A stretch of DNA of 64,000 nt from the NCBI RefSeq assembly GCF_029581395.1, contig NZ_CP121113.1:2290001-2354000 (forward strand), given 5' to 3'. Positions within the stretch are counted from its first letter, which is position 1, and each line of letters opens with the position of its first letter. Of this stretch, positions 1 through 64,000 are shown in pieces. This DNA comes from Roseinatronobacter sp. S2. GTDB taxonomy: Bacteria; Pseudomonadota; Alphaproteobacteria; Rhodobacterales; Rhodobacteraceae. The position numbers and the translations under genes are program-made. A model generated the notes under the pieces. The model did not search any database. It saw only the letters and a list, made by a program, of their open reading frames with translations, and was not told the origin of the DNA.

Positions 1-317
1 CCGACACCTGGGTGGATTTCGATTTCTTTGGCCACCAGATCAGCCTGCACCTTGGTGAACCCTTCGCCAATGCCCCCACGGGGCGCGTGGGCGATCATAT
101 GGTGCCGATGCCGCATTTCGGGCTGGTGCTGGATGTCGCGCGCTTTCGCAGCCTTGCCGACCGGCTGGCAGCGGCGGGGGTGGAATTCATCATCCCGCCC
201 AGCCTGCGGTTTGAAGGGCAACCGGGCGCGCAATGGACCATGTTTTTTCGCGACCCGTCGGGCAACCCGATCGAGGTGAAGGGCTTTGCCGACACGTCAG
301 GTGTGTTCGCCGCCTGA
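1..317 (+). CDS. VOC-family (glyoxalase/dioxygenase-fold) protein, C-terminal part
   Basis: The reading frame is open from the left edge of the window, so only the last ~105 residues are present and the true start lies outside. The fragment has the shape of a vicinal-oxygen-chelate domain: an early histidine in FGHQISLHL that would be a metal ligand, a middle helix, and the C-terminal FFRDPSGNPIEVKGF strand whose glutamate is the usual second ligand. Members are small metal-dependent lyases, isomerases or dioxygenases; the substrate cannot be told from this part. It ends 308 bp before the TAXI transporter gene and is probably not co-transcribed with it. Family assignment is confident, function is not. 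Confidence 0.75.
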   Translation, partial: DTWVDFDFFGHQISLHLGEPFANAPTGRVGDHMVPMPHFGLVLDVARFRSLADRLAAAGVEFIIPPSLRFEGQPGAQWTMFFRDPSGNPIEVKGFADTSGVFAA

Positions 318-625
318 AGTGCGGCGGGGTATGGTCCGGCCGGTTTTATGAATTGCCATGCGCGCCCCCTAGCCCCACCCCCCCTGCCGCCGCCCCCTGC
401 CCCGGATGACAAAACCATGACAGACGCTGCGCAGACATAGCTGCGTCTGCGCAGGTTTTCCGTGCGATTTCAGGTTGTCGGGCGGGTGGTGCCCTTACGC
501 TGCGGGTTGACTCCTTATCAGGGCTGGTGTCCATTAACATTATTGGGCCGCGCGGTTCCTCGCGGAATTCCAGCGCATTGTCCCAAAGACACGCGACACG
601 AGATCGCAAATCCTTGGAGGTACGA
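318..625. other. Intergenic region upstream of the TAXI transporter
   Basis: No supportable gene is seen. The first third is a C-rich stretch without a convincing terminator hairpin. A possible -35 (TTGACT, 507-512) has only a poor -10 match near 530-537, so no promoter is called. The Shine-Dalgarno GGAGG at 616-620 belongs to the gene starting at 626. An in-frame start at 527 exists but would add residues before an obvious signal peptide. Confidence 0.5.
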
Positions 626-1591
626 ATGAACAAGATTTTCACAGCAGGGGTGTTGACCGCTGGCGCGCTGATGGGCAGCGCCGCATTCGCACAGCAAACC
701 TTTGTTTCCATCGGCACCGGCGGTGTCACGGGCGTTTACTATCCTGCGGGCGGGTCGATCTGCCGTCTGGTCAATGCAGGCCGCGCGGAACATGGCATTC
801 GCTGCGGTGTGGAATCGACCGGCGGGTCGATCTTCAACATCAACGCGCTACGCTCGGGCGAGCTGGAATTCGGTGTGGCGCAATCTGACTGGCAGTTCCA
901 CGCCTATAACGGCAGCTCCAGCTTTGAAGAAGATGGCCCGCATGAAGACCTGCGCGCCGTATTCTCGCTGCATCCAGAACCGTTCACCGTGGTTGCACGC
1001 AGCGATTCCGGCATTGCCAGCTTCGATGATCTGGCAGGCAAGCGCGTCAATATCGGCAACCCCGGTTCCGGCCAGCGCGGCACAATGGAAGTTGTGATGG
1101 AAGCCATGGGTTGGGATATGGACACATTCGCTGTCGTATCCGAATTGCAGGCGGGCGAGCAGGCACAGGCGATGTGCGACAACAATATCGATGCCATCGT
1201 CTATACTGTGGGCCACCCGTCGGGCGCCATTCAGGAAGCCACGACCGCCTGTGATACGGTGCTGGTGAACGCCGACAACGACACGATCCGCGAATTGGTC
1301 GATGACCGCGACTACTACCGCATGGCGACCATTCCGGGCGGCATGTATCGCGGGTCCGATGATGATGTGACCACCTTCGGTGTGGGCGCCACATTCGTGA
1401 CATCCGCAACCGTCCCCGAAGAAGTGGTTTATGAAGTGACCAAAGCCATTTTTGAAGGCATGGACACATTCCGTGGCCTGCACCCTGCGTTTGAAAACCT
1501 GGTGCCGGAAGAAATGGTCAGCGATGGTCTGTCTGCGCCCTTGCATGATGGCGCTGCGCGTTATTTCCGCGAAGCCGGCCTGATCGACTAA
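626..1591 (+). CDS. TAXI-family TRAP transporter substrate-binding protein
   Basis: A 321-residue periplasmic protein with a clear signal peptide (MNKIFTAGVLTAGALMGSA, cleavage after AFA at about residue 23). The mature start, with a TGGVTGVYYPAGG segment, is typical of the TAXI (TRAP-associated extracytoplasmic immunogenic) family of solute-binding proteins. It should capture a substrate and hand it to the fused permease encoded 121 bp downstream. The ATG at 626 is chosen because GGAGG lies 5 nt upstream and it begins exactly at the signal peptide. The ligand is unknown; TAXI proteins are often linked to carboxylates such as glutamate-like or C4/C5 acids, but nothing here decides it. Confidence 0.9.
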   Translation: MNKIFTAGVLTAGALMGSAAFAQQTFVSIGTGGVTGVYYPAGGSICRLVNAGRAEHGIRCGVESTGGSIFNINALRSGELEFGVAQSDWQFHAYNGSSSFEEDGPHEDLRAVFSLHPEPFTVVARSDSGIASFDDLAGKRVNIGNPGSGQRGTMEVVMEAMGWDMDTFAVVSELQAGEQAQAMCDNNIDAIVYTVGHPSGAIQEATTACDTVLVNADNDTIRELVDDRDYYRMATIPGGMYRGSDDDVTTFGVGATFVTSATVPEEVVYEVTKAIFEGMDTFRGLHPAFENLVPEEMVSDGLSAPLHDGAARYFREAGLID

Positions 1592-1712
1592 GCTAAAATC
1601 CGGTGCGGGCCGCGCATGGCCCGCACCACCTGACCTTGCCCGTCAGGGCCACCCGGACCGCAGAGTCCGGACATTTCCAAACAAAAATTACACATCGACA
1701 GGGGGTTTGGTC

Positions 1713-4394
1713 ATGGCGGAACAGGGACGCAGATTCAGCGATTCCGAACTTCAGGATCTGGTTGCCAGCACGGATTCGGGGGCACGCAACCCCAAGAACC
1801 GCGCCGTGGCACTGCTGATTTCCGGCGTTGCGCTGGTATGGTCGTTATTCCAGCTATGGATTGCCGATCCGCAATTTTCGCTGGCCCCCAAAATACCGGG
1901 GCTGAATATCATCGGGTCTGACCAGACACGCCCCCTTCACCTGACATTCGCGCTGTTTCTGGCGTTTCTGGCCTATCCGGCGTTCAAATCCTCGCCGCGC
2001 GACCGCGTGCCGCTGTTCGACTGGCTGCTGGCCTTCACCGCCGCAGGGTCTGCGTTCTACGTCTTCTGGTTCTCGCGCGAGATATCGAACACCGCCCGTC
2101 AGGGCAGGCTGATCCAGTGGCAGGCCGACTGGAATATTCTTGGCTGGCAGATTGATGTGATCTATCCGCAGGTGATTGTCGGCTCCATCGGGCTGGTGCT
2201 GCTGCTGGAGGCATCGCGCCGCGCGCTTGGCCCTGCGCTGACAATCGTGGGGTCGCTGTTTCTGGCCTATTCCTATTTCGGCACCGGCTGGCTTATTCCG
2301 GAATTGATCGAGCATTCGGGCCGGTCCTTCCGCGGGATCATCAACACCCAGTGGTATGACACCAATGTAGGCGTTTTCGGCATTCCGCTGGGCGTATCCA
2401 CGGCATTTGTGTTCCTGTTTGTGCTGTTCGGCTCGCTTCTGGACAAGGCGGGCGCGGGCAATTATTTCATCAAGATGGCCTTTGCGGGGCTTGGCCATCT
2501 GCGCGGTGGCCCTGCCAAGGCCGCTGTGGTCGGTTCTGCGGCGACGGGCCTGATTTCAGGGTCGTCCATCGCCAATGTGGTGACCACCGGCACATTCACC
2601 ATTCCATTGATGAAGCGTGTGGGCTTTTCATCCGAAAAGGCGGGCGCGGTCGAAGTGTCGAGTTCCGTCAACGGCCAGATCATGCCGCCGGTGATGGGGG
2701 CTGCCGCATTCCTGATGGTGGAATTCGTGGGCATCTCCTATCTGGAAGTCATCAAGCACGCCTTCATCCCTGCGGTCATTTCCTATATCGCGCTGATCTA
2801 TATCGTGCATCTGGAAGCGCTGAAGTCGGGCATGAAGGCGCTTGGCCCGTCGCGCAGCCTGACGCAGATGTTTCTGAAAATATTCGGCGGGTTCGTGATT
2901 GCGGGCGTGGCCTTCTATGCGGTGGTCGCGGGCGTCAACGGGCTGCGCGCGGTCGTCCCGGGCATTTCCGATGCGGTAACATTGGCGGTGGTTCTGGTTG
3001 TGTATCTGGGGGCGATTTATATTGCCGCACAGCGCCCTGATCTGGAAATGGACGACCCCAACGCCAAAGATGTCAAATTGCCCATCATGAAGGATGTGGT
3101 GCCCACGGGGCTGCATTTCCTGTTGCCGATCCTTGTGTTGATCTGGTTTTTGATGATCGAACGACAATCCCCCGCCAAATCCGCGTTCTTCGCGGTGGCC
3201 ATGATGTTGTTCATCATCATCACGCAGCGCCCGCTCAAGGCACTGTTTCGCCGCTCGCATGATATGATGGCGGAAGCGCGCGCAGGCTTCAACGATCTGA
3301 TCGAGGGGTTGATCGCAGGGGCGCACAACATGATCGGCATTGGCGTGGCGACCGCGGCGGCAGGTATCATCGTAGGCACTGTCACGCGCACGCCCATCGG
3401 CACCGAACTGGCCGGGCTGGTTGAATTTCTGGCGCTTGGCAATCTGTTCCTGATGCTGCTGCTGGTGGGGGCGTTTTCGCTGATCCTGGGTCTGGGCCTG
3501 CCGACAACGGCGAATTACATCGTGGTGTCATCGCTGATGGCGTCTGTGGTGGTCAGCCTTGGCGCGCAGGAAGGGCTGCTTATTCCGCTGATCGCGGCGC
3601 ATTTGTTCGTGTTCTATTTCGGGCTGATGGCCGATGTGACCCCGCCCGTGGGTCTGGCCAGTTTCGCGGCCTCTGCGGTGTCGGGGGGCGATCCGATAAA
3701 GACCGGCTTTCAGGCGTTTTTCTACAGCCTGCGCACGCTGGCGTTGCCGTTTCTGTTTATCTACAATCCCACACTGATCCTTTATGGTGTCGATCTGGGC
3801 ACGAGTGCGGGCATATTGCATGCAGCGTTCATTTTCGTGGTGGCCACGATTGCAATGTTGCTGTTTGCGGCCGCCACGCAGGGCTATTTCCTTGCGCGGT
3901 CCAAATGGCATGAATCGGCGGCGCTGCTGCTGGTGGCCTTCACATTGTTTGTGCCGAATTTCTGGCTGGACCGTGTGCAGCCGGAATTCAACCGCCTGCC
4001 CGGAACGGAGTTTGAGCAGGTCTTGCGTGACCTGCCGGCAGGCAGCAACCTGCGCATCGAGATCGAGGGGCCTGATTTTTCTACAGGGCAGATGCGCAGC
4101 CTGACATTGTCGCTGCCTGTCGATGACACCCCGCCAGAGCAGCGCATTGATGCCACCGGATTTCTGCTGATGCCCGCAGATGACAGCGTTGCGATGGATG
4201 AACCGATGTTCAGCTCGCCCTATCAGACGGCGTTGCAGGATTTCGATTTCTATGCGGCTGATCCCGTTGAACTGGTCGCCGTGCTGCGCCCTGCCGACCG
4301 GATGCCTGCGCATCTGTTCTTCATTCCGGCGCTGCTGCTGCTTCTGGGGGTCGTCCTGATGCAACGGCGCAGGCAGACACAACCGGCCTTCTAG
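1713..4394 (+). CDS. TRAP transporter fused permease (DctQM-type, TAXI system) with C-terminal DUF3394
   Basis: An 893-residue polytopic membrane protein in which the small (DctQ-like) and large (DctM-like) TRAP permease parts are fused, as is usual for TAXI systems. Hydrophobic segments run from residue ~30 to ~740. The central region holds conserved DctM-type loops such as GSAATGLISGSSIANVVTTG and LGLGLPTTANYIV. The last ~150 residues, after a hydrophobic stretch, form a soluble part typical of DUF3394 and end in one more membrane segment. It should use an ion gradient to import the ligand bound by the product of the preceding gene. The ATG at 1713 follows an AGGGGG ribosome site; a TTG six bases upstream is in frame but less likely. 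Confidence 0.93.
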   Translation: MAEQGRRFSDSELQDLVASTDSGARNPKNRAVALLISGVALVWSLFQLWIADPQFSLAPKIPGLNIIGSDQTRPLHLTFALFLAFLAYPAFKSSPRDRVPLFDWLLAFTAAGSAFYVFWFSREISNTARQGRLIQWQADWNILGWQIDVIYPQVIVGSIGLVLLLEASRRALGPALTIVGSLFLAYSYFGTGWLIPELIEHSGRSFRGIINTQWYDTNVGVFGIPLGVSTAFVFLFVLFGSLLDKAGAGNYFIKMAFAGLGHLRGGPAKAAVVGSAATGLISGSSIANVVTTGTFTIPLMKRVGFSSEKAGAVEVSSSVNGQIMPPVMGAAAFLMVEFVGISYLEVIKHAFIPAVISYIALIYIVHLEALKSGMKALGPSRSLTQMFLKIFGGFVIAGVAFYAVVAGVNGLRAVVPGISDAVTLAVVLVVYLGAIYIAAQRPDLEMDDPNAKDVKLPIMKDVVPTGLHFLLPILVLIWFLMIERQSPAKSAFFAVAMMLFIIITQRPLKALFRRSHDMMAEARAGFNDLIEGLIAGAHNMIGIGVATAAAGIIVGTVTRTPIGTELAGLVEFLALGNLFLMLLLVGAFSLILGLGLPTTANYIVVSSLMASVVVSLGAQEGLLIPLIAAHLFVFYFGLMADVTPPVGLASFAASAVSGGDPIKTGFQAFFYSLRTLALPFLFIYNPTLILYGVDLGTSAGILHAAFIFVVATIAMLLFAAATQGYFLARSKWHESAALLLVAFTLFVPNFWLDRVQPEFNRLPGTEFEQVLRDLPAGSNLRIEIEGPDFSTGQMRSLTLSLPVDDTPPEQRIDATGFLLMPADDSVAMDEPMFSSPYQTALQDFDFYAADPVELVAVLRPADRMPAHLFFIPALLLLLGVVLMQRRRQTQPAF

Positions 4395-4418
4395 GCTGCA
4401 TCACCCGGGGGAAGACTG

Positions 4419-4844
4419 ATGGCCATGAAAATCCTGCTGCCCATTGATATGTCGCATCCTGCATCATGGGTCAAACCCATGGGCGAGGCGCAGAAAATGC
4501 TGCGCGATGGCGGCGAATTGCATGTGGTCAGCGTGCTGCCGGATTTCGGCCTGTCCATGGTCGGCGCGTTTTTCCAGAAGGGGTTTGAACAGGCGGCCTT
4601 GTTGCAGTTTACCGAAGCGATGCGCAAATGGGTGCGCGACAACGTGCCCGGGTCAGTGGATGTGCATCCGCATGTGTTGCATGGCAATATCTATGACGAA
4701 ATCCTGCGCGCGGCGGACAAGCTGGATGTGGATGTCATTGTTATGGCCGCCCACCGCCCCGAAGCAAAAGACTATCTGCTAGGCCCCAATGCAGCGCGCG
4801 TGGTGCGCCATGCAAAACAATCGGTCTATGTGGTGCGCGATTAG
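4419..4844 (+). CDS. Universal stress protein (UspA), TRAP-associated
   Basis: A 141-residue single-domain UspA protein: first strand MKILLPIDMS, a middle DVIVMAAHRP segment, and the C-terminal nucleotide-binding part LGPNAARVVRHAKQSVYVV. It starts 24 bp after the fused TRAP permease with GGGGGA upstream, so it is very likely the third gene of that operon. UspA proteins joined to TRAP operons (TeaD of the Halomonas ectoine system is the studied case) bind ATP and modulate transporter activity; that role is inferred here from position. It is more divergent than the three tandem Usp proteins at 46-48 kb, having AAHRPEAKDYLLG where those have ASHKPG..DYFIG. Confidence 0.88.
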   Translation: MAMKILLPIDMSHPASWVKPMGEAQKMLRDGGELHVVSVLPDFGLSMVGAFFQKGFEQAALLQFTEAMRKWVRDNVPGSVDVHPHVLHGNIYDEILRAADKLDVDVIVMAAHRPEAKDYLLGPNAARVVRHAKQSVYVVRD

Positions 4845-4908
4845 CGCCGCGCCAGTTTGAAACACCATTTGCGTAGTGTGGCCTGAAAGGGGCGTTGTGG
4901 CTTGGATA

Positions 4909-5107
4909 TAGCCCGCGCCATCGGTGGGCCGGGGTCTGCCGATCCAACATTCAAGGAATGCAGTTTATGCAGGCAGCATACTCCTGCCTCTCAAAGCTTG
5001 GACGGACATTAGCCAAATCGGCAGGCCGCGGGACAGCCCACCGATGGCGCGGCGGGCTGCGCCCTTTGCTCCGCGCCTTGGGGCTTTACCGATGTCTGTA
5101 AAAGGCC
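4909..5107 (+). repeat. Intergenic structured repeat, copy A
   Basis: First of five copies of a ~200-bp repeat. It opens with GCCCGCGCCATCGGTGGGCC (4911-4930), continues to CTGCCGAT, has a variable centre, then the inverted arm ATCGGCAGGCCGCGGGACAG and CCCACCGATGGCGC, followed by a GGGCTGCGCCC mini-hairpin and a tail ending AAAAGGCC (5100-5107). It fills the gap between convergent uspA and recR. Reading frames through it resemble frames in other copies only because the DNA is repeated; copy B shifts frame, so I regard it as non-coding. Confidence 0.85.
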
Positions 5108-5146
5108 AGCCCCCCCAAACGGATGCATCACCCAGAACCGACCATC

Positions 5147-5749
5147 CTAGAACGACTTGCGCGCCCGTAGGGCCGCGCCGATCGTGCCATCATCAAGGTA
5201 GTCCAGCTCGCCCCCCATGGGCACGCCTTGGGCAAGGGCGGTGACCTTCACACCTGTCGGGCCAAGTGCATCGGCGATGTAATGCGCGGTTGTCTGGCCG
5301 TCGACTGTGGCACCCAATGCAAGGATCACCTCGCGTGCGCCAATGTCGTTGATCCGGGCCACAAGTTCGGGAATGCGCAGGTCTTCCGGCCCGATTGCGT
5401 CCAGCGCAGACAGTGTGCCGCCCAGCACATGATACAGCCCCTTGAACACGCCCCCGCGTTCCATGGCCCATAAATCGGCGACATCTTCGACCACACAGAT
5501 TTCGGCACTCGCGCGGCGGGCATCATCCGTGCAGATCGCGCAGACCGGCGCGGTCGAGATATTGCCGCATTGCGTGCAGGTCTGCGCCGTTTGCGTCACG
5601 CGGTCCAGCGCGGCCAGAAGCGGGCGCAGGCTTTGGTCGCGGCGCTGGATCAGGTGCAGCACCAGACGCCGCGCAGACCGCGGACCCAGACCGGGCAGCC
5701 GCGCCATCTGCGCGATCAGCGCCTCTATTTCATTGGGGGCACGGTCCAT
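5147..5749 (-). CDS. recR: Recombination mediator protein RecR
   Basis: A 200-residue RecR of normal length. Residues ~10-55 form the helix-hairpin-helix region ([11 protein letters not shown]), followed by the four-cysteine zinc finger (C58, C61, C70, C73) and the Toprim domain starting [14 protein letters not shown]. With RecF/RecO it loads RecA on gapped DNA. It is the last gene of the dnaX-ybaB-recR run on the minus strand, 10 bp after ybaB, the order found in very many bacteria. Downstream it meets repeat copy A. Confidence 0.97.
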
Positions 5750-5759
5750 GTGGCTGCGG

Positions 5760-6104
5760 CTAGAACGGCAGGTTCATGTCGCGCGGCAGTCCAAGGCTTT
5801 CGGCCATCGCACCCATTTCTTCCTTGGAGCGCGCTTCGGCCTTGGCCTGTGCATCCTTGATGGCTGCAAGAATCAGGTCTTCGACCACTTCCTTTTCATC
5901 GGGGTTGAAGATCGAGGGGTCAATTTCCAGCCCCGTCAATTCGCCCTTGGCTGTGGCCGTGGCCTTGACCAGCCCCGCGCCGGATTCGCCGGTGACAATG
6001 ATGGCGTTCAGCTCTTCCTGAAGCTGTGCCATCTTGCCCTGCATTTCCTGCGCGGTTTTCATCATCTTGGCCATGTCGCCAAGCCCGCCCATTCCTTTGA
6101 ACAT
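5760..6104 (-). CDS. ybaB: YbaB/EbfC family nucleoid-associated protein
   Basis: A 114-residue small DNA-binding protein of the YbaB/EbfC family. The N-terminus is glycine/methionine rich ([16 protein letters not shown]) and is followed by the long coiled-coil helix ([16 protein letters not shown]), as expected for the tweezer-shaped dimer. It sits 15 bp after dnaX and 10 bp before recR, so the three are almost certainly one operon. It binds DNA and influences nucleoid structure; its link to DNA repair is inferred from this conserved neighbourhood. Confidence 0.95.
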
Positions 6105-6119
6105 GTCCTTGTCCTTTCG

Positions 6120-7889
6120 TCATGTATCGTCAAACGGATCCCAGTCGGGGTCCAGTTCATCCTCGACCGGTGCCAGCGCTTCGCTTTCGATCTGCGCATC
6201 CGGCGGGTTCAGATCCCGGATATCGGCAATTCGTGCCTGTGGGAATGCCTGAATAACCGCCGCAACCAATGTATTTTCCATGGCTTCGGCTTCTTGCGCG
6301 CTGCGTTCGCGCGCGCGGGTTTCCGCAAGCGTCGGCGCGCCGCCTGTCGATGTGACCGACACGCCCCAGCGCACCCCTGTCCATGTCTGCAAGCGCCCCG
6401 CAAGCCGCGATGCCAGATCGGGTGTGGCATCTGGTGTCGGCTCAAATTCGATCCGGCCGGGGCTGTAGCGCACAAGGCGCAGACAGGTTTCCACCTCGAC
6501 CAGCAGGGCCATGTCGCGCTTCTCGCGGATCAGGGACACAACATCATCGAATTGCGGGTAGTAACCCAATGCAGGGGCCGCGCTGGCAAGGGCCGCTTGC
6601 GGTGCGCCTGCGTGGCCGGATGATGCGTGGCTGGATGATGCGGGACCGGCACCCGTGCGGCCAGAATTCCCCGCAGCGGCAGGGGCGCGCGTGGTGGTGC
6701 CGCCACCGGCGGGGGGCGATGGCGGGGTCTGGTCATGCCATTTGCGCAGCACTTCTTCGGGGCTGGGCAGATCGGCCACATGGGTCAGACGGATAATCGC
6801 CATTTCAGCGGCCATCATCGCATTCGGGGCGGCGGCCACTTCTTCCAGCGCTTTCAGTAACATTTGCCACGCCCGCGTTAACACCCGCATCGGCAAGGTC
6901 TGCGCCATGACCATGCCGCGATCGCGTTCTTCAGGGCTGATGGTGGGGTCATTGCCCGCATCAGGTGTCACTTTGGTAACACTTAGCCAATGCGTAATTT
7001 CAGCCAGATCGCGCAGCACGGCCATCGGGTCGGCCCCGTCGGCATATTGCGCCGACAATTCCGCAAGTGCCGCCCCCGCATCGCCGCGCATGATCTGGTC
7101 AAACAGATCCAGCACCCGCGCGCGGTCCGCAAGCCCCAGCATCGCGCGCACCTGATCGGCGCTGGTTTCACCTGCGCCATGGCTGATCGCCTGATCCAGC
7201 AGCGACATGGCATCGCGCACGGACCCTTCGGCGGCACGCGTGATCAGGGCCAGCGCATCATCCGCGACCTGCCCGCCTTCGGCCTTGGCCACACGGGCCA
7301 GATGCGCGATCATCACTTCCGGTTCGACCCGGCGCAGATCAAAGCGCTGGCACCGCGACAGAACCGTGACGGGAACCTTGCGAATCTCGGTTGTGGCAAA
7401 GATGAATTTCACATGCGCGGGCGGTTCTTCCAGTGTTTTCAACAGCGCATTGAAGGCCGAATTCGACAGCATGTGAACTTCGTCGATGATATATATCTTG
7501 TAGCGCGCCGAGGCCGCGCGATAGGCCACACTGTCAATGATTTCACGAATATCGCCCACGCCCGTACGCGATGCCGCATCCATTTCCATAACATCGACAT
7601 GGCGGCCGTCGGTGATGGCGCGGCAATGTTCGCACTGCCCGCACGGTTCGGTGGTCGGCCCGCCCTGCCCGTCTGCACCTATACAGTTAAGCCCCTTGGC
7701 GATGATCCGCGCCGTTGTGGTTTTGCCGGTGCCGCGAATGCCGGTCATGATAAAGGCATGGTGGATACGGTCTGCCGCGAAAGCATTGCGCAGGGTGCGC
7801 ACCATCGCGTCCTGACCGATCAGATCGGCAAAACTTTCGGGGCGATATTTGCGCGCCAGAACCTGATAGGGGGTTTGGCTGTCTGTCAT
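6120..7889 (-). CDS. dnaX: DNA polymerase III subunits gamma and tau
   Basis: A 589-residue clamp-loader ATPase. It shows the Walker A loop GIRGTGKT at residues 50-57, a zinc module (C69, C83, C86, C89), Walker B with DEVHML, and the sensor LSRCQRFDLRR. After the AAA+ and collar regions (to about 370) comes a low-complexity Ala/Gly/Ser linker around 395-435 and a tau-type C-terminal domain. It loads the beta clamp and couples polymerase to helicase. I see no slippery frameshift heptamer that would obviously produce a separate gamma form. First gene of the dnaX-ybaB-recR operon. Confidence 0.96.
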   Translation of the reverse strand: MTDSQTPYQVLARKYRPESFADLIGQDAMVRTLRNAFAADRIHHAFIMTGIRGTGKTTTARIIAKGLNCIGADGQGGPTTEPCGQCEHCRAITDGRHVDVMEMDAASRTGVGDIREIIDSVAYRAASARYKIYIIDEVHMLSNSAFNALLKTLEEPPAHVKFIFATTEIRKVPVTVLSRCQRFDLRRVEPEVMIAHLARVAKAEGGQVADDALALITRAAEGSVRDAMSLLDQAISHGAGETSADQVRAMLGLADRARVLDLFDQIMRGDAGAALAELSAQYADGADPMAVLRDLAEITHWLSVTKVTPDAGNDPTISPEERDRGMVMAQTLPMRVLTRAWQMLLKALEEVAAAPNAMMAAEMAIIRLTHVADLPSPEEVLRKWHDQTPPSPPAGGGTTTRAPAAAGNSGRTGAGPASSSHASSGHAGAPQAALASAAPALGYYPQFDDVVSLIREKRDMALLVEVETCLRLVRYSPGRIEFEPTPDATPDLASRLAGRLQTWTGVRWGVSVTSTGGAPTLAETRARERSAQEAEAMENTLVAAVIQAFPQARIADIRDLNPPDAQIESEALAPVEDELDPDWDPFDDT

Positions 7890-7991
7890 GGGGTCAAGCC
7901 TTGGTTATGTGCCCATACCCTAACGTGCTGCGGGCGCGATGGGAAACGGGTTTTCATATTCCCCTGCGGTGTTCGGGCTGTGGGGCAGTGA

Positions 7992-8014
7992 TTGAGTATT
8001 TTTTGCAAGATGAA
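7992..8014 (+). repeat. Short 23-nt intergenic motif, copy 1
   Basis: TTGAGTATTT, three T, then GCAAGATGAA. One of five copies of this motif in the window (others at 11379, 24255, 41441, 56705). This copy lies directly after the stop of the pcaD-like pseudogene and is the only one pointing against its flanking genes. Confidence 0.7.
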
Positions 8015-8015
8015 A

Positions 8016-8823
8016 TCAACTGGTTTTGCGCGCAAGCACGCCATGGTCTTGCAAAAATCCGGTTACGCGCTGCGCGAATCCTTCGGGCTGCTCAATCTGC
8101 GCCAGATGGCCCGCGCGACGCAGAATCGCAAAATGTGACCCTGCGACCAGTTCCGTCGTCTCGCGCACCAAGTCAGGGGGTGTCAGCGCGTCGCGGTCGC
8201 CGGTCAGCCCAAGGGTGGGCAAACTCAGGCCGGCGGTGGTGGTATAGAAATCGCTGCCCGCAATCGCGCGGGCGCAACCCGCCCAGCCCTGCGGCGGGCA
8301 GTCCAGCAGCATGTCGCGCCAGATGTTCACATCAGCGCTGCGCAAAAACGCAGGTGTAAACCACCCTTTTCAGCATTTGCGCGGCAATCGCCGCCATGCC
8401 GCGGGCCTGCACCGTATCTGCGCGCGCGTCCCATATCGCTGCCGTGTCCAGCCGTGCACCTGTGCCCGACAACACCAATGCGCGCACCAGATCAGGGCGT
8501 TTGGTGGCAAGGGCCTGTGCGATCAGCCCACCAAGCCCCTGCCCCAGAAAGACACACGCCCCCACGCCCAGACTGTCCAGCAGGGATTCCGTGTCACGCA
8601 CCAACTGGCCCATCGTATAGGGACCATCCGGCGCAGGCGATGCCCCGTGCCCGCGATGATCATAGCGGATAACCCGCAAGTGGCTGGGCAAATGCGGCAA
8701 AAGCGGCGTCCAGACCCGCGCATCACACCCAAGGCTGGCGGACAATACCAGCACTGGCCCGTCCGGCGGGCCGGACTGCCGGAAATGCAGCCCCGCCGCG
8801 TGCGTCACACCCGCCGCAGTCAT
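8016..8823 (-). pseudogene. 3-oxoadipate enol-lactonase-like (PcaD) alpha/beta hydrolase, frameshifted
   Basis: Two minus-strand frames together make one PcaD-like hydrolase. The N-terminal part (start 8823) has oxyanion-loop and YDHRGHGAS features but drifts after MLKR into VVYTCVF and stops; the other frame resumes with LRSADVNIWRDMLL and carries the acid (TGDRDALTP) and the histidine (AGHLAQIEQPE). One extra base in the CCC run at 8364-8366 explains the break: removing it restores MLKRWFTPAFLRSAD. The nucleophile elbow reads GQGLG instead of G-x-S-x-G, so the catalytic serine is also gone, which argues for real decay rather than a sequencing slip alone. It begins 13 bp after the dehydratase gene. 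Confidence 0.82.
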
Positions 8824-8836
8824 GGGGCGGGCGCAA

Positions 8837-9817
8837 TCATGGGGTCGTGCATTCCAGCGCCCGTTGGAAAACGTCGCGGTCCACATTCCCGCCGGAAACG
8901 GTCACAATCACGCTGTCCCCGTCAATCTGGTCAGGCAGGAACAGCGCCGCCGCCAGCGCCACCGCGCCGCCCGGTTCCACCACGATCTTCAGCCGCTCGA
9001 ACGCCAGTGCCATTGCCGCCAGCACCTGCGCATCACTGACCACCAGCCCCGCCCCGCATAGCCGTTTCAAAATGGGCCAGGTCAGCTTGCCCGGCGCAGG
9101 CGTGACAATCGCATCACACAGCCCCGAGCGCTGCGGATGCGTCACCACCTGCCCCTGCGCCAGCGATTTGGCCACATCATCAAACCCTTCGGGTTCGGCC
9201 GTGCGCACCTGCATGTCGGGGGCGTGTTGCTCCAGCGCCAGCGCAATCCCCGATGTCAGCCCGCCGCCACCGCAGCACACCAGCACCTGTGCCGATGTCA
9301 CGCCCTGTCGGGCGGCTTGTTCGGCGATTTCCAGCCCCGTTGTGCCCTGCCCCGCAATCACTTGCGGATGATCAAACGGCTGGATCAGGCTTAGTCCGCG
9401 TTCGGCGGCAAGTTTTGCACCCAATGCATCGCGATCCTCGGACGCGCGGTCATACAGCACCACCTCGGCCCCCAGCGCGCGGGTATTGGCGATCTTGATG
9501 GCGGGCGCGTCGCGCGGCATGATGATGACAGCCGACAGCCCGCGCAACCCCGCCGCATAGGCCACGCCCTGCGCATGATTGCCCGATGAATAGGCAATCA
9601 CCCCGCGCACATCATCACGCAGCGCGGTAACCGCGGACCACGCACCGCGAAACTTGAAACTGCCGGTATGTTGCAGACATTCCGCCTTGACGAACACCCG
9701 GCGCCCCGCAATTTCATCCAGAAACGGCGATGACAGCAGCGGTGTGCGCCGCGCATGGCCTTGCAGGCGCAGGTTCGCAGCTTCGATCATGCCAATATTC
9801 ACAGGCACAGTATTCAT
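8837..9817 (-). CDS. Threonine/serine dehydratase-like PLP enzyme
   Basis: A 326-residue fold-type II PLP enzyme. It has the Schiff-base lysine in GSFKFRG (K55), the SSGNHAQG loop, the glycine-rich phosphate cradle CCGGGGLTSG, and the SGGN motif near the end. There is no C-terminal ACT regulatory domain, so it is a catabolic-size enzyme rather than biosynthetic IlvA; threonine dehydratase, serine dehydratase or hydroxyaspartate ammonia-lyase are all possible. The ATG at 9817 overlaps the preceding hydrolase stop as ATGA and begins the family-typical N-terminus. A longer in-frame extension would overlap the hydrolase heavily and is rejected. Confidence 0.88.
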   Translation of the reverse strand: MNTVPVNIGMIEAANLRLQGHARRTPLLSSPFLDEIAGRRVFVKAECLQHTGSFKFRGAWSAVTALRDDVRGVIAYSSGNHAQGVAYAAGLRGLSAVIIMPRDAPAIKIANTRALGAEVVLYDRASEDRDALGAKLAAERGLSLIQPFDHPQVIAGQGTTGLEIAEQAARQGVTSAQVLVCCGGGGLTSGIALALEQHAPDMQVRTAEPEGFDDVAKSLAQGQVVTHPQRSGLCDAIVTPAPGKLTWPILKRLCGAGLVVSDAQVLAAMALAFERLKIVVEPGGAVALAAALFLPDQIDGDSVIVTVSGGNVDRDVFQRALECTTP

Positions 9818-10635
9818 AGGCACATTCCTAACCATTGATGAATCGCGCGAAGCGATTCTGCCTCGTCCAGAAACGGTATATGCCCGCGCCCGGGCACGTC
9901 CTCGACAATCATATCGGGGCGACGCTCCTGCATCAGCTGCACTGTGGCCTCGCTCAGCAGGTTGGAATTCGCCCCGCGAATGACCGCCAGCGGCAGACCG
10001 GCGCAGGCCTCGAACAGCGGCCACAAATCCCCGCCGCCCCCCTCCATCGCGGCCAGAAAGGCATCGCGCAGCGCGGGGTCATAATTCAGATCCAGCCCCT
10101 GATCGGTCTGGATGAAATGCCTGCGCGCCTCCTCGATCCAGCGCTCTGCGGGCACATCCGTGAATTCAGGATGCGCGCGCGCAAGGGCCATCGCGGCTTC
10201 GGCATGGCTGCGCGCCGCAGGCGTGCGCCCGATATAGTCGGAAATCCGGTCAAGCCCGTCCATATCGATCACCGGACCCACATCATTCAGGCAGATCCCG
10301 CGCAGCCTGTCATACGCGATCGCCGCCAGATACATGGCAATGATCCCGCCGCGCGATGTGCCCAGAACCGCCACCTGTTCCAGTCCCAGGTAGTCCAGCA
10401 ATTCCACCACATCCGCGCTTTCGCGCGGTATGGTGTAGCTGTCCGCCCCTGTCCATTCCGACTGCCCGCGCCCCCGGTAATCCATCCGTATCAAGCGCAA
10501 CGACGGCAGATGCGGCGCAAGATAGTCAAAATCGCTGCCATTGCGCGTCAGGCCCGACAGGCACAAAAGCGCGCGCCCATGTCCGGTATCTGTGTAGTGC
10601 AACTGCGCCCCGTCGGACGCGGTGAAAAACGGCAT
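9814..10635 (-). CDS. Alpha/beta-fold hydrolase
   Basis: A 273-residue soluble hydrolase. The oxyanion segment is LSGLTRNGSD, the strand-turn MDYRGRGQSEW is typical, the nucleophile elbow is GTSRGG (S94), and the catalytic histidine is in GRGHIPFLDEAESL near the C-terminus. The substrate is not identifiable; it resembles esterase/lactonase-type members. It starts immediately after the HAD gene's TAG stop and overlaps the next gene by ATGA, so HAD, hydrolase and dehydratase are translationally coupled. Confidence 0.88.
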   Translation of the reverse strand: MPFFTASDGAQLHYTDTGHGRALLCLSGLTRNGSDFDYLAPHLPSLRLIRMDYRGRGQSEWTGADSYTIPRESADVVELLDYLGLEQVAVLGTSRGGIIAMYLAAIAYDRLRGICLNDVGPVIDMDGLDRISDYIGRTPAARSHAEAAMALARAHPEFTDVPAERWIEEARRHFIQTDQGLDLNYDPALRDAFLAAMEGGGGDLWPLFEACAGLPLAVIRGANSNLLSEATVQLMQERRPDMIVEDVPGRGHIPFLDEAESLRAIHQWLGMCL

Positions 10636-11322
10636 CTAGAAATCCCCCAGTTGCGCCAGCAGGCCCCGCAGGTCACGGACACTCGCGTCAGGGCGCCCGA
10701 ACAGCCGGTCCGGGGGCGCGCCCGCACGGTTGACCCATAGCGTGCGAAACCCGTAGGCCGCCCCTGCACAGATATCCCACCCGTTGGACGAGATGAACAG
10801 CACATCCTGGCGCGCAACGCCCAGTTTCGCGCCGACCATGTCGTAAACAGCGCCTGCGGGTTTGAACACGCCCACATCCTCGACCGACAAAACCGCCTGA
10901 AACAGGTCCTGCACCCCTGCCGCGCGCACCGCACTGGCCAGCATCTCAGGCGTGCCATTGGACAGGATCGCACATGCCATGCCCTGATGTGCCAGCGCGC
11001 GCAATGCGTCGGGTACTTCCGCAAAGACCGGCAATTCCAGATACAGCGCCAGAAGCCGCGCGCGCAGGCGGTCATCTGCAAGCCCCGCATCTTCCATCGC
11101 CCAGTCCAGCGCGTCGCGCGTCACTGCCCCGAAATCGGCATGATGGCCCGCCGCCGCGCGCAGCCATGTATATTCCAACTGTTTGCGCCGCCAGGTGGCG
11201 GATAACTGCGGCCAACTGTCCGCCAATTCCTGCCCGTCCGGCCCGCTGGCGGCAATGCGCGCAGCCCCGTCCACGTCAAACAACGTGCCATAGGCATCAA
11301 ACACACACAGGCGGGTGGTCAC
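10636..11322 (-). CDS. Haloacid dehalogenase type II
   Basis: A 228-residue HAD-superfamily enzyme of the L-2-haloacid dehalogenase type. It has the nucleophile motif FDAYGTLFDV (Asp9), the motif-II serine in LSNGTPEML, the motif-III lysine in GVFKPA and the C-terminal SSNGWDICAGAAYGF loop characteristic of type II dehalogenases. It would replace the halogen of 2-haloacids by hydroxyl, though many genomic homologues act on other small acids. The GTG at 11322 is preferred because GGAGA lies 5 nt upstream; an ATG at 11355 without a ribosome site is in frame. Confidence 0.88.
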   Translation of the reverse strand: MTTRLCVFDAYGTLFDVDGAARIAASGPDGQELADSWPQLSATWRRKQLEYTWLRAAAGHHADFGAVTRDALDWAMEDAGLADDRLRARLLALYLELPVFAEVPDALRALAHQGMACAILSNGTPEMLASAVRAAGVQDLFQAVLSVEDVGVFKPAGAVYDMVGAKLGVARQDVLFISSNGWDICAGAAYGFRTLWVNRAGAPPDRLFGRPDASVRDLRGLLAQLGDF

Positions 11323-11378
11323 GCGCGTCTCCTTGTTTTCCGATACAACCTGCAAAGGTGCTTTACCCCCGTGCAGGT

Positions 11379-11401
11379 TTCATCTTGCCAAAAATACTCA
11401 A
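11379..11401 (-). repeat. Short 23-nt intergenic motif, copy 2
   Basis: On the minus strand TTGAGTATTT, TTG, GCAAGATGAA. It lies 28 bp after the hisD stop and upstream of the HAD gene, in the direction of transcription. Confidence 0.7.
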
Positions 11402-11429
11402 CCGCACAACGCCATCTTTTCAACCCGCA

Positions 11430-12731
11430 TCAGCGGTTCAGCCGGTCCAGCCTTGCACGCACACTTAACCCATGCGCCTCCAGGCTCTCGGACATCGCCA
11501 GTTGTTCTGCCGCCGGTCCGATTGCCGCCAGCGCCGCGGGCGTCATGCGCGCCAATGTGGTGCGCTTCATGAAATCCAGCACCGACAGTCCCGATGAAAA
11601 CCGCGCTGATCGCGCTGTGGGCAGCACATGGTTCGGCCCGCCGATATAGTCACCGATGGCTTCAGGCGTCCAATGGCCCAGAAACACCGCGCCCGCATGG
11701 GTAATCTGCGCCAGCAGCGCGTCCGCGTCGGCCACGCATAATTCCAGATGTTCCGGCGCAATCCGGTCTGACAGGGCCGCCGCTTCCGCCAGATCACGCA
11801 CTGTGATGATTGCGCCGTAATCGCGCCAGCTTGCCCCCGCAATTGCGCGCCGTTCCAGTGTTTCAAGGCGTTTGTCCACCGCTTGCGCAACAGATTTTCC
11901 GAATTCCGCATCTGTGGTGATCAGGATGGATTGCGCGCTTTCGTCATGTTCGGCCTGTGACAACAGATCAAGCGCAATCCAGTCCGGGTCCGACTGGCCA
12001 TCGGCGATGACCAGAATTTCAGACGGGCCTGCGATCATGTCAATGCCCACACGGCCAAAGACACGGCGCTTGGCGGCCGCTACAAACGCGTTGCCCGGCC
12101 CCGTGATCTTGTCCACCGGCGCAATGGTCCGGGTGCCATAGGCCATGGCCGCAATCGCCTGCGCGCCACCAATGCGGTAGACTGTTTCAACCCCCGACAG
12201 TTTCGCCGCCAGCAGCACCAGCGGGTTGACCTTGCCCGCTGGTGTGGGCGCGCACATGACCAGACGCTGCACGCCTGCCACCTGCGCGGGAATGGCGTTC
12301 ATCAGAACCGAGGACGGATAGCTGGCCAGCCCCCCGGGCACATACAGGCCCGCTGCCGCCACAGGCCCCCAGCGCCAGCCCAGTTCCGCGCCGCTGTCAT
12401 CAGTCCAGCGCATATCTGTCGGGCGCTGACGGTCGTGATAGGCACGAATGCGCGCCGCCGCCAGTTCCAGCGCCGCGCGTTCCGCGTCGGGCACGCGGGC
12501 GCATTCGGCATCGATTTCATCGCGGGAAAAAGCCAGCGTGTCGGGCGTCAGGTCCAGCTTGTCGAATTTCGCGGTCAGATCGATCACCGCCGCATCGCCG
12601 CGTGCGCGCACATCGGCAATAATCGCGGCGACCGTGTCATCCACATCAACCGCATCTTCGCGCTTGGCATTCAGCAAGTCACGAAACGCTGTTTCAAATC
12701 CCGCATCGCGGCTGTCGAGATACACAGGCAT
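11430..12731 (-). CDS. hisD: Histidinol dehydrogenase
   Basis: A 433-residue HisD catalysing the last two steps of histidine biosynthesis (histidinol to histidine with NAD and Zn). Family motifs are visible: the glycine-rich YVPGGLASYPSSVLMN, the GGAQAIAAMAYGT stretch, GPGNAFVAAAKR, AGPSEILVIADG, and the QAEHDESAQ segment with zinc/catalytic residues. Its ATG overlaps the DUF2948 stop by one base (TAATG). It is followed downstream by motif copy 2. hisA lies 29 kb away, so histidine genes are scattered here. Confidence 0.97.
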   Translation of the reverse strand: MPVYLDSRDAGFETAFRDLLNAKREDAVDVDDTVAAIIADVRARGDAAVIDLTAKFDKLDLTPDTLAFSRDEIDAECARVPDAERAALELAAARIRAYHDRQRPTDMRWTDDSGAELGWRWGPVAAAGLYVPGGLASYPSSVLMNAIPAQVAGVQRLVMCAPTPAGKVNPLVLLAAKLSGVETVYRIGGAQAIAAMAYGTRTIAPVDKITGPGNAFVAAAKRRVFGRVGIDMIAGPSEILVIADGQSDPDWIALDLLSQAEHDESAQSILITTDAEFGKSVAQAVDKRLETLERRAIAGASWRDYGAIITVRDLAEAAALSDRIAPEHLELCVADADALLAQITHAGAVFLGHWTPEAIGDYIGGPNHVLPTARSARFSSGLSVLDFMKRTTLARMTPAALAAIGPAAEQLAMSESLEAHGLSVRARLDRLNR

Positions 12732-13216
12732 CAGTTATCCTTGTCTAACGGGTGGTGCGGCACCTTGCCCGAGGGCGCGCGGTAGGGTCGCGTCACGTCA
12801 GATAGCGCGACATCCAGACATTCAACGGCCAGCCGGATTTCGCCGTCCCCCGCCAGAATAAGGGACACATGCCCGCTGCCATCCGCGCCCGCATCAAACC
12901 CGATGGACAGGATTGACAGCACCAGATCGGTGTCGTTGCGCGAAAACCCCTGACTGGCCACGCCCATCACATCGCTGACGACCAACAGGGACTGAACGCG
13001 CTCATGCGCATGGCCAGCGTCGGCATGCGCGTGATCTTCCCAGCGAAAGCGGTTCACCAACATGGCAAAGCGGCGTTTCTTGCGGTCCCATGCCATTTCC
13101 GACACTGGCAACACGGCATCCTGCACCAGTGCGGACAGGATGTTCAGATCATCCGCATCCAGCGCCTGCACCCGCAGGGGTTTGTCCGCGCCATCCTCGA
13201 ACCGTGCATCACTCAT
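12731..13216 (-). CDS. DUF2948 family protein
   Basis: A 161-residue protein of unknown function recognised from its typical sequence ([19 protein letters not shown] near the start and NRFRWEDH around residue 55) and from its place between murA and hisD, a conserved arrangement in Rhodobacteraceae. A histidine-rich patch ([13 protein letters not shown]) follows the NRFRWE segment. It overlaps murA by ATGA and hisD by one base, so it is translationally coupled on both sides. No catalytic motif can be named. Confidence 0.88.
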
Positions 13217-14481
13217 GGTGCACTGACCCGTTCAATCCGCGCACCGCACGCGCCCAGTTTTTCCTCGACCCGTTCATACCCGCGATCCAGATGATAGACG
13301 CGGCTGACCACAGTTTCCCCTTCGGCCGCCAGCCCTGCCAGAATCAACGACACCGATGCGCGCAAATCAGTGGCCATGACCGGCGCGCCGCGCAGCCTTT
13401 CCACACCCGTGACGCGCGCCGTGCCGCCGTGCACGTCAATCCGTGCCCCCATGCGCGCCAGTTCGGGGGCATGCATGAAGCGGTTTTCAAAAATATGCTC
13501 TTCCAGCACCGATTCGCCGTCTGCCGTGCACATCGCGGCCATGAACTGCGCCTGCAAATCGGTCGGAAAACCGGGGAACGGTTCGGTCGACACATTCACC
13601 GCGCGCAGCCGGTCGGATTTGCGCGTGACCCGCAGCCCGCGCGGCGTTTCCTCGACCTCCACCCCTGCCGCATTCAGCTTGTCGACGAAGGCCTGCACCA
13701 GATCCAGCCGCCCGCCCAGCAGTTCGACCGACCCGCCCGCAATCGCGGGGGCCAGCATATAGGTGCCCAGCTCAATCCGGTCGGTCACGACCGGATGGGT
13801 GGCCGCGCCCAGTGTGGACACGCCCTGAATGGTGATTGTGCTGGTGCCCTCGCCCTCGATCTGTGCGCCCATGCGCCGCAAACATTGCGCAAGATCCACG
13901 ATTTCGGGTTCACGCGCGGCATTTTCCAGAATTGTGGTGCCGCGTGCCAGCGTGGCCGCCATAAGCGCGTTTTCCGTAGCACCCACCGACACGATGGGAA
14001 ATTCGAATCGCGCGCCCCGCAGCCCGCCCACCGCTTTGGCATGGACATAGCCGTCGCGCAGGTCCAGTTCTGCCCCCAGCGCTTCCAATGCGCGCAGGTG
14101 CAAATCCACCGGCCGCGCCCCAATGGCGCACCCGCCGGGCAGTGACACAACCGCGTGCCCGTCACGCGCCAGCATCGGCCCCAGCACCAGAATGGATGCG
14201 CGCATCTTGCGCACAATGTCATAATCGGCGCGGTGGCTGCTCAACTCATGGCTGGACAGCGCCAGAACCTGCCCGTCTTGCAGGCTGGCCACTTCCGCGC
14301 CAAGTGATTCCAGCAATTCCGTCATGGTGCGGATGTCGGACAGGCGCGGCGCGTTGGTCAGCGTCAGCGGCTGGTCCGTCAGCAGTGTGGCAGGCATCAG
14401 CGTAAGACACGCATTCTTGGCCCCTGCAATGGGGATCACCCCGTTCAGGGGGCCATTGCCGGTAATGACGATTGAATCCAT
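13213..14481 (-). CDS. murA: UDP-N-acetylglucosamine 1-carboxyvinyltransferase
   Basis: A 422-residue MurA performing the first committed step of peptidoglycan synthesis (PEP plus UDP-GlcNAc). The N-terminal GAKNA (K22, N23) is present, and the loop cysteine that reacts with PEP and fosfomycin is retained as C118 in [11 protein letters not shown], so the enzyme should be fosfomycin-sensitive at this residue. The repeated beta-prism domain architecture is full length. It leads a run murA-DUF2948-hisD, with a small basic protein gene 11 bp upstream. Confidence 0.97.
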
Positions 14482-14492
14482 ACTGCTTGCCC

Positions 14493-14675
14493 TTATTCGT
14501 TATATTGGTCTGTGTCCTGCGCGGGGTGACCGGGTTGACTGTTATGCCCGTCACGCGCGCGCGCCTGTGCCTTGCGTCTGGCGATATTCGCTTTCAGCGC
14601 CGCTTTCAACCGCGCTGCACGCGGGTCGGGCGGGGTTTTTGTGGTGCGGGCGGGCTTGGGTTTGTGGTCACTCAT
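14493..14675 (-). CDS. Small basic conserved protein upstream of murA
   Basis: A 60-residue, highly basic, probably disordered protein with a lysine/proline-rich N-terminus ([18 protein letters not shown]) and a central helix with many Arg/Lys/Ala ([20 protein letters not shown]). It ends 11 bp before murA on the same strand, which supports a real operon member. Similar short proteins sit before murA in related genomes as far as I recall. Function unknown; nucleic-acid binding is only a guess from charge. Confidence 0.65.
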
Positions 14676-14870
14676 GCGCCCTTGGTATCCGAAGTTTGGA
14701 AAAGCGTCCAGATTGGGGGTTGCGTGCGCAAAATTTTCGGACTACCTAGCCGCCCATCGCCACCGTTTGATGCGCCCGCAGGCCGGATCAGGTGACGATC
14801 ACGACATAGGCTTTTCCAGAGCCTGCTTGCATCGGGGTAACCCCCGCGTTAGCTTTCTGGGAACAGGTTG

Positions 14871-14945
14871 GCTGTGGTAGCTCAGTGGTAGAGCACACCC
14901 TTGGTAAGGGTGAGGTCGAGAGTTCAATCCTCTCTCACAGCACCA
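14871..14945 (+). tRNA. tRNA-Thr (anticodon GGT)
   Basis: A 75-nt tRNA with encoded CCA. The acceptor stem pairs GCTGTGG (14871-14877) with TCACAGC (14935-14941) with one terminal G-T wobble. The D arm contains GTAGCTCAGTGGTAGAGC. The anticodon loop TTGGTAA (14901-14907) is closed by CACCC/GGGTG and gives anticodon GGT at 14903-14905. The T loop is TTCAATC. All cloverleaf parts fit. It stands alone, 68 bp before alr. Confidence 0.96.
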
Positions 14946-15013
14946 TCTCCCCAGACCCTCTCCAGTCGTTTTTCATCTTGACCTTGGCGCGGGCTTGGCG
15001 CAATCGCGCTGTC

Positions 15014-16051
15014 ATGGGACAAGCACAGCTTCATATTGATTTATCCGCCCTTCAGGCCAACTGGACCGGGCTTGACGCATCCTCGGGCGCGGGCGTTGAA
15101 ACCGCAGCGACCGTCAAGGCCAATGGCTATGGCCTTGGCGTGGGTCCGGTTGCAAAAGCGCTGGCGGACGCGGGGGCGCGGCGGTTTTTTGTGGCCATCG
15201 CCGAAGAAGGGGCTGCCTTGCGCGCAGTGCTTGGCCCCGATCTGCCCATTCACGTCTATGGCGGGCATATGCAGGGCGATGCGGGCCTGATTTCCGGCGC
15301 GAACCTGATTCCCATGCTCAACGCCCCCGAACAGGTGCAGCGCCACCGCACAGCCCTGCCCGGCCACCCATACGGGGTGCAGCTTGATACCGGCATGAAC
15401 CGGCTGGGCATGGAAGCACAGGACTGGGCAGCACTTGCGCCTGATCTGTTGGCCGGTCCCTGCGCCTTGGTCATGTCGCATCTGGCCTGCGCAGATGACC
15501 CCGACCACCCGATGAATGCGCAGCAACTGACGCAATTCCGGCGCATGACCGACGGGACCGGCATTGCGCGGTCGCTGTCGGCCACAGGCGGCGTGCTGCT
15601 GGGGCGGGATTATCATTTCGACATGACGCGCCCCGGCATCGGGCTTTATGGCGGACAACCCTATGGCGATGCACGCGCTGTTGTGCGCCTGTCGATCCCT
15701 GTAATTCAGACACGGATCGTCACCAAAGGCGAAACCGTGGGCTATGGCAACAGTTTTACCGCGCCGCATGATATGCGCGTGGCCACCATTGCCGCGGGCT
15801 ATGCCGACGGGATACATCGCGCGCTGTCGGGCAAGGCAACCTTGTGGCACGGGGTGACGCCCTGCCCGCTGATCGGGCGCGTGTCGATGGACCTGTTGAC
15901 GATTGATGTCAGCGCACTGGACACGGCACCCGACACGCTGGACCTGCTATGCCCGCATCAGGGTGTCGATGACATCGCGGACCTGATTGGGACAATCGGG
16001 TATGAAATACTGACATCACTGGGTCAAAGATATAATAGGGTTTATATTTAA
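15014..16051 (+). CDS. alr: Alanine racemase
   Basis: A 345-residue fold-type III PLP racemase making D-alanine for peptidoglycan. The PLP lysine is in [10 protein letters not shown] (K35), the opposite catalytic tyrosine in VGYGNSF, and [10 protein letters not shown] and [13 protein letters not shown] are family signatures. The ATG at 15014 is chosen because earlier in-frame starts run into the tRNA; no strong Shine-Dalgarno is visible. It is convergent with the nucleosidase gene, with only 23 bp between stops. Length is slightly short of the ~360 average but all domains are present. Confidence 0.94.
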
Positions 16052-16074
16052 AATCAGTTCGTTCACGATACCAC

Positions 16075-16719
16075 TTAATGTGACGCACGAAGACTTACCG
16101 CACCTGCATCAAGGGCGCGTTCCAGCTTGTCCACAGCCTGCGCCAGCCCTTCATCGATGATGTGCAGATAGTCGGTCCAGTCATGCAAACCGCCCAGCGG
16201 TGCCTTGCCGTCCGAAATGCCACGCAGCGCAATCAGGGGCACGCCGAAGCGCTGGCAGGCGCGCAACACGGCATAACTTTCCATATCAACCATATCCTGC
16301 GCGACCGCATCATACATCGCCCCCGAAATGACCGCCCCGCCCGTGGACAGGCTGGCCTGCGGGATATCGGGGATCTGGTGGGTCAGCGGAATTTCCGCAG
16401 GCGCGTCCAGAAACGGGGTTACGCCGCGCGCAAACCCCAGCGGCGATGCATCCATGTCGCGATAGGCGATCGCGCGGGCCTGATACACCCCGCAATGTGC
16501 CAGCCGTGCAGACCCGGCCGACCCCAAGGATACCACCAGATCAGGCAGCCCATCTGCATCTTGCAGCGCGGCCAGGGTGGCGGTGGCCACGACGCCAGCC
16601 TCGACCGGTCCAACGCCGGTCAGAACCGGCGAAAACCGCGCGCGCAGATGCGGGCCATATTCCGCCTGCACCGCCATCAGGAACAACACCCGATGCCCCG
16701 CCAGCGGCGTTGTTGTCAT
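16075..16719 (-). CDS. 5'-methylthioadenosine/S-adenosylhomocysteine nucleosidase-like protein
   Basis: A 214-residue nucleoside-phosphorylase-superfamily protein. It has the GVGPVEAGVVAT start, the SLGSAGS strand, the family hallmark DMESYAV and the RGISDGK segment with the catalytic-type aspartate. It probably hydrolyses the glycosidic bond of MTA/SAH or a related nucleoside in the SAM salvage route. The ATG at 16719 overlaps the uspA stop (ATGA), so the two genes are coupled; a much longer upstream frame overlapping uspA is rejected. Slightly shorter than the E. coli enzyme (232 residues). Confidence 0.85.
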   Translation of the reverse strand: MTTTPLAGHRVLFLMAVQAEYGPHLRARFSPVLTGVGPVEAGVVATATLAALQDADGLPDLVVSLGSAGSARLAHCGVYQARAIAYRDMDASPLGFARGVTPFLDAPAEIPLTHQIPDIPQASLSTGGAVISGAMYDAVAQDMVDMESYAVLRACQRFGVPLIALRGISDGKAPLGGLHDWTDYLHIIDEGLAQAVDKLERALDAGAVSLRASH

Positions 16720-17129
16720 GCGCGCCGCACCACATGCACCGCACATTGCGCGCGCGACACCACTTTGGTTGCTGTAGACCCCAGAAACAGCCCCTGCGTG
16801 CCCGGCCTGTGCGATGCAATGACAATACAATCCACCGCCTGAAGCTGCGCAATATCCAGAATTTGCTGGGCGGCATCCCCTTCGGTGACATGGACAGCCG
16901 TATTGTCCCAATCGCCTGCAAGGGTGGTCAAATCCGCCTCGATGGCATTGCGCATCTCATCACGCCAGCCTTCGGGCATGTAGCTTAGGGCAAAACTGGG
17001 CGGCGGGTCCATCACATGGATCAGGCTGATCTGCGCCCCCACATCGGCCAGTGTTTGCGCCACCTGCAAGGACGGGCCTGCATCATGGCCCTCATCATAT
17101 GCGACAGTCACCAGAATATGCTTATACAT
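16716..17129 (-). CDS. Universal stress protein (UspA)
   Basis: A 137-residue UspA-fold protein: N-terminal strand YKHILVTVAYD, middle DCIVIASHRPGTQG, and the C-terminal FLGSTATKVVSRAQCAVHVV that would line the nucleotide pocket. It is translationally coupled to the nucleosidase gene behind it, a pairing that hints at a shared adenosine-nucleotide-related role, although this is inference. Upstream, the gap to rpsI holds the rpsI terminator, so it has its own promoter or read-through. Confidence 0.88.
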   Translation of the reverse strand: MYKHILVTVAYDEGHDAGPSLQVAQTLADVGAQISLIHVMDPPPSFALSYMPEGWRDEMRNAIEADLTTLAGDWDNTAVHVTEGDAAQQILDIAQLQAVDCIVIASHRPGTQGLFLGSTATKVVSRAQCAVHVVRRA

Positions 17130-17196
17130 CAGACACTCCTTTGGTTCCCGCCCAGTAAATCAAGCCCGAACGGAAAGGGAAAGGGGCAAAAGCAAA

Positions 17197-17221
17197 CCGC
17201 CCGGACATGATGTCCGGGCGG
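17197..17221 (-). terminator. Rho-independent terminator of rplM-rpsI
   Basis: Perfect 11-bp stem CCGCCCGGACA / TGTCCGGGCGG with a 3-nt loop. On the minus strand it is followed by TTTGCTTTTGC. It lies 26 bp after the rpsI stop. Confidence 0.85.
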
Positions 17222-17246
17222 CTGTTCGCATTCGGTCCGAAACGTC

Positions 17247-17726
17247 TTAACGCTTCGAGAACTGGAAGCTGCGGCGTGCTTTGGGCTTGCCGTATTTCTT
17301 ACGTTCCACAACACGGCTGTCGCGGGTCAGGAACCCTGCCGCTTTCAGCGGTGCGCGCAAGCTGGGATCATACAGTTGCAGCGCCTTGGAAATACCGTGC
17401 TTGACCGCACCGGCCTGCCCCGAAAGGCCACCACCGACAACAGTTGCCATTACATCGAACTGGTCGACGACACCGGCAACCTGAAACGGCTGACGCAGAA
17501 TCATTTGCAGCACGGGGCGGGCGAAATACACACCCATTTCCTTGCCGTTCACCACAACCTTGCCGGAACCGGGGCGAATCCAGACGCGGGCGACCGCATC
17601 CTTGCGCTTGCCGGTCGCGTAGGCGCGGCCCAGATCATCGCGCATGGGTTCACGCACAGGGGCCGCGTCAACCTCGGGGGTGATGGCGGATTTCAGATCG
17701 TCCAGGGTTTTCAGATCTTCAGACAT
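17247..17726 (-). CDS. rpsI: Small ribosomal subunit protein uS9
   Basis: A 159-residue uS9 with an N-terminal extension of about 30 residues ([15 protein letters not shown]) before the conserved core [17 protein letters not shown]. The core continues with [28 protein letters not shown] and the basic tail [17 protein letters not shown] that reaches tRNA in the P site. The N-terminal extension is usual in alphaproteobacteria. It starts 2 bp after rplM and is followed by a strong terminator. Confidence 0.98.
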
Positions 17727-17728
17727 GA

Positions 17729-18190
17729 TCAGGCACTCCGCGTATTCTTGGTGTTCATCACGCGCACATCCAGCACATCGGGCTGTTGTGCTTCATGCGG
17801 ATGCTCGGCACCGGCATAAACGCGCAAATTGGTCATTTGCTGACGCGACAGCGGGCCGCCTGGCAGCATGCGCTTGACAGCCTGCGTCACAACACGTTCT
17901 GGAAACTTGCCTTCCAGAATCTGGCCGGTGGTGCGCGACTTGATCCCGCCGGGATAGCCGGTGTGCCAGTAGTTTGGCTTGTTGCGCTTGTTGCCCGTCA
18001 ACTGGATTTTATCGGCATTGATGACAATAATATTGTCGCCCATATCCATATGCGGGGTGAAAGTTGCCTTGTGCTTGCCGCGCAAGCGCATTGCGATGAT
18101 CGAAGCAAGACGGCCCAGAACGATGCCTTCTGCATCAATCAGGATCCATTTCTTTTCGATCTCCGCCGGTTTGGCTGTATAGGTTTTCAT
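17729..18190 (-). CDS. rplM: Large ribosomal subunit protein uL13
   Basis: A 153-residue uL13 beginning [15 protein letters not shown], with VLGRLAS, the basic LRGKHK, and YWHTGYPGG. First gene of the rplM-rpsI operon. Two tandem ATGs (18193 and 18190) are available; the second gives the family-standard N-terminus and has AAGG 7 nt upstream. A GTG/ATG further up to 18226 is in frame but adds residues absent from the family. Confidence 0.97.
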
Positions 18191-18220
18191 CATGAGACCT
18201 TGCAGAGAGATTAAACAGGG

Positions 18221-18241
18221 CCGCATGCGGACTGCATGCGG
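18221..18241 (-). promoter_or_regulatory. Perfect hairpin in the rplM leader
   Basis: Inverted repeat CCGCATGC - 5 nt - GCATGCGG lying between the predicted -10 and the rplM start. If transcription begins near 18244 the hairpin would sit at the very 5' end of the mRNA, where it could stabilise the transcript or take part in ribosomal-protein autoregulation. Pairing is seen; the role is inferred. Confidence 0.5.
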
Positions 18242-18250
18242 GATTGCTGC

Positions 18251-18278
18251 GTTTTAGGGGTTTCAGCAGTCAGGTCAA
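18251..18278 (-). promoter_or_regulatory. Predicted sigma-70-type promoter of rplM-rpsI
   Basis: On the minus strand TTGACC (18273-18278), a 16-bp spacer and TAAAAC (18251-18256), 61 bp before the rplM start codon. An AT-rich block (18285-18350) lies just upstream and could act as an UP element. Confidence 0.55.
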
Positions 18279-18356
18279 GTGCGAAATTTCTCCAAAAAAC
18301 AAGCAATTTCAATTAGTTATTATTTAGGTATAATAATACCCCAAAAAATTGATGCC

Positions 18357-19145
18357 CTAGCGCAAATTCGGGGGTGCATTTGGGTCCATTCCGGGCGGTT
18401 TGGGCGCTGCGGGTGGCTGCTCGCGCGGCAAATCAAACCGCAGGCCCACGCGGGCAAATTCCGCCGCCCGCCCGTCCGATGCGGAAATGAAGGTCACATC
18501 CAGCATGCCCGCCTCGACCCCAGAAAAGCTAAGCGCGCCGTGCACCGCGCGCGCAAGTGCCGCTTCTGCCCCGTCCACCGCATCGACAAATGCCAGCATA
18601 TGCCCCCGCCTGCCACCTTCATATTCGGCAACAACCAGATAAGCCATGTCGGCCAGCCCTTCCATGCGCGCAAGACGCTGGTCAAGCGCGGTCAGCAACG
18701 CATCCGGCAGACCCTTGGGCGGCAACAGGGCCTGCGCGCGTTCCTGCAATTCTTCGGGGCGTTCGGACAGGGTTTGCGCCAGCCAGTCCATGATTTCGGG
18801 CGGCAACAGGCGCGCGGACGGGGCAACCCCCAGATTAAGCCCCAACCCCAGGGGCGGCGTGCTGCCCGCCAGCATTTCCACCAGCGCCCGCCCCGGAAGT
18901 GCGGCATAGGGCGCGGGGATGCCGGTAAATTCCGTCAGCCGCTGTTCCAGATCGAAGGCCACGACAATAGGCCCGTCTTCCAGATCGAACACTTTGGGGG
19001 TAATGCTGTCACCGGCCGCTTCGGTTTCCAGCAGCAGATACAATTCCCCCTCGACCAGACGGGAATAGAACCGCAACCGCGCGGCCACATCATCGGGTGC
19101 GCCCTCTGATGCGATATAGGCCTGATCCAGCAATGTGTCCGCCAT
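18357..19145 (-). CDS. SseB family protein
   Basis: A 262-residue protein whose N-terminal half matches the SseB N-terminal domain (RLRFYSRLVEGELYLLLE, then FDLEDGPIVVAFDLEQRL). The second half (LADMAYLVVAEYEGGRRGHML, then LARAVHGALSFSG) resembles the enhanced-serine-sensitivity C-terminal domain. It ends in a proline-rich tail (PPAAPKPPGMDPNAPP). No enzymatic motif is seen and the molecular role of these proteins is unknown. It ends ~80 bp before the predicted rplM promoter. Confidence 0.8.
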   Translation of the reverse strand: MADTLLDQAYIASEGAPDDVAARLRFYSRLVEGELYLLLETEAAGDSITPKVFDLEDGPIVVAFDLEQRLTEFTGIPAPYAALPGRALVEMLAGSTPPLGLGLNLGVAPSARLLPPEIMDWLAQTLSERPEELQERAQALLPPKGLPDALLTALDQRLARMEGLADMAYLVVAEYEGGRRGHMLAFVDAVDGAEAALARAVHGALSFSGVEAGMLDVTFISASDGRAAEFARVGLRFDLPREQPPAAPKPPGMDPNAPPNLR

Positions 19146-19538
19146 GGCAGGTGCTCCTGTAATACCGAAAACCAGCTAGACTGCCGCCCCTGTGATGACA
19201 ACCCCAATGCCCCCGCAAGCCGTGCGATTATTGGCGGGCGAATCGCTGCCCTATGGGCAAGGTGGCAGCGGCGTCACAGAACGCATCTTTCCATATCAGC
19301 ACCATGACCGCTGCAAATTAGAACAAATTCACCGCCCGCCCCGAACCTTCAGGAATTATTCCCGCATGCACCCACAGGGCCGGACCCTGTTCCGTTTTGG
19401 CCGTGCAATCGTGAAAATCCGCCATGCCGGACGCCCAACATCAGCAGCACTTCGCCTTGCCCTGCGCCACATGGCATCCTAGCTGATGCGCATGTCGGAT
19501 GGATGACCATCCCCGTTTGCTTTCACAGGAGCCTGCAC
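19146..19538. other. Divergent intergenic region between sseB and the rhodanese gene
   Basis: This 393-bp gap has to contain the promoters of both divergent genes, but no clear -35/-10 pair stands out. A 96-codon plus-strand frame at 19192-19482 starts without a ribosome site, is arginine-rich and matches no family I recognise; I do not call it. The AGGAG at 19527-19531 is the ribosome site of the rhodanese gene. Confidence 0.4.
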
Positions 19539-20471
19539 ATGCTGCGCCAAACTGCATTGACACTGACCCTTGCTGCGCTGCCCACGCTTGCCTTTGCCAC
19601 CCCGCAAGGCTGGTCGCCGCTGCTGGAACCCGACCAGCTTGCTGCATATCTTGACAGCGATCAGGACATCCGCGTGATCCATGTCACGGGTGAATTCGCC
19701 GAAGGGCACATTCCCGGAGCGGCCTTTTCACCCTATGCCGAATGGCGGGGCGGGCCAAACAATCCCGGTGCGCTGCGCGCCGAGCTGGATTATGAAATGG
19801 AAGCAACCCGCGTCGGTATTGAAGCCGATATTCCCACCGTGATTGTCCATGCGGGCACCAACCCGTCCGATATGGGCGCTGCTGCGCGCGTCTACTGGAC
19901 GCTGAAATCATTGGGCGTTCAGGATCTGGCGCTTCTGAACGGGGGCTTTGCTGCCTGGGCAGAAGCGGGCCTGCCGGTTTCCACCGAAGTGACCGAACCC
20001 GCCATTTCCGATTTTGTGGGCGAATGGTCGGATGAATGGTATATCTCGACCGCGGAAGTGGCCGAACTGGTCGAAAGCGGCGATGCGCGCCTTGTTGACA
20101 GCCGCCCCGAAGGGTTCTTTCAGGGCCTGACATGGTCCATCGCGCGCCCGGGAACCGTTCGCGGTGCAGAAAACCTTGAATTTTCCGACTTTTTCGAGGG
20201 CAACCGCATGGTTGATGCCAACCGCGCCCGCGAAATAGCCGCCCAACAAGGGCTGGATGAAGCGCCGGTCACCGTGTCGTTTTGCAACACCGGTCACTGG
20301 GCCGCGCTGAACTGGTTTGCGTTACATGAACTGGCGCAGGTCGAAAACACACGGCTTTACGCCGAAAGCATGGCTGAATATGCTGAAAGCGGAAATTCGC
20401 TGGATAACGAGCCAAGCCGCATCGCCTATTTGTGGATGTCGACCAAGCGTTGGGTTGACGGGCTGTTCTAA
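19539..20471 (+). CDS. Exported two-domain rhodanese (sulfurtransferase)
   Basis: A 310-residue protein with signal peptide (MLRQTALTLTLAALPTLAFA) and two rhodanese modules. The first (about 30-145) has HAGTNPSD where the active loop should start and no cysteine, so it is structural. The second (about 165-310) keeps the catalytic cysteine, C249 in SFCNTGHWA. It should act in the periplasm, transferring sulfane sulfur, for example from thiosulfate. Start 19539 is set by AGGAG 7 nt upstream and by the signal peptide. It is followed 79 bp later by a YeeE/YedE transporter, which suggests a joint role in handling thiosulfate or sulfane sulfur. Confidence 0.9.
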   Translation: MLRQTALTLTLAALPTLAFATPQGWSPLLEPDQLAAYLDSDQDIRVIHVTGEFAEGHIPGAAFSPYAEWRGGPNNPGALRAELDYEMEATRVGIEADIPTVIVHAGTNPSDMGAAARVYWTLKSLGVQDLALLNGGFAAWAEAGLPVSTEVTEPAISDFVGEWSDEWYISTAEVAELVESGDARLVDSRPEGFFQGLTWSIARPGTVRGAENLEFSDFFEGNRMVDANRAREIAAQQGLDEAPVTVSFCNTGHWAALNWFALHELAQVENTRLYAESMAEYAESGNSLDNEPSRIAYLWMSTKRWVDGLF

Positions 20472-20550
20472 GCTTACGCCGGCATTTTCGTTCTTTTGAG
20501 GGCGCGCGCAAACCTTGCGCGCGTCACGCCATTCAGAAAGGTCTGACCAG

Positions 20551-21666
20551 ATGTTCATGCGCCGGTTTTCCGTGATCGTACTGTTGCTTGGCCTGACAGG
20601 TTTCACATTCATCATGGCTGGTCCCCGCGCGGGGCTGCTGGTCTTGATTGGCCTTGGTTTCGGGCTGGTGCTCGAAGGGTTGCGCTTCGGCTTTGCCGGG
20701 CCATGGCGCATGATTGTCACCGACCGTGACGGGCGCGGGCTGATCGCGCAGTTCATAGCCATCGCACTTGTGGCCGCCGTGGCATTCCCGCTTATGGCCG
20801 CGAACCCGCAGGAACTGAACGGGGCGCATGCCCCTGTGGGACTGGCCATGATCCTTGGGGCCTTTGTCTTCGGGGCGGCCATGCAACTGGTCATGGGCTG
20901 CGGGTCGGGCACGTTGATAAACGCGGGCAGCGGCAATCTGGTGGGCTTGATCGCACTTGCGGGGTTCATCATCGGCAGTTTCGCGGGCACGGTGCATCTG
21001 GGCTGGTGGACAGATATTGCCACCCTGCCTGTCATCTCATTTCAGGGGGTGCTGGGTGCACAGGGCGGGCTGATTGTCACGCTTGCCGGTCTGGCCGCGC
21101 TGGTGCTGGTGACAGCCCTGCGCGCCGCACCCGGAAAACGCCTGCCGCCTGCGCGTCTGTGGTGGGCGGCGGCCCTGATTGCGGCGCTGGCGCTGGCCAA
21201 TCTGGTGGTTGCAGGTCAGCCATGGGGCATTGTTTACGGGCTGGGCCTGTGGGGGGCAAAAGTTGCGCAGGCGGGCGGCGCGGATCTGGGCGGCATTGCG
21301 TTTTGGGCCGCGAGCGGCAATGAAGAACGGCTGAATGCGTCCATTCTGACGGATGTGACATCACTGACCAATATCGGGCTTCTGGTGGGGGCATTCGCGG
21401 TCATGCGCTGGCGCAGCGACGCGGGCGCCCCCGCGCAGGCGCTGACCTTCGGCACCTATGGCTGGGTGCTGTTGGCAGGCGTGGTGCTGGGGTATTCGGC
21501 GCGGCTGGCCTTTGGCTGCAATGTCGGTGCGTTTTTCAGCGGCATTTCCACAGGGTCACTGCATGGCTGGGTGTGGCTGGTTGCGGCCTTCGCGGGCTCA
21601 ATTCTGGGGATCAGGCTGCGCCCGCATATCCTGCGGCCGGCACTGGGGCGCGGGGTGGCAGCATGA
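20551..21666 (+). CDS. YeeE/YedE family (sulfur-compound) transporter
   Basis: A 371-residue integral membrane protein with about nine to ten hydrophobic segments. The two family hallmark cysteine motifs are present: MGCGSGTLINAGSGN (~residue 118) and FGCNVGAFFSGISTGS (~residue 325). YeeE-type proteins move thiosulfate by passing it along such cysteines; homologues called SoxT sit in Sox gene clusters of Rhodobacteraceae. Placed after an exported rhodanese, it most likely imports thiosulfate or a related sulfur species. The ATG at 20551 is preferred to an in-frame GTG/ATG 36 bp upstream. Confidence 0.88.
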   Translation: MFMRRFSVIVLLLGLTGFTFIMAGPRAGLLVLIGLGFGLVLEGLRFGFAGPWRMIVTDRDGRGLIAQFIAIALVAAVAFPLMAANPQELNGAHAPVGLAMILGAFVFGAAMQLVMGCGSGTLINAGSGNLVGLIALAGFIIGSFAGTVHLGWWTDIATLPVISFQGVLGAQGGLIVTLAGLAALVLVTALRAAPGKRLPPARLWWAAALIAALALANLVVAGQPWGIVYGLGLWGAKVAQAGGADLGGIAFWAASGNEERLNASILTDVTSLTNIGLLVGAFAVMRWRSDAGAPAQALTFGTYGWVLLAGVVLGYSARLAFGCNVGAFFSGISTGSLHGWVWLVAAFAGSILGIRLRPHILRPALGRGVAA

Positions 21667-21842
21667 ACGGGTTTCGCACGATGTCACGCCCCGCAGTGGG
21701 CGGGTTGGCCCTTGGCCTTGTGCTGGCCATTCTGGCACTGGACCTGTCGCGCAGCGGGGCACCCGACCTGTTTGCCGCCCCCGCCCCTTTCGCATTAGGA
21801 TCAGGCGAGGCACCGACCGGCGCGCATTGCACAGGCGGCTGA
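21663..21842 (+). CDS. Small membrane protein coupled to the YeeE transporter
   Basis: A 59-residue protein whose ATG overlaps the transporter stop (ATGA). It has a single hydrophobic helix (GGLALGLVLAILALDLS, residues ~13-29) and a short tail ending GEAPTGAHCTGG with one cysteine. The coupling and the following terminator make it a genuine last gene of the sulfur operon. The cysteine in a CTGG tail resembles sulfur-relay tails, but this is speculation. Function unknown. Confidence 0.6.
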   Translation: MNGFRTMSRPAVGGLALGLVLAILALDLSRSGAPDLFAAPAPFALGSGEAPTGAHCTGG

Positions 21843-21870
21843 AGCACCACGGCACCAGATGGACCACCAA

Positions 21871-21898
21871 AAACGGCACTGTGCAAACAGTGCCGTTT
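21871..21898 (+). terminator. Terminator of the rhodanese-YeeE operon
   Basis: Stem AAACGGCACTG / CAGTGCCGTTT (11 bp) around a 6-nt loop, followed by GCAGTTTGAT. It lies 28 bp after the 59-residue protein's stop. Confidence 0.8.
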
Positions 21899-21972
21899 GC
21901 AGTTTGATCTGGCCCATGCCGGTATTTTCTGTTTTTCTGTGGCCATACACTTCCACATAAAAAGGACATGCC

Positions 21973-22551
21973 ATGCGCAAAATCCTGTTCATCCTGCCTG
22001 CCGCCCTGGCCCTGTCCGCCTGCATAGAGGTGGATTTGTCCCTTGAAATTCTGGACGAGGATACCGCCCGCATGACAGGGTTCATGCAAATGCAACGCCA
22101 GTTTTATGACATGAGCGGGGGCGACGACTCCTTCTGCGCGGAAGAAGACGGCGGCACCCTGACGGTCACCGACACCCATGCGCGCTGCGATTTCGACCAA
22201 ACCGGCACATACGAAGAAATCATGCGCCCTGATGGCGTCGACGCGCCCGCAGATGACATGCAAGGCTCCATCACCTATCTGGGGCATAACCGCACGCAGG
22301 TTCTGCTGCCCCTCAGCACCATCGCCGAAGATCTGGCAGGAGAGGATGCAGACCCCGCCATGATGGCCATGATGCGCCAGATGCTTGCGGGCATGTCGAT
22401 CAACCTGTCGGTCACCGGTGCGCGCATCGAAAGCTCCAGCGGGGTGATTTCTGATGACGGCACCCGCGCAACCATCACACTGGATGTCGACAGCTATTTC
22501 GCACCCGCAGCCGAAGCGCCGGGCGATTTCGACACGATTGTGGAATTCTGA
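21973..22551 (+). CDS. Hypothetical lipoprotein
   Basis: A 192-residue exported protein with a lipoprotein signal: MRKILFILPAALALSAC, lipobox LSAC with Cys17. The rest is acidic and methionine-rich in the middle (DPAMMAMMRQMLAGM), with two further cysteines (about 55 and 71) that could form a disulfide. AAAGGA lies 4-5 nt before the ATG. It follows a terminator and so is a separate transcript. No family function is known to me. Confidence 0.72.
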   Translation: MRKILFILPAALALSACIEVDLSLEILDEDTARMTGFMQMQRQFYDMSGGDDSFCAEEDGGTLTVTDTHARCDFDQTGTYEEIMRPDGVDAPADDMQGSITYLGHNRTQVLLPLSTIAEDLAGEDADPAMMAMMRQMLAGMSINLSVTGARIESSSGVISDDGTRATITLDVDSYFAPAAEAPGDFDTIVEF

Positions 22552-22558
22552 ACCAACA

Positions 22559-22593
22559 GGTGCAGCACAGGCGCAAACCGCCTTTGCTGCACC
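22559..22593. terminator. Long hairpin between convergent genes
   Basis: GGTGCAGCA / TGCTGCACC (9 bp) encloses AGGCG / CGCCT (5 bp). It fills the 47-bp gap between the lipoprotein gene and pgi. There is no good T-run on either side, so it may block read-through or protect 3' ends rather than be a classical terminator. Confidence 0.5.
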
Positions 22594-22598
22594 ATGCT

Positions 22599-24218
22599 TC
22601 AGCCGTTCTGATGCGCGCGCAGATAGTCCAGCAACTGCCGCGTTGACGGGTCTTTTGACGCCGCCGCCGCATCATCGCCGTCCAGCAGCGGGGCCAGTGC
22701 CACGGCCAGTTCCTTGCCCAGTTCAACCCCCCATTGATCAAAGGAATTGATGCCCAGAACCACCCCTTCGACAAAGACGCGGTGTTCATAAAGTGCGATG
22801 ATCTGACCCAGTGTAAACGGGGTAAGCTGCGGGTAAATCAGCGTGCTCGACGGGCGGTTTCCGGGGAAAACACGGTGGCGGGCCTGCCGGTCCAATTCAT
22901 CCCCGTCCAACCCTTTTGCTGCCATCAGCGCGCGCGCGTCTTGCAGGGAACGGCCTTGCAACAGCGCCTCTGACTGCGCCAGACAATTCACAACCAGCAG
23001 CTTGTGCTGATGCGCCAGATCCCGTTCATGCCCCTGCGCCGCCAGCAGGAATTCACACGGGACCACGCGGGTGCCCTGATGGATAAGCTGGTAAAACGCA
23101 TGCTGGCCATTCGTGCCCGGTTCGCCCCAGACAACCGGCCCTGACTGGCGGTCCAGATCGCGCCCTGCCATATCCACGCGCTTGCCGTTCGATTCCATCT
23201 CCAACTGCTGCAAATAGGCGGGCAGCCGCGCCAGGCGCTGGTCGTAGGGCAGCACGGCGCGGGTTGCATGGCCGCAAATCTGGTTGTGCCACAGCCCCAC
23301 CAATGCCAGCAACACGGGCATGTTGCGATCCAGCGGCGCGTCGCAGAAATGCTGGTCCATGTCGCGCGCCCCGCGCAACATCGCCTCAAAATTCTGCGCG
23401 CCCACGGCCAGCATCACGCCCAGCCCGATCGGCCCCCACATTGAATAGCGCCCGCCGACCCAATCTTCGAAACCAAACACACGTTCGGGCGCAATCCCGA
23501 ACGCCGCCGTCTTGTCCTGCGCGGTCGACACGGCCACAAATTGCGCCGCAGGGTCTGCAACCCGCCCCGCCATCCAGTCCCGCGCGGTGCGCGCATTGGT
23601 CATCGTCTCGATGGTGGTAAAGGTCTTGGATGCCACGATCACCAGCGTGGTTTCAGGGGTCAACCCCTTCAGCGTGTCGGCAATATGCGCCCCGTCCACA
23701 TTGGACACATAATGCACCCGTGGCCCGTCATGCCACGGGGCCAGCGCCAGTGTGGCCATCGCCGGGCCAAGGTCGGACCCGCCAATACCGATATTGACGA
23801 CATCGGTAATCGCGCCGCCCTGCCCCAGATACCGGCCCTGCCGCACATCTTCGGCAAATGCATAGGCGCGCGCGCGAATTTCGCGCAATTGTGGCATGAC
23901 ATCCGCGCCGTCAACAGTGATGACCGCATCATCGCCCGCGCGCTGCGCCACATGCAAAACGGCGCGCCCTTCTGTCTCGTTGATACGCTCGCCGCCGAAC
24001 ATGGCCGCGCGCCGCCCCTCGACCCCGCATTCCTGCGCAAGCTGCACCAGCAAATCACGCGCGCCCCTGTCGATATTGGTCTTGGAATAATCCAGCACCA
24101 TGTCGCCCAGACGCACACTGAAATCGCTGGCGCGGGAATCATCCGCGGCGAACAAATCCAGAATATGCCGCCCTTCCGCAAATCGCTGATTCTTTGCCAG
24201 CTCGCTCCACACACTCAT
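22599..24218 (-). CDS. pgi: Glucose-6-phosphate isomerase
   Basis: A 539-residue Pgi interconverting glucose-6-phosphate and fructose-6-phosphate. Signatures are visible: [14 protein letters not shown], the serine-rich [10 protein letters not shown] phosphate loop, [12 protein letters not shown] with catalytic residues, and [11 protein letters not shown] near the end. The start at 24218 ([11 protein letters not shown]) is the family-like one; a 56-residue upstream extension covers the intergenic motif and is rejected. It is the third gene of zwf-pgl-pgi. Confidence 0.97.
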
Positions 24219-24254
24219 AGCCTGCCCCTTGTTGCCCCTGCCGATGAAACAGGT

Positions 24255-24277
24255 TTCATCTTGCCGCAAATACTCAA
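24255..24277 (-). repeat. Short 23-nt intergenic motif, copy 3
   Basis: Minus strand TTGAGTATTT, GCG, GCAAGATGAA. It lies in the 85-bp gap between pgl and pgi, 27 bp after the pgl stop, in the transcription direction. Confidence 0.7.
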
Positions 24278-24303
24278 AATCGGGGCATCCGCCCCGCCGG
24301 TTT

Positions 24304-24975
24304 TCATTCAGCCCAATGCACCTGCGCCTGATCCAGAACACAGGCAACCGGCGCGTCCTGTGGCGACAGCTTCTGCGCGCGTTCAAGGGCTGCGCGTTTT
24401 TCAGCGCCTGTAATCAGAATATGCACCCGCAGCGCCGATTTCAGCACCGGCGCGGTCAGGGTGATGCGCGGCTCGCCTGCGGCGTCGGCGCGCATGGCCA
24501 TCAGGGGGGGCGCATCTTTTTGCAGCGCTTGCACCAGATTATCAGCCCCCGGAAACAGGCTGGCCGTGTGCATGTCCGCCCCCATTCCCAGCAACAACAC
24601 CGAAATCGGCAAATGCGCGGACACACCTTCGGTCAGATCCGCCATCGCATGCTCGGGCGTGGGGGCATCTGCATAAAGCGGCACCAGTGTCGCCGCCGCG
24701 GCCCGCCCCGTCAGCAGCCGTTCGCGCAGCAGGCGTGTGTTCGACCGCGGGCTGTCCTCGTCCACCCAGCGTTCGTCATTCAGCATGACCGCCACATTCG
24801 CCCAATCCAGCTCAGCCCCCGAAAGCGTGTCGAATACCGGGCCGGGCGTGGTGCCACCGGGCACCGACAGGCTGGCCCGCCCGCTGGATCGCAGCGTTTC
24901 GCCCAATTCCGATGAAATGCGCTGCGCCAGTCGCAACATCATCATTTCACGGTCAGGATATGTGTGAAATTCCAT
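24304..24975 (-). CDS. pgl: 6-phosphogluconolactonase
   Basis: A 223-residue SugarP-isomerase-like protein with [28 protein letters not shown] and [16 protein letters not shown], the three signature regions of DevB/Pgl. It hydrolyses 6-phosphogluconolactone to 6-phosphogluconate, feeding the Entner-Doudoroff pathway. Its ATG directly follows the zwf stop (TAAATG). In the last region M-H replaces the more usual G-H of GxGxDGHTASLF, a small deviation. Confidence 0.95.
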
Positions 24976-26421
24976 TTATCTGATCTCCCGCCAGCGGCGT
25001 CCGTCCTTGTGCATCAGCATCAGCGCCCCTTCCGGCCCGGTGGAGCCGGGTTCATAGGGTTCGGGCTGGTCCTCGCGCTTTTCCCATGCGCCAATCACCG
25101 GATCAACCCAGGCCCAGGCGGCCTCGACCTCGTCGCCGCGCATGAACAGGGTCTGGTTGCCGCGGATCACATCCATGATCAACCGCTCATAGGCGTCGGG
25201 AATATCCAGATCGCTGCCCAATGCTTCGGCAAAGCTCATGTCCAGCGCCACATCCTTCAGCCGCATGCCGCCCGGTCCCGGTTCCTTTATCATCACCCGC
25301 AGATCCATGCCTTCATCAGGTTGTAACCTGATGACAAGCACGTTTTCACGCCATTGATTTGATTCACCAAAAATCGAATGTGGCGGCTCCTTGAAGCTGA
25401 CCGCAATTTCCGACGCGCGCGATTTCAGCCGCTTGCCGGTGCGCAAATAAAACGGCGTGCCCTTCCAGCGCCAGTTCGACACATGCAGTTTCAGCGCGAT
25501 AAAGCTTTCGGTCCGCGACGCGGGGTTGCCGCATTCGGTCAGGTAGTCATCATCGCCCTTGCCCTTGTATTGACCGCGCACGATTTCGGCAGAGGTCACA
25601 GGGTCGAGTGCGCGAATAACCTTCAGCTTTTCGTCGCGCATGGCATCGGGTTCGAAACAATGCGGCGGCTCCATCGCGATCAGGCACAAAAGCTGCATCA
25701 TGTGGTTTTGCACCATGTCGCGCATCGCGCCGGATTTGTCGTAATATTCGCCGCGCCCGCCCACGCCGACCGTTTCGGCAACCGTGATCTGCACATGATC
25801 CACGAATTGCGCATTCCACAGCGGTTCAAACAGAATATTGGCAAACCGCACCGCCATCAGGTTCTGCACGGTTTCCTTGCCCAGATAGTGATCAATCCGG
25901 TAGATCTGATCTTCTTTGAAATACTCCGCCAGTATCTGGTTCAGGGCGCGCGCGCTGGCCAGATCATTGCCGAAGGGTTTTTCAACGACAATCCGCGACT
26001 GCCGGTGCGCAATGCCGCGCGCGTGCAACCGCTGCGCCAAATCGCCAAACAAGGCAGGGGCCACCGAAAAATAGAACGCGCGCACGACATCTGCACGCAT
26101 TCTGGCCACCAGATTGTCCCAGCCATCCGTGCCGCGCGCATCAATGGCGACATAATCCAGCAGGTCAAGAAAGCTGTCGACATTGGCAGGCAGCAATTCA
26201 CGTTCCGGCAGGAATTCGGTCAGGGCGTCCTGAACAAGGGTGCGGAATTCGTCACGCGAAAAGGTGCTGCGCGCCGCGCCAATAATCGCGGACCCTTCGG
26301 GGATCTGCCCCTCTTTCCACCTGCGATAAAGGCCGGGCAGAATTTTGCGCCGCGCCAGATCGCCTGTCGCGCCGAATATGACCAGATCAAAACACTCTAC
26401 CGGAATGACGCGAGCGACCAT
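24976..26421 (-). CDS. zwf: Glucose-6-phosphate 1-dehydrogenase
   Basis: A 481-residue Zwf that oxidises glucose-6-phosphate with NAD(P). It shows the Rossmann motif FGATGDLARRK near residue 17 and the active-site peptide RIDHYLGKE, followed by the FANILFEPLWN stretch. It is the first gene of the zwf-pgl-pgi operon. AGGAGG lies upstream of the ATG, and a palindromic operator starts 35 bp before the start codon, which suggests repression when sugar flux is low. Confidence 0.97.
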   Translation of the reverse strand: MVARVIPVECFDLVIFGATGDLARRKILPGLYRRWKEGQIPEGSAIIGAARSTFSRDEFRTLVQDALTEFLPERELLPANVDSFLDLLDYVAIDARGTDGWDNLVARMRADVVRAFYFSVAPALFGDLAQRLHARGIAHRQSRIVVEKPFGNDLASARALNQILAEYFKEDQIYRIDHYLGKETVQNLMAVRFANILFEPLWNAQFVDHVQITVAETVGVGGRGEYYDKSGAMRDMVQNHMMQLLCLIAMEPPHCFEPDAMRDEKLKVIRALDPVTSAEIVRGQYKGKGDDDYLTECGNPASRTESFIALKLHVSNWRWKGTPFYLRTGKRLKSRASEIAVSFKEPPHSIFGESNQWRENVLVIRLQPDEGMDLRVMIKEPGPGGMRLKDVALDMSFAEALGSDLDIPDAYERLIMDVIRGNQTLFMRGDEVEAAWAWVDPVIGAWEKREDQPEPYEPGSTGPEGALMLMHKDGRRWREIR

Positions 26422-26455
26422 GAACCCCTCCTGATCCTGCGGCGCAAATCGACCG

Positions 26456-26469
26456 CGTTAGCGCTATCA
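26456..26469 (-). promoter_or_regulatory. Predicted LacI-family (CceR-like) operator upstream of zwf
   Basis: Near-palindrome TGATAGCGCTAACG with the AGCGCT centre typical of LacI-family sites. It lies at about +7 to +20 of the predicted zwf promoter, a position suited to repression. CceR is the known LacI-type regulator of Entner-Doudoroff genes in Rhodobacter; assignment to it is by analogy. Confidence 0.6.
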
Positions 26470-26475
26470 TGGGCT

Positions 26476-26503
26476 GTTTATCCTGCGACGCGCCCCCTGT
26501 CCA
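26476..26503 (-). promoter_or_regulatory. Predicted promoter of zwf-pgl-pgi
   Basis: Minus strand TGGACA (26498-26503), 16-bp spacer, ATAAAC (26476-26481). The match is moderate; support comes mainly from its spacing to the operator just downstream. Confidence 0.4.
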
Positions 26504-26961
26504 GAGCGGGTTGCGCATCCACAGCCACATGTTCCGCCCGATTAAATGAATGCGCATATCCGCGCAGGAACACCCCCATCCCCAAAAAAACAGGCGGGGG
26601 CATTCAGACCCGAAGCCGCAACATTCCACCCAGTATCACAGAACAGACTGTTGATTTCACGCACCGATTAGACCCGCCCCCAAGACTGGGGGAAACTTAT
26701 GTCATCCGTATCACAGATTGCTGATAAATCAGGGATGTGATGTATTTTGTGGCAGTTTACTGCCTACGGCCCCGCGCGGCCGCATGACGTGCAGGCAAAC
26801 GGCCTGTCTGGTCGCGATCCTCACACTATCCGGCGTGTCAGAACGGGCCGGAGTCACAGCATTATGCGCAACCTGCCATATTGCAGCTTGCGCGCATGCC
26901 ATATCCTCAGGCCGCGCGCATGCACGACACCGCCATTCAGGGCCACACACCGCAGACGCGT
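26504..26961. other. Intergenic region between zwf and the MarR gene
   Basis: No gene is supported in this stretch. It holds a CCCCCA-AGAC-TGGGGG hairpin (26677-26692) and an A-run next to a G-run (26584-26602). A plus-strand frame from about 26776 encodes a hydrophobic start and a chance CATCH heme-like motif, but it lacks a ribosome site and runs into the MarR gene, so it is not called. Confidence 0.4.
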
Positions 26962-27462
26962 TCAGTAAATATAGCGAATCTGTTCACCCCAGAACCGCTC
27001 AATGCGGCGCAAACTGCGGGCCACCCCGTCCAGCGCGTCGAAATCAACCATGCCTTCGGCCTGCAATTCCTGCGCATGCCGTTCGAACAGGGCCGCGACA
27101 CGGTCGCGGACTGCGACCCCCCTGGATGTCAGGCGCACACGGACTGCGCGACGGTCCACCGGGCAGCGCTGGTGGTGCATATACCCCTGCTCTACCAGTT
27201 TTTTCAGGTTATAGGACACGTTGGAGCCTTGATAATAGCCGCGCGATTTCAACTCGCCTGCCGTTACTTCATGCTCGCCGATGTTGAACAGCAGCAATGC
27301 CTGCACCGGATTGACATTCACCACACCAAGGCGTTCGAATTCATCCTTGATCAGGTCAAGCATCAATCTGTGCAACCGCTCCAGCAATGCAAGGTTTTCC
27401 AGATAGCGGCGCATATATTCCGACCGCAGTGCCGTTCCTAGGTTTTGCTGAACACTCACCAT
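26962..27462 (-). CDS. MarR-family winged-helix regulator (LdtR-like)
   Basis: A 166-residue regulator. After an N-terminal helix (ALRSEYMRRYLENLALLERLH) comes the winged-helix: NPVQALLLFNIGEHEVTAGELK, then GYYQGSNVSYNLKKLVEQGY as recognition helix region, then the wing CPVDRRAVRVRLT. The ALRSEYMRRYLENLALLERL and GYYQGSNVSYNLKKL stretches are characteristic of the LdtR group of alphaproteobacterial MarR proteins, which in Liberibacter controls an L,D-transpeptidase. GGAG sits close before the ATG at 27462 and GTG at 27459; ATGs at 27474/27471 are alternatives. A palindrome lies just upstream. Confidence 0.85.
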   Translation of the reverse strand: MVSVQQNLGTALRSEYMRRYLENLALLERLHRLMLDLIKDEFERLGVVNVNPVQALLLFNIGEHEVTAGELKSRGYYQGSNVSYNLKKLVEQGYMHHQRCPVDRRAVRVRLTSRGVAVRDRVAALFERHAQELQAEGMVDFDALDGVARSLRRIERFWGEQIRYIY

Positions 27463-27504
27463 CTTCTCCATCATTCGGTATAGATGGCAAGAATGACAGC
27501 AACA

Positions 27505-27517
27505 CCCAAATATTGGG
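27505..27517. promoter_or_regulatory. Inverted repeat upstream of the MarR gene
   Basis: CCCAA-ATA-TTGGG, centred ~50 bp before the MarR start codon, in the 74-bp gap behind sdhE. The size and place suit an autoregulatory MarR operator; this is inferred only from position. Confidence 0.4.
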
Positions 27518-27536
27518 TTAATCCGGCGGCGGGCGA

Positions 27537-27806
27537 CTAAGTTTTTGTAACACCCGCCGCAAGCGCGATCTTGTGCAGCATTGGCTGTAGCCATTCGGGG
27601 GCATCCTGCGCCCCTGTGACCCACAGATACAGGTCCTGATCGTTTTCCGACAAAACCTTGTCATACGCATCCAGTTCCGGCCCCGAAAGGGTCTCCAGAT
27701 GGGCATCCGCATAGGGGCCAAGGATCAGGTCCATTTCCTTCATGCCGCGCCGCCATGACCGCATGCGCAACATTTTCAACCGGGCCTGTTCTGGGGTAAG
27801 GGTCAT
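27537..27806 (-). CDS. sdhE: Succinate dehydrogenase assembly factor SdhE
   Basis: An 89-residue FAD-assembly factor (SDHAF2/SdhE/YgfY type). The essential motif is seen as WRRGMKEMD (RGxxE, residues ~19-25), followed by LILGPYADAHLETL and LSENDQDLYLWVTG. It promotes covalent flavinylation of SdhA, whose gene lies 31 kb away. Its ATG directly follows the stop of the XRE regulator gene, so the two are co-transcribed. Confidence 0.93.
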   Translation of the reverse strand: MTLTPEQARLKMLRMRSWRRGMKEMDLILGPYADAHLETLSGPELDAYDKVLSENDQDLYLWVTGAQDAPEWLQPMLHKIALAAGVTKT

Positions 27807-28208
27807 TCAGATTGTCTCTTTCAGGATCATCCGCAACCGTTTCTCGGCTTTTCCCATGCGGTTTGCAAGGCGCATCGTCTCGGCACGCATGGCACGCAGG
27901 TCTTTCATCAGCGCCTGCGCATCCTCGGCCAGTTCTTCGGGGCTGGCGGGGTCGGACACGCCTTCGCCTTCGCCGGTCAGCAACCAGCCCATCGACACGT
28001 TCAGCAGCCCTGCGACCATCTGCAACTTGTTTGCGCGCGGCTCTGACCGGTCGTTTTCCCAGCCCTGCAAGGTTTGCAGCTTGATCCCCAACCGGCCCGC
28101 CAGTTGTGATGGTGTAAGCCCCTGCGCCTCTCTCGCGGCGGTCAGCCGGTCGCCGAATGTTGCCTGATCCGGCGCATACCAGTCATTTGCCTGCGTCTCT
28201 TCGGTCAT
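27807..28208 (-). CDS. XRE-family (Cro/C1-type HTH) regulator
   Basis: A 133-residue regulator with one HTH_3 domain: FGDRLTAAREAQGLTPSQLAGRLGI then LQTLQGWENDRSEPRANKLQMVAGLLNVSMGWLL (residues ~18-78). A charged C-terminal helix follows (EELAEDAQALMKDLRAMRAE). It is the first gene of an operon with sdhE, a pairing that raises the possibility of control of succinate dehydrogenase maturation; targets are unknown. It is divergent from the aminotransferase gene, with a 114-bp shared control region. Confidence 0.88.
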   Translation of the reverse strand: MTEETQANDWYAPDQATFGDRLTAAREAQGLTPSQLAGRLGIKLQTLQGWENDRSEPRANKLQMVAGLLNVSMGWLLTGEGEGVSDPASPEELAEDAQALMKDLRAMRAETMRLANRMGKAEKRLRMILKETI

Positions 28209-28274
28209 ATCATTTCCTTCAGGATTTGAATGTTCTGTATTAGCGCTTGAACGGGTGTCGCGGGCAACCTATGA

Positions 28275-29525
<1,251 letters not shown>

Positions 29526-29526
29526 C

Positions 29527-29910
29527 ATGACGAAGGGCGCGCGCGGATACTACTTTCGCCCGCGCCCCAATGGCGCGATGCTGCTGCAAATCCGCCATGA
29601 CCCGCGCTTGCGGCGCACGGAAATGCACCGGATTGCGGGCATTGACACAACGACAGGCGACGTGCGCCCCGCCGAGAACCACACCCTGAGCGATGAAGAA
29701 CACGCGCTGATTGCCGATTGGCTGGCGTGCGGCAACGGGCTGGACGGGCGCGCGGCCCGCGCGGTGGCAGAGATTGGCCATATCGCGCATTGGGCACAGT
29801 TTCGCGCGACACCCGAAGACCTGGATGCCGCAACCGAAGAGTTGCTTTGGGCGATGCAGGATCTGCGCGAGGTTCTGGTGCGCAAACTGGCGCGGCGCAG
29901 CAAGCAATAG
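29527..29910 (+). CDS. Conserved hypothetical protein behind the aminotransferase
   Basis: A 127-residue soluble protein starting one base after the aminotransferase stop (TGACATG), so certainly in the same operon. It opens with a basic GARGYYFRPRPNGAMLLQIRHD and ends in helices with many Ala/Glu/Leu and a KLARRSKQ tail. There is no membrane segment, no cysteine cluster and no motif that I recognise. The regular codon usage and coupling support expression. Confidence 0.72.
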   Translation: MTKGARGYYFRPRPNGAMLLQIRHDPRLRRTEMHRIAGIDTTTGDVRPAENHTLSDEEHALIADWLACGNGLDGRAARAVAEIGHIAHWAQFRATPEDLDAATEELLWAMQDLREVLVRKLARRSKQ

Positions 29911-30155
29911 CGGGTCAGAACATCAGGCTGAAGCGGCCTGATTGCAGGGGCGGGCCTGAAGAGGGCGTTAGCCCTGCCCCGTTATCCGCACCAGACGGGG
30001 TGATAAAACACTATCGCGACAAGCGCTTATGCGCACTCTAAACATAATCCAAGCATTTTCCCGCCGACCGATTTGCATGCCCAAAGCATGACCCCTAGCT
30101 AAAGGTCAGCGCGCGACGAAAGTGCCGCGCACTGTCCACAATCAGGAGACTGCAC

Positions 30156-30557
30156 ATGAGCTTGAAAAAATTCCTCGCCTCGACCGCGCTGGCGGCGACC
30201 ATGGCAACCGCACCCGTAATGGTGCCCATGGCCATGGCGCAAGACCAGATGGCGCAAGACCAGATCGACGGCGCGGCCATTGCCGCCGAAAGCGACATGG
30301 TCGACGCGTTCATCGAAGCGGCGCTGGCCGTGAACGAGGTCCGCGAAGGCTATATGGCCCAGATCGAGGCAGAAGCCGATCAGAACGCCCAGATGGAAAT
30401 GCTGGAAGCCGCCGACGCTGCAATGCTACAGGCTGTTGAAGAAACCCCCGGCATTACGCTGGACGAATATATCGCCATCGCCAATGCCGCAGCCGAAGAC
30501 CCCGAGCTTGCCGCAGAAATCGATGCCCGCTTCACCGAAGCGCATATGGGCGGCTGA
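30156..30557 (+). CDS. Exported DUF4168-like protein
   Basis: A 133-residue protein with a signal peptide (MSLKKFLASTALAATMATAP, cleavage after AMA near residue 28). The mature part is acidic and helical and ends with the TLDEYIAIANAAAEDPELAAEI segment that is typical of DUF4168 proteins. It is probably periplasmic. AGGAG lies 7 nt before the ATG. The gene stands alone and is closed by a strong terminator. Function unknown. Confidence 0.8.
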   Translation: MSLKKFLASTALAATMATAPVMVPMAMAQDQMAQDQIDGAAIAAESDMVDAFIEAALAVNEVREGYMAQIEAEADQNAQMEMLEAADAAMLQAVEETPGITLDEYIAIANAAAEDPELAAEIDARFTEAHMGG

Positions 30558-30581
30558 TCTACGTCAGATCACGTCAAAAAG

Positions 30582-30621
30582 AAATGGGCGGGGTTGCATT
30601 ACAGCACCCCGCCCATTTTTT
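30582..30621. terminator. Bidirectional terminator
   Basis: A 13-bp perfect stem AAATGGGCGGGGT / ACCCCGCCCATTT with a 12-nt loop. A T-run follows on the plus strand and an A-run precedes it, so it can end both the DUF4168 gene and the cyclophilin operon arriving from the other side. Confidence 0.9.
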
Positions 30622-30634
30622 GTATCACGACACA

Positions 30635-31249
30635 TCAACGCTCGATTGTGACACGTTCCATCCGGTCGGGGGTTCCCACAACCGCACCATTGCCGCCGGT
30701 GCCGCGCTTGATCGCATCCAGCACGTCGAACCCGTCAATCATCTGGCCCACGACCGTATACTGGCCATCCAGATGGGGCGCAGGGGCAAACATGATGAAA
30801 AACTGGCTGTTGGCGCTGTCAGGGCTTTGGGACCGCGCCATGCCGATCACACCGCGTTCAAACGACTGGTTGGTGAATTCGGCGCGCAGATTGGGCAGGT
30901 CCGACCCGCCGGTGCCCCAACGGCGCGCATTGGCGTCATCGGTGCCATGTTCCACGTCCCCCGTCTGGGCCATGAACCCGTCGATCACGCGGTGAAACAC
31001 CACACCGTCATATTCGCCACGTTCGGCCAGTGTCACAATGCGTTCCACATGGTTCGGGGCCAGATCATCGCGCAGCGCAATGCGGATTTCGCCATTCGCC
31101 TCGCCGGCCACATCAATGACCATCACAGGGCCGGAATGATCTGCGGGCACCGACGTGTCGGCATTGGCGCGCGTCACGCTGTGCCAGGACGCCCCAAGAA
31201 TGCCAAGGCCCACCGCAAACAACCCTGCAAACAGAAGTTTATCACGCAT
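30635..31249 (-). CDS. Peptidyl-prolyl cis-trans isomerase, cyclophilin type, exported or membrane-anchored
   Basis: A 204-residue cyclophilin with an N-terminal hydrophobic segment (LLFAGLFAVGLGILGASW) acting as signal or anchor, so it works on the periplasmic side. The core has VFHRVIDGFMAQTGD, GTGGSDLPN, SQSPDSANSQFFIMF and the GQYTVVGQMIDGFDVL region, covering the active-site arginine, phenylalanine and glutamine. The start at 31249 overlaps the upstream cyclophilin gene by 8 nt. It catalyses proline isomerisation during protein folding in the envelope. Confidence 0.92.
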   Translation of the reverse strand: MRDKLLFAGLFAVGLGILGASWHSVTRANADTSVPADHSGPVMVIDVAGEANGEIRIALRDDLAPNHVERIVTLAERGEYDGVVFHRVIDGFMAQTGDVEHGTDDANARRWGTGGSDLPNLRAEFTNQSFERGVIGMARSQSPDSANSQFFIMFAPAPHLDGQYTVVGQMIDGFDVLDAIKRGTGGNGAVVGTPDRMERVTIER

Positions 31250-31748
31250 CGGCGGCCACCTTGACACTGATCATCTTGTCAGGGGTCGCAGGCGGTTCAC
31301 CGCGGGTGATGGCATCGACATGGTCCATGCCGGAAATGACGCGGCCATAGACCGTGTATTGACGGTTCAGGAAATGGTTGTCGCCAAAATTGATGAAGAA
31401 CTGGCTGTTGGCACTGTCGGGGTTTTGCGAGCGTGCCGCGCCCAGTGTTCCACGGTCATGGGGCACACCGGAAAATTCCGCCTTCAGGTCGGGCAGGTCC
31501 GACCCGCCTGTGCCTGCGCGGCGCAGATCGAACGCCTTTTCGGTATTGCCATTGGCCACATCGCCGGTCTGGGCCATGAACCCCTCAATGACGCGGTGAA
31601 ACACGACATTGTCATAGGCCCCTGCGCGCGCCAGTTCCTTCATGCGCGCACAATGGCCCGGCGCCACATCCGGCAACAATTCGATTGTGACAGTGCCGGT
31701 TTTCAACTCCATCAGGATGGTGTTTTCGGGGTCTTTGATCTCGGCCAT
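31242..31748 (-). CDS. Peptidyl-prolyl cis-trans isomerase, cyclophilin type, cytoplasmic
   Basis: A 168-residue single-domain cyclophilin without a signal peptide. It has NVVFHRVIEGFMAQTGD, RRAGTGGSDLPDL, SQNPDSANSQFFINF and RQYTVYGRVISGMDHVD. AAGGAG is 6 nt before the ATG at 31748, so longer in-frame versions are rejected. It is coupled to the exported paralogue behind it, giving a cytoplasmic/periplasmic pair in one operon, divergent from pgk. Confidence 0.94.
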   Translation of the reverse strand: MAEIKDPENTILMELKTGTVTIELLPDVAPGHCARMKELARAGAYDNVVFHRVIEGFMAQTGDVANGNTEKAFDLRRAGTGGSDLPDLKAEFSGVPHDRGTLGAARSQNPDSANSQFFINFGDNHFLNRQYTVYGRVISGMDHVDAITRGEPPATPDKMISVKVAADA

Positions 31749-31917
31749 CTGGCGCTCCTTCATGATCTTGTCTGGCGCGCAACCTAATGCGTCTTGCCCG
31801 CAAGGAAAAGCCCTGCCTTTGGCTTGTCTTGTGCGTGTCAGGGGCGAGTGGGCATTGACCCTGCCCCCCCTTTCACGCCAGATAGCGACAAGTTGAACGA
31901 ACAGGGGATGCGCAGCA

Positions 31918-33144
31918 ATGGCTTTCAAAACGCTTGACGACTTCGATTTCGCAGGCAAGACCGCGCTGGTGCGGGTGGATATCAACGTGCCCCTGAAGGA
32001 CGGGCGGGTGACGGATGCAACCCGAATCGAACGCATTTTGCCCACGATCACCCATATCACGGCAGCAGGCGGCAAGGTTGTGCTGCTGGCGCATTTCGGC
32101 CGCCCCAAAGGCAAGCCCGACCCCGAAATGTCCCTGTCACTGGTGCGGCCCGCCCTGGAAGCGGCCCTTGGCGCGCCTGTGGCATTTGCCGAAAACTGCA
32201 TCGGCATTCCCGCCAAGAAAGCGGTTTCAGACATGCAGGACGGCGATGTGTTGCTGCTGGAAAACACGCGCTTTCATGCGGGCGAGGAAACAAACGACCG
32301 CATGCTGGCCGCCGGAATGGCCGCATTGGGCGATATTTATGTGAATGATGCCTTTTCTGCCGCGCACCGCGCCCATGCATCGACCGAAGGGCTGGCGCAG
32401 TTGCTGCCATCTTGTGCAGGCCGCCTGATGGAGGCAGAGCTGAAAGCGCTGGATGCGGCCCTTGGCACACCTGAACGCCCTGTTGCAGCCATTGTGGGCG
32501 GGGCCAAAGTGTCCACCAAGCTGGACCTGTTGTCGAACCTGATCACGCGCGTGGATCATCTGGTTATCGGCGGCGGTATGGCAAATACCTTTCTGGTCGC
32601 GCAGGGGCTGGCCATCGGCACATCCCTGGCGGAACGTGACATGGCCGACACCGCGCGCGACATTCTTGCACAGGCCAACGATGCGGGCTGCACCATCCAC
32701 CTGCCGCATGACATTGTCATTGCGCGCGAATTTGCCGCAGGGGCCGCGCATGAAACCCTGCCCGCCGACCAATGCCCCGATGACGCCATGATCCTTGATG
32801 CGGGGCCGGAGACGGTGGCGCGTATATCGACGCTGTTCGCAGAGTGCCGGACATTGGTGTGGAACGGTCCGCTTGGCGCATTCGAGATCGCGCCTTTCGA
32901 TGCGGCAACCAATGCCTGCGCACAAGAAGCCGCGCGCCGGACCCGGGACGGGGCGCTGATTTCCGTGGCAGGCGGCGGCGACACGGTGTCGGCGCTGAAC
33001 AAAGCAGGCGTCGCGGATGATTTCACCTATATTTCCACCGCAGGCGGCGCTTTTCTGGAATGGATGGAAGGCAAGACCCTTCCGGGCGTGGCCGCACTGG
33101 ACAGGGAACACGGATCGAACAAGGACAAGGAATGGAATATCTGA
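31918..33144 (+). CDS. pgk: Phosphoglycerate kinase
   Basis: A 408-residue Pgk of glycolysis/gluconeogenesis (and the Calvin cycle where present). Signatures: RVDINVPL near residue 20, [10 protein letters not shown], the [14 protein letters not shown] loop, the hinge region [19 protein letters not shown] and the nucleotide-binding [12 protein letters not shown]. All substrate-binding arginines expected for the family appear present. The last 13 bases overlap the next small gene. Confidence 0.97.
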
Positions 33145-33347
33145 TCTGGACAGGGGCGCTGATTTCGGTCGCGGGCATTGCCGGACTGGTCTGGTGCATT
33201 GTGTATGTCATGAAGCTGCGCAAGGCGGGGCTGGATGAAACGGCGATGCGCGCGCGTATGCAAAAGGCAGTGATGATCAACTTTGCAGCACTTGCCGTGT
33301 CCACACTTGGGCTGATGATGGTGGTTGTCGGGGTATTTCTGGCCTGA
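33132..33347 (+). CDS. Small two-helix membrane protein overlapping pgk
   Basis: A 71-residue protein with two hydrophobic helices ([20 protein letters not shown] and the C-terminal [20 protein letters not shown]) joined by a charged loop ([18 protein letters not shown]). Its start lies inside the end of pgk (13-nt overlap) and AAGGA occurs 6 nt upstream, so it is translationally coupled to pgk. Inner-membrane location is predicted. I do not recognise a family function. Confidence 0.7.
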
Positions 33348-33447
33348 TGACACCCAAAAAGGGGATTCACAAAGGCCGCATGCTGTGGCATGGTTGGTCT
33401 GGTCGAGCAATAAAAATAATCCCTCGTCCAGAGCAGGCAGACAGCAG

Positions 33448-33744
33448 ATGAAGAACCCCCGCCCCGCAATAGGCGCCTTTTTCTACTTTGGCACCGCAAG
33501 CGTGCTGGCCATCTATTTTACCTTTGCGGCGGTGCAAGGGGCGTTTGGTCTGTTCAACCGTGTCCAGATCGAAGCGGAAATTGCCGAGTTGCAAGTGACA
33601 CGCGACAAGCTGGCGGTTGAACTGCGCGAGTTGGAAAACCGCACGCGCCGCCTGTCCGACGGATATCTTGATCTGGACCTGCTGGACGAACGCGCGCGCA
33701 ACGTGCTTGGGCTGGTGCGCCCTGACGAGATTGTCATTCGCTGA
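33448..33744 (+). CDS. ftsB: Septum formation initiator FtsB/DivIC family
   Basis: A 98-residue bitopic protein: short cytoplasmic N-terminus, one membrane helix (FFYFGTASVLAIYFTFAAV), then a periplasmic coiled coil (QIEAEIAELQVTRDKLAVEL) and the end motif YLDLDLLDERARNVLGLVRPDE. This matches FtsB of the divisome, which binds FtsL and FtsQ. In many relatives ftsB precedes the pyruvate dehydrogenase genes; here it is followed by repeat copy B instead. Confidence 0.9.
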   Translation: MKNPRPAIGAFFYFGTASVLAIYFTFAAVQGAFGLFNRVQIEAEIAELQVTRDKLAVELRELENRTRRLSDGYLDLDLLDERARNVLGLVRPDEIVIR

Positions 33745-33792
33745 AAGCGCGCATGTTGGCGAAAGAACGGGCACCAGTTTGTGCGTGATACT

Positions 33793-33984
33793 AGGCTCGA
33801 AGGGGACGCCCAAAGGCGCGGAATCAAGGGCGCAGCCCGCCGCGCCATCGGTGGGCCGTCCCGCGGCCTGCCGATGTCCTGATGGCAATCCAAGCCATTG
33901 AAGTAAGGGATATGCAGCCTGTATAAACTGCATTCTTATAATGTCGGATCGGCAGACCCCGGCCCACCGCTGGCGCGGGCTATA
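33793..33984 (-). repeat. Intergenic structured repeat, copy B
   Basis: Minus-orientation copy of the ~200-bp element. Its inverted arms are both present (GGGCCGTCCCGCGGCCTGCC near 33852 and GGATCGGCAGACCCCGGCCC near 33945), but the tail has diverged (GGGCGTCCCC replaces GGGCTTTCCC) and the reading frame shifts relative to copies A, C and D. It fills the gap between convergent ftsB and the DUF1330 gene. Confidence 0.82.
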
Positions 33985-34055
33985 TCCACAGCCCCCCCCG
34001 TCACGCCAGACCCAACCAGCACATGCTGTTCCATCTGGTCATGACCGTCGCCGGA

Positions 34056-34349
34056 TCAGTCGCCATACCCTTCGACGATCACCAGATCCGCCATCGAGCA
34101 TGTCGCGCGAAATGCCTTGGCCGACTGGTATTCCGCGCTGTGGTAGCAGGCGCGTGCGGTTGCCATATCTGCAAACTCTATCACAACCGTGCGCGCACGG
34201 CTTGACCCTTCGATCTGGGACTGCGCCCCGCCCCGGATGATGAATTTAGCGCCATATTTTTCAAAGGCGGCGGCATTTGCGCGAATATACGCCGCATAGG
34301 CATCGGTGTCTTTGACATCAACATGAGCCACCCAATAGGCTTTGGGCAT
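34056..34349 (-). CDS. DUF1330 family protein
   Basis: A 97-residue protein of the dimeric alpha-beta barrel-type DUF1330 family: MPKAYWVAHVDVKDTDAYAAY at the start, AKFIIRGGAQSQIEGS in the middle and RTVVIEFADMATARACYHSAEYQ before the end. Small enzymes or ligand binders are found in this fold; no function is assigned. The ATG at 34349 with AAGGA about 9 nt upstream gives the family start; another ATG lies six bases earlier. Confidence 0.87.
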   Translation of the reverse strand: MPKAYWVAHVDVKDTDAYAAYIRANAAAFEKYGAKFIIRGGAQSQIEGSSRARTVVIEFADMATARACYHSAEYQSAKAFRATCSMADLVIVEGYGD

Positions 34350-34403
34350 TAGCATTCATCCTTTGTTCAACAAGTCAGGTCAAGTGCACCCATTCGTCAG
34401 TTT

Positions 34404-34431
34404 TTGCGTCAAGTCAAGGTAGCGTTACATT
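34404..34431 (+). promoter_or_regulatory. Possible promoter before the 88-residue protein gene
   Basis: TTGCGT (34404-34409), 16-bp spacer, TACATT (34426-34431). The match is moderate, with a leader of about 105 nt. Confidence 0.3.
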
Positions 34432-34543
34432 TGGCCTGATATACATGTGCACGGGAAAAGGATTGCGGCGCGTTCGCGCGCAGGTGGAAATTCGGGCACG
34501 GCGCAATACATGCCACCCAAATGCCCAAACAGGAGGATTATAA

Positions 34544-34810
34544 ATGATGGACCCCGTTTCGTTCTGGATGCAGGCCAATCTTTTCTGGATCAAGGTATAT
34601 CAATCCCAGCAGGAAACCTATTTGCGTGTGCTATGCAGCATGGCAAAAGCTGTGCCCCATGAAAGTGCAGCCGAAATCGCGGCAGAGGCAGAAGCCATGA
34701 AAAGCACACTGAAGCCTGCATCACGCACAACCCCAAGGGCGACACAGCGATCCACGCCACAATCGGCAAAACCCGCGGCGCGCAAGACGAAGGCCGCTGC
34801 AACCGCCTGA
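34544..34810 (+). CDS. Hypothetical protein with basic Ala/Pro/Lys tail
   Basis: An 88-residue protein with two parts: an aromatic, helical N-terminal half (FWMQANLFWIKVYQSQQETY) and, after about residue 50, a low-complexity basic tail rich in Thr, Pro, Ala, Lys and Arg. GGAGG is placed 7 nt before the ATG, strong evidence for translation. The tail composition recalls DNA-binding tails of histone H1-like and PHA-granule proteins such as PhaF/PhaM, but the similarity is compositional only. It is convergent with cueR, 14 bp apart. Confidence 0.62.
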   Translation: MMDPVSFWMQANLFWIKVYQSQQETYLRVLCSMAKAVPHESAAEIAAEAEAMKSTLKPASRTTPRATQRSTPQSAKPAARKTKAAATA

Positions 34811-34824
34811 CGGGCGCGCACGCG

Positions 34825-35220
34825 TTACCCCCTGGCCGGTTGCGCCAGATCAGCAAGTATCGGGCAATCGGGGCTTTGATCGCCAGAGCAGGCCTGAATA
34901 AGATGGGCCAGTGTCGCGCGCATCTGCTGCAATTCTGCCAGCTGGTCATCCACACGCTGCAAATGCTGGCGCGCAAGGCGTTTCACATCCGCGCTGGTGC
35001 GGGTTCTGTCCTGATACAGCCCCAGCAACTGGCGGCATTCCTCGACCGAGAAGCCAAGCGCGCGCGCGCGACGCAGAAATGCCAGCCGGTGCAGGTCTTC
35101 TTCACTGAAATCGCGGTAGCCGTTTTCCATACGCGCAGGCTGGATCAACCCGATATCTTCGTAGAATCTGATCGTCTTGGCGGGCAGTCCTGCCCTGCGT
35201 CCGGCTTCGGAAATATTCAT
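34825..35220 (-). CDS. cueR: Cu(I)-responsive MerR-family regulator CueR
   Basis: A 131-residue MerR protein. The HTH ([21 protein letters not shown]) and wing are followed by a dimer helix, and the metal loop has cysteines C111 and C119 in [10 protein letters not shown], the two-cysteine, seven-spaced arrangement that marks CueR as a Cu(I)/Ag(I) sensor. Its start overlaps the copA stop by ATGA, so the regulator is co-transcribed behind the pump it controls. A CueR-type promoter precedes copA. Confidence 0.93.
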
Positions 35221-37703
35221 GACGCCCCCTGTTTTGTGGCCTGCATTACGGCTGGCATGAACCGCAGCCGCAACGCATTTGATAGCACAAATACCGAACT
35301 AAGTGCCATTGCCCCTGCGGCCAGCATGGGCGACAACAGCACCCCCATCGCCGGATACAACACCCCCGCTGCCACAGGAATAAGCGCGGTGTTATACGCG
35401 AACGCCCAGAACAGATTCTGGCGGATATTGCGCATGGTGCGGCGCGACACGTCCAGCGCCTGGACCACGCCGCGCGGATCGCCCGAGGCCAGAACCACAT
35501 CTGCGGTTTCCACGGCAACATCGGTTCCGGTGCCAATGGCGATGCCCACATCCGCTTCGGCCAGTGCGGGGGCGTCGTTGATGCCATCGCCCACAAATGC
35601 CACACTGCCCCAGTCGGCGCGCAGTGCCTCCAGTGCGTCAACCTTGCCCTTGGGCATCACTTCGGCCACGACATGGGTAATGCCCAGATCGCGGGCAATC
35701 GCGTCGGCAGTGGCGCGGGCATCGCCGGAAATCATCGCGACATGCAGACCCTGCGCCTGAAGGGCCGCAACCATCTGGCGCGCGCCTGCCTTCGGCTGGT
35801 CGGCCACGGCAATCATGGCCAGCACCTGCCCGCCCTGCGCCAGATACAGCGGCGTATGGCCTTTGCCTGCCAAGTCCTGCGCCTTGTCGCGCAACGCGCC
35901 AAGCGTGACACCTTCTTGCACCATCAGCCGTTCGGCCCCCAAAAGCACGTCCTGCCCGTCATTAAGTGCGCGCACGCCCAGCCCTGTCAGTGATTTGAAG
36001 GCGCTGATTTCGGGCAGCTGCAAGCCCTTTTCGCGCGCCGCCGCCACGATGGCGCGCCCGATCGGGTGCTCGGACTGCCCTTCCAGTGCGGCGGCAAGTG
36101 CCAGCGCGTGATCCGCATCGCCCACAGCCTCCAGCGCGGTCAGGACGGGGCGGCCATCGGTCAGGGTGCCGGTCTTGTCGAACGCCACGCCTTGGACGCG
36201 GTCCATCAGTTGCAGCGCGCTGCCCTTGCGAAACAACACGCCCAGTTCGGCTGCGCGGCCTGTTCCAACCATCACCGATGTGGGCGTGGCCAGCCCCATT
36301 GCGCAGGGGCAGGCAATGATCAGCACCGACACCCCCGCCACCAGTGCGAACGTCATATCCGGCCCGAATACCAGCCAGACCAGCACCGTCAGAACCGCAA
36401 CCCCGATGACGACGGGCACGAAATACATCGTCACCTTGTCCACCAGCGCCTGCACCGGCAATTTCGCGCCCTGCGCCCCTTCGACCATGCGAATGATCTG
36501 CGCCAGAACCGTGTCGGCACCGGTGCGGGTGATGGTCATGCGAAACGCCCCCGCCCCGTTCACTGTGCCGCCCACAAGCGTGTCGCCCTGCCCTTTGGAC
36601 ACAGGCAGCGGTTCCCCTGTGATCATGCTTTCATCGATCAGCGCGTCACCTTCGGTCAGTTCACCATCACCGGGGATACGTTCACCGGGGCGCACCAGAA
36701 CCACATCGCCCGCGGTCAGTTCCGCGGTTGGAATGTCCACCTCCGCACCGTCGCGCAGCACGCGCGCTGATTTCGGCTGCATGCCGACAAGCCGCGCTAT
36801 TGCCGCGCCGGTGCGCCCTTTGGCGCGCGCTTCCAGCCAGCGGCCCAGCAAAATTAGGGTGACGATCACCGCTGCCGCCTCATAATAAACGGCGCGCGTG
36901 CCTTCGGGCAATATACCCTGCGCGAATGTCGCAATCACCGAAAACCCCCATGCCGCCCCCGTGCCGACGGCCACAAGGCTGTTCATATCCGGTGCTGCGC
37001 GCCACAATGCAGGCAGGCCCCGCATAAAGAACACCCGCCCCGGCCCTGCCAGCACTGCGGTGGTCAGCACGAATTGCACCACCCACAATGCCTGCATGCC
37101 AATCGTATGGTGCAACCAGTGGTGAAAGGGTGGAAAGGCATGCCCCCCCATTTCCAGCACAAAAACAGGCAGGGTCAGCACAGCCGCAATCAGGAATTTC
37201 ACGCGCATCGCTGCCGCTTCCGCCTGCTGGCGCGCGCGCGGGTCTGTGCCGCCCGCGCCCGTATCCGACAGCACCCGCGCCGGATAGCCGGCTTTTTCCA
37301 GCAGGCGCACCAGTTCCTTGGGGTCGCCCTGCCCGTCCAGCATATCGACCTGCGCGCGCGCGGTGTTCAGGTTGACACTGGCGCGCAGCACCGAAGGGTT
37401 GGCGCCAAGCGCCGCTTCAACCCGTGCCACGCAGGATGCACAGGTCATGTTGTCCAGTTCCAGATCAATGCGTGTGCTGCGCATCGGGTAACCCGCCTTG
37501 CGCAGCGCCTTCTGGATGTCCTCCAGCGCGACATCCGCGCGCGCCTGAACCGTCGCTTGCGCAAGGGTCAGATTGACGCTTGCGTCCTGCACCCCCTCGA
37601 CCGCGTTCAGCGCTGTCTCGGCGCGCCGCACACATCCCGCGCAGGACAAGCCATCAAGATTAAAAGACCGCGTTTCGGTCATATCGGCAGGGTGAACATT
37701 CAT
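35217..37703 (-). CDS. copA: Copper-exporting P1B-type ATPase
   Basis: An 828-residue P-type ATPase exporting Cu(I). There are two N-terminal heavy-metal domains (CAGC at C21/C24 and CASC at C88/C91), eight predicted membrane helices, the actuator TGEPLPV, the intramembrane [11 protein letters not shown], the phosphorylation site DKTGTLTDG, the SEHPIG motif and [14 protein letters not shown]. The start at 37703 is chosen from GGAG 8 nt upstream; ATGs at 37742 (upstream, inside the promoter) and 37682 are alternatives. It forms an operon with cueR. Confidence 0.96.
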
Positions 37704-37739
37704 GCGGGCAACTCCGTCGGGCTTGGGTGTCTGCATACC

Positions 37740-37770
37740 CACATGGTCCTTCCAGTAGATGGAGGGTCAA
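37740..37770 (-). promoter_or_regulatory. CueR-type copA promoter and operator
   Basis: Minus strand -35 TTGACC (37765-37770), a 19-bp spacer and -10 CATGTG (37740-37745). The spacer holds the dyad GACCCTCC-7-GGAAGGAC (37746-37768). The over-long spacer and 8-7-8 dyad are the signature of MerR-family activation by DNA distortion. Confidence 0.8.
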
Positions 37771-37815
37771 GGGCCGTCACGCAGAAAAGCTGCGAAATCG
37801 CTGATGCGTGAAGAT

Positions 37816-38433
37816 TTATTGGTGTTTTTGCCCCTGCAATTCCGCCAGCTTGGCGGCAACGCTGGCCTTGGCAGCGTCAACGGCCTGCGGGATGCTCATC
37901 TCTGTCGTGTCAAGAATCACGGCGTCCTCGGCTGGGCATAACGGCGCATCGGCGCGCCCCATGTCGCGCGCATCACGTTCGCGCACCTGCCTGAGCACAT
38001 CTTCATAGCTTGCCGCCCCCTCGCCCGCTTCAAGCCAGCGGCGGCGGGCGCGTGTTTCGGCACTGGCGGTGACAAACAGTTTCACCTCGGCCAGCGGACA
38101 AATCACGGTGCCAATATCGCGCCCGTCCAGAACGGCACCACCATCGCGGCGCGCAAATTCCCGCTGGAACGCTGTCAGTGCGGCGCGCACTTCGGGGATC
38201 GCTGCAACCTGACTGGCCGCTTCGCCCGCTTCAAGACTGCGCAGATCGCTGCGCGCCAGATCATCCGGTGTCAGCCCTTGCGCCGCCAGAACGGCATTGC
38301 CGCCCTTGGCACCAACCGCGCGATACAAAAGCCCCGTATCCAGATGGGCAAAGCCGAATTCACGGGCCAGCGCACGACTTATTGTGCCTTTACCTGCGGC
38401 GGCAGGGCCATCAATGGCGACAGTGAACTGCAT
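37816..38433 (-). CDS. cmk: Cytidylate kinase
   Basis: A 205-residue NMP kinase phosphorylating CMP and dCMP. The P-loop is [16 protein letters not shown], followed by [11 protein letters not shown], the [10 protein letters not shown] segment, and the RRRWLE and [10 protein letters not shown] lid/catalytic region. AGGAG is placed before the ATG at 38433; a longer frame is rejected. In many proteobacteria cmk is followed by rpsA, but here copA-cueR lies downstream on the same strand, so the gene has been separated from that partner. Confidence 0.95.
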
Positions 38434-38602
38434 TATCCTCTCCTTAGGTGCCGCGCCCCTATTGCCTGTATTGTCACGCAACTGCAACGGTGAAGCGAAT
38501 TCTTGCGCACAAAGAATAGCTTTCATGGAAAGGCAAGGAAACGCGGCTATGTGCTACCAAAGACCTATGCACACCGACTCGTTGAAAGAAAGAACCCTGT
38601 TC

Positions 38603-39376
38603 ATGTCCCTATCCCGGAAATTCCTTGCACCGCTGGTCATAGCAGCCGTGGGCCTGACGGCGCTGCCCGCTGTGGCGCAGGACCGCGCGCTTGCGTTTTC
38701 GCTGACCGGTGGCATTGCCAGCGCGCCCAAATATTTCGGCGCAGGCAGCAACCGCATCGCGCCCGGCGGGTCGTTCGGGTTCACGGGGCTGAATTTTGGC
38801 CGCGTGCAGATTGGCGACCCTGACGGCCCCGCACAATTCGCCACAGGCACGGGGTTGCGCGGGTCGCTGCGCTTTATCCCCAAACGCAAGGGCGAAAAGG
38901 AACTGGACGGGCTGGATGACGTGAAAGCGTCGCTGGAAATTGGCGCGGGTGTCCATCACACAACCGAATTCTGGCAGGTTTTTGCCGATCTGCGCTATGG
39001 CGTGATCGGGCATAAGGCGGTTGCGGGCGAATTGGGCGCGAACGCAATCTATCGGGGTGCGGACGGTCTGGTGGTGCATGCAGGCCCGCGCGCGGGCTTT
39101 GGCAATTCGCGCTTCATGCGCAGCTATTTCGGTGTCACGGCTGCGGAATCCGATGCCTCGGGACTGGCGTCCTACACGCCATCAGGCGGGGTGCATTCGG
39201 TCGGGTTTGAAATTGGCATGTATCAGCCCCTGAATGAAGACTGGGGCATTACCGGCGCGCTGCGCTATGATCGGCTGCGCGGCGATGCGGGAAATTCGCC
39301 GATTGTGCGTCAGGGCAGTCGCGACCAGATCGGGGCCTCTATCGGGGTGACGCGGCATTTCAACTTCCGTTTCTGA
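38603..39376 (+). CDS. MipA/OmpV family outer-membrane protein
   Basis: A 257-residue exported beta-barrel protein. The signal peptide (MSLSRKFLAPLVIAAVGLTA, cleavage after AVA) is followed by alternating strands typical of MipA/OmpV: FSLTGGIASAPKYFGAGSN near the start and GITGALRYDRLRGDAG..SPIV near the end, with a terminal aromatic (NFRF) as needed for BAM insertion. MipA-type proteins are linked to murein-synthesis complexes in E. coli, but many homologues have unknown roles. No strong ribosome site is visible at the chosen start. Confidence 0.85.
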   Translation: MSLSRKFLAPLVIAAVGLTALPAVAQDRALAFSLTGGIASAPKYFGAGSNRIAPGGSFGFTGLNFGRVQIGDPDGPAQFATGTGLRGSLRFIPKRKGEKELDGLDDVKASLEIGAGVHHTTEFWQVFADLRYGVIGHKAVAGELGANAIYRGADGLVVHAGPRAGFGNSRFMRSYFGVTAAESDASGLASYTPSGGVHSVGFEIGMYQPLNEDWGITGALRYDRLRGDAGNSPIVRQGSRDQIGASIGVTRHFNFRF

Positions 39377-39464
39377 CGCAGGCAGACTTCTACGCCGCAG
39401 ACAGGTGGCATTTACGCAAGCGGCGCGCTAGGTCTGGAACAAATGCAACCGAATCGGAGTGCGC

Positions 39465-40949
39465 ATGTCCCAATCTAACGACCGTCCCAACACTGGCCCC
39501 CTGTCGCCAGAATTCCTGCCATTCGATCTGGACAGTATCGTGGCCCATTCCGGCCATGTTGTCGTGTTTTCCGATGCGGATGCCAGATTGCCCCGCGCCG
39601 CACGCCGCGCCGACAAACTGACGCGCGGGGCGGTGTCGCGCGCGGTGGGCAGTGCAGATTTCGCAGCACTGGAACCGGGTGGCGCATTGGTTCTGAACTG
39701 GCCCGCGGGCATGCAGGCACAATCCCTGCAAATTGTGCGTCTGGGCAGACGTGCCGACAAGGCAGCGCTGCGCAAGGCCGGGCTGACTGTCGGAAAATCG
39801 CTGTCCAAAGCGCCTGCCCTGATCTGCGCGGATGCCATGCCCCTGCCCGACATGCTGCAAGCCATCGCATTGCGCGCCTATCAGTATCAGGCGCAGAAAT
39901 CGGACCCGAAACCCGATTTCGGCGCGCTTTCGGTCATGATGCGCGACACCGACAAGGCTGCTGAGTGCGCCGATGCGCTGGCTCTGGCGCGCGCGGTTCA
40001 CCTGACCCGCGATCTGGTCAATGCGCCTGCCAATGTGCTGACCACCACCAGTTTCGCCGACCAGATCAGCGACATGCAGGCCCTGGGCCTGAAGGTGGAA
40101 ATTCTGGACGAAGATGAACTGGCCCGCCTTGGCATGCGCGCCCTGCTGGCGGTCGGGCAAGGATCGGAAAGCCCGTCAAAACTGGCAATCCTGCACTGGC
40201 AGGGGGCCGAAGGGGCACCGCTGGCCGTTGTCGGCAAGGGTGTGATGTTCGATACGGGTGGTGTGTCCATCAAACCCGCGGCGGGCATGGAAGACATGAC
40301 CATGGATATGGGCGGCGCGGCCGTCACCGTGGGGCTGATGCAGGCGCTGGCGACACGCAAGGCGCGCGCCAATGTCGTGGGGCTGGTGGGGCTGGTGGAA
40401 AACATGCCCGATGGCCGCGCCCAACGCCCGGGCGACGTGGTGCGGTCCATGAAGGGCGACATGATCGAAGTGATCAACACCGACGCCGAAGGGCGCATGG
40501 TGCTGGCAGACGTGCTTTGGTATGCGCAGGACCGTTTTGCCCCGCGCGCCGTGATCGACCTTGCCACACTGACCGGCGCCATCATCATCGCGCTGGGGCA
40601 TGACAAGGCAGGCGTCTTTTCAAATAATGACGCGCTGGCCAATGCCTTTTTGAAAGCCGCAGATCAAGTGGGTGAAGGGGCATGGCGCATGCCGCTTGGC
40701 GCGGGCTATGACAAGCTGATTTCGTCGCGGATTGCGGATGTCAAGAATTCGGGCGGACGGCCTGCGGGGTCAATCACGGCCGCGCAGTTCCTGCAACGCT
40801 TCATCAAGCCCGAAACCCCGTGGATACATCTGGATATTGCCGGTGTCGCGCTGACAAAATCCGACAGTGCGCATGCCCCCGGTGGCGCGTCGGGCTGGGG
40901 GGTGCTGGGCCTGGATGCCCTGATCCGCGCGGAATTCGAGGACGGCTGA
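39465..40949 (+). CDS. pepA: Leucyl aminopeptidase (M17 family)
   Basis: A 494-residue M17 metallopeptidase removing N-terminal residues from peptides. The C-terminal catalytic domain has VVGKGVMFDTGGVSIKP (metal-binding lysine and aspartate), MDMGGAA, and the family signature NTDAEGRMVLADVL with the remaining metal ligands and catalytic arginine. The N-terminal domain is more variable. GGAG stands 5 nt before the ATG at 39465. holC follows 2 bp later, the conserved pepA-holC arrangement. Confidence 0.95.
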   Translation: MSQSNDRPNTGPLSPEFLPFDLDSIVAHSGHVVVFSDADARLPRAARRADKLTRGAVSRAVGSADFAALEPGGALVLNWPAGMQAQSLQIVRLGRRADKAALRKAGLTVGKSLSKAPALICADAMPLPDMLQAIALRAYQYQAQKSDPKPDFGALSVMMRDTDKAAECADALALARAVHLTRDLVNAPANVLTTTSFADQISDMQALGLKVEILDEDELARLGMRALLAVGQGSESPSKLAILHWQGAEGAPLAVVGKGVMFDTGGVSIKPAAGMEDMTMDMGGAAVTVGLMQALATRKARANVVGLVGLVENMPDGRAQRPGDVVRSMKGDMIEVINTDAEGRMVLADVLWYAQDRFAPRAVIDLATLTGAIIIALGHDKAGVFSNNDALANAFLKAADQVGEGAWRMPLGAGYDKLISSRIADVKNSGGRPAGSITAAQFLQRFIKPETPWIHLDIAGVALTKSDSAHAPGGASGWGVLGLDALIRAEFEDG

Positions 40950-40951
40950 CC

Positions 40952-41416
40952 ATGGGCAAGGTCATGTTCTACCACCTGACCCGCAACCCGCTGGAAGTGA
41001 CCGCCCAGATGCTGCTGGAGCGCGCCCATCAGACCGGATGGCGCGTGACGGTTCGCGGGCGCGACCCCGCCACACTGGCGCGGCTGGATGAAACCCTGTG
41101 GCTGGGCGACAAGGCGTCGTTCCTGCCGCATGGCATGGCGGGGGGCGCGCATGACGCCGACCAACCCGTATTGCTGACCAGTGAGCATGCCTGCCCCAAC
41201 GACCCCGCCTGCCTGATGGTCATCGACAAGGCCGATGCGGCCCCGCATGAAGCCAATGGGCTGGAACGGCTGTGGATATTGTTTGACGGCAACGATCCGG
41301 ACGCGACCGCGCATGCGCGCGCCCAATGGAAGGCCGTGACAGCCGCAGGCGTTCAGGCCGAATACTGGTCGGAAGACAGCGGGCGCTGGCAGATGAAAGC
41401 CCAGTCCGGCACATAG
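40952..41416 (+). CDS. holC: DNA polymerase III subunit chi
   Basis: A 154-residue chi subunit: MGKVMFYHLTRNPLEVTAQMLLERAH at the start, then RVTVRGRDPATLARLDETLW, and the conserved PVLLTSEH region. Chi links the clamp loader (through psi or directly) to SSB. It begins 2 bp after the pepA stop, a pairing typical of proteobacteria, and is followed by motif copy 4. Confidence 0.93.
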   Translation: MGKVMFYHLTRNPLEVTAQMLLERAHQTGWRVTVRGRDPATLARLDETLWLGDKASFLPHGMAGGAHDADQPVLLTSEHACPNDPACLMVIDKADAAPHEANGLERLWILFDGNDPDATAHARAQWKAVTAAGVQAEYWSEDSGRWQMKAQSGT

Positions 41417-41440
41417 CCCCCGCAGGCACGCGGCTTTATT

Positions 41441-41463
41441 TTGAGTATTTTTGGCAAGATGAA
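41441..41463 (+). repeat. Short 23-nt intergenic motif, copy 4
   Basis: TTGAGTATTT, TTG, GCAAGATGAA, 24 bp after the holC stop, in the direction of transcription. Its sequence is identical to copy 2 over all 23 positions. Confidence 0.72.
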
Positions 41464-41539
41464 GTCAAATCCGGTTTCAGTATTTGTCTGCGCGGGCTAG
41501 AAAGCGGCGAAACAGCACAACATTGAGAGGCGCGCGCGC

Positions 41540-42262
41540 ATGATCCTTTATCCGGCAATTGATCTGAAAGACGGGCAATGTGTGCGCCTGTATAAGGGTG
41601 CGATGGATCAGGCGACCGTGTTCAATGACGACCCCGCCGCGCAAGCCCGCGCCTTTGCGGCGCAAGGGGCTGAATGGCTGCATCTGGTGGATCTGAACGG
41701 TGCGTTTGCGGGCAGCCCCGTCAATGCCAGCGCGGTTGATGCCATTCTGGCCGCAGTCGATATTCCCTGCCAGCTGGGCGGTGGCATTCGCGATATGGCC
41801 ACGATTGAGGCATGGCTGGGCAAGGGGCTGCGCCGTGTGATCCTTGGCACAGTGGCCGTGGAAAACCCCGATCTGGTGCGGCAGGCGGCAGCCGCCTTTC
41901 CCGGTCAGGTGGCGGTGGGGATTGACGCGCGCGACGGGCGCGTGGCGACCAAGGGCTGGGCTACGGAGACGGATGTCGAGGTGACAGAACTGGCCCGCCA
42001 GTTTGAAGATGCAGGCGTTGCGGCCATTATTTACACCGATATCAACCGCGACGGCGCGATGCAGGGGCCAAATGTTGCCGCAACTGCCGCGCTGGCGCAG
42101 GCCACGCGCATTCCCGTTATCGCATCCGGCGGGGTGTCGCGGCTGGACGATCTGGTGGCGCTGCGCGATTGTGGCGCAGCACTGGACGGGGCCATTTCGG
42201 GGCGTGCGCTATATGATGGCAAGCTGGATCTGGCGCAGGCATTGGCAGTGCTGAAAGGATAG
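41540..42262 (+). CDS. hisA: Phosphoribosylformimino-5-aminoimidazole carboxamide ribotide isomerase
   Basis: A 240-residue TIM-barrel isomerase of histidine biosynthesis. [17 protein letters not shown] carries the first catalytic aspartate (D8), QLGGGIRDM and [11 protein letters not shown] bind phosphate, and [14 protein letters not shown] carries the second catalytic aspartate; [10 protein letters not shown] completes the barrel. AGAGG lies 9 nt upstream. The rest of the his genes (hisB, H, F) are not in the window; hisA is convergent with the alkD-like gene with a 6-bp gap. Confidence 0.96.
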
Positions 42263-42268
42263 CCCCGG

Positions 42269-42961
42269 TTATGCGGGTGGCAGGTTGCGCGCGGCCTCTC
42301 GCTGCGCGGGCAGGCTTAGCGCGGCCCCCGGCCCCGCCAGAAACTGGCGCACACGGTCTGGATTGCGCCGTGACAGATCGCGCAGCCACCATGCAATCGC
42401 TTTCTGGATAAAGCGGTCGCGGTCGGGCACAAGCTGTTCGGCCCAGCCAAGCACTTGTTCGCGCGCGGCAATATCACCCGCTTTGGGATGCGGCAGCCGC
42501 GCCAATGGCAATGTCATGACAAGGGCGGCGCGGCGCGTCCACATATTGGTATGCGCAATCCAGTCGGCCACCTGTTCCAGCCGTGCGGGATCGGCCTGCA
42601 ACCGTTTGGCCCCTGCAATGGCCGCGTGATCGGCCAAGGCCCAACTGTCGAAATCCTGCGCCCATGTCGCAATCAAATCCCAGGCGGCTGCGTCATCAGG
42701 GCGCATACGCGCCTGTGTCAGCAGTTTCGCGGCCAGAATGCGGGTTTCATGAATGTCGCAGTCCCATAAATCGCGCGCCATGTCGCAGCGCACGGGCACG
42801 TCATGGTCACGGCGCAAATCACGGGCCATTTCATCAAGGATTTGCGCGGAAATACCCAGAAATTCGCGCGTGGTCTTGTGGTAGGCGGCCATTTCAGCCG
42901 CCTTGGCGGGGTCGGACAGCGTGCGCAGATGCGCCAGCAGGTTTGCGCTGCCGCTGTTCAT
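42269..42961 (-). CDS. DNA alkylation repair protein (AlkD-like HEAT-repeat)
   Basis: A 230-residue all-helical protein of the AlkC/AlkD type, with HEAT-like repeats. Regions such as LAAKLLTQARM, DFDSWALADHAA and FIQKAIAWWLRDLSRRNPDRV are characteristic, the last containing the tryptophan/aspartate-rich DNA-contacting surface. It would excise alkylated bases as a DNA glycosylase. Its start overlaps the glmS stop (ATGA), so it is translated as the last gene of the glmU-glmS run. Confidence 0.87.
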   Translation of the reverse strand: MNSGSANLLAHLRTLSDPAKAAEMAAYHKTTREFLGISAQILDEMARDLRRDHDVPVRCDMARDLWDCDIHETRILAAKLLTQARMRPDDAAAWDLIATWAQDFDSWALADHAAIAGAKRLQADPARLEQVADWIAHTNMWTRRAALVMTLPLARLPHPKAGDIAAREQVLGWAEQLVPDRDRFIQKAIAWWLRDLSRRNPDRVRQFLAGPGAALSLPAQREAARNLPPA

Positions 42962-44769
42962 TCGACCGTTACCGATTTGGCCAGATTGCGCGGCTGGTCC
43001 ACATCTGTGCCCAGATGCAGCGCCGTGTGATAGGCGATCAGTTGCGCGGGCACCGCATAGACAATGGGCGCGATCAACTCGGGCACGGTGGGCATTTGCA
43101 GGCTGCGCGGCACATCACCCGCTGCCGCCAGCCCCTGCGCGTCAGTGATCAGCAAGACCTGCCCCTGACGGGCCATCACCTCATGCATGTTGGAAATCGT
43201 CTTTTCAAACAATGCATCATGACGGGCGAAGACGATGACGGGCAAATCTTCGTCAATCAGCGCAATCGGGCCGTGTTTCAGTTCGCCCGCTGCATAAGCT
43301 TCGGCGTGTATGTAGCTGATTTCTTTAAGCTTCAATGCCCCTTCCAGCGCGATGGGATACATAACCCCGCGCCCCAGAAACAGCACATCGCGCGCCTTGG
43401 ACAGGGTTTCGGTGATGCGGCGTATGTCATCTTCGCGGTCCAGCGCCTGCGCGATAAACCCCGGCGCACTGCGCAATTGCGCAAACAATTCAGCATGTTG
43501 CGCCGCAGTAATATGCCCGCGTTCCAGCCCCGCATGCAGCGCCAGCAACGCCAGAACCTGCAACTGCGCGGTAAATGCCTTGGTCGAGGCCACACCGATT
43601 TCCGGCCCCGCATGGATGGGCAGCGCCAGATCGCTTTCGCGCGCGATGGACGATGTGGGCACATTCACCACGGACACAACCTGTGCGACACGCCCCTGCA
43701 CATGACGCAGCGCCGCCAATGTATCGGCGGTTTCGCCCGACTGGCTGACAAACAGCGCCATATTGTCCGGCCCCAGCACGGGGTCGCGGTAGCGGAATTC
43801 AGATGCGATATCCAATTCGACCGACAGGCCTGCGTATTTTTCGAACCAGTATTTCGCCACCTGACAGGCATAAAATGCCGTGCCACATGCCACCATGATC
43901 AACCGGTCGGCGCGCGCGAATTCCAGCCCCGCAGGCAGGTTCAGACCCGCAGGCCCGCAATACTGCTCCAGCGCGGCTTGTAGCACGGCGGGCTGTTCGG
44001 CCATTTCCTTGGCCATGAAATGGCGGTGGCCGGATTTGTCCACGCGCGCTGCATCAACATTGATATGTTGCACGCGGCGGTTGGTCTGGTGGTCATCGGC
44101 ATCGAAAATCTGCGCACCCGCGCGGGTAATGACCGCCCAATCCCCGTCTTCCAGATAGGTGATGCGGTCGGTCATGGGGGCCAGCGCGATGGCGTCCGAC
44201 CCCAGATACATTTCCCCATCCCCATGCCCGATGGCCAAGGGCGAGCCACGCCGCGCGCCGATCATCAGATCGTCTTCGCCTTCAAACAGGAAGGCCAGCG
44301 CAAATGCCCCTTCCAGCCGCTTCAGCGTGGCGCGCGCGGCCTGCACCGGCGTCATGCCCTGATCCAGACAGGCGCTTGTCAGCTGCACAATGGTTTCGGT
44401 GTCGGTTTCGCTGCTGAATTGCGCGCCAGCCGCGCCCAGTTCCTCGCGCAGGGCGCGGAAATTCTCGATTATGCCGTTATGCACCACTGCAACACGCCCC
44501 GTCTGATGCGGGTGGGCATTTTCCACGGTCGGGCCGCCATGCGTGGCCCAACGGGTATGCCCGATCCCCGAGCGGCCCGGAAGCGCGTCATGCACCATCA
44601 CATCCGACAGGTTTATCAGCTTGCCCACAGCACGGCGGCGGTCCAGATGGCCGCGATTGACAGTCGCAATACCCGCACTGTCATAGCCGCGATATTCCAG
44701 CCGTTTCAGCGCATCCAGAATCAGGGGCGACACTTCGTGATTGCCCAGCACACCAACGATACCACACAT
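42958..44769 (-). CDS. glmS: Glutamine-fructose-6-phosphate aminotransferase (isomerizing)
   Basis: A 603-residue GlmS making glucosamine-6-phosphate. After Met1 comes the N-terminal nucleophile Cys2 (MCGIVGVLGN) of the glutaminase half, with GHTRWATHGGP. The C-terminal half has two SIS domains (for example MVACGTAFYACQVAKYW and SQSGETADTLAAL), and the conserved end LPRNLAKSVTVE-type tail (here QPRNLAKSVTVE). It sits 5 bp after glmU, so the two steps of UDP-GlcNAc synthesis are coupled. Confidence 0.97.
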   Translation of the reverse strand: MCGIVGVLGNHEVSPLILDALKRLEYRGYDSAGIATVNRGHLDRRRAVGKLINLSDVMVHDALPGRSGIGHTRWATHGGPTVENAHPHQTGRVAVVHNGIIENFRALREELGAAGAQFSSETDTETIVQLTSACLDQGMTPVQAARATLKRLEGAFALAFLFEGEDDLMIGARRGSPLAIGHGDGEMYLGSDAIALAPMTDRITYLEDGDWAVITRAGAQIFDADDHQTNRRVQHINVDAARVDKSGHRHFMAKEMAEQPAVLQAALEQYCGPAGLNLPAGLEFARADRLIMVACGTAFYACQVAKYWFEKYAGLSVELDIASEFRYRDPVLGPDNMALFVSQSGETADTLAALRHVQGRVAQVVSVVNVPTSSIARESDLALPIHAGPEIGVASTKAFTAQLQVLALLALHAGLERGHITAAQHAELFAQLRSAPGFIAQALDREDDIRRITETLSKARDVLFLGRGVMYPIALEGALKLKEISYIHAEAYAAGELKHGPIALIDEDLPVIVFARHDALFEKTISNMHEVMARQGQVLLITDAQGLAAAGDVPRSLQMPTVPELIAPIVYAVPAQLIAYHTALHLGTDVDQPRNLAKSVTVE

Positions 44770-44774
44770 CGATT

Positions 44775-46124
44775 TTATCCTTTCACGCGCGCCGCTTTGG
44801 CCGCGCGCAGTTTGTCCATCAACCGCTTGCCCAGACCCGGTTTGGTGTCCTGCCGTGCCCGACCCAGTGCAAGCGCGCCATCCGGCACATCACTGGTAAT
44901 GACCGACCCCGACCCTGTCATGGCATGCGCACCCACAACAACAGGCGCCACCAACATGGTGCTGGACCCGATGAAGGCCCCTTCGCCGATGGTGGTGTGA
45001 TGCTTGAACACCCCGTCATAATTGCATGTAACCGTGCCCGCGCCCAGATTGGCCCGCGCGCCCACATGCGCGTCGCCCACATAGGACAGGTGGTTGACCT
45101 TCGCCCCTTCGTCCAGCGTGGCATTCTTGATTTCAACGAAATTGCCAACGCGCACATCCTCGGCCAGTTCTGCGCCCGGACGCAGCCGCGCATAGGGGCC
45201 GACCACCGCGCCACGGCTGACATGCGCGCCTTCCAGATGGCTGAACGCGCGGATGGTTGCGCCCCCTTCAACACTGACACCGGGGCCGAACACGACATAG
45301 GGTTCGATAATGCTGTCGCAGCCGATCACGGTATCCTGCGCAAAAATCACGGTATCAGGGGCCTGCATGGCAACCCCGTTTTCCAACGCATCTGCACGGG
45401 CGCGCGCCTGAAACGCCGCTTCTGCCGCGGCCAGTTCGGCGCGTGTGTTGATGCCCAGTGTCTCGGCCTCGGGGCAGATGACAACACCGGCGGACAGACC
45501 TGCGGCACGGGCAAGCCCGACAATATCGGGCAAGTAGTATTCGCCCGCAGCATTGTCATTGCCAACCTTGTCCACAAGATCGAACAGCAGTGCGCGGTCT
45601 GCACAGACAACGCCGCTATTACAAAGCGTTATGCGACGTTCTTCATCTGTTGCATCCTTAAATTCCACAATGCGTTCCAGCGAATCCCCGTTGGTGACCA
45701 ACCGCCCGTAGCGGCCGGGGTCGGCTGCTTCGAACCCCAACACAACGACATCATGTGCCGCGCGCGCATTGCGCAGCGCGTGCAGGGTATCTTCGCTGAT
45801 AAAGGGCGTGTCGCCATACAGAACCACCACATCCCCGCCTGCACCATCCAGCGTGTCGCGCGCTTGCGCCACCGCATGCGCGGTGCCCAGCTGGCGCTCC
45901 TGGGGGACGACCTGCGCGCGGTCATCTTCGGCCAGCACCACATCGGCCACCTGCGCGCCACCATGGCCCACGACGATCACAACGTGATCGGGGTCCAATG
46001 CGCGCCCCGCGCGCATCGCATGAACCACCAGCGGCACCTGCGCCAACGGGTGCAACACCTTTGGCAAATCCGATTGCATGCGGCTGCCCTGTCCGGCGGC
46101 AAGGATGATCAAAGAAACCGACAT
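44775..46124 (-). CDS. glmU: Bifunctional UDP-N-acetylglucosamine pyrophosphorylase/glucosamine-1-phosphate N-acetyltransferase
   Basis: A 449-residue two-domain enzyme. The N-terminal uridylyltransferase has LAAGQGSRMQSDLPKVLHPL and GDTPF; the C-terminal left-handed beta helix has hexapeptide repeats (GCDSIIEPYVVFGPGVSVEGG onward), KNATLDEGAKVNHLSYVGDA with the acetyltransferase residues, and CNYDGVFKHHTTIGEGAFIG. It completes UDP-GlcNAc synthesis for peptidoglycan and LPS. The start at 46124 is chosen at the nucleotide-binding motif; the 150-bp upstream extension is the divergent promoter region. Confidence 0.96.
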   Translation of the reverse strand: MSVSLIILAAGQGSRMQSDLPKVLHPLAQVPLVVHAMRAGRALDPDHVVIVVGHGGAQVADVVLAEDDRAQVVPQERQLGTAHAVAQARDTLDGAGGDVVVLYGDTPFISEDTLHALRNARAAHDVVVLGFEAADPGRYGRLVTNGDSLERIVEFKDATDEERRITLCNSGVVCADRALLFDLVDKVGNDNAAGEYYLPDIVGLARAAGLSAGVVICPEAETLGINTRAELAAAEAAFQARARADALENGVAMQAPDTVIFAQDTVIGCDSIIEPYVVFGPGVSVEGGATIRAFSHLEGAHVSRGAVVGPYARLRPGAELAEDVRVGNFVEIKNATLDEGAKVNHLSYVGDAHVGARANLGAGTVTCNYDGVFKHHTTIGEGAFIGSSTMLVAPVVVGAHAMTGSGSVITSDVPDGALALGRARQDTKPGLGKRLMDKLRAAKAARVKG

Positions 46125-46254
46125 ACTGCCCACTCTTTCCATATATTTTCTTTGCGCGGTTTTGCCCCAGTTACGGGACCGGGCGCAAGACACGCAAGCT
46201 TCACTTCTGATTTCAGGCTGAAACAGGCAAAATTCAGTATGTATCATTTCCAAT

Positions 46255-46268
46255 TTGACAGAAATCAA
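46255..46268. promoter_or_regulatory. FNR/CRP-type box upstream of the tandem usp genes
   Basis: TTGAC-AGAA-ATCAA matches the FNR consensus TTGAT-N4-ATCAA at 9 of 10 positions. It is centred 70 bp before the first usp start codon in the glmU/usp divergent region. Confidence 0.6.
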
Positions 46269-46331
46269 CGTCATGGGCGAAGCTGGGTGTCACACTACGC
46301 ACAGCGCAACAGGATTATGAAGGAAACAAAG

Positions 46332-46745
46332 ATGTATGGCAGAATAATTGTCGCTGTGGATCTGGAACATGTTGATCAGGCGAAAACCCTGGTCAAACGG
46401 GCCGGAACCCTTTTGGATGCGGGCGGGGAAATGCGCCTTGTTCACGTCCTTGAAGAAGTGCCCAGTTTCATCGCGGCACAATTGCCGCGCGACACGCAGG
46501 AACGCCGCCGCGCCGAAGCCATGGTGGAACTCAAGGCGCTGACAGATCCTGCCGCCGGGCTGCGCGTGGTCGAGGATGTGCGCTATGGCGCGGCATCTGG
46601 CCAGATCATGCAGGCCGCCGAAGACAGCAATGCCGACCTTATCATGATCGCCAGTCACAAACCCGGACTGGGCGACTATTTCATCGGCTCCACTGCGGCG
46701 CGCGTGGTGCGCCACGCGACCTGTTCGGTGTTGATTCAACGCTAA
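46332..46745 (+). CDS. Universal stress protein, first of three tandem copies
   Basis: A 137-residue UspA protein: YGRIIVAVDLEHVDQAKTLV at the start, LIMIASHKPGLGDYFIGSTAARVVRHATCSVL at the C-terminus, split around the GS nucleotide-binding turn. AGGA is 7 nt before the ATG at 46332. It is followed 23 bp later by a paralogue sharing the same C-terminal segment. An FNR-like box upstream suggests induction by oxygen limitation, as is known for several usp genes under FNR/ANR in other bacteria. Confidence 0.9.
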   Translation: MYGRIIVAVDLEHVDQAKTLVKRAGTLLDAGGEMRLVHVLEEVPSFIAAQLPRDTQERRRAEAMVELKALTDPAAGLRVVEDVRYGAASGQIMQAAEDSNADLIMIASHKPGLGDYFIGSTAARVVRHATCSVLIQR

Positions 46746-46768
46746 CGCAACCAAAGGAAACCAGACAT

Positions 46769-47185
46769 ATGTATAATTCCATCATCATCGCCGCCGCGCT
46801 GTTCAATGAGGGGGCAACCACCCGCGCCGCTATGGATAAAGCCCGCAAACTGCTGTCAGACGGCGGCAAGGTCACGCTGGTCCATGTTATTGATGAAATC
46901 CCCGGCTATGTTGCGGCAGCCATTCCCCAATCGCAGATTTCGGCCCGTCGCAAGGATGTCGAAGACCAGCTTGCCGCCATTGCCGCAGAATATTCGGATA
47001 TCGCGGTCAGTTCCGTCATTCGTCAGGGCCAGCCATCGGCATCAATCCTGGGATGTGCGCAGGAAGCGGACGCTGATCTTATCATGATTGCCAGCCACAA
47101 ACCGGGGTTGAGCGACTATTTCATCGGCTCCACTGCTGCCCGTATCGTGCGGCATGCGCAGGTTTCGGTTCTGGTAACGCGCTGA
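46769..47185 (+). CDS. Universal stress protein, second tandem copy
   Basis: A 138-residue UspA protein starting YNSIIIAAALFNEGATTRAAM, with ADLIMIASHKPGLSDYFIGS and AARIVRHAQVSVLV at the end. AAAGGAAA precedes the ATG and only 23 bp separate it from the first copy, so both are in one transcript, ended by the hairpin at 47205. The N-terminus is closer to the third copy (SIIIAAALFN versus SIVIAVALFN) than to the first, suggesting an ordered duplication. Confidence 0.9.
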   Translation: MYNSIIIAAALFNEGATTRAAMDKARKLLSDGGKVTLVHVIDEIPGYVAAAIPQSQISARRKDVEDQLAAIAAEYSDIAVSSVIRQGQPSASILGCAQEADADLIMIASHKPGLSDYFIGSTAARIVRHAQVSVLVTR

Positions 47186-47204
47186 TCCACCGCAGGGTTC
47201 TGCC

Positions 47205-47239
47205 CCCCGCGCAATCACCTGCGATTGCGCGGGGTTTGC
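47205..47239 (+). terminator. Terminator after the second usp gene
   Basis: A 12-bp perfect stem CCCCGCGCAATC / GATTGCGCGGGG with a 6-nt loop, followed by TTTGCTTTG. It separates the third usp copy from the first two. Confidence 0.85.
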
Positions 47240-47294
47240 TTTGCACCGGCGGCTGTGCCATCTTCCAACAAACCACCGATCCGGGAGGAACAGA

Positions 47295-47711
47295 ATGTAT
47301 CAATCCATCGTCATCGCAGTTGCGTTGTTTAACAAGGGCGCGACCAGCCGCAGCCTGATTGACAAGGCCAACACGCTTGTCGACGCAGGCGGGTCCATCA
47401 CGCTTGTTCATGTCATGGATGAAATACCGGCCTATCTGACGGCTGCGGTGTCAAAAGAGCAGCTTTTGAACCACCGCAAATCCATTCGGACCCAGTTGGA
47501 ATCGCTGGCCTCGCGGGTGAAGGCCAAGAATGTGGATATTGATCTGCGCGGCGGCCGCCCGTCGGAAAATATTCTGAAATGCGCGCGGGACTGCAATGCA
47601 GACCTGATCATGATTTCCAGCCACAAACCCGGAATGAGCGATTATTTCATCGGCTCCACCGCCGCGCGCGTGGTGCGCCATTCACCGATTTCGGTTCTGA
47701 TCGAACGCTGA
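47295..47711 (+). CDS. Universal stress protein, third tandem copy
   Basis: A 138-residue UspA protein: YQSIVIAVALFNKGATSRSLI, then IDLRGGRPSENILKCARDCNADLIMISSHKPGM and DYFIGSTAARVVRHSPISVL. GGGAGGA is ~5 nt before the ATG. It lies behind a terminator and must have its own promoter in the 60-bp gap or rely on read-through. It is closely related to the second copy. Confidence 0.9.
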   Translation: MYQSIVIAVALFNKGATSRSLIDKANTLVDAGGSITLVHVMDEIPAYLTAAVSKEQLLNHRKSIRTQLESLASRVKAKNVDIDLRGGRPSENILKCARDCNADLIMISSHKPGMSDYFIGSTAARVVRHSPISVLIER

Positions 47712-47797
47712 CGCATTTTTTGCCCGACATGCCGCGATCCGCCCTTTCCTATCGCGCACAAGCCGTTATCTGAGGGGCACACTACAGGAGGCGGCAG

Positions 47798-49837
47798 ATG
47801 TCAGATGCGTTGGTAATTTTCACGCCCTCGGGCAAGCGGGGGCGTTTTCCTTTTGGAACGCCGGTTCTGACGGCCGCGCGGCAACTGGGCGTTGATCTGG
47901 ATTCGGTCTGTGGCGGGCGCGGCATATGTTCCAAATGCCAGATTTCACCGGGTTACGGCGAATTTTCCAAGCATGGTGTGACCGTTGCCAGTGACGCCCT
48001 GTCGGACTGGAACGCGGTTGAGCAACGCTACCACGACAAACGCGGGTTGAAGGACGGGCGGCGGCTGGGCTGTCAGGCGCAGATCATGGGCGATGTGGTC
48101 ATTGATGTGCCCGCCGAAAGTCAGGTGCACCGGCAGGTCGTGCGCAAGGCCGCAAGCGCGCGCACCATCACCATGGACCCCGCGACGCGCCTGTATCTGG
48201 TCGACGTCACCGAACCCGACATGCATGAACCATCAGGCGATTTTGAACGCCTGGCCACAGCGCTGCGCGACCAGTGGCAGATCGACGGTGTGACCGCACC
48301 GCTGGACGTGCTGCGCAAGTTGCAACCCGCGCTGCGACAAGGCGCGTGGCAGGTCACGGTTGCGCTGCACAAGGACCATCACGCAGGCCCGCATCGGGTG
48401 CTGGACATATGGCCGGGGCTGTATGAAGGGGGGCTGTACGGGCTGGCCATTGACCTTGGGTCCACCACGATTGCCGCCCATCTGTGTGATCTGCGCACCG
48501 GCGAGGTGGTGACATCATCAGGCATCATGAACCCGCAAATCCGCTTTGGCGAAGACCTTATGTCGCGCGTCAGCTACGCCATGATGAATCCGGGCGGTGA
48601 TGTGGAAATGACGCGCACCGTGCGCGAAGGCATGAACACCCTGTTTGACGCCATCGCGCAGGAAGCCGGCATAACCGCGCGCGAGATTATGGAAGCGGTG
48701 GTCGTGTGCAACCCTGTCATGCATCACCTGTTTCTGGGCATTGACCCCGTGGAACTGGGACAGGCACCCTTTGCGCTGGCCATGTCGGAATCGCTGACGC
48801 TGGACGCGCGCGAGCTGGGCCTGCATGCCATGAACCCTGCCGCGCGCACCTATCTGCTGCCCTGCATTGCGGGGCATGTGGGCGCGGATGCGGCGGCGGT
48901 CGCCCTGTCCGAAAGCCCCGAGACATCGGATGATCTGGTTCTGGTGGTCGATGTGGGAACCAATGCCGAAATCCTGCTGGGGGACAAACGCCGTGTTCTG
49001 GCGTGCTCGTCGCCCACCGGCCCTGCGTTTGAGGGCGCGCAGATATCATCAGGCCAGCGCGCCGCCCCCGGCGCAATCGAGGCGATTCGCATTGACCCCG
49101 ACACACGCGAGCCGCGCTTTCGCGTCATCGGCTGCGAATTGTGGTCGGATGACCCTGCATTTGCAGATGCCATAGCATCGACCGGCGTGACAGGTATCTG
49201 CGGGTCGGGCATTATAGAGGCAGTGGCCGAAATGCGCATGGCGGGGCTGGTGGACAAATCGGGGCTGATCGGATCGGCGGCGCAGACGGGCACATGGCGC
49301 TGTCAGGCCGAAGGGCGCACACATGCCTATCTGATCCATGATGCCAGTGCCACAGGCGGGCCACGCATTACCGTGACCCAAGGCGATATCCGCGCCATCC
49401 AGCTTGCGAAATCCGCGCTTTATGCGGGCGCACGCCTGTTGATGGATGAAATCGGCACCGACACGGTGGACCGCGTGGTTTTGGCCGGTGCGTTCGGGGC
49501 GCATATCAGCCCCAAACATGCGATGGTTCTGGGCATGATCCCCGATGCGCTGCTGGCGAATGTGACCAGTGCAGGCAATGCCGCCGGACATGGCGCGCGC
49601 ATCGCGCTGTGCAGCGCTGCCGCGCGTGCGGCGATCGAGGCCACAGTGCGACGCATCCACAAGGTTGAAACCGCGATCGAGCCGCGCTTTCAGGAACATT
49701 TCGTCAATGCCAGCGCCCTGCCCCATGCCGTGGACACATTCCCCGAACTGGCGCAGATCGTCACCCTGCCCGATGTCAGCTTCAACACGGGCGGCGGCGA
49801 TGGCGATGGCGGGCGGCGCAGACGCAAGCGCGGCTGA
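47798..49837 (+). CDS. RACo-like ferredoxin/ASKHA protein (corrinoid-activation type)
   Basis: A 679-residue protein with an N-terminal plant-type [2Fe-2S] ferredoxin domain (C38, C44, C47, C92 in VCGGRGICSKC and LGCQ), a linker, and a large C-terminal ASKHA ATPase-like region. The latter has GLAIDLGSTTIAAHLCDL, VVCNPVMHHLFLGI, VVDVGTNAEILLG, GITG-like TGICGSGIIE and VLAGAFGAHI. Members such as RACo and RamA reduce inactive Co(II) corrinoid proteins using ATP. A glycine/aspartate and Arg/Lys tail ends the protein. No corrinoid methyltransferase gene is in the window, so its partner is unknown. GGAGG lies 6 nt before the ATG. Confidence 0.88.
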   Translation: MSDALVIFTPSGKRGRFPFGTPVLTAARQLGVDLDSVCGGRGICSKCQISPGYGEFSKHGVTVASDALSDWNAVEQRYHDKRGLKDGRRLGCQAQIMGDVVIDVPAESQVHRQVVRKAASARTITMDPATRLYLVDVTEPDMHEPSGDFERLATALRDQWQIDGVTAPLDVLRKLQPALRQGAWQVTVALHKDHHAGPHRVLDIWPGLYEGGLYGLAIDLGSTTIAAHLCDLRTGEVVTSSGIMNPQIRFGEDLMSRVSYAMMNPGGDVEMTRTVREGMNTLFDAIAQEAGITAREIMEAVVVCNPVMHHLFLGIDPVELGQAPFALAMSESLTLDARELGLHAMNPAARTYLLPCIAGHVGADAAAVALSESPETSDDLVLVVDVGTNAEILLGDKRRVLACSSPTGPAFEGAQISSGQRAAPGAIEAIRIDPDTREPRFRVIGCELWSDDPAFADAIASTGVTGICGSGIIEAVAEMRMAGLVDKSGLIGSAAQTGTWRCQAEGRTHAYLIHDASATGGPRITVTQGDIRAIQLAKSALYAGARLLMDEIGTDTVDRVVLAGAFGAHISPKHAMVLGMIPDALLANVTSAGNAAGHGARIALCSAAARAAIEATVRRIHKVETAIEPRFQEHFVNASALPHAVDTFPELAQIVTLPDVSFNTGGGDGDGGRRRRKRG

Positions 49838-49859
49838 TACCCGAACATGCAGCCATGAA

Positions 49860-49890
49860 AAAAGCCCGGATGCAGCGCATCCGGGCTTTT
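49860..49890. terminator. Bidirectional terminator
   Basis: A 14-bp perfect stem AAAAGCCCGGATGC / GCATCCGGGCTTTT with a 3-nt loop, A-rich on one side and T-rich on the other. It serves the RACo-like gene and the convergent acidic-protein gene. Confidence 0.92.
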
Positions 49891-49909
49891 GATATGCGAT
49901 AGGTCCGGA

Positions 49910-50539
49910 TCAGTTGCCGGTCAGTTCGCGCAGACGTTCCGCAACCTGTTCCAGCAAGTCGGGGTTATCACCGGCCGCTTGCAGCAGGCTTTCGATTGTC
50001 GCACGTTCGGCCACGCCAAGGCCGGCCGCGTCGATCCGCGCGCGGATTGCATCCAGCGACAGATCAAGCCCCAGTTCCTGCGTCTCGACGGCTTCATCGA
50101 TTGCGTCCGCTGTGGTCTCGGCCGCGTCGGGCGACAGGTCTTCTGCGGCATCTTCGACAGCGGCGTCTACGGTTGCAGCGTCTGTGCCCGCATCTGCGCC
50201 ATCATCACCAAGGATATCTTCCACAGCATCTTCAACGCTTTGCGATTCTGCATCAACCTCACCCTCAACCGCTTGATCAACGGTTTCGGCGGCTTCATCG
50301 GCAACATCATCAAGCAATTCATCGACGCTTGGCTGGTCCTCGGTCAGGTCTTCTTCAACCGCAGGTTCTTCAGGCTCCACCGGGGCTGGCTCTTCAATGG
50401 CCTCGTCGATGGGGTCTTCTACTGTCAGCTCGGGTTCGGGCGCGGGAACCGGTTCTGCCACGTCGCGCGATTGCACGCCAAGCCAGATGGCCGCAGCAAC
50501 CGCAGCTGCGGCGATAATGATCAACACCGTTTTGTTCAT
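49910..50539 (-). CDS. Membrane-anchored highly acidic protein
   Basis: A 209-residue protein: an N-terminal membrane anchor (MNKTVLIIIAAAAVAAAIWL), then ~130 residues dominated by Glu, Asp, Ala, Val and Pro with near-repeats (PEPELTVEDPIDEAIEEPAP, later DAVEDILGDDGADAGTDAA), and a more ordered C-terminal helix region (LSLDAIRARIDAAGLGVAE and LLEQVAERLRELTGN). The acidic part is likely disordered in the periplasm. No cysteine, no catalytic motif. Function unknown. Confidence 0.75.
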   Translation of the reverse strand: MNKTVLIIIAAAAVAAAIWLGVQSRDVAEPVPAPEPELTVEDPIDEAIEEPAPVEPEEPAVEEDLTEDQPSVDELLDDVADEAAETVDQAVEGEVDAESQSVEDAVEDILGDDGADAGTDAATVDAAVEDAAEDLSPDAAETTADAIDEAVETQELGLDLSLDAIRARIDAAGLGVAERATIESLLQAAGDNPDLLEQVAERLRELTGN

Positions 50540-50733
50540 ATGTGGCTTCCTTTACCATGATATCAAACTGGCGTCGGTTTATCGCAGAGATTTCTGCGCT
50601 TGCAAAGCGCTGATATTCAGCAATGATAAAACAAGCGTGTTGCTGCCAGGAACAGTTTGAATCTTCGCGCTTGAATCACATGCCGTGCGGCTTTATCCTG
50701 CGCCATCAATGAAACGTGAGAAGGAATCTTACC

Positions 50734-51273
50734 ATAGCCCGCAGACCGCATAATGCCCCGCCGCAACGCGACACTGGCCCGCGTGTGAATGACCGTATCC
50801 GCGCGCCGGAAATTCGCCTTATCGGGGCCGAAGGTGAAAATCTTGGGGTCGTAACCCCCGCTCAGGCTGTTGTGATGGCCGAAGAGGTTGGCCTTGATCT
50901 TGTCGAAATCTCGCCCAATGCGACCCCGCCGGTCTGCAAGATCATGGATTTCGGCAAGTATAAATACGAAGTCCAGAAGCGCGAAGCCGAAGCGCGCAAG
51001 AAACAGCACATCATCGAAATCAAGGAAGTGAAATTCCGGCCCAATACCGATACGCATGACTATGATGTCAAGATGCGCAATGTCATCCGCTTTCTGGAAG
51101 CTGGCGACAAGGTAAAGGTGACGTTGCGCTTCCGTGGTCGCGAAATGGCGCACCAGAATATCGGGTCCGAGTTGCTGCACCGTGTCGCTGGCGACATTGA
51201 AGAACTTGGCAAGGTCGAAAGCATGCCCAAGATGGAAGGGCGGCAGATGATCATGATGATCGCACCGCGCTGA
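50734..51273 (+). CDS. infC: Translation initiation factor IF-3
   Basis: A 179-residue IF-3: [35 protein letters not shown], the linker region [21 protein letters not shown], a lysine-rich helix and the C-terminal [15 protein letters not shown] and [15 protein letters not shown]. The start is placed at ATA (50734) because AAGGA lies 8 nt upstream and homologous IF-3 proteins begin at ARRPHNAPP; the only ordinary in-frame alternative, GTG at 50716, has no ribosome site. infC genes commonly use rare starts (AUU in E. coli) for autoregulation by IF-3. A terminator follows. Confidence 0.93.
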
Positions 51274-51307
51274 CCTGACCCCGCGTTCAGGAATTTCCCG
51301 AACAGAC

Positions 51308-51340
51308 GGCCCGCTGTAGTCCACAGCGGGTCTTTTGTTT
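51308..51340 (+). terminator. Terminator of infC
   Basis: Stem CCCGCTGT / ACAGCGGG (8 bp, extendable by two pairs) with a 5-nt loop and TCTTTTGTTT after it, 35 bp behind the infC stop. Confidence 0.82.
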
Positions 51341-51420
51341 GGGGGGCAAGGTTGCAGCCGGTCCAAGGCAATCATGGGCGGGCAGTTCTGGCGTATTGCT
51401 GCCCTTCACACTTGGCCTAA

Positions 51421-51617
51421 GCCCGCGCCATCGGTGGGCCGGGGTCTGCCGATCCGACATTAATGAAGTTCACTTTATACAGGCTACATACTCCTGTGTT
51501 CAAAGGCTCGGTGTGTCGCTGGCCAAATCGGCAGGCCGCGGGACGGCCCGCCGATGGCGCGGCGGGCTGCGCCCTTTGCTCCGCGCCCTGGGGCTTTCCC
51601 AATGACCGCAAAAGGCC
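51421..51617 (+). repeat. Intergenic structured repeat, copy C
   Basis: Plus-orientation copy. Left arm: GCGCCATCGGTGGGCC (51425-51440) then GGGGTCTGCCGAT (51441-51453). A 73-nt centre follows, then the right arm 51527-51560, which begins ATCGGCAGG and ends CCGATGGCGC, complementary to the left. The tail holds GGGCTGCGCCC and ends AAAAGGCC. It fills the gap between convergent infC and the CMD gene, after the infC terminator. Confidence 0.87.
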
Positions 51618-51663
51618 AAAACCGAACCACGCCCGCATTCAACGATAACCAGACAACAACCGC

Positions 51664-52221
51664 TCAGGCCGCCAGTTCCGGGGCCTGCTGCGCCAGCTTC
51701 CGTGCAATCGCGGGTTCCAGCGCGGGCGGTGCGGTGTTCAGCATGAACCCCAATGTCAGATACATGCCAGCGGTTGCCATCAGATCCAGCGCACCGTGCT
51801 TGCCCACAAGCGCCACCACATCATCAAGCTGGGCCGGGTTCAGCTGTTTGTTATCCACCAGCGCATCCACGGCACCTGCCAGCGTGGCATCTTCGGGCGG
51901 CATCTGCGGCAGCGGTCCGCGCAACGCGGCAATGCGCCCCTTGTCCAGCCCCGCCGCCAGCCCGCGCACAACATGCTGGTTCCATTCATAGGCACAGCCC
52001 ACACGATGCGCGAGCCGCAGAATAACCACCTCTGCCCGCTGCGGGCCAAGCGATGTGTTCTGCACGATATGGGTGCGCAACCCCGTCCATGCCCGCAACA
52101 GCGCGGGATGATGGGCCATGATCCGATAGACATTCAACTGACCGGCAAACCCCGTGCGCAGATCGTCCAGCGCTTGGGGCCAGTCAGCATCCGGCAGGGG
52201 CGCGAAATCCGGCACACTCAT
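51664..52221 (-). CDS. Carboxymuconolactone decarboxylase family protein
   Basis: A 185-residue helical protein of the CMD/AhpD-like fold. The region LGPQRAEVVILRLAHRVGCAYEWNQHV corresponds to the active-site helix; it keeps glutamates and the YEWxxH histidine but has only one cysteine, so it is not a CxxC peroxidase like AhpD. It is the last gene of rpiR-aminotransferase-CMD, overlapping the aminotransferase stop by ATGA. The substrate is unknown. Confidence 0.85.
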   Translation of the reverse strand: MSVPDFAPLPDADWPQALDDLRTGFAGQLNVYRIMAHHPALLRAWTGLRTHIVQNTSLGPQRAEVVILRLAHRVGCAYEWNQHVVRGLAAGLDKGRIAALRGPLPQMPPEDATLAGAVDALVDNKQLNPAQLDDVVALVGKHGALDLMATAGMYLTLGFMLNTAPPALEPAIARKLAQQAPELAA

Positions 52222-53543
52222 GCCGCCAGCGCCGCCTTGACCGCGTCGGACAGGCGCTGTGTCACCTGCCCCAGATCATCGCGGGTCACAATAAAGGGGG
52301 GGGCCAGCAGCACATGATCACCCTGCACCCCGTCAATCGTGCCGCCCATCGGATAGACCATAAGCCCGCGTTCCATCGCCTCGCGCTTGATATGGGCGTG
52401 GATTTTGCGCGCGGGATCAAACGGCGCTTTCGTGTCGCGGTCGGCCACAAGTTCAATCGCCTGAAACAACCCGCGCCCGCGAATGTCGCCAATATGCGGG
52501 TGTTGACCAAAAGCCGATTGCAGGTTTTCGCGCAACACCGCGCCCATGTCGCGCACATTGGCCAGCAGGTTATCGCGCGCGATCACTTGCTGCACGGCCA
52601 GTCCGGCAGCGGCGGCCATGGGATGGCCCATATAGGTATGGCCATGCTGGAAAAACCCCGACCCGTTTGCAAAGGCGTCATAAATCTTGCGGCTTAACAA
52701 TGTGGCCCCGATGGGCTGATACCCCCCGCCCAAACCCTTGGCGATGGTCAGCAGATCGGGCGCTATGCCATCATGTTCGCACGCATACAGGCTGCCCGTG
52801 CGCCCCATGCCGCACATCACTTCGTCAAGGATTAATAACACCCCGTAACGGTCACAAATTGCACGGATATGTTTGAAATAATCGCCCACGGCAGGCACTG
52901 CGCCCGACGTTGCGCCAACCACAGGTTCGGCCACGAATGCGGCCACTGTGTCGGGGCCAAGTTCCAGAATCTTCGCCTCCAGCTCGCCCGCCGCGCGCAG
53001 GGCGTAATCGGCGTCCGACTCGCCCGCATGCTGTTCGCGGTAGGCATAACAAGGCGCGATGTGATGGGCCTGCATCAACAGCGGTTTGAACTGCGCGCGG
53101 CGCCATTCATTGCCCCCTGTCGCCAAGGCGCCCAGCGTGTTGCCATGGTAACTTTGCCGGCGCGCGATGATGTGGCGGCGTTGGGGCTGGCCGGTTTCCG
53201 TAAAATACTGCCGCGCCATTTTCAACGCCGCCTCGACCGCTTCGGACCCACCCGACACCAGATAGACATGGCTTAACCCTTCGGGCGCGCTGGCAATCAG
53301 CGTGTCGGCCAACGCTTCTGCCACGTCAGAAGTGAAGAAGCCGGTATGCGCATAGGCCAGCCGGTCAAGCTGCGCATGCAGCGCGGCCAGCACATCTGGG
53401 TGCGCATGCCCCAGACAGGACACCGCCGCCCCGCCCGACGCATCTATATACTGTTTGCCCGCTGCATCAGTAAAATGGATGCCCGCCGCAGACACCGCCT
53501 TGCGCGGGGGGGTATGGATGGAACGGTGCAACAAATGGGTCAT
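52218..53543 (-). CDS. Class III aminotransferase (PLP)
   Basis: A 441-residue omega-type aminotransferase. VSGGSEAVEAALKMARQYF binds cofactor phosphate, ARRQSYHGNTLGAL is the typical turn, LILDEVMCGMGRTGS carries the conserved aspartate, and the PLP lysine is in TIAKGLGGGYQPIGA. Candidates include beta-alanine, taurine or polyamine transaminases with pyruvate. Its start overlaps the rpiR stop (ATGA) and its end overlaps the CMD start, so one regulator-enzyme-enzyme operon is evident. Confidence 0.92.
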   Translation of the reverse strand: MTHLLHRSIHTPPRKAVSAAGIHFTDAAGKQYIDASGGAAVSCLGHAHPDVLAALHAQLDRLAYAHTGFFTSDVAEALADTLIASAPEGLSHVYLVSGGSEAVEAALKMARQYFTETGQPQRRHIIARRQSYHGNTLGALATGGNEWRRAQFKPLLMQAHHIAPCYAYREQHAGESDADYALRAAGELEAKILELGPDTVAAFVAEPVVGATSGAVPAVGDYFKHIRAICDRYGVLLILDEVMCGMGRTGSLYACEHDGIAPDLLTIAKGLGGGYQPIGATLLSRKIYDAFANGSGFFQHGHTYMGHPMAAAAGLAVQQVIARDNLLANVRDMGAVLRENLQSAFGQHPHIGDIRGRGLFQAIELVADRDTKAPFDPARKIHAHIKREAMERGLMVYPMGGTIDGVQGDHVLLAPPFIVTRDDLGQVTQRLSDAVKAALAA

Positions 53544-54424
53544 GGGTCTGCCTTGTCATCTGGAAACTGGAAGAATGTGTTCAGCGTGGCCAGCTGGCGG
53601 TCCAGCCCGTCCAGCCGCGCCAGCGTCGCGGGATCATCGGCGCGCGCGATCAGCGCGGCCAGAATATCGGCCATCAGAAAGGCCGGTGTCATGGCATGCA
53701 GATAGGATGCACTGGCGGTGGGCACGATCAGCGCCGTGTCATCCGCCCCGACCAATGGCGAAAACGGGCTGTCCGTTACCGCGACGATGCGCAGCCCGCG
53801 CTGGCGGGCCTGTTCGGTGGCATCCACCACGGCGCGGGTGTAGGGCCGCACGCAGCACACAAACAACGCATCATTCGCGCCCGCGCGCATCAGCGGGTCA
53901 AACCCCGTGCCACCCGCCATATCCAGTAGCACCGCACGGTCACTGACCAGCGACAGCGCGTAATAGAAATGCCACGCCACCGCATGGCTGGACCGCTGCC
54001 CCAAACAGAATATGCGCGCAGATTTCGACAAGTGATCCGCCGCGCAGTCCAGCGCACTTGCCACGTCACTATTTGCCAGTTCCGCGATTTGCGCCGCCGA
54101 ATGGGAAATCATTGCATTTGCTATGCCTGCAACACTGCCAGCATCCACTTTCAGGCGGTTTTGCGCCTGACCACTTAGCCCCTGCCCCATATCGCGCAAA
54201 ATATCGGCATGCTGGGCGCGCAACACGTCAAAGCCTTCATAGCCAAGCGCCTGCGCCAGCCGTGTCATGGACGCGGGCTGCACGCCCGCGCGCCGCGCCT
54301 GTTCGCGCATGGACAGCAATGCCACATCGCGCGGGTTATCGACAATCCATTGCGCAGCTTGGCGCAATTGACCGGGAAGTTCGGGCAGACGGGCTGCTAT
54401 GCGGGACTGAATTCGTTGCATCAT
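53540..54424 (-). CDS. MurR/RpiR-family transcriptional regulator
   Basis: A 294-residue regulator with an N-terminal HTH_6 domain (LPELPGQLRQAAQWIVDNPRD, then SMREQARRAGVQPASMTRLAQALGYEGF) and a C-terminal SIS domain (ARIFCLGQRSSHAVAWHFYY; TDSPFSPLVGADDTAL) that binds a phosphosugar or similar effector. ATGs at 54436, 54424 and 54421 are possible starts and none has a strong ribosome site. It heads the aminotransferase-CMD operon; an 18-bp palindrome lies 52 bp upstream. Confidence 0.9.
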   Translation of the reverse strand: MMQRIQSRIAARLPELPGQLRQAAQWIVDNPRDVALLSMREQARRAGVQPASMTRLAQALGYEGFDVLRAQHADILRDMGQGLSGQAQNRLKVDAGSVAGIANAMISHSAAQIAELANSDVASALDCAADHLSKSARIFCLGQRSSHAVAWHFYYALSLVSDRAVLLDMAGGTGFDPLMRAGANDALFVCCVRPYTRAVVDATEQARQRGLRIVAVTDSPFSPLVGADDTALIVPTASASYLHAMTPAFLMADILAALIARADDPATLARLDGLDRQLATLNTFFQFPDDKADP

Positions 54425-54475
54425 GCCATTGGGCATACCACATCCGTCCCGAAAAAACAACATTCATTTCTCATT

Positions 54476-54493
54476 GTGAAACATATGTTTCAC
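54476..54493. promoter_or_regulatory. 18-bp perfect palindrome, predicted RpiR operator
   Basis: GTGAAACATATGTTTCAC, symmetric at every position. It lies between the small exported-protein gene (overlapping its last codons) and rpiR. TGAAA..TTTCA half-sites are typical of RpiR-family operators, so autoregulation is the simplest reading. Confidence 0.62.
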
Positions 54494-54804
54494 TCAGATG
54501 TGAACGACAACGGCTTCCCGCGCGCGGGGAACATCTCATGGCCTGCATCAAACGCGGTGCCCTGGGCCAACAAACACATACGCCCGTCGGGCAAGGTGAC
54601 CGTGACAGTCCAGTCCGTGCTGTCGGTTGCGGCGAACATTTCCATCACCGCGCGCCCCGCCAGACCAATGGCGCGGCGCGATTGCGCAGCGTCAGCCAGC
54701 AATTTCAAAACATCCGCGCGCGGGGCACAGGACAAACCCTGCGCCTGAACCGGTGCGGCCAACAGGGACACGGCTATCGCAAGGCAGGCAGATTTCAGAC
54801 GCAT
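54490..54804 (-). CDS. Small exported hypothetical protein
   Basis: A 104-residue protein with a signal peptide (MRLKSACLAIAVSLLAAPVQA, cleavage before QGLSC). The mature part has two cysteines (SCAPR and MCLLA) that could form a disulfide, a helix (RADVLKLLADAAQSRRAIGL) and a strand pair (DWTVTVTLPDGRMCLLAQGT). Similar small secreted proteins are widespread in the family but have no known role. Its end overlaps the palindrome upstream of rpiR. Confidence 0.72.
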   Translation of the reverse strand: MRLKSACLAIAVSLLAAPVQAQGLSCAPRADVLKLLADAAQSRRAIGLAGRAVMEMFAATDSTDWTVTVTLPDGRMCLLAQGTAFDAGHEMFPARGKPLSFTSE

Positions 54805-54998
54805 AATTCAAGACCTTTCGCATGGGGTATGGACCGAAACTCAAGTCTGCCACGCCCCTTGCCAAAACGCGGTAAAGGCACCGAACGCACTGGTCTGCAT
54901 TGGAAAAGCGCCACTTTGCCGCAATGCAGCAAAACAGGGCTTGCCAAATGTAACCGAAACTGGTGTTTTGCACGCAATATTATTACGAGGAGAGACTC

Positions 54999-55865
54999 AT
55001 GGACACGCGCCCCTTCCGATCGGTTCTGTATATTCCCGGCTCCAAGGAGCGGGCGCTGGAAAAAGCCACCGGCCTTGCAACAGATGCCATTATCTTTGAT
55101 CTGGAAGATGCGGTCGCGATTGATGAAAAGCCAAATGCCCGCAAACTGCTGACTGAGACGCTGTGCGCGCTGGACTATGGCAGGCGCGCAAAACTGGTGC
55201 GGATCAACGCGCTTTCCACGCCATGGGGCGCGGATGATCTGGATGTGATAGCCACGGCAAAACCCGAAGCGATCCTGCTGCCCAAGGTGGACAGTGCAGC
55301 CCATGTAACGCAGTTGGCCCGCCTGCTGGACGCCCGCAGTGACACCGCACACACCCGCATCTGGGCGATGATCGAATCCCCCCTTGGGGTGCTGAACGCG
55401 CTGGACATCGCGCAGGCCCCGCGCATGGCCGGGTTCATCATGGGCACGAATGATCTGGCCAAGGATATGGGGTGCCGGTTCCGGGCGGACCGCATGCCTC
55501 TGCTGACGGCGCTGCAACTGCCCCTGATGGCGGCCAAGGCGGCCGGAATCGTGGCGGTGGACGGGGTCTATAACGCGTTCAAGGATGAAGAGGGGCTGCG
55601 CGCGGAATGCCAGCAGGGCCGCGACATGGGCTTTGACGGCAAGACGCTGATTCACCCCGCACAACTGGACATTGCCAACCAGATTTTTGCGCCATCAGAT
55701 GACGAAGTGGCCCTTGCCCGCCGCCAGATCGCCGCATTTGAAGAGGCGACAGCAAAAGGCGAAGGTGTGGCGGTCGTGGATGGTAAGATTGTCGAAAACC
55801 TGCATATTGTGACCGCACAGCAAATCCTTGCGAAGGCAGACGCCATCGCATCCTTTACGGAGTAG
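54999..55865 (+). CDS. mcl2: (3S)-malyl-CoA thioesterase / CitE-like CoA-ester lyase
   Basis: A 288-residue HpcH/HpaI-CitE-type TIM barrel. RPFRSVLYIPGSKERALEKA opens it, IIFDLEDAVAIDEK carries the acid, LPKVDSA and ARIWAMIESPLGVL-type strand (here TRIWAMIESPLGVL) the metal-binding glutamate, and DGKTLIHPAQLDIAN the CoA-binding end. The length and the neighbourhood (nnrU, DUF1737, mch, sdh) match the malyl-CoA thioesterase Mcl2 of Rhodobacter sphaeroides, which finishes the ethylmalonyl-CoA pathway by hydrolysing malyl-CoA to malate. A lyase activity cannot be excluded. GAGGAGA precedes the ATG. Confidence 0.85.
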   Translation: MDTRPFRSVLYIPGSKERALEKATGLATDAIIFDLEDAVAIDEKPNARKLLTETLCALDYGRRAKLVRINALSTPWGADDLDVIATAKPEAILLPKVDSAAHVTQLARLLDARSDTAHTRIWAMIESPLGVLNALDIAQAPRMAGFIMGTNDLAKDMGCRFRADRMPLLTALQLPLMAAKAAGIVAVDGVYNAFKDEEGLRAECQQGRDMGFDGKTLIHPAQLDIANQIFAPSDDEVALARRQIAAFEEATAKGEGVAVVDGKIVENLHIVTAQQILAKADAIASFTE

Positions 55866-55870
55866 CCATT

Positions 55871-56434
55871 ATGGGAACCATCCTTCTGATCCTTGGCGTT
55901 GCCCTATGGGCGGGCGCGCATCTGTTCAAGCGACTCGCACCGGAGCGGCGCGCGGGATTGGGCGACAAGGGGATGGGGGTGGTTGCGGTTTTGTTGCTGG
56001 CATCCATCGTGGTGATGACCATCGGCTACCGCATGGCAGACCCGATCTGGCTGTGGGTATCGCCGCCATGGATGACACATCTGAACAACCTGCTGGTGTT
56101 CATAGGGTTCTATCTGTTCGCCGTATCTGGGTTGAAAACCGGCCTGCACCAGCGCATTCGTCACCCGCAACTGTCGGGGTTCAAGGCATGGGCACTGGCG
56201 CATTTGCTGGTTGTGGGCACAGTGCAGGGCGTCATCCTGTTCGGCGGTCTGCTGGCATGGGCGGTGGTATCGGTGATCATGATCAACCGCGCAAACCGCG
56301 ACTGGACGCGCCCGCCCGAGGCCGCGATGTGGAAAGAAGGCGTAGCCGTTGTGGGCGCGCTGTTTGCGATGCTGGTGGTGGGCCAGATTCACGGCTGGCT
56401 TGGCCCCTGGCCTTTTGGGGGGGTAAACCCCTGA
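55871..56434 (+). CDS. NnrU family membrane protein
   Basis: A 187-residue polytopic protein with about five hydrophobic segments, starting MGTILLILGVALWAGAHLFK and containing RIRHPQLSGFKAWALAHLLV, the typical NnrU core with conserved His/Pro. NnrU is linked to nitric-oxide/nitrite metabolism in denitrifiers, but family members occur widely without denitrification. It begins 5 bp after the preceding gene. The last codons (GPWPFGGVNP) are encoded by a short tandem repeat that continues past the stop. Confidence 0.87.
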   Translation: MGTILLILGVALWAGAHLFKRLAPERRAGLGDKGMGVVAVLLLASIVVMTIGYRMADPIWLWVSPPWMTHLNNLLVFIGFYLFAVSGLKTGLHQRIRHPQLSGFKAWALAHLLVVGTVQGVILFGGLLAWAVVSVIMINRANRDWTRPPEAAMWKEGVAVVGALFAMLVVGQIHGWLGPWPFGGVNP

Positions 56435-56468
56435 CCTTTTTTGGGGGAAACCCCTGGCCTTTTGGAGG
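56404..56468 (+). repeat. Three-unit imperfect tandem repeat across a stop codon
   Basis: Units of 24, 23 and 18 nt start at 56404, 56428 and 56451. Each begins CCCCTGGCCTTTT or CCCCTGACCTTTT and ends in a G-run. The first two span the nnrU stop region and the third ends as the GGAGG ribosome site of the DUF1737 gene. Confidence 0.75.
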
Positions 56469-56475
56469 ATAAAAA

Positions 56476-56679
56476 ATGCGCGCCTACAGATTGCTGACCG
56501 CAGAAGACACATCTGCCTTTTGCCACAAGGTCACAGATGCCCTGTCCAAGGGCTGGGAATTATATGGATCGCCCGCCTATGCCCATGATCCGGCAACCGG
56601 CACGATGCGCTGCGCGCAGGCTGTCATCAAGGATGTGGCGGGGGCGTATGACCCCGATGTGCGGCTGGGCACCTTGTGA
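56476..56679 (+). CDS. DUF1737 domain protein
   Basis: A 67-residue protein matching DUF1737: YRLLTAEDTSAFCHKVTDALSKGWELYGSP, with the typical ALxxGWxLYGSP core and a C-terminal AQAVIKDV. GGAGG is 7 nt before the ATG and is formed by the third unit of the tandem repeat. It lies between nnrU and mch in the same operon-like series. Function unknown. Confidence 0.83.
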   Translation: MRAYRLLTAEDTSAFCHKVTDALSKGWELYGSPAYAHDPATGTMRCAQAVIKDVAGAYDPDVRLGTL

Positions 56680-56704
56680 GACGACAGGAACTGCCGCAAA
56701 AAAG

Positions 56705-56727
56705 TTGAGTATTTGTAGCAAGATGAA
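56705..56727 (+). repeat. Short 23-nt intergenic motif, copy 5
   Basis: TTGAGTATTT, GTA, GCAAGATGAA, between DUF1737 and mch. Its last bases abut GAGG (56728-56731), the ribosome site of mch. Confidence 0.7.
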
Positions 56728-56736
56728 GAGGGCAGG

Positions 56737-57765
56737 ATGAGCAAGACCACCGCGGGGCGTTTCTTTGAGGATTACCGGATCGGGCAGGTCATCGACCATG
56801 CCGTGCCGCGCACGGTATCAGGGGGGGAGCGTGCGCTGTATCACGCCCTATATCCCGCGCGGGGCGCACTGTATTCATCGGATGAATTTGCGCGCGCCTG
56901 TGGCCTGGCCGCCAGCCCTGTGGATGATCTGATTGCCTTTCATATCGTGTTTGGCAAATCGGTGCCCGATATCAGCCTGAACGCAGTCGCCAATCTGGGC
57001 TATGCGGCGGGGCGGTTCCTGCGCCCTGTCTATCCCGGTGACACATTGCAAAGCCGCTCTGACATCATCGGGCTGAAGCAGAATTCAAACGGCAAATCCG
57101 GCGTCGTCTATGTGCGCACGCGCGGGCGCAACCAGCGCGGCGATGTGGTGCTGGAGTATGTGCGCTGGGTGATGGTGCGCAAGCGCGACCCGGATGCGCC
57201 TGCCCCCGGGACACTGGTGCCGGATCTGCCGCAGGTGGTGGCAGCGCGCGATCTGGTGATCCCAGAAGGGCTGGATTTTACCAGTTACGATTTCACCGCC
57301 GCGGGCGAGCCGCACCGCTGGGGCGATTATACCGTGGGCGAGCGGATTGACCATGTGGACGGTGTCACCCTTGAGGAGGCCGAGCATATGCTGGCCACGC
57401 GGCTGTGGCAAAACACCGCCAAGGTCCATTTCGACGCCACATTCCGCCCCGATGGCAAGCGGCTGATCTATGGCGGGCATATCATATCACTGGCACGCGC
57501 GCTGTCGTTCAACGGGCTGGCCAATGCACAGATGATCGCGGCCATCAATGGCGGCGCGCATGCAAACCCCTGTTTTGCAGGCGACACGGTGCGCGCATGG
57601 TCCGAAGTGCTGGACCGCGCCGAGACCCCTGCCCCCGGTGTCGGTGCATTGCGGTTGCGGCTTGTCGCCACCAAAGGGGCGGCGGGCGTGTTGCGCGGGG
57701 ATGATGGAAAATATGACCCTGATGTGCTGCTGGATCTGGACTATTGGGTGTTGGTTCCACGCTAG
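56737..57765 (+). CDS. mch: Mesaconyl-CoA hydratase (MaoC family)
   Basis: A 342-residue double hot-dog protein. The first MaoC half starts AGRFFEDYRIGQVIDH and contains the NAVANLGYAAGRFLRPVYPGDTL segment; the second half has GDYTVGERIDHVDGVTLEEAEHM and FNGLANAQMIAAINGGAHANPCFAGDTV. The length matches Rhodobacter mesaconyl-CoA (beta-methylmalyl-CoA) hydratase of the ethylmalonyl-CoA pathway for acetate assimilation. The neighbouring malyl-CoA thioesterase and complex II genes act in the same flux toward malate and succinate. Confidence 0.9.
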   Translation: MSKTTAGRFFEDYRIGQVIDHAVPRTVSGGERALYHALYPARGALYSSDEFARACGLAASPVDDLIAFHIVFGKSVPDISLNAVANLGYAAGRFLRPVYPGDTLQSRSDIIGLKQNSNGKSGVVYVRTRGRNQRGDVVLEYVRWVMVRKRDPDAPAPGTLVPDLPQVVAARDLVIPEGLDFTSYDFTAAGEPHRWGDYTVGERIDHVDGVTLEEAEHMLATRLWQNTAKVHFDATFRPDGKRLIYGGHIISLARALSFNGLANAQMIAAINGGAHANPCFAGDTVRAWSEVLDRAETPAPGVGALRLRLVATKGAAGVLRGDDGKYDPDVLLDLDYWVLVPR

Positions 57766-57797
57766 GACACGGCCCCGAGTCGCAGGCATGGCGATAG

Positions 57798-57849
57798 GTG
57801 ATCACAAGGCCACCCATTATGTGATCACAAGCTGGCATCGTGTGATCAC
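57798..57849. promoter_or_regulatory. Three phased GTGATCAC palindromes upstream of sdh
   Basis: Perfect 8-bp palindromes GTGATCAC at 57798, 57821 and 57842; the last two extend to TGTGATCACA. Start-to-start distances are 23 and 21 bp, about two helical turns, so bound proteins would lie on one DNA face. The array ends 165 bp before sdhC. The regulator is not known. Confidence 0.65.
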
Positions 57850-58014
57850 ATAATTCATTTTGCTTGCTTTTTTATTACAAACCGCACGGATTTTATGGCG
57901 CAAACCTGCCTCGGCGCGTGACATTCTGATAAAATCCGCTATTGAATGGGGCAGAGCTAAGGCACTTGAGCCAGGCTGCCATTTGCAGCCCTGCCATAGA
58001 AAAGGGAGCCATCC

Positions 58015-58398
58015 ATGGCCGACGTGAACAGGGGCAACCGCCCGCTTTCCCCGCATATGCAAATTTATCGCCTGCCGCTGGCTGCCGTCTCGTCGATCCT
58101 GAACCGGATTACGGGGGTGGGCATGGCGCTTTCGGCGATGCTGATCATCTGGTGGTTCGCCGCCGGCGCATTCGGCGCTGCATATTTCGAGTTCGTTGAC
58201 GGATTGCTGACCTCTGTTATTGGCCATCTGGTGATGATCGGCTCGCTGGCGGCACTTTGGTATCACATGCTCAATTCCATCCGTCACCTGATCTGGGATA
58301 CAGGCCGCATGATGGGCATCGATATCGTCGAGAAAACGACCTATGTGGTCTTCGCAGGCACTGTCGTTCTGACATTGCTGACAATCATCATCATATAA
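58015..58398 (+). CDS. sdhC: Succinate dehydrogenase cytochrome b556 subunit
   Basis: A 127-residue membrane anchor with three helices. RPLSPHMQIYRLPLAAVSSILNRITG is the family start with the quinone-site Ser/Arg region, and WYHMLNSIRHLIWD carries the heme b histidine (the usual glycine of HxxxGxRH is serine here). With SdhD it anchors the SdhAB head and forms the ubiquinone site of complex II. First gene of sdhCDA-lipoprotein-sdhB. Confidence 0.96.
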   Translation: MADVNRGNRPLSPHMQIYRLPLAAVSSILNRITGVGMALSAMLIIWWFAAGAFGAAYFEFVDGLLTSVIGHLVMIGSLAALWYHMLNSIRHLIWDTGRMMGIDIVEKTTYVVFAGTVVLTLLTIIII

Positions 58399-58410
58399 GG
58401 GGCGCGCAAC

Positions 58411-58791
58411 ATGGGGTTCAAAACAGCTTATGCCCGCGTACACGGGTCCGGTTCCGCAGGCGAAGGGTCACATCACTGGTGGTCCCAGCGTATCACGTCG
58501 GTCGCGCTTATCCCTTTGACATTGCTGTTCATCGTGCCGTTCGGGCGGGCATTGGGGTCAGGGCATGACGCATTTGTCGCCACCTATTCCAACCTGTGGC
58601 ACGCATTGGTCGCGATTTTGTTCATCATCGCGGTTTTCGCGCATTTGCAGCAGGGCTTGCAAACGGTGCTGGAAGACTATGTGCCAAACAAGGCCGCGCG
58701 CACAGTGTCGCTGCTGGCCAACACATTGCTGTGCTGGGCGTTCGGCGTTGCCGGTGTCCTGTCGGTTGCATCCGTCCTGTTCAGCGCCTGA
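58411..58791 (+). CDS. sdhD: Succinate dehydrogenase hydrophobic membrane anchor subunit
   Basis: A 126-residue anchor with three membrane helices. The start (YARVHGSGSAGEGSHHWWSQRITS) contains the conserved W-Q-R-x-T region, and FAHLQQGLQTVLEDYV has the heme-ligand histidine and the quinone-site Asp-Tyr pair. It begins 12 bp after sdhC and ends 9 bp before sdhA. Confidence 0.95.
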   Translation: MGFKTAYARVHGSGSAGEGSHHWWSQRITSVALIPLTLLFIVPFGRALGSGHDAFVATYSNLWHALVAILFIIAVFAHLQQGLQTVLEDYVPNKAARTVSLLANTLLCWAFGVAGVLSVASVLFSA

Positions 58792-58800
58792 GGGAAAGAC

Positions 58801-60606
58801 ATGTCTGCTTACAAGATCGAAGAACATACCTATGATGTGGTCGTGGTGGGCGCAGGTGGCGCAGGGTTGCGCGCGACACTGGGCATGGCCGAACAGGGGT
58901 TGAAAACCGCTTGTGTGACCAAGGTTTTCCCGACCCGCAGCCACACTGTGGCTGCACAGGGCGGCATTGCCGCAAGCCTGTCGAATATGGGGCCGGACCA
59001 TTGGCAATGGCACATGTATGACACCGTCAAGGGGTCGGACTGGCTGGGCGATACGGATGCGATGGAATATCTGGCGCGCGAAGCCCCCAAGGCCGTCTAT
59101 GAGCTGGAGCATTACGGCGTGCCGTTTTCGCGCACCGAAGAAGGCAAGATTTACCAGCGCCCCTTTGGCGGCCACACGACCGAATTCGGCGAAGGGCCGC
59201 CCGTGCAGCGCACATGTGCTGCCGCCGACCGCACTGGCCACGCCATGCTGCACACGCTGTATGGCCAGTCGGTCAAGCAAAAGGCCGAGTTTTTCATTGA
59301 ATATTTCGCAACCGACCTGATCATGTCCGAAGATGGGGTGTGTCAGGGCGTGCTGGCGTGGAAGCTGGATGATGGCACGCTGCATCTGTTCAGCGCCAAG
59401 ATGGTGGTTCTTGCCACGGGCGGTTATGGCCGCGCCTATTTCAGCGCCACATCGGCCCATACCTGCACCGGTGACGGAAACGGGATGGTGGCACGCGCGG
59501 GCTTGCCGCTTCAGGATATGGAATTCGTGCAATTCCACCCGACCGGCATTTACGGTGCAGGCTGCCTGATTACCGAAGGCGCGCGCGGCGAAGGCGGTTA
59601 CCTGACCAATTCCGAGGGCGAGCGTTTCATGGAACGCTACGCGCCCCATTACAAGGATCTGGCCCCGCGCGACTATGTCAGCCGGTGCATGACGATGGAA
59701 ATTCGCGAAGGGCGCGGTGTTGGCGCAAATGGCGACCATATCCACCTGCACCTGAACCACCTGCCGCCCGAAACCCTGAAACTGCGCCTGCCCGGTATTT
59801 CCGAATCCGCGCGGGTCTTTGCGGGTGTTGACGTGAACAAGGAACCTATCCCCGTTTTGCCAACGGTGCATTACAATATGGGCGGGATTCCGACCAATTA
59901 CTGGGGCGAGGTTCTGAACGCCGATGCTGAAAACCCCGACCGCGTGTCACCGGGGCTGATGGCTGTGGGCGAAGCGGCCTGTGCCAGCGTGCACGGGGCA
60001 AACCGCCTTGGGTCGAATTCGTTGATTGACCTTGTTGTGTTCGGGCGCGCAGCCGCCATTCGCGCCGGTCAGGTTGTGGACCCCAAAGCGCCCAACCCCA
60101 AGCTGAACAAGGCCAGCGTGGACAAGGCGCTGGAACGCTTCGACAGGTTCCGCAATCTGGACGGCGCTGTGCCGACATCGGACCTGCGGCTTGAAATGCA
60201 AAAGGCCATGCAGTCGGATGCGGCGGTGTTCCGCACCGATAAAACGCTGGCCGAAGGGTGCCGCAAGATGCAGGACGTGGCAGGCAAGATGGCTGACCTG
60301 AAGGTCACCGACCGCAGCCTGATCTGGAACACCGACCTGATGGAAACGCTTGAACTGGACAACCTGATGCCTTGCGCATTGACCACCATTGTGGGCGCCG
60401 AGGCGCGCAAGGAATCGCGCGGGGCGCATGCGCATGAGGATTATCCCGACCGCGACGACGCCACATGGCGCAAGCATACGCTGGCTTGGGTGGATAACAC
60501 ATCGGTCCGGCTGGATTACCGCCCTGTCCATACAGAGCCGCTGACGCTGGAAGCTGATGGTGGCATTTCGATGCAGAAAATCGCCCCTGCCGAACGTAAA
60601 TTCTGA
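58801..60606 (+). CDS. sdhA: Succinate dehydrogenase flavoprotein subunit
   Basis: A 601-residue flavoprotein oxidising succinate to fumarate. The FAD Rossmann motif is [11 protein letters not shown], the covalent FAD histidine is H48 in [13 protein letters not shown], and the substrate region includes [10 protein letters not shown] and [12 protein letters not shown]. It needs SdhE for flavinylation, which is encoded at 27.5 kb. The expected arginine/histidine residues near the dicarboxylate site appear intact. Confidence 0.98.
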
Positions 60607-60620
60607 CGGGTCGGGCGCAG

Positions 60621-60974
60621 ATGGCTTTCATCAGAAAACAGGTTTTGACGGGTCCGAGAGTGCAGACAGGGCTGGCCTGTGCCGCACTTCTGGCACTGTC
60701 CGCCTGCGCCGATATGCAAGACCAGCTGGCGCGCGACGCGGCGCGTAGTGTCGTGCGTCCGGCGCTGGCCGATAACTTTCCCGGCGTGCCGTTGGAACCT
60801 GCCAGCGATTGCGTGATCAACAACGCCAGCGCAAGCGAACTGACGCGGCTTGCACTGGCAGCGGGGCAACCGACCATCAGCCCCCAGACAAATGCGCTGG
60901 TGGTCGAAATCGCCACGCGCCCCGAAACGATTAGATGTCTAGCCACAGACGGGCTTGCCCCGTTCCTGCTTTAA
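60621..60974 (+). CDS. Small lipoprotein encoded inside the sdh operon
   Basis: A 117-residue protein with a lipoprotein signal ([13 protein letters not shown], lipobox LSAC, Cys at about residue 29). The mature part is mostly helical ([19 protein letters not shown]) with two further cysteines (SDCVINN and IRCLATDG). It lies 14 bp after sdhA and 10 bp before sdhB. Comparable small genes in this position occur in related genomes as I recall; a role in complex II is suggested only by location. Confidence 0.75.
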
Positions 60975-60984
60975 GGAGGCGAAA

Positions 60985-61764
60985 ATGGTCCAACTGACCC
61001 TGCCCAAGAATAGCCAGATGCGCATCGGCAAGACCTGGCCCAAGCCAGAAGGCGCCACAAACCTGCGCAAGTTCCAGATTTATCGCTGGAACCCCGATGA
61101 CGGGGAAAACCCGCGTGTGGACACTTATTTTGTCGATATGGACACATGCGGCCCCATGGTTCTTGACGCGCTGATCAAGATCAAAAGCGAAATCGACCCC
61201 ACGCTGACCTTTCGGCGGTCCTGCCGCGAGGGGATTTGCGGGTCTTGCGCGATGAATATCGACGGCGGCAACCAGCTGGCCTGTATTTTCGGCATGGATG
61301 AGGTGAAGGGCGATGTAAAGATCTACCCGCTGCCGCATATGCCGGTGGTCAAGGATCTGGTGCCTGACCTGACGCATTTCTATGCGCAGCATGCGTCCAT
61401 CAAGCCCTGGTTGGAGACCAAATCGAACACCCCCGCCAAGGAATGGAAACAGTCGATTGAAGATCGTGAAAAACTTGACGGGCTTTATGAATGTGTGATG
61501 TGCGCGTGTTGCTCCACGTCCTGCCCAAGCTATTGGTGGAACGGTGACCGCTACCTTGGGCCAGCAGCCCTGTTGCATGCCTATCGCTGGATCATCGATT
61601 CACGCGATGAAGCCACGGGCGAACGGCTTGACGATCTGCATGACCCGTTCAAGCTGTATCGGTGCCACACCATCATGAACTGCACCAAAACCTGCCCCAA
61701 AGGGCTGAACCCCGCCAAGGCCATTGCCGAAGTCAAGAAAATGATGATTTCGCGCACGCATTGA
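60985..61764 (+). CDS. sdhB: Succinate dehydrogenase iron-sulfur subunit
   Basis: A 259-residue protein with three Fe-S clusters: [2Fe-2S] from C80, C85, C88 and C100; [4Fe-4S] from C170, C173, C176 and C237; [3Fe-4S] from C180, C227 and C233. It carries electrons from SdhA flavin to quinone. AAGGAGG lies 5-6 nt before the ATG at 60985. A terminator hairpin follows. Confidence 0.98.
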
Positions 61765-61789
61765 CGCCAGGGCGCTGGGTTATCGGATC

Positions 61790-61818
61790 AAAGGCCGGTC
61801 GCATTTGCGCCGGCCTTT
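61790..61818 (+). terminator. Terminator of the sdh operon
   Basis: Stem AAAGGCCGG / CCGGCCTTT (9 bp) with an 11-nt loop, 25 bp after the sdhB stop. The T-run is short (TTT then AT), so termination strength is uncertain. Confidence 0.65.
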
Positions 61819-61920
61819 ATGATGAGTGTGAAGCACAAACTTGATTATGTGACAGCGGATGAATCCGGTCCAGCGACCGACTGGCCATCTTACCGTCCTA
61901 CGTAACCAATGGTCAGTTCT

Positions 61921-62120
61921 GGCCTTTTGCGGACATCGGGAAAGCCCCAAGGCGCGGAGCAAAGGGCGCAGCCCGCCGCGCCATCGGCGGGCCGTCCCGC
62001 GGCCTGCCGATTTGGCCAGCGACACGCCAAGCGATTTAAGTAAGGGATATGCAGCTTGCATAAACTGCGCGTCTCAAATGCCGGACCGGCAGACCCCGGC
62101 CCACCGTTGGTGCAGGCTTA
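61921..62120 (-). repeat. Intergenic structured repeat, copy D
   Basis: Minus-orientation copy, starting GGCCTTTTGCGGACATCGGG (61921-61940). Over the 94 bases shared with copy E only one difference is seen (C for T in the arm). Both arms are present; the end nearest 62120 is more divergent (GTGCAGGCTTA). It fills most of the convergent gap between sdhB and the Sel1 gene. Confidence 0.87.
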
Positions 62121-62242
62121 GTCCCCGCGCGAATGTCCCCTTCAGGCCTGCCCCCACCCGCCAACGGTGTTGCCTCGACCGGACATGAACATGGTCCAGA
62201 CCCTCGCCACCACCGTTGCAGCGGGGAACGCTTGCGCTGGTA

Positions 62243-63124
62243 TCAGTCACATACCTCGGATTGCCGCGCTATACAGGTTTGCGCCAGTGCGCCCGCATCT
62301 GCCTGCGCATCGGGGGGCATGACATCGCGCAGCGCCGCGATCAGGTCCTGCGCAGGATCGTGGCCTGCGTTTTGCGCGTTCAGCGCCCATGCCAGCGCAA
62401 GGCGGTAACTGCCCCGCCCGCCCCGACCGCGTGCCTGCATCAGCGCCAGATTATACATTGCAGGGGCAAAGCCCGCATGGGCTGCGCGCAGATACCAGCC
62501 GCGCGCGGCGGCGGCATCCTGCGCCACGCCGTGACCTGCCGCCAAGGCGCGGGCCAGTTCAAATTTCGCCGCAACATGGCCTTGCCCTGCGGCCTGTTCG
62601 AACCAGTGCGCAGCCTGTTGGGGGTGCCCCCCCTCCATCAGCAGGGTCGCCAGCGCGAATTGCGCCTGTGCGTGACCTTGCTGTGCGGCCTGTTCATACC
62701 AATGCCGGGCTGCATCGGGGTCACCTTCACCTGCCAGCCCCTGATCAAGGATAAGCCCCGACATGAATTGCGCAGTCACATCACCGGCCTGCGCGGCCCG
62801 TTCATACCAATGTTCAGCCTGCACCCAATCATGCCGGTCAAGCGACAGGTCCGCCAGCGCGATTTTCGCGGGCAGGTATCCGGCCTGTGCGGCCTTGTCC
62901 AACCAGTGATCCGCCTGATCTGTGCCAATACCACCCTGCCCTGCAAGCGCCAGAACGCCCAGATTGTATTGCGCCAGCACGTCCCCGCGCGATGCCAGCG
63001 GTTGCAGGATCTGCACCGCGCGGTCACTATCGCCCCGATCCAGATATGCCAGCGCATCATCGACGCGCAATTGCGCATTCGCGCCTGTGGGGTGCGCCAT
63101 CAACGCCAGCGCCACACATACCAT
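62243..63124 (-). CDS. Exported Sel1-repeat (TPR-like) protein
   Basis: A 293-residue protein with a signal peptide (MVCVALALMAHPTGANA) and about six Sel1-like repeats, seen as recurring A-x-x-W-Y/F-E-x-A-A-x-x-G-x-x-x-A-x-F units (for instance AEHWYERAAQAGDVTAQF, ARHWYEQAAQQGHAQAQF, AAHWFEQAAGQGHVAAKF). Such solenoids bind other proteins, often in envelope or signalling complexes. The ATG at 63124 is chosen; a GTG nine bases upstream is also in frame. No partner is evident. Confidence 0.85.
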   Translation of the reverse strand: MVCVALALMAHPTGANAQLRVDDALAYLDRGDSDRAVQILQPLASRGDVLAQYNLGVLALAGQGGIGTDQADHWLDKAAQAGYLPAKIALADLSLDRHDWVQAEHWYERAAQAGDVTAQFMSGLILDQGLAGEGDPDAARHWYEQAAQQGHAQAQFALATLLMEGGHPQQAAHWFEQAAGQGHVAAKFELARALAAGHGVAQDAAAARGWYLRAAHAGFAPAMYNLALMQARGRGGRGSYRLALAWALNAQNAGHDPAQDLIAALRDVMPPDAQADAGALAQTCIARQSEVCD

Positions 63125-63273
63125 TCGTATCACGTTTCCCGCGCCCCGTATTTGCCCTGCTTTCGGTTTCTATACTTTGGGGTCGGGGCGCTGTCACGCC
63201 TTTGTGACATGCGCGCGACAGCTTGCGCCAGTGATGCAGGGACTTTATGCGTAGCGCACGAAAAGGAGGCCCC

Positions 63274-63897
63274 ATGACACCCGACCAGATTGAAGCGCTT
63301 TTCACCCGTTCCGATGGCAGTTTTCTGTGCGCACGCTGGGGCCGGCCCATCGTGCCGGTGATCTTCGGGGTGGAAGATGCCACGCTCGCCACCATCAAGG
63401 GCGCGATTGAAGCGGTTGTGGCACTTGCCGGTCACAAAATGGCGGAAACCGATCCCGAACTTGGCGCAAACCTGATGGTTTTTGTCTTCAGGGACTGGTC
63501 GGAATTGCTGGATGTGCCCAATCTGGACCGGCTGGTTGACGGGCTGAACCCACTGGTTGCGCGGTTGCGCGCGGCAGGGGCGAACCAGTATCGCGTGTTC
63601 CGGTTTGACGAGCGGAACGCAATCCGCGCGGCGTTCGTGTTTGTGCAGATGGATGAGGCATTATCCGATGTGCCCGCCGATGTTCTGGCACTGTCACAGG
63701 CGGTGCAGGTCATCCTGCTGTGGTCTGATCGTGCATTCACAGACATGTCGGCGCTGGCGGTCCATCAGGGCCAGACCATCCTGCGCCCCGAGATTGCAGG
63801 CGTTATCCGTGCGGCCTATGATCCTGTCCTGCCCGCTGTCTCTGATGACCGCACCCATGCGCTGCGCCTGTCTGCGCGTATCCGTGCGCATCAATAG
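63274..63897 (+). CDS. Conserved hypothetical protein
   Basis: A 207-residue soluble protein. It begins MTPDQIEALFTRSDGSFLCARWGRPI and continues with alternating helices and strands (GVEDATLATIKGAIEAVVAL; VFRFDERNAIRAAFVFVQMDE). AGGAGG is 4 nt before the ATG at 63274, supporting this start over one 27 bp upstream. There is no signal peptide and no catalytic motif that I can name. The intergenic repeat copy E follows the stop. Confidence 0.75.
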   Translation: MTPDQIEALFTRSDGSFLCARWGRPIVPVIFGVEDATLATIKGAIEAVVALAGHKMAETDPELGANLMVFVFRDWSELLDVPNLDRLVDGLNPLVARLRAAGANQYRVFRFDERNAIRAAFVFVQMDEALSDVPADVLALSQAVQVILLWSDRAFTDMSALAVHQGQTILRPEIAGVIRAAYDPVLPAVSDDRTHALRLSARIRAHQ

Positions 63898-63906
63898 GGG
63901 ATTGTG

Positions 63907-64000
63907 GGCCTTTTGCGGACATCGGGAAAGCCCCAAGGCGCGGAGCAAAGGGCGCAGCCCGCCGCGCCATCGGTGGGCCGTCCCGCGGCCTGCCGATTTG
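63907..64000 (-). repeat. Intergenic structured repeat, copy E (cut by window end)
   Basis: The tail and right arm of a minus-orientation copy, nearly identical to copy D; the centre and left arm lie beyond the window. It begins 10 bp after the stop of the hypothetical gene. Confidence 0.85.

What the first reader, a model, noticed from the sequence alone, without database searches (positions are those of the whole stretch)
4909..64000. Five-copy, ~200-bp structured repeat occupying convergent intergenic gaps
Copies at 4909 (+), 33793 (-), 51421 (+), 61921 (-) and 63907 (-, truncated) share a left arm (GCGCCATCGGTGGGCC plus CTGCCGAT), a variable ~73-nt centre, a complementary right arm, and a tail with GGGCTGCGCCC and AAAAGGCC. 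All four fully bounded copies lie between convergent gene 3' ends, and every convergent gap longer than ~300 bp in the window has one; short convergent gaps have hairpin terminators or nothing. The arms could pair into a long RNA or DNA cruciform stem. Reading frames are broken in copy B, against coding. Possibilities: a MITE/RIME-like mobile repeat without visible transposase, a 3'-end RNA stabiliser or bidirectional terminator, or a nucleoid or gyrase site. I do not know of a description of this family.
Basis: partly seen in the sequence, partly recalled or inferred. Interest (0 to 1): 0.82.

Follow-up and report, generated by a model that had tools for sequence, protein, structure and literature searches.

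The report
Reshuffling repeats at bacterial gene ends
A soda-loving bacterium carries over a hundred copies of a folded, non-coding DNA element, mostly at the ends of its genes; the sites appear to stay put while what sits in them is recombined into new mixtures and often turned around, so it resembles known bacterial repeats but changes in an unusual way.

Summary
The five copies are real. They belong to a family with 115 core-motif places in Roseinatronobacter sp. S2. The unit is ~230 bp, TGGCCT...AGGCCA, around a long imperfect palindrome. Of 105 copies placed, 81 lie between convergent genes, 22 in tandem gaps (21 nearer the upstream gene's end), 2 in divergent gaps, 0 inside genes. Against a close relative, 59 sites hold an element in both genomes: 25 keep it (88-99.5% identity), 34 differ (73-86%), 20 of these inverted; none of the 25 is inverted. 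Eight further sites have scars or reduced copies in S2; none is clean and empty. In usable ends, site identity runs through TGGCCT, then drops. Among 100 copies, variants more than 15 bp apart are unlinked. No target duplication and no RAYT above cut-off was found. Best reading: old fixed sites whose contents are reshuffled by orientation-blind ectopic recombination, probably started at the palindrome; that mechanism is inferred. A 3'-end function is suggested by placement but unproven. New variant of a known kind (intergenic mosaic palindromic repeats).

The parts
4879..5108 (+). Copy A, full element TGGCCT...AGGCCA; convergent gap (gene 4419-4844 + / 5147-5749 -)
4879..4897 (+). Copy A left terminal inverted repeat (TIR), GAA type
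   Evidence: sequence; TIR types counted
4913..4930 (+). Copy A left long arm (CCGCGCCATCGGTGGGCC)
4936..4943 (+). Copy A left short arm (CTGCCGAT)
5017..5024 (+). Copy A right short arm (ATCGGCAG)
5035..5052 (+). Copy A right long arm
5054..5064 (+). Copy A tail hairpin GGGC-TGC-GCCC, with compensatory swap to GGCC-GGCC in other copies
5091..5108 (+). Copy A right TIR (AAAAGGCCA type)
33793..34008 (-). Copy B, worn ends (profile match 33799-33990); convergent gap; kept in G012 (96.8%, same orientation)
51389..51618 (+). Copy C, full; convergent gap; in G012 the same site holds a different element, inverted
61920..62149 (-). Copy D, full; convergent gap
63906..64000 (-). Copy E, cut by the window end (continues to C1:2354138); tandem gap; shares a tract of about 96 nt (one difference) with copy D

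Best explanation
This is a non-coding, imperfectly palindromic intergenic element that occupies over a hundred old, fixed sites at gene 3' ends. SHOWN by sequence comparison: (1) sites are shared between species, while the unit between TGGCCT and AGGCCA is often changed to other family content; (2) over half of the clear changes are in the opposite orientation, and inversion is not seen without new content; (3) flanks, and outer modules where recognised, stay with the site; (4) variable words inside the element assort freely beyond ~15 bp; (5) no clean empty site, target duplication or RAYT above cut-off was found. INFERRED: copies exchange by ectopic recombination (gene conversion) started at the palindrome, for instance after cleavage of an extruded hairpin. 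Both broken ends of a palindrome carry similar terminal sequence, so a donor can be copied in either direction. A donor aligned in parallel leaves short patches; one aligned head to tail replaces and inverts the interior. INFERRED and weaker: copies persist at 3' ends because these sites tolerate or use a folded bidirectional element, as a 3' boundary or transcript end.
For: Sites: 83 G012 elements examined; 59 at sites with an S2 element (27 full-length in both by profile ends): 25 kept (87.6-99.5% identity, all same orientation), 34 changed (73.0-85.6%), 20 of them inverted. Inversion given kept 0 of 25, given changed 20 of 34, Fisher p 6e-7; 20 of 34 does not differ from one half (p 0.39). 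A second relative (HJB301, flanks 81-90%): 5 resolvable sites of 17 elements, none keeping the same content, 4 inverted (one S2 partner is a reduced copy). Boundary: in 32 usable ends of changed pairs, excess identity over random paralogs is 0.70-1.0 out to TGGCCT, 0.26 at the next base, 0.11-0.82 over the following 13 bases and 0.04-0.36 from 20 bp on. In the 6 of 20 inverted sites where outer modules were recognised in both genomes they stay with the site (S2 'ab' = G012 'ba'). Patches: C3:179853, 529281 and 2001181 differ from their G012 partner in separated short words; copies D and E share a ~96-nt tract and differ elsewhere. Linkage: 100 copies; at >15 bp r2 0.012-0.017 against 0.011-0.012 permuted, all four combinations in 851 of 851 pairs. 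Few single donors: best-paralog identity median 85%, maximum 97%. Junctions at elements: L122 and L129, L129's arrangement also in HJB301 L232; inversion between two elements at L179.
Against: Break initiation, strand exchange and any recombination protein are not tested. Retained identity ends after 6 bp (TGGCCT) at many ends, short for RecA-type homology and better suited to an enzyme with defined ends. The filter kept only ends whose outer 25 bases match at 70% or more, so the high outer identity is partly selected (the drop inside is not). G012 is a metagenome-assembled genome and several of its contigs end inside elements; HJB301 gave only 5 resolved sites. Kept and changed elements do not differ in profile score (p 0.17) or in being full length (p 0.29), so why some sites are quiet is unexplained. 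The same-orientation set runs continuously from 73 to 99.5% identity, so the 86% cut is a choice; 3 of the 14 changed same-orientation sites still have their partner as best or second-best match and look patchily altered, not replaced.
Confidence: 0.6

Rival explanations
1. A dedicated cassette-exchange or transposition system: an enzyme recognises TGGCCT...AGGCCA ends, removes one element and puts another, in either orientation, into the same site.
For: Drop of identity right after TGGCCT; orientation parity; symmetrical ends, with all four combinations of the two main TIR types (14, 14, 13 and 5 of 76).
Against: No target duplication; no clean empty site among 67 resolved; no RAYT above cut-off; 45 of 47 places of a TIR pattern (one mismatch allowed) are at elements, reduced copies or remnants and the other 2 are without an element; near-identical copies are few. 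Other transposase and recombinase families were not searched.
Confidence: 0.2
2. An old MITE-like or REP-like mobile repeat, now inactive, surviving only where it does no harm (3' ends).
For: TIRs, ~230 bp, high copy number, no coding capacity, avoidance of genes and promoters; matches in 19 of 35 other genus members and 0 of 24 genomes of other families, and in 31 of 198 genomes drawn from the family, S2 included.
Against: Does not explain changed content with inversion at fixed sites, or the near-absence of linkage; no target duplication.
Confidence: 0.12
3. A functional RNA or terminator family: a bidirectional 3'-end structure selected for folding.
For: 81 of 105 convergent, 21 of 22 tandem copies nearer the upstream 3' end; folding z -4.1 to -5.9 as RNA for copy A; covariation score above all shuffles and slides, tail hairpin covaries; 21 of 121 gene ends before an element have their own terminator-like site against 33 of 118 in convergent gaps without an element.
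Against: That last difference is p 0.063, and 38 of 162 ends lie within 30 bp of an element and were left out of the test; the long arms have an uncompensated break in 14 of 31 copies; only 18 and 16 of 100 elements contain a terminator-like site on the two strands; no Rfam match in the window at the gathering threshold besides a tRNA.
Confidence: 0.3
4. Assembly artefact: paralogous elements misjoined in the metagenome assembly.
Against: Both correct flanks and a switch near TGGCCT would need two misjoins at very short overlaps in each of 34 sites; many kept elements are as conserved as their flanks; HJB301, a record not labelled MAG, shows changed content at 5 of 5 resolved sites, though at greater distance.
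Confidence: 0.04

Closest known systems
BIMEs / REP sequences of Escherichia coli and other bacteria (features from abstracts in listings 74 and 80, else recalled)
   Same: Palindromic, high-copy, intergenic, mosaic, often behind genes; gene conversion was raised for REPs (Higgins et al. 1988, seen only as a reference title).
   Different: Unit is ~230 bp rather than 20-40 bp; no RAYT above cut-off in the genome; changed content with inversion at orthologous fixed sites.
REPINs (Pseudomonas fluorescens SBW25; PMC3116915, passages read)
   Same: Two inverted units with a spacer folding as a hairpin, many copies outside genes.
   Different: REPINs are proposed to move by RAYT, with excision reads reported; here no RAYT above cut-off and no clean empty site.
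MITEs (e.g. Correia elements; recalled)
   Same: Short, non-coding, terminal inverted repeats.
   Different: No target-site duplication, no clean empty sites, no partner element found.
Rhizobial intergenic mosaic elements (RIME; recalled; the search listed three papers holding the term, none opened)
   Same: Alphaproteobacterial intergenic mosaic palindromes.
Shufflons / integron cassettes (recalled)
   Same: Content is swapped or inverted between fixed flanks.
   Different: Those use a site-specific recombinase and carry coding sequence; neither is shown here.

Membership tests
MITE | terminal inverted repeats | tested here: met
   TGGCCT + TTTTGC or GAAGC types at both ends
MITE | target-site duplication | tested here: not met
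   76 copies, no excess of direct repeats over shuffles
MITE | insertion polymorphism with clean empty sites | tested here: not met
   0 clean among 67 resolved G012 sites (59 with an element in both, 8 scars, reduced copies or remnants in S2); 16 of 83 not resolved or rearranged
MITE | autonomous partner sharing the ends | tested here: inconclusive
   TIR pattern: 47 places, all on C1, 45 at elements or their remnants; transposase families other than PF01797 not searched
REP/REPIN | RAYT (Y1_Tnp, PF01797) in the genome | tested here: not met
   one 30-position match, 22.6 bits, just below the cut-off of 23, in a 77-aa frame
REP/REPIN | GTAG or CGTC tagged 20-40 nt REP | not tested
   definition seen only in a title and abstract start (PMC3733652)
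BIME-like mosaic repeat | composite of short motifs in varying combinations | tested here: met
   linkage decay and four-combination test
BIME-like mosaic repeat | extragenic, biased to 3' ends | tested here: met
RIME (rhizobia) | sequence relationship | not testable with these tools
   no RIME sequence at hand
structured RNA family | compensatory base changes in the main stem | tested here: inconclusive
   whole-structure score beats 500 of 500 shuffles and the slides, but double-changed pairs do not (190 of 500); long arm: one double-changed cell and 14 of 31 unpaired at one pair; tail hairpin clearly compensated
intrinsic terminator | hairpin followed by a T run | tested here: not met
   18 and 16 of 100 elements on the two strands
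any Rfam family | match at gathering score | tested here: not met
   window: only one tRNA

The most novel reading that the evidence does not exclude
More than a hundred dispersed chromosomal sites form one recombining pool: an orientation-blind exchange process, possibly enzyme-driven, keeps rewriting a non-coding palindromic cassette at gene 3' ends so fast that words 20 bp apart are unlinked while the sites themselves never move. It would be a sexual population of repeats inside a single genome.
Probability: 0.3. Interest if true: 0.85.

Novelty: new variant of a known kind. Interest (0 to 1): 0.66.

Why it matters
Whether bacterial interspersed palindromes spread by transposition or evolve by conversion has been asked since at least 1988 (a reference title seen). 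Here fixed sites, a nearby relative and over a hundred copies let the question be measured: replacement, inversion, tract edges and linkage can all be counted, and public long reads of the strain exist. The elements also sit at rearrangement junctions, so they bear on genome plasticity in this family.

Tried and rejected
Simple in-place inversion: rejected, because no inverted element matches its partner above 84.5% after turning. Single-donor whole-copy conversion as the only process: rejected, few near-identical paralogs. Activity set by intact ends: no association found. Alpha/beta modules as an independent insertion target: rejected, 56 of 57 module matches lie next to an element and the remaining one is at a deletion scar. 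RAYT-driven spread: not supported. Coding reading: ORFs can be listed across copies, but my codon-model gene caller calls none over copies A-D; calls lying mostly inside an element were set aside before the count. Phage origin: no match in phages. Plasmid collection: only weak hits of ~70 bp in two records. Terminator test: suggestive only. Literature: searches showed no description of this family or of such exchange in their listings; the library holds open-licence PMC papers only and I opened four, so this is no proof of absence. Rows dropped: of 111 non-overlapping profile hits I used 105 with score over 50 for context, 100 with score over 150 for linkage and 76 with recognisable ends for the duplication test. 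One search listed only 100 of its 115 places, so my set is incomplete; searches show at least three more elements (near C1:2833245, 2895394, 2900770). Of 83 G012 elements, 14 could not be resolved (contig ends or one-sided flanks) and 2 are rearrangement junctions. In one search only 32 of 68 ends of the changed pairs passed the filters.
Full report
OBSERVATION. The five copies exist where stated. Profile searching gives the fuller unit: about 230 bp from TGGCCT to AGGCCA, with terminal inverted repeats of about 18 bp in two common types (TTTTGC and GAAGC); of 76 copies with recognisable ends all four combinations of these occur (14, 14, 13, 5; the rest involve other types). Inside are two pairs of arms (18 and 8 nt), a variable centre and a tail hairpin. 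Outside this unit 53 of 105 copies carry at least one further module, which I call alpha and beta; of the 20 with a module at both ends, 17 have one of each (12 alpha-beta, 5 beta-alpha, 2 alpha-alpha, 1 beta-beta).

ORGANISM AND EXTENT. The window lies in G000, whose size, contig number and N50 equal those published for Roseinatronobacter sp. S2 (4,445,845 bp, six contigs, N50 3,479,920; PMC10508151, abstract and announcement section read). A 22-nt core pattern with up to three mismatches has 115 places, 0 in the reversed control; of the 100 listed, 98 are on the chromosome and 2 on C3. Reduced copies on C3 were found later. Outside S2: a match in 19 of 35 other members of the genus and 0 of 24 genomes of other families, and in 31 of 198 genomes drawn from the family, S2 and one congener included, there mostly over the right arm only.

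PLACEMENT. I wrote a simple codon-model gene caller and applied it to 57 merged stretches of C1 plus two of C3. Of 105 elements, 81 are convergent, 22 tandem, 2 divergent, 0 inside genes, while in the same stretches convergent gaps are 181 of 1194. In 21 of 22 tandem cases the element is nearer the upstream gene's 3' end, and in all 22 it is at least 80 bp from the next start; the exception is C3:332863. Twenty stretches taken where no copy was known show 52 convergent gaps among 317, 16 of them 300 bp or longer, with one remnant element, so many convergent gaps have none. In G018, 11 of 15 placed elements are convergent and 4 tandem (2 more at edges); in the distant congener G021, 5 of 8 convergent and 3 tandem.

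FIXED SITES, CHANGING CONTENT. It has 116 places of the core pattern, and I examined 83 of its elements. At 59 sites both genomes hold an element, full-length in both at 27: in 25 it is the same element (87.6-99.5% identity, all same orientation; one S2 partner is a reduced copy compared over 80 nt); in 34 it is different (73.0-85.6%), 20 inverted and 14 not. Three of the 14 still have the orthologous partner as best or second-best match, so they look patchily altered. Inversion is thus tied to changed content (0 of 25 against 20 of 34, p 6e-7) and near a coin toss within it (p 0.39). At 8 more sites S2 has deletion scars, reduced copies or remnants; the two reduced copies on C3 lack the centre at the same GGGCCG/CGGGAC junction. 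No clean empty site was seen among these 67. Two elements lie at rearrangement junctions and 14 could not be resolved.

EDGES. In 32 usable ends of changed pairs, identity to the orthologous site stays high through flank and TGGCCT and then drops (excess over random paralogs 0.70-1.0 outside, 0.26 at the next base), with an uneven shoulder (0.11-0.82) to about position 19 and 0.04-0.36 beyond; 26 ends of kept pairs stay at 0.73-1.0 identity throughout. Ends were admitted only if their outer 25 bases matched at 70% or more. So some exchanges end at the outer edge of the TIR and others at its inner edge. In the 6 inverted sites with modules recognised in both genomes the modules stay with the site while the core turns.

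MOSAICISM. Among 100 copies, pairs of common variants more than 15 bp apart are unlinked (r2 0.012-0.017 against 0.011-0.012 permuted), and all 851 such pairs show all four combinations; within 2 bp r2 is 0.485 (first version). Same-orientation pairs of intermediate identity differ in separated short words with identical sequence between them. In the window itself copies D and E share a tract of about 96 nt with one difference and differ elsewhere. Near-identical paralogs are rare. Saturating point mutation is a poor alternative because variants are multi-base words with strong linkage inside each word, but I did not model it.

STRUCTURE. Both strands fold far better than shuffled sequence (z -5.6 and -5.9 for copy A's core, -4.1 for the full unit as RNA; copy C as DNA -3.5). 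The named pairs form in 94.2% of cells against 92.8% in shuffles, and the covariation score (0.077) beats all 500 shuffles (mean 0.059) and all slides; but pairs with double changes (4) do not beat shuffles (3.3; 190 of 500). Twelve of the 15 double-changed cells are in the tail hairpin, which alternates GGGC/GCCC with GGCC/GGCC with none of 31 unpaired; in the long arm one pair is broken in 14 of 31 copies. In the wider set the four main hairpin words are in 29, 25, 9 and 7 of 100 copies, with 9 single words and 21 not extractable.

MECHANISM. What must be explained is: sites do not move; content changes; orientation is randomised only together with content; patches in parallel exchanges are short; edges fall in the terminal repeats; rearrangement junctions fall at elements. 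Recombination between copies, started by breakage of the palindrome, explains these together: the two broken ends are equivalent, so a donor can be read either way; parallel pairing gives patches, antiparallel pairing gives whole replacement with inversion; failed repair gives deletions and rearrangements. No step of this was observed directly. The chief rival is an end-recognising recombinase; the 6-bp outer edge favours it, the absence of duplications and clean empty sites and the scarcity of single-donor copies do not.

FUNCTION. Placement suggests tolerance or use at transcript ends. Gene ends in front of an element have their own terminator-like site less often (21 of 121) than ends in convergent gaps without an element (33 of 118), p 0.063; shuffled sequence gives 5%. 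I regard a 3'-boundary role as possible, not shown.

NOVELTY. Mosaic palindromic intergenic repeats are a known kind, and gene conversion of REPs was raised long ago (Higgins et al. 1988, seen only as a reference title). Site-by-site evidence of changed content with coin-toss inversion and near-complete loss of linkage was not seen in my searches (listings and starts of abstracts; passages of PMC12306157, PMC3116915 and PMC2267715).

CHECK OF THIS REPORT. On rereading the calls I corrected the genus count, the length of the D/E tract, the 'full copy' wording for the 59 sites, the identity ranges, the description and the covariation verdict.

Noticed in passing
C1:2697276 element (S2); also L122, L179: A second intergenic repeat family (core CTCAAAACCGGTTCCCACTTTTGAGC, ends near GCTCTA) lies beside or inside elements; S2 has it inside one element where G012 does not, so it may itself be mobile.
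   Followed up: no
window 11374-11401, 24250-24277, 41441-41463: A 23-28 nt repeat (TTCATCTTGCCAAAAATACTCAA) occurs three times in the window.
   Followed up: no
window 46587-47711: Three related 159-nt stretches in successive genes of about 138-139 codons, probably duplicated genes.
   Followed up: no
window 30635-31748: Two neighbouring related genes (repeats D5, D7, D8); from recall they look like peptidyl-prolyl isomerases, not tested.
   Followed up: no
L179 / C1:2443883-2449670: A 2.9-kb segment between two elements in G012 is inverted in S2, with reduced element remnants at both junctions.
   Followed up: partly
C3:79472 and C3:156143 (S2): Reduced elements lacking the centre, joined at the same GGGCCG/CGGGAC point; in the listed places elements are scarce on the secondary replicons compared with the chromosome.
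   Followed up: partly
C1:1769172 and C1:1948338 (S2): Regions adjacent across an element in both G012 (L129) and HJB301 (L232) are separated in S2, so S2 was probably rearranged at this element.
   Followed up: partly
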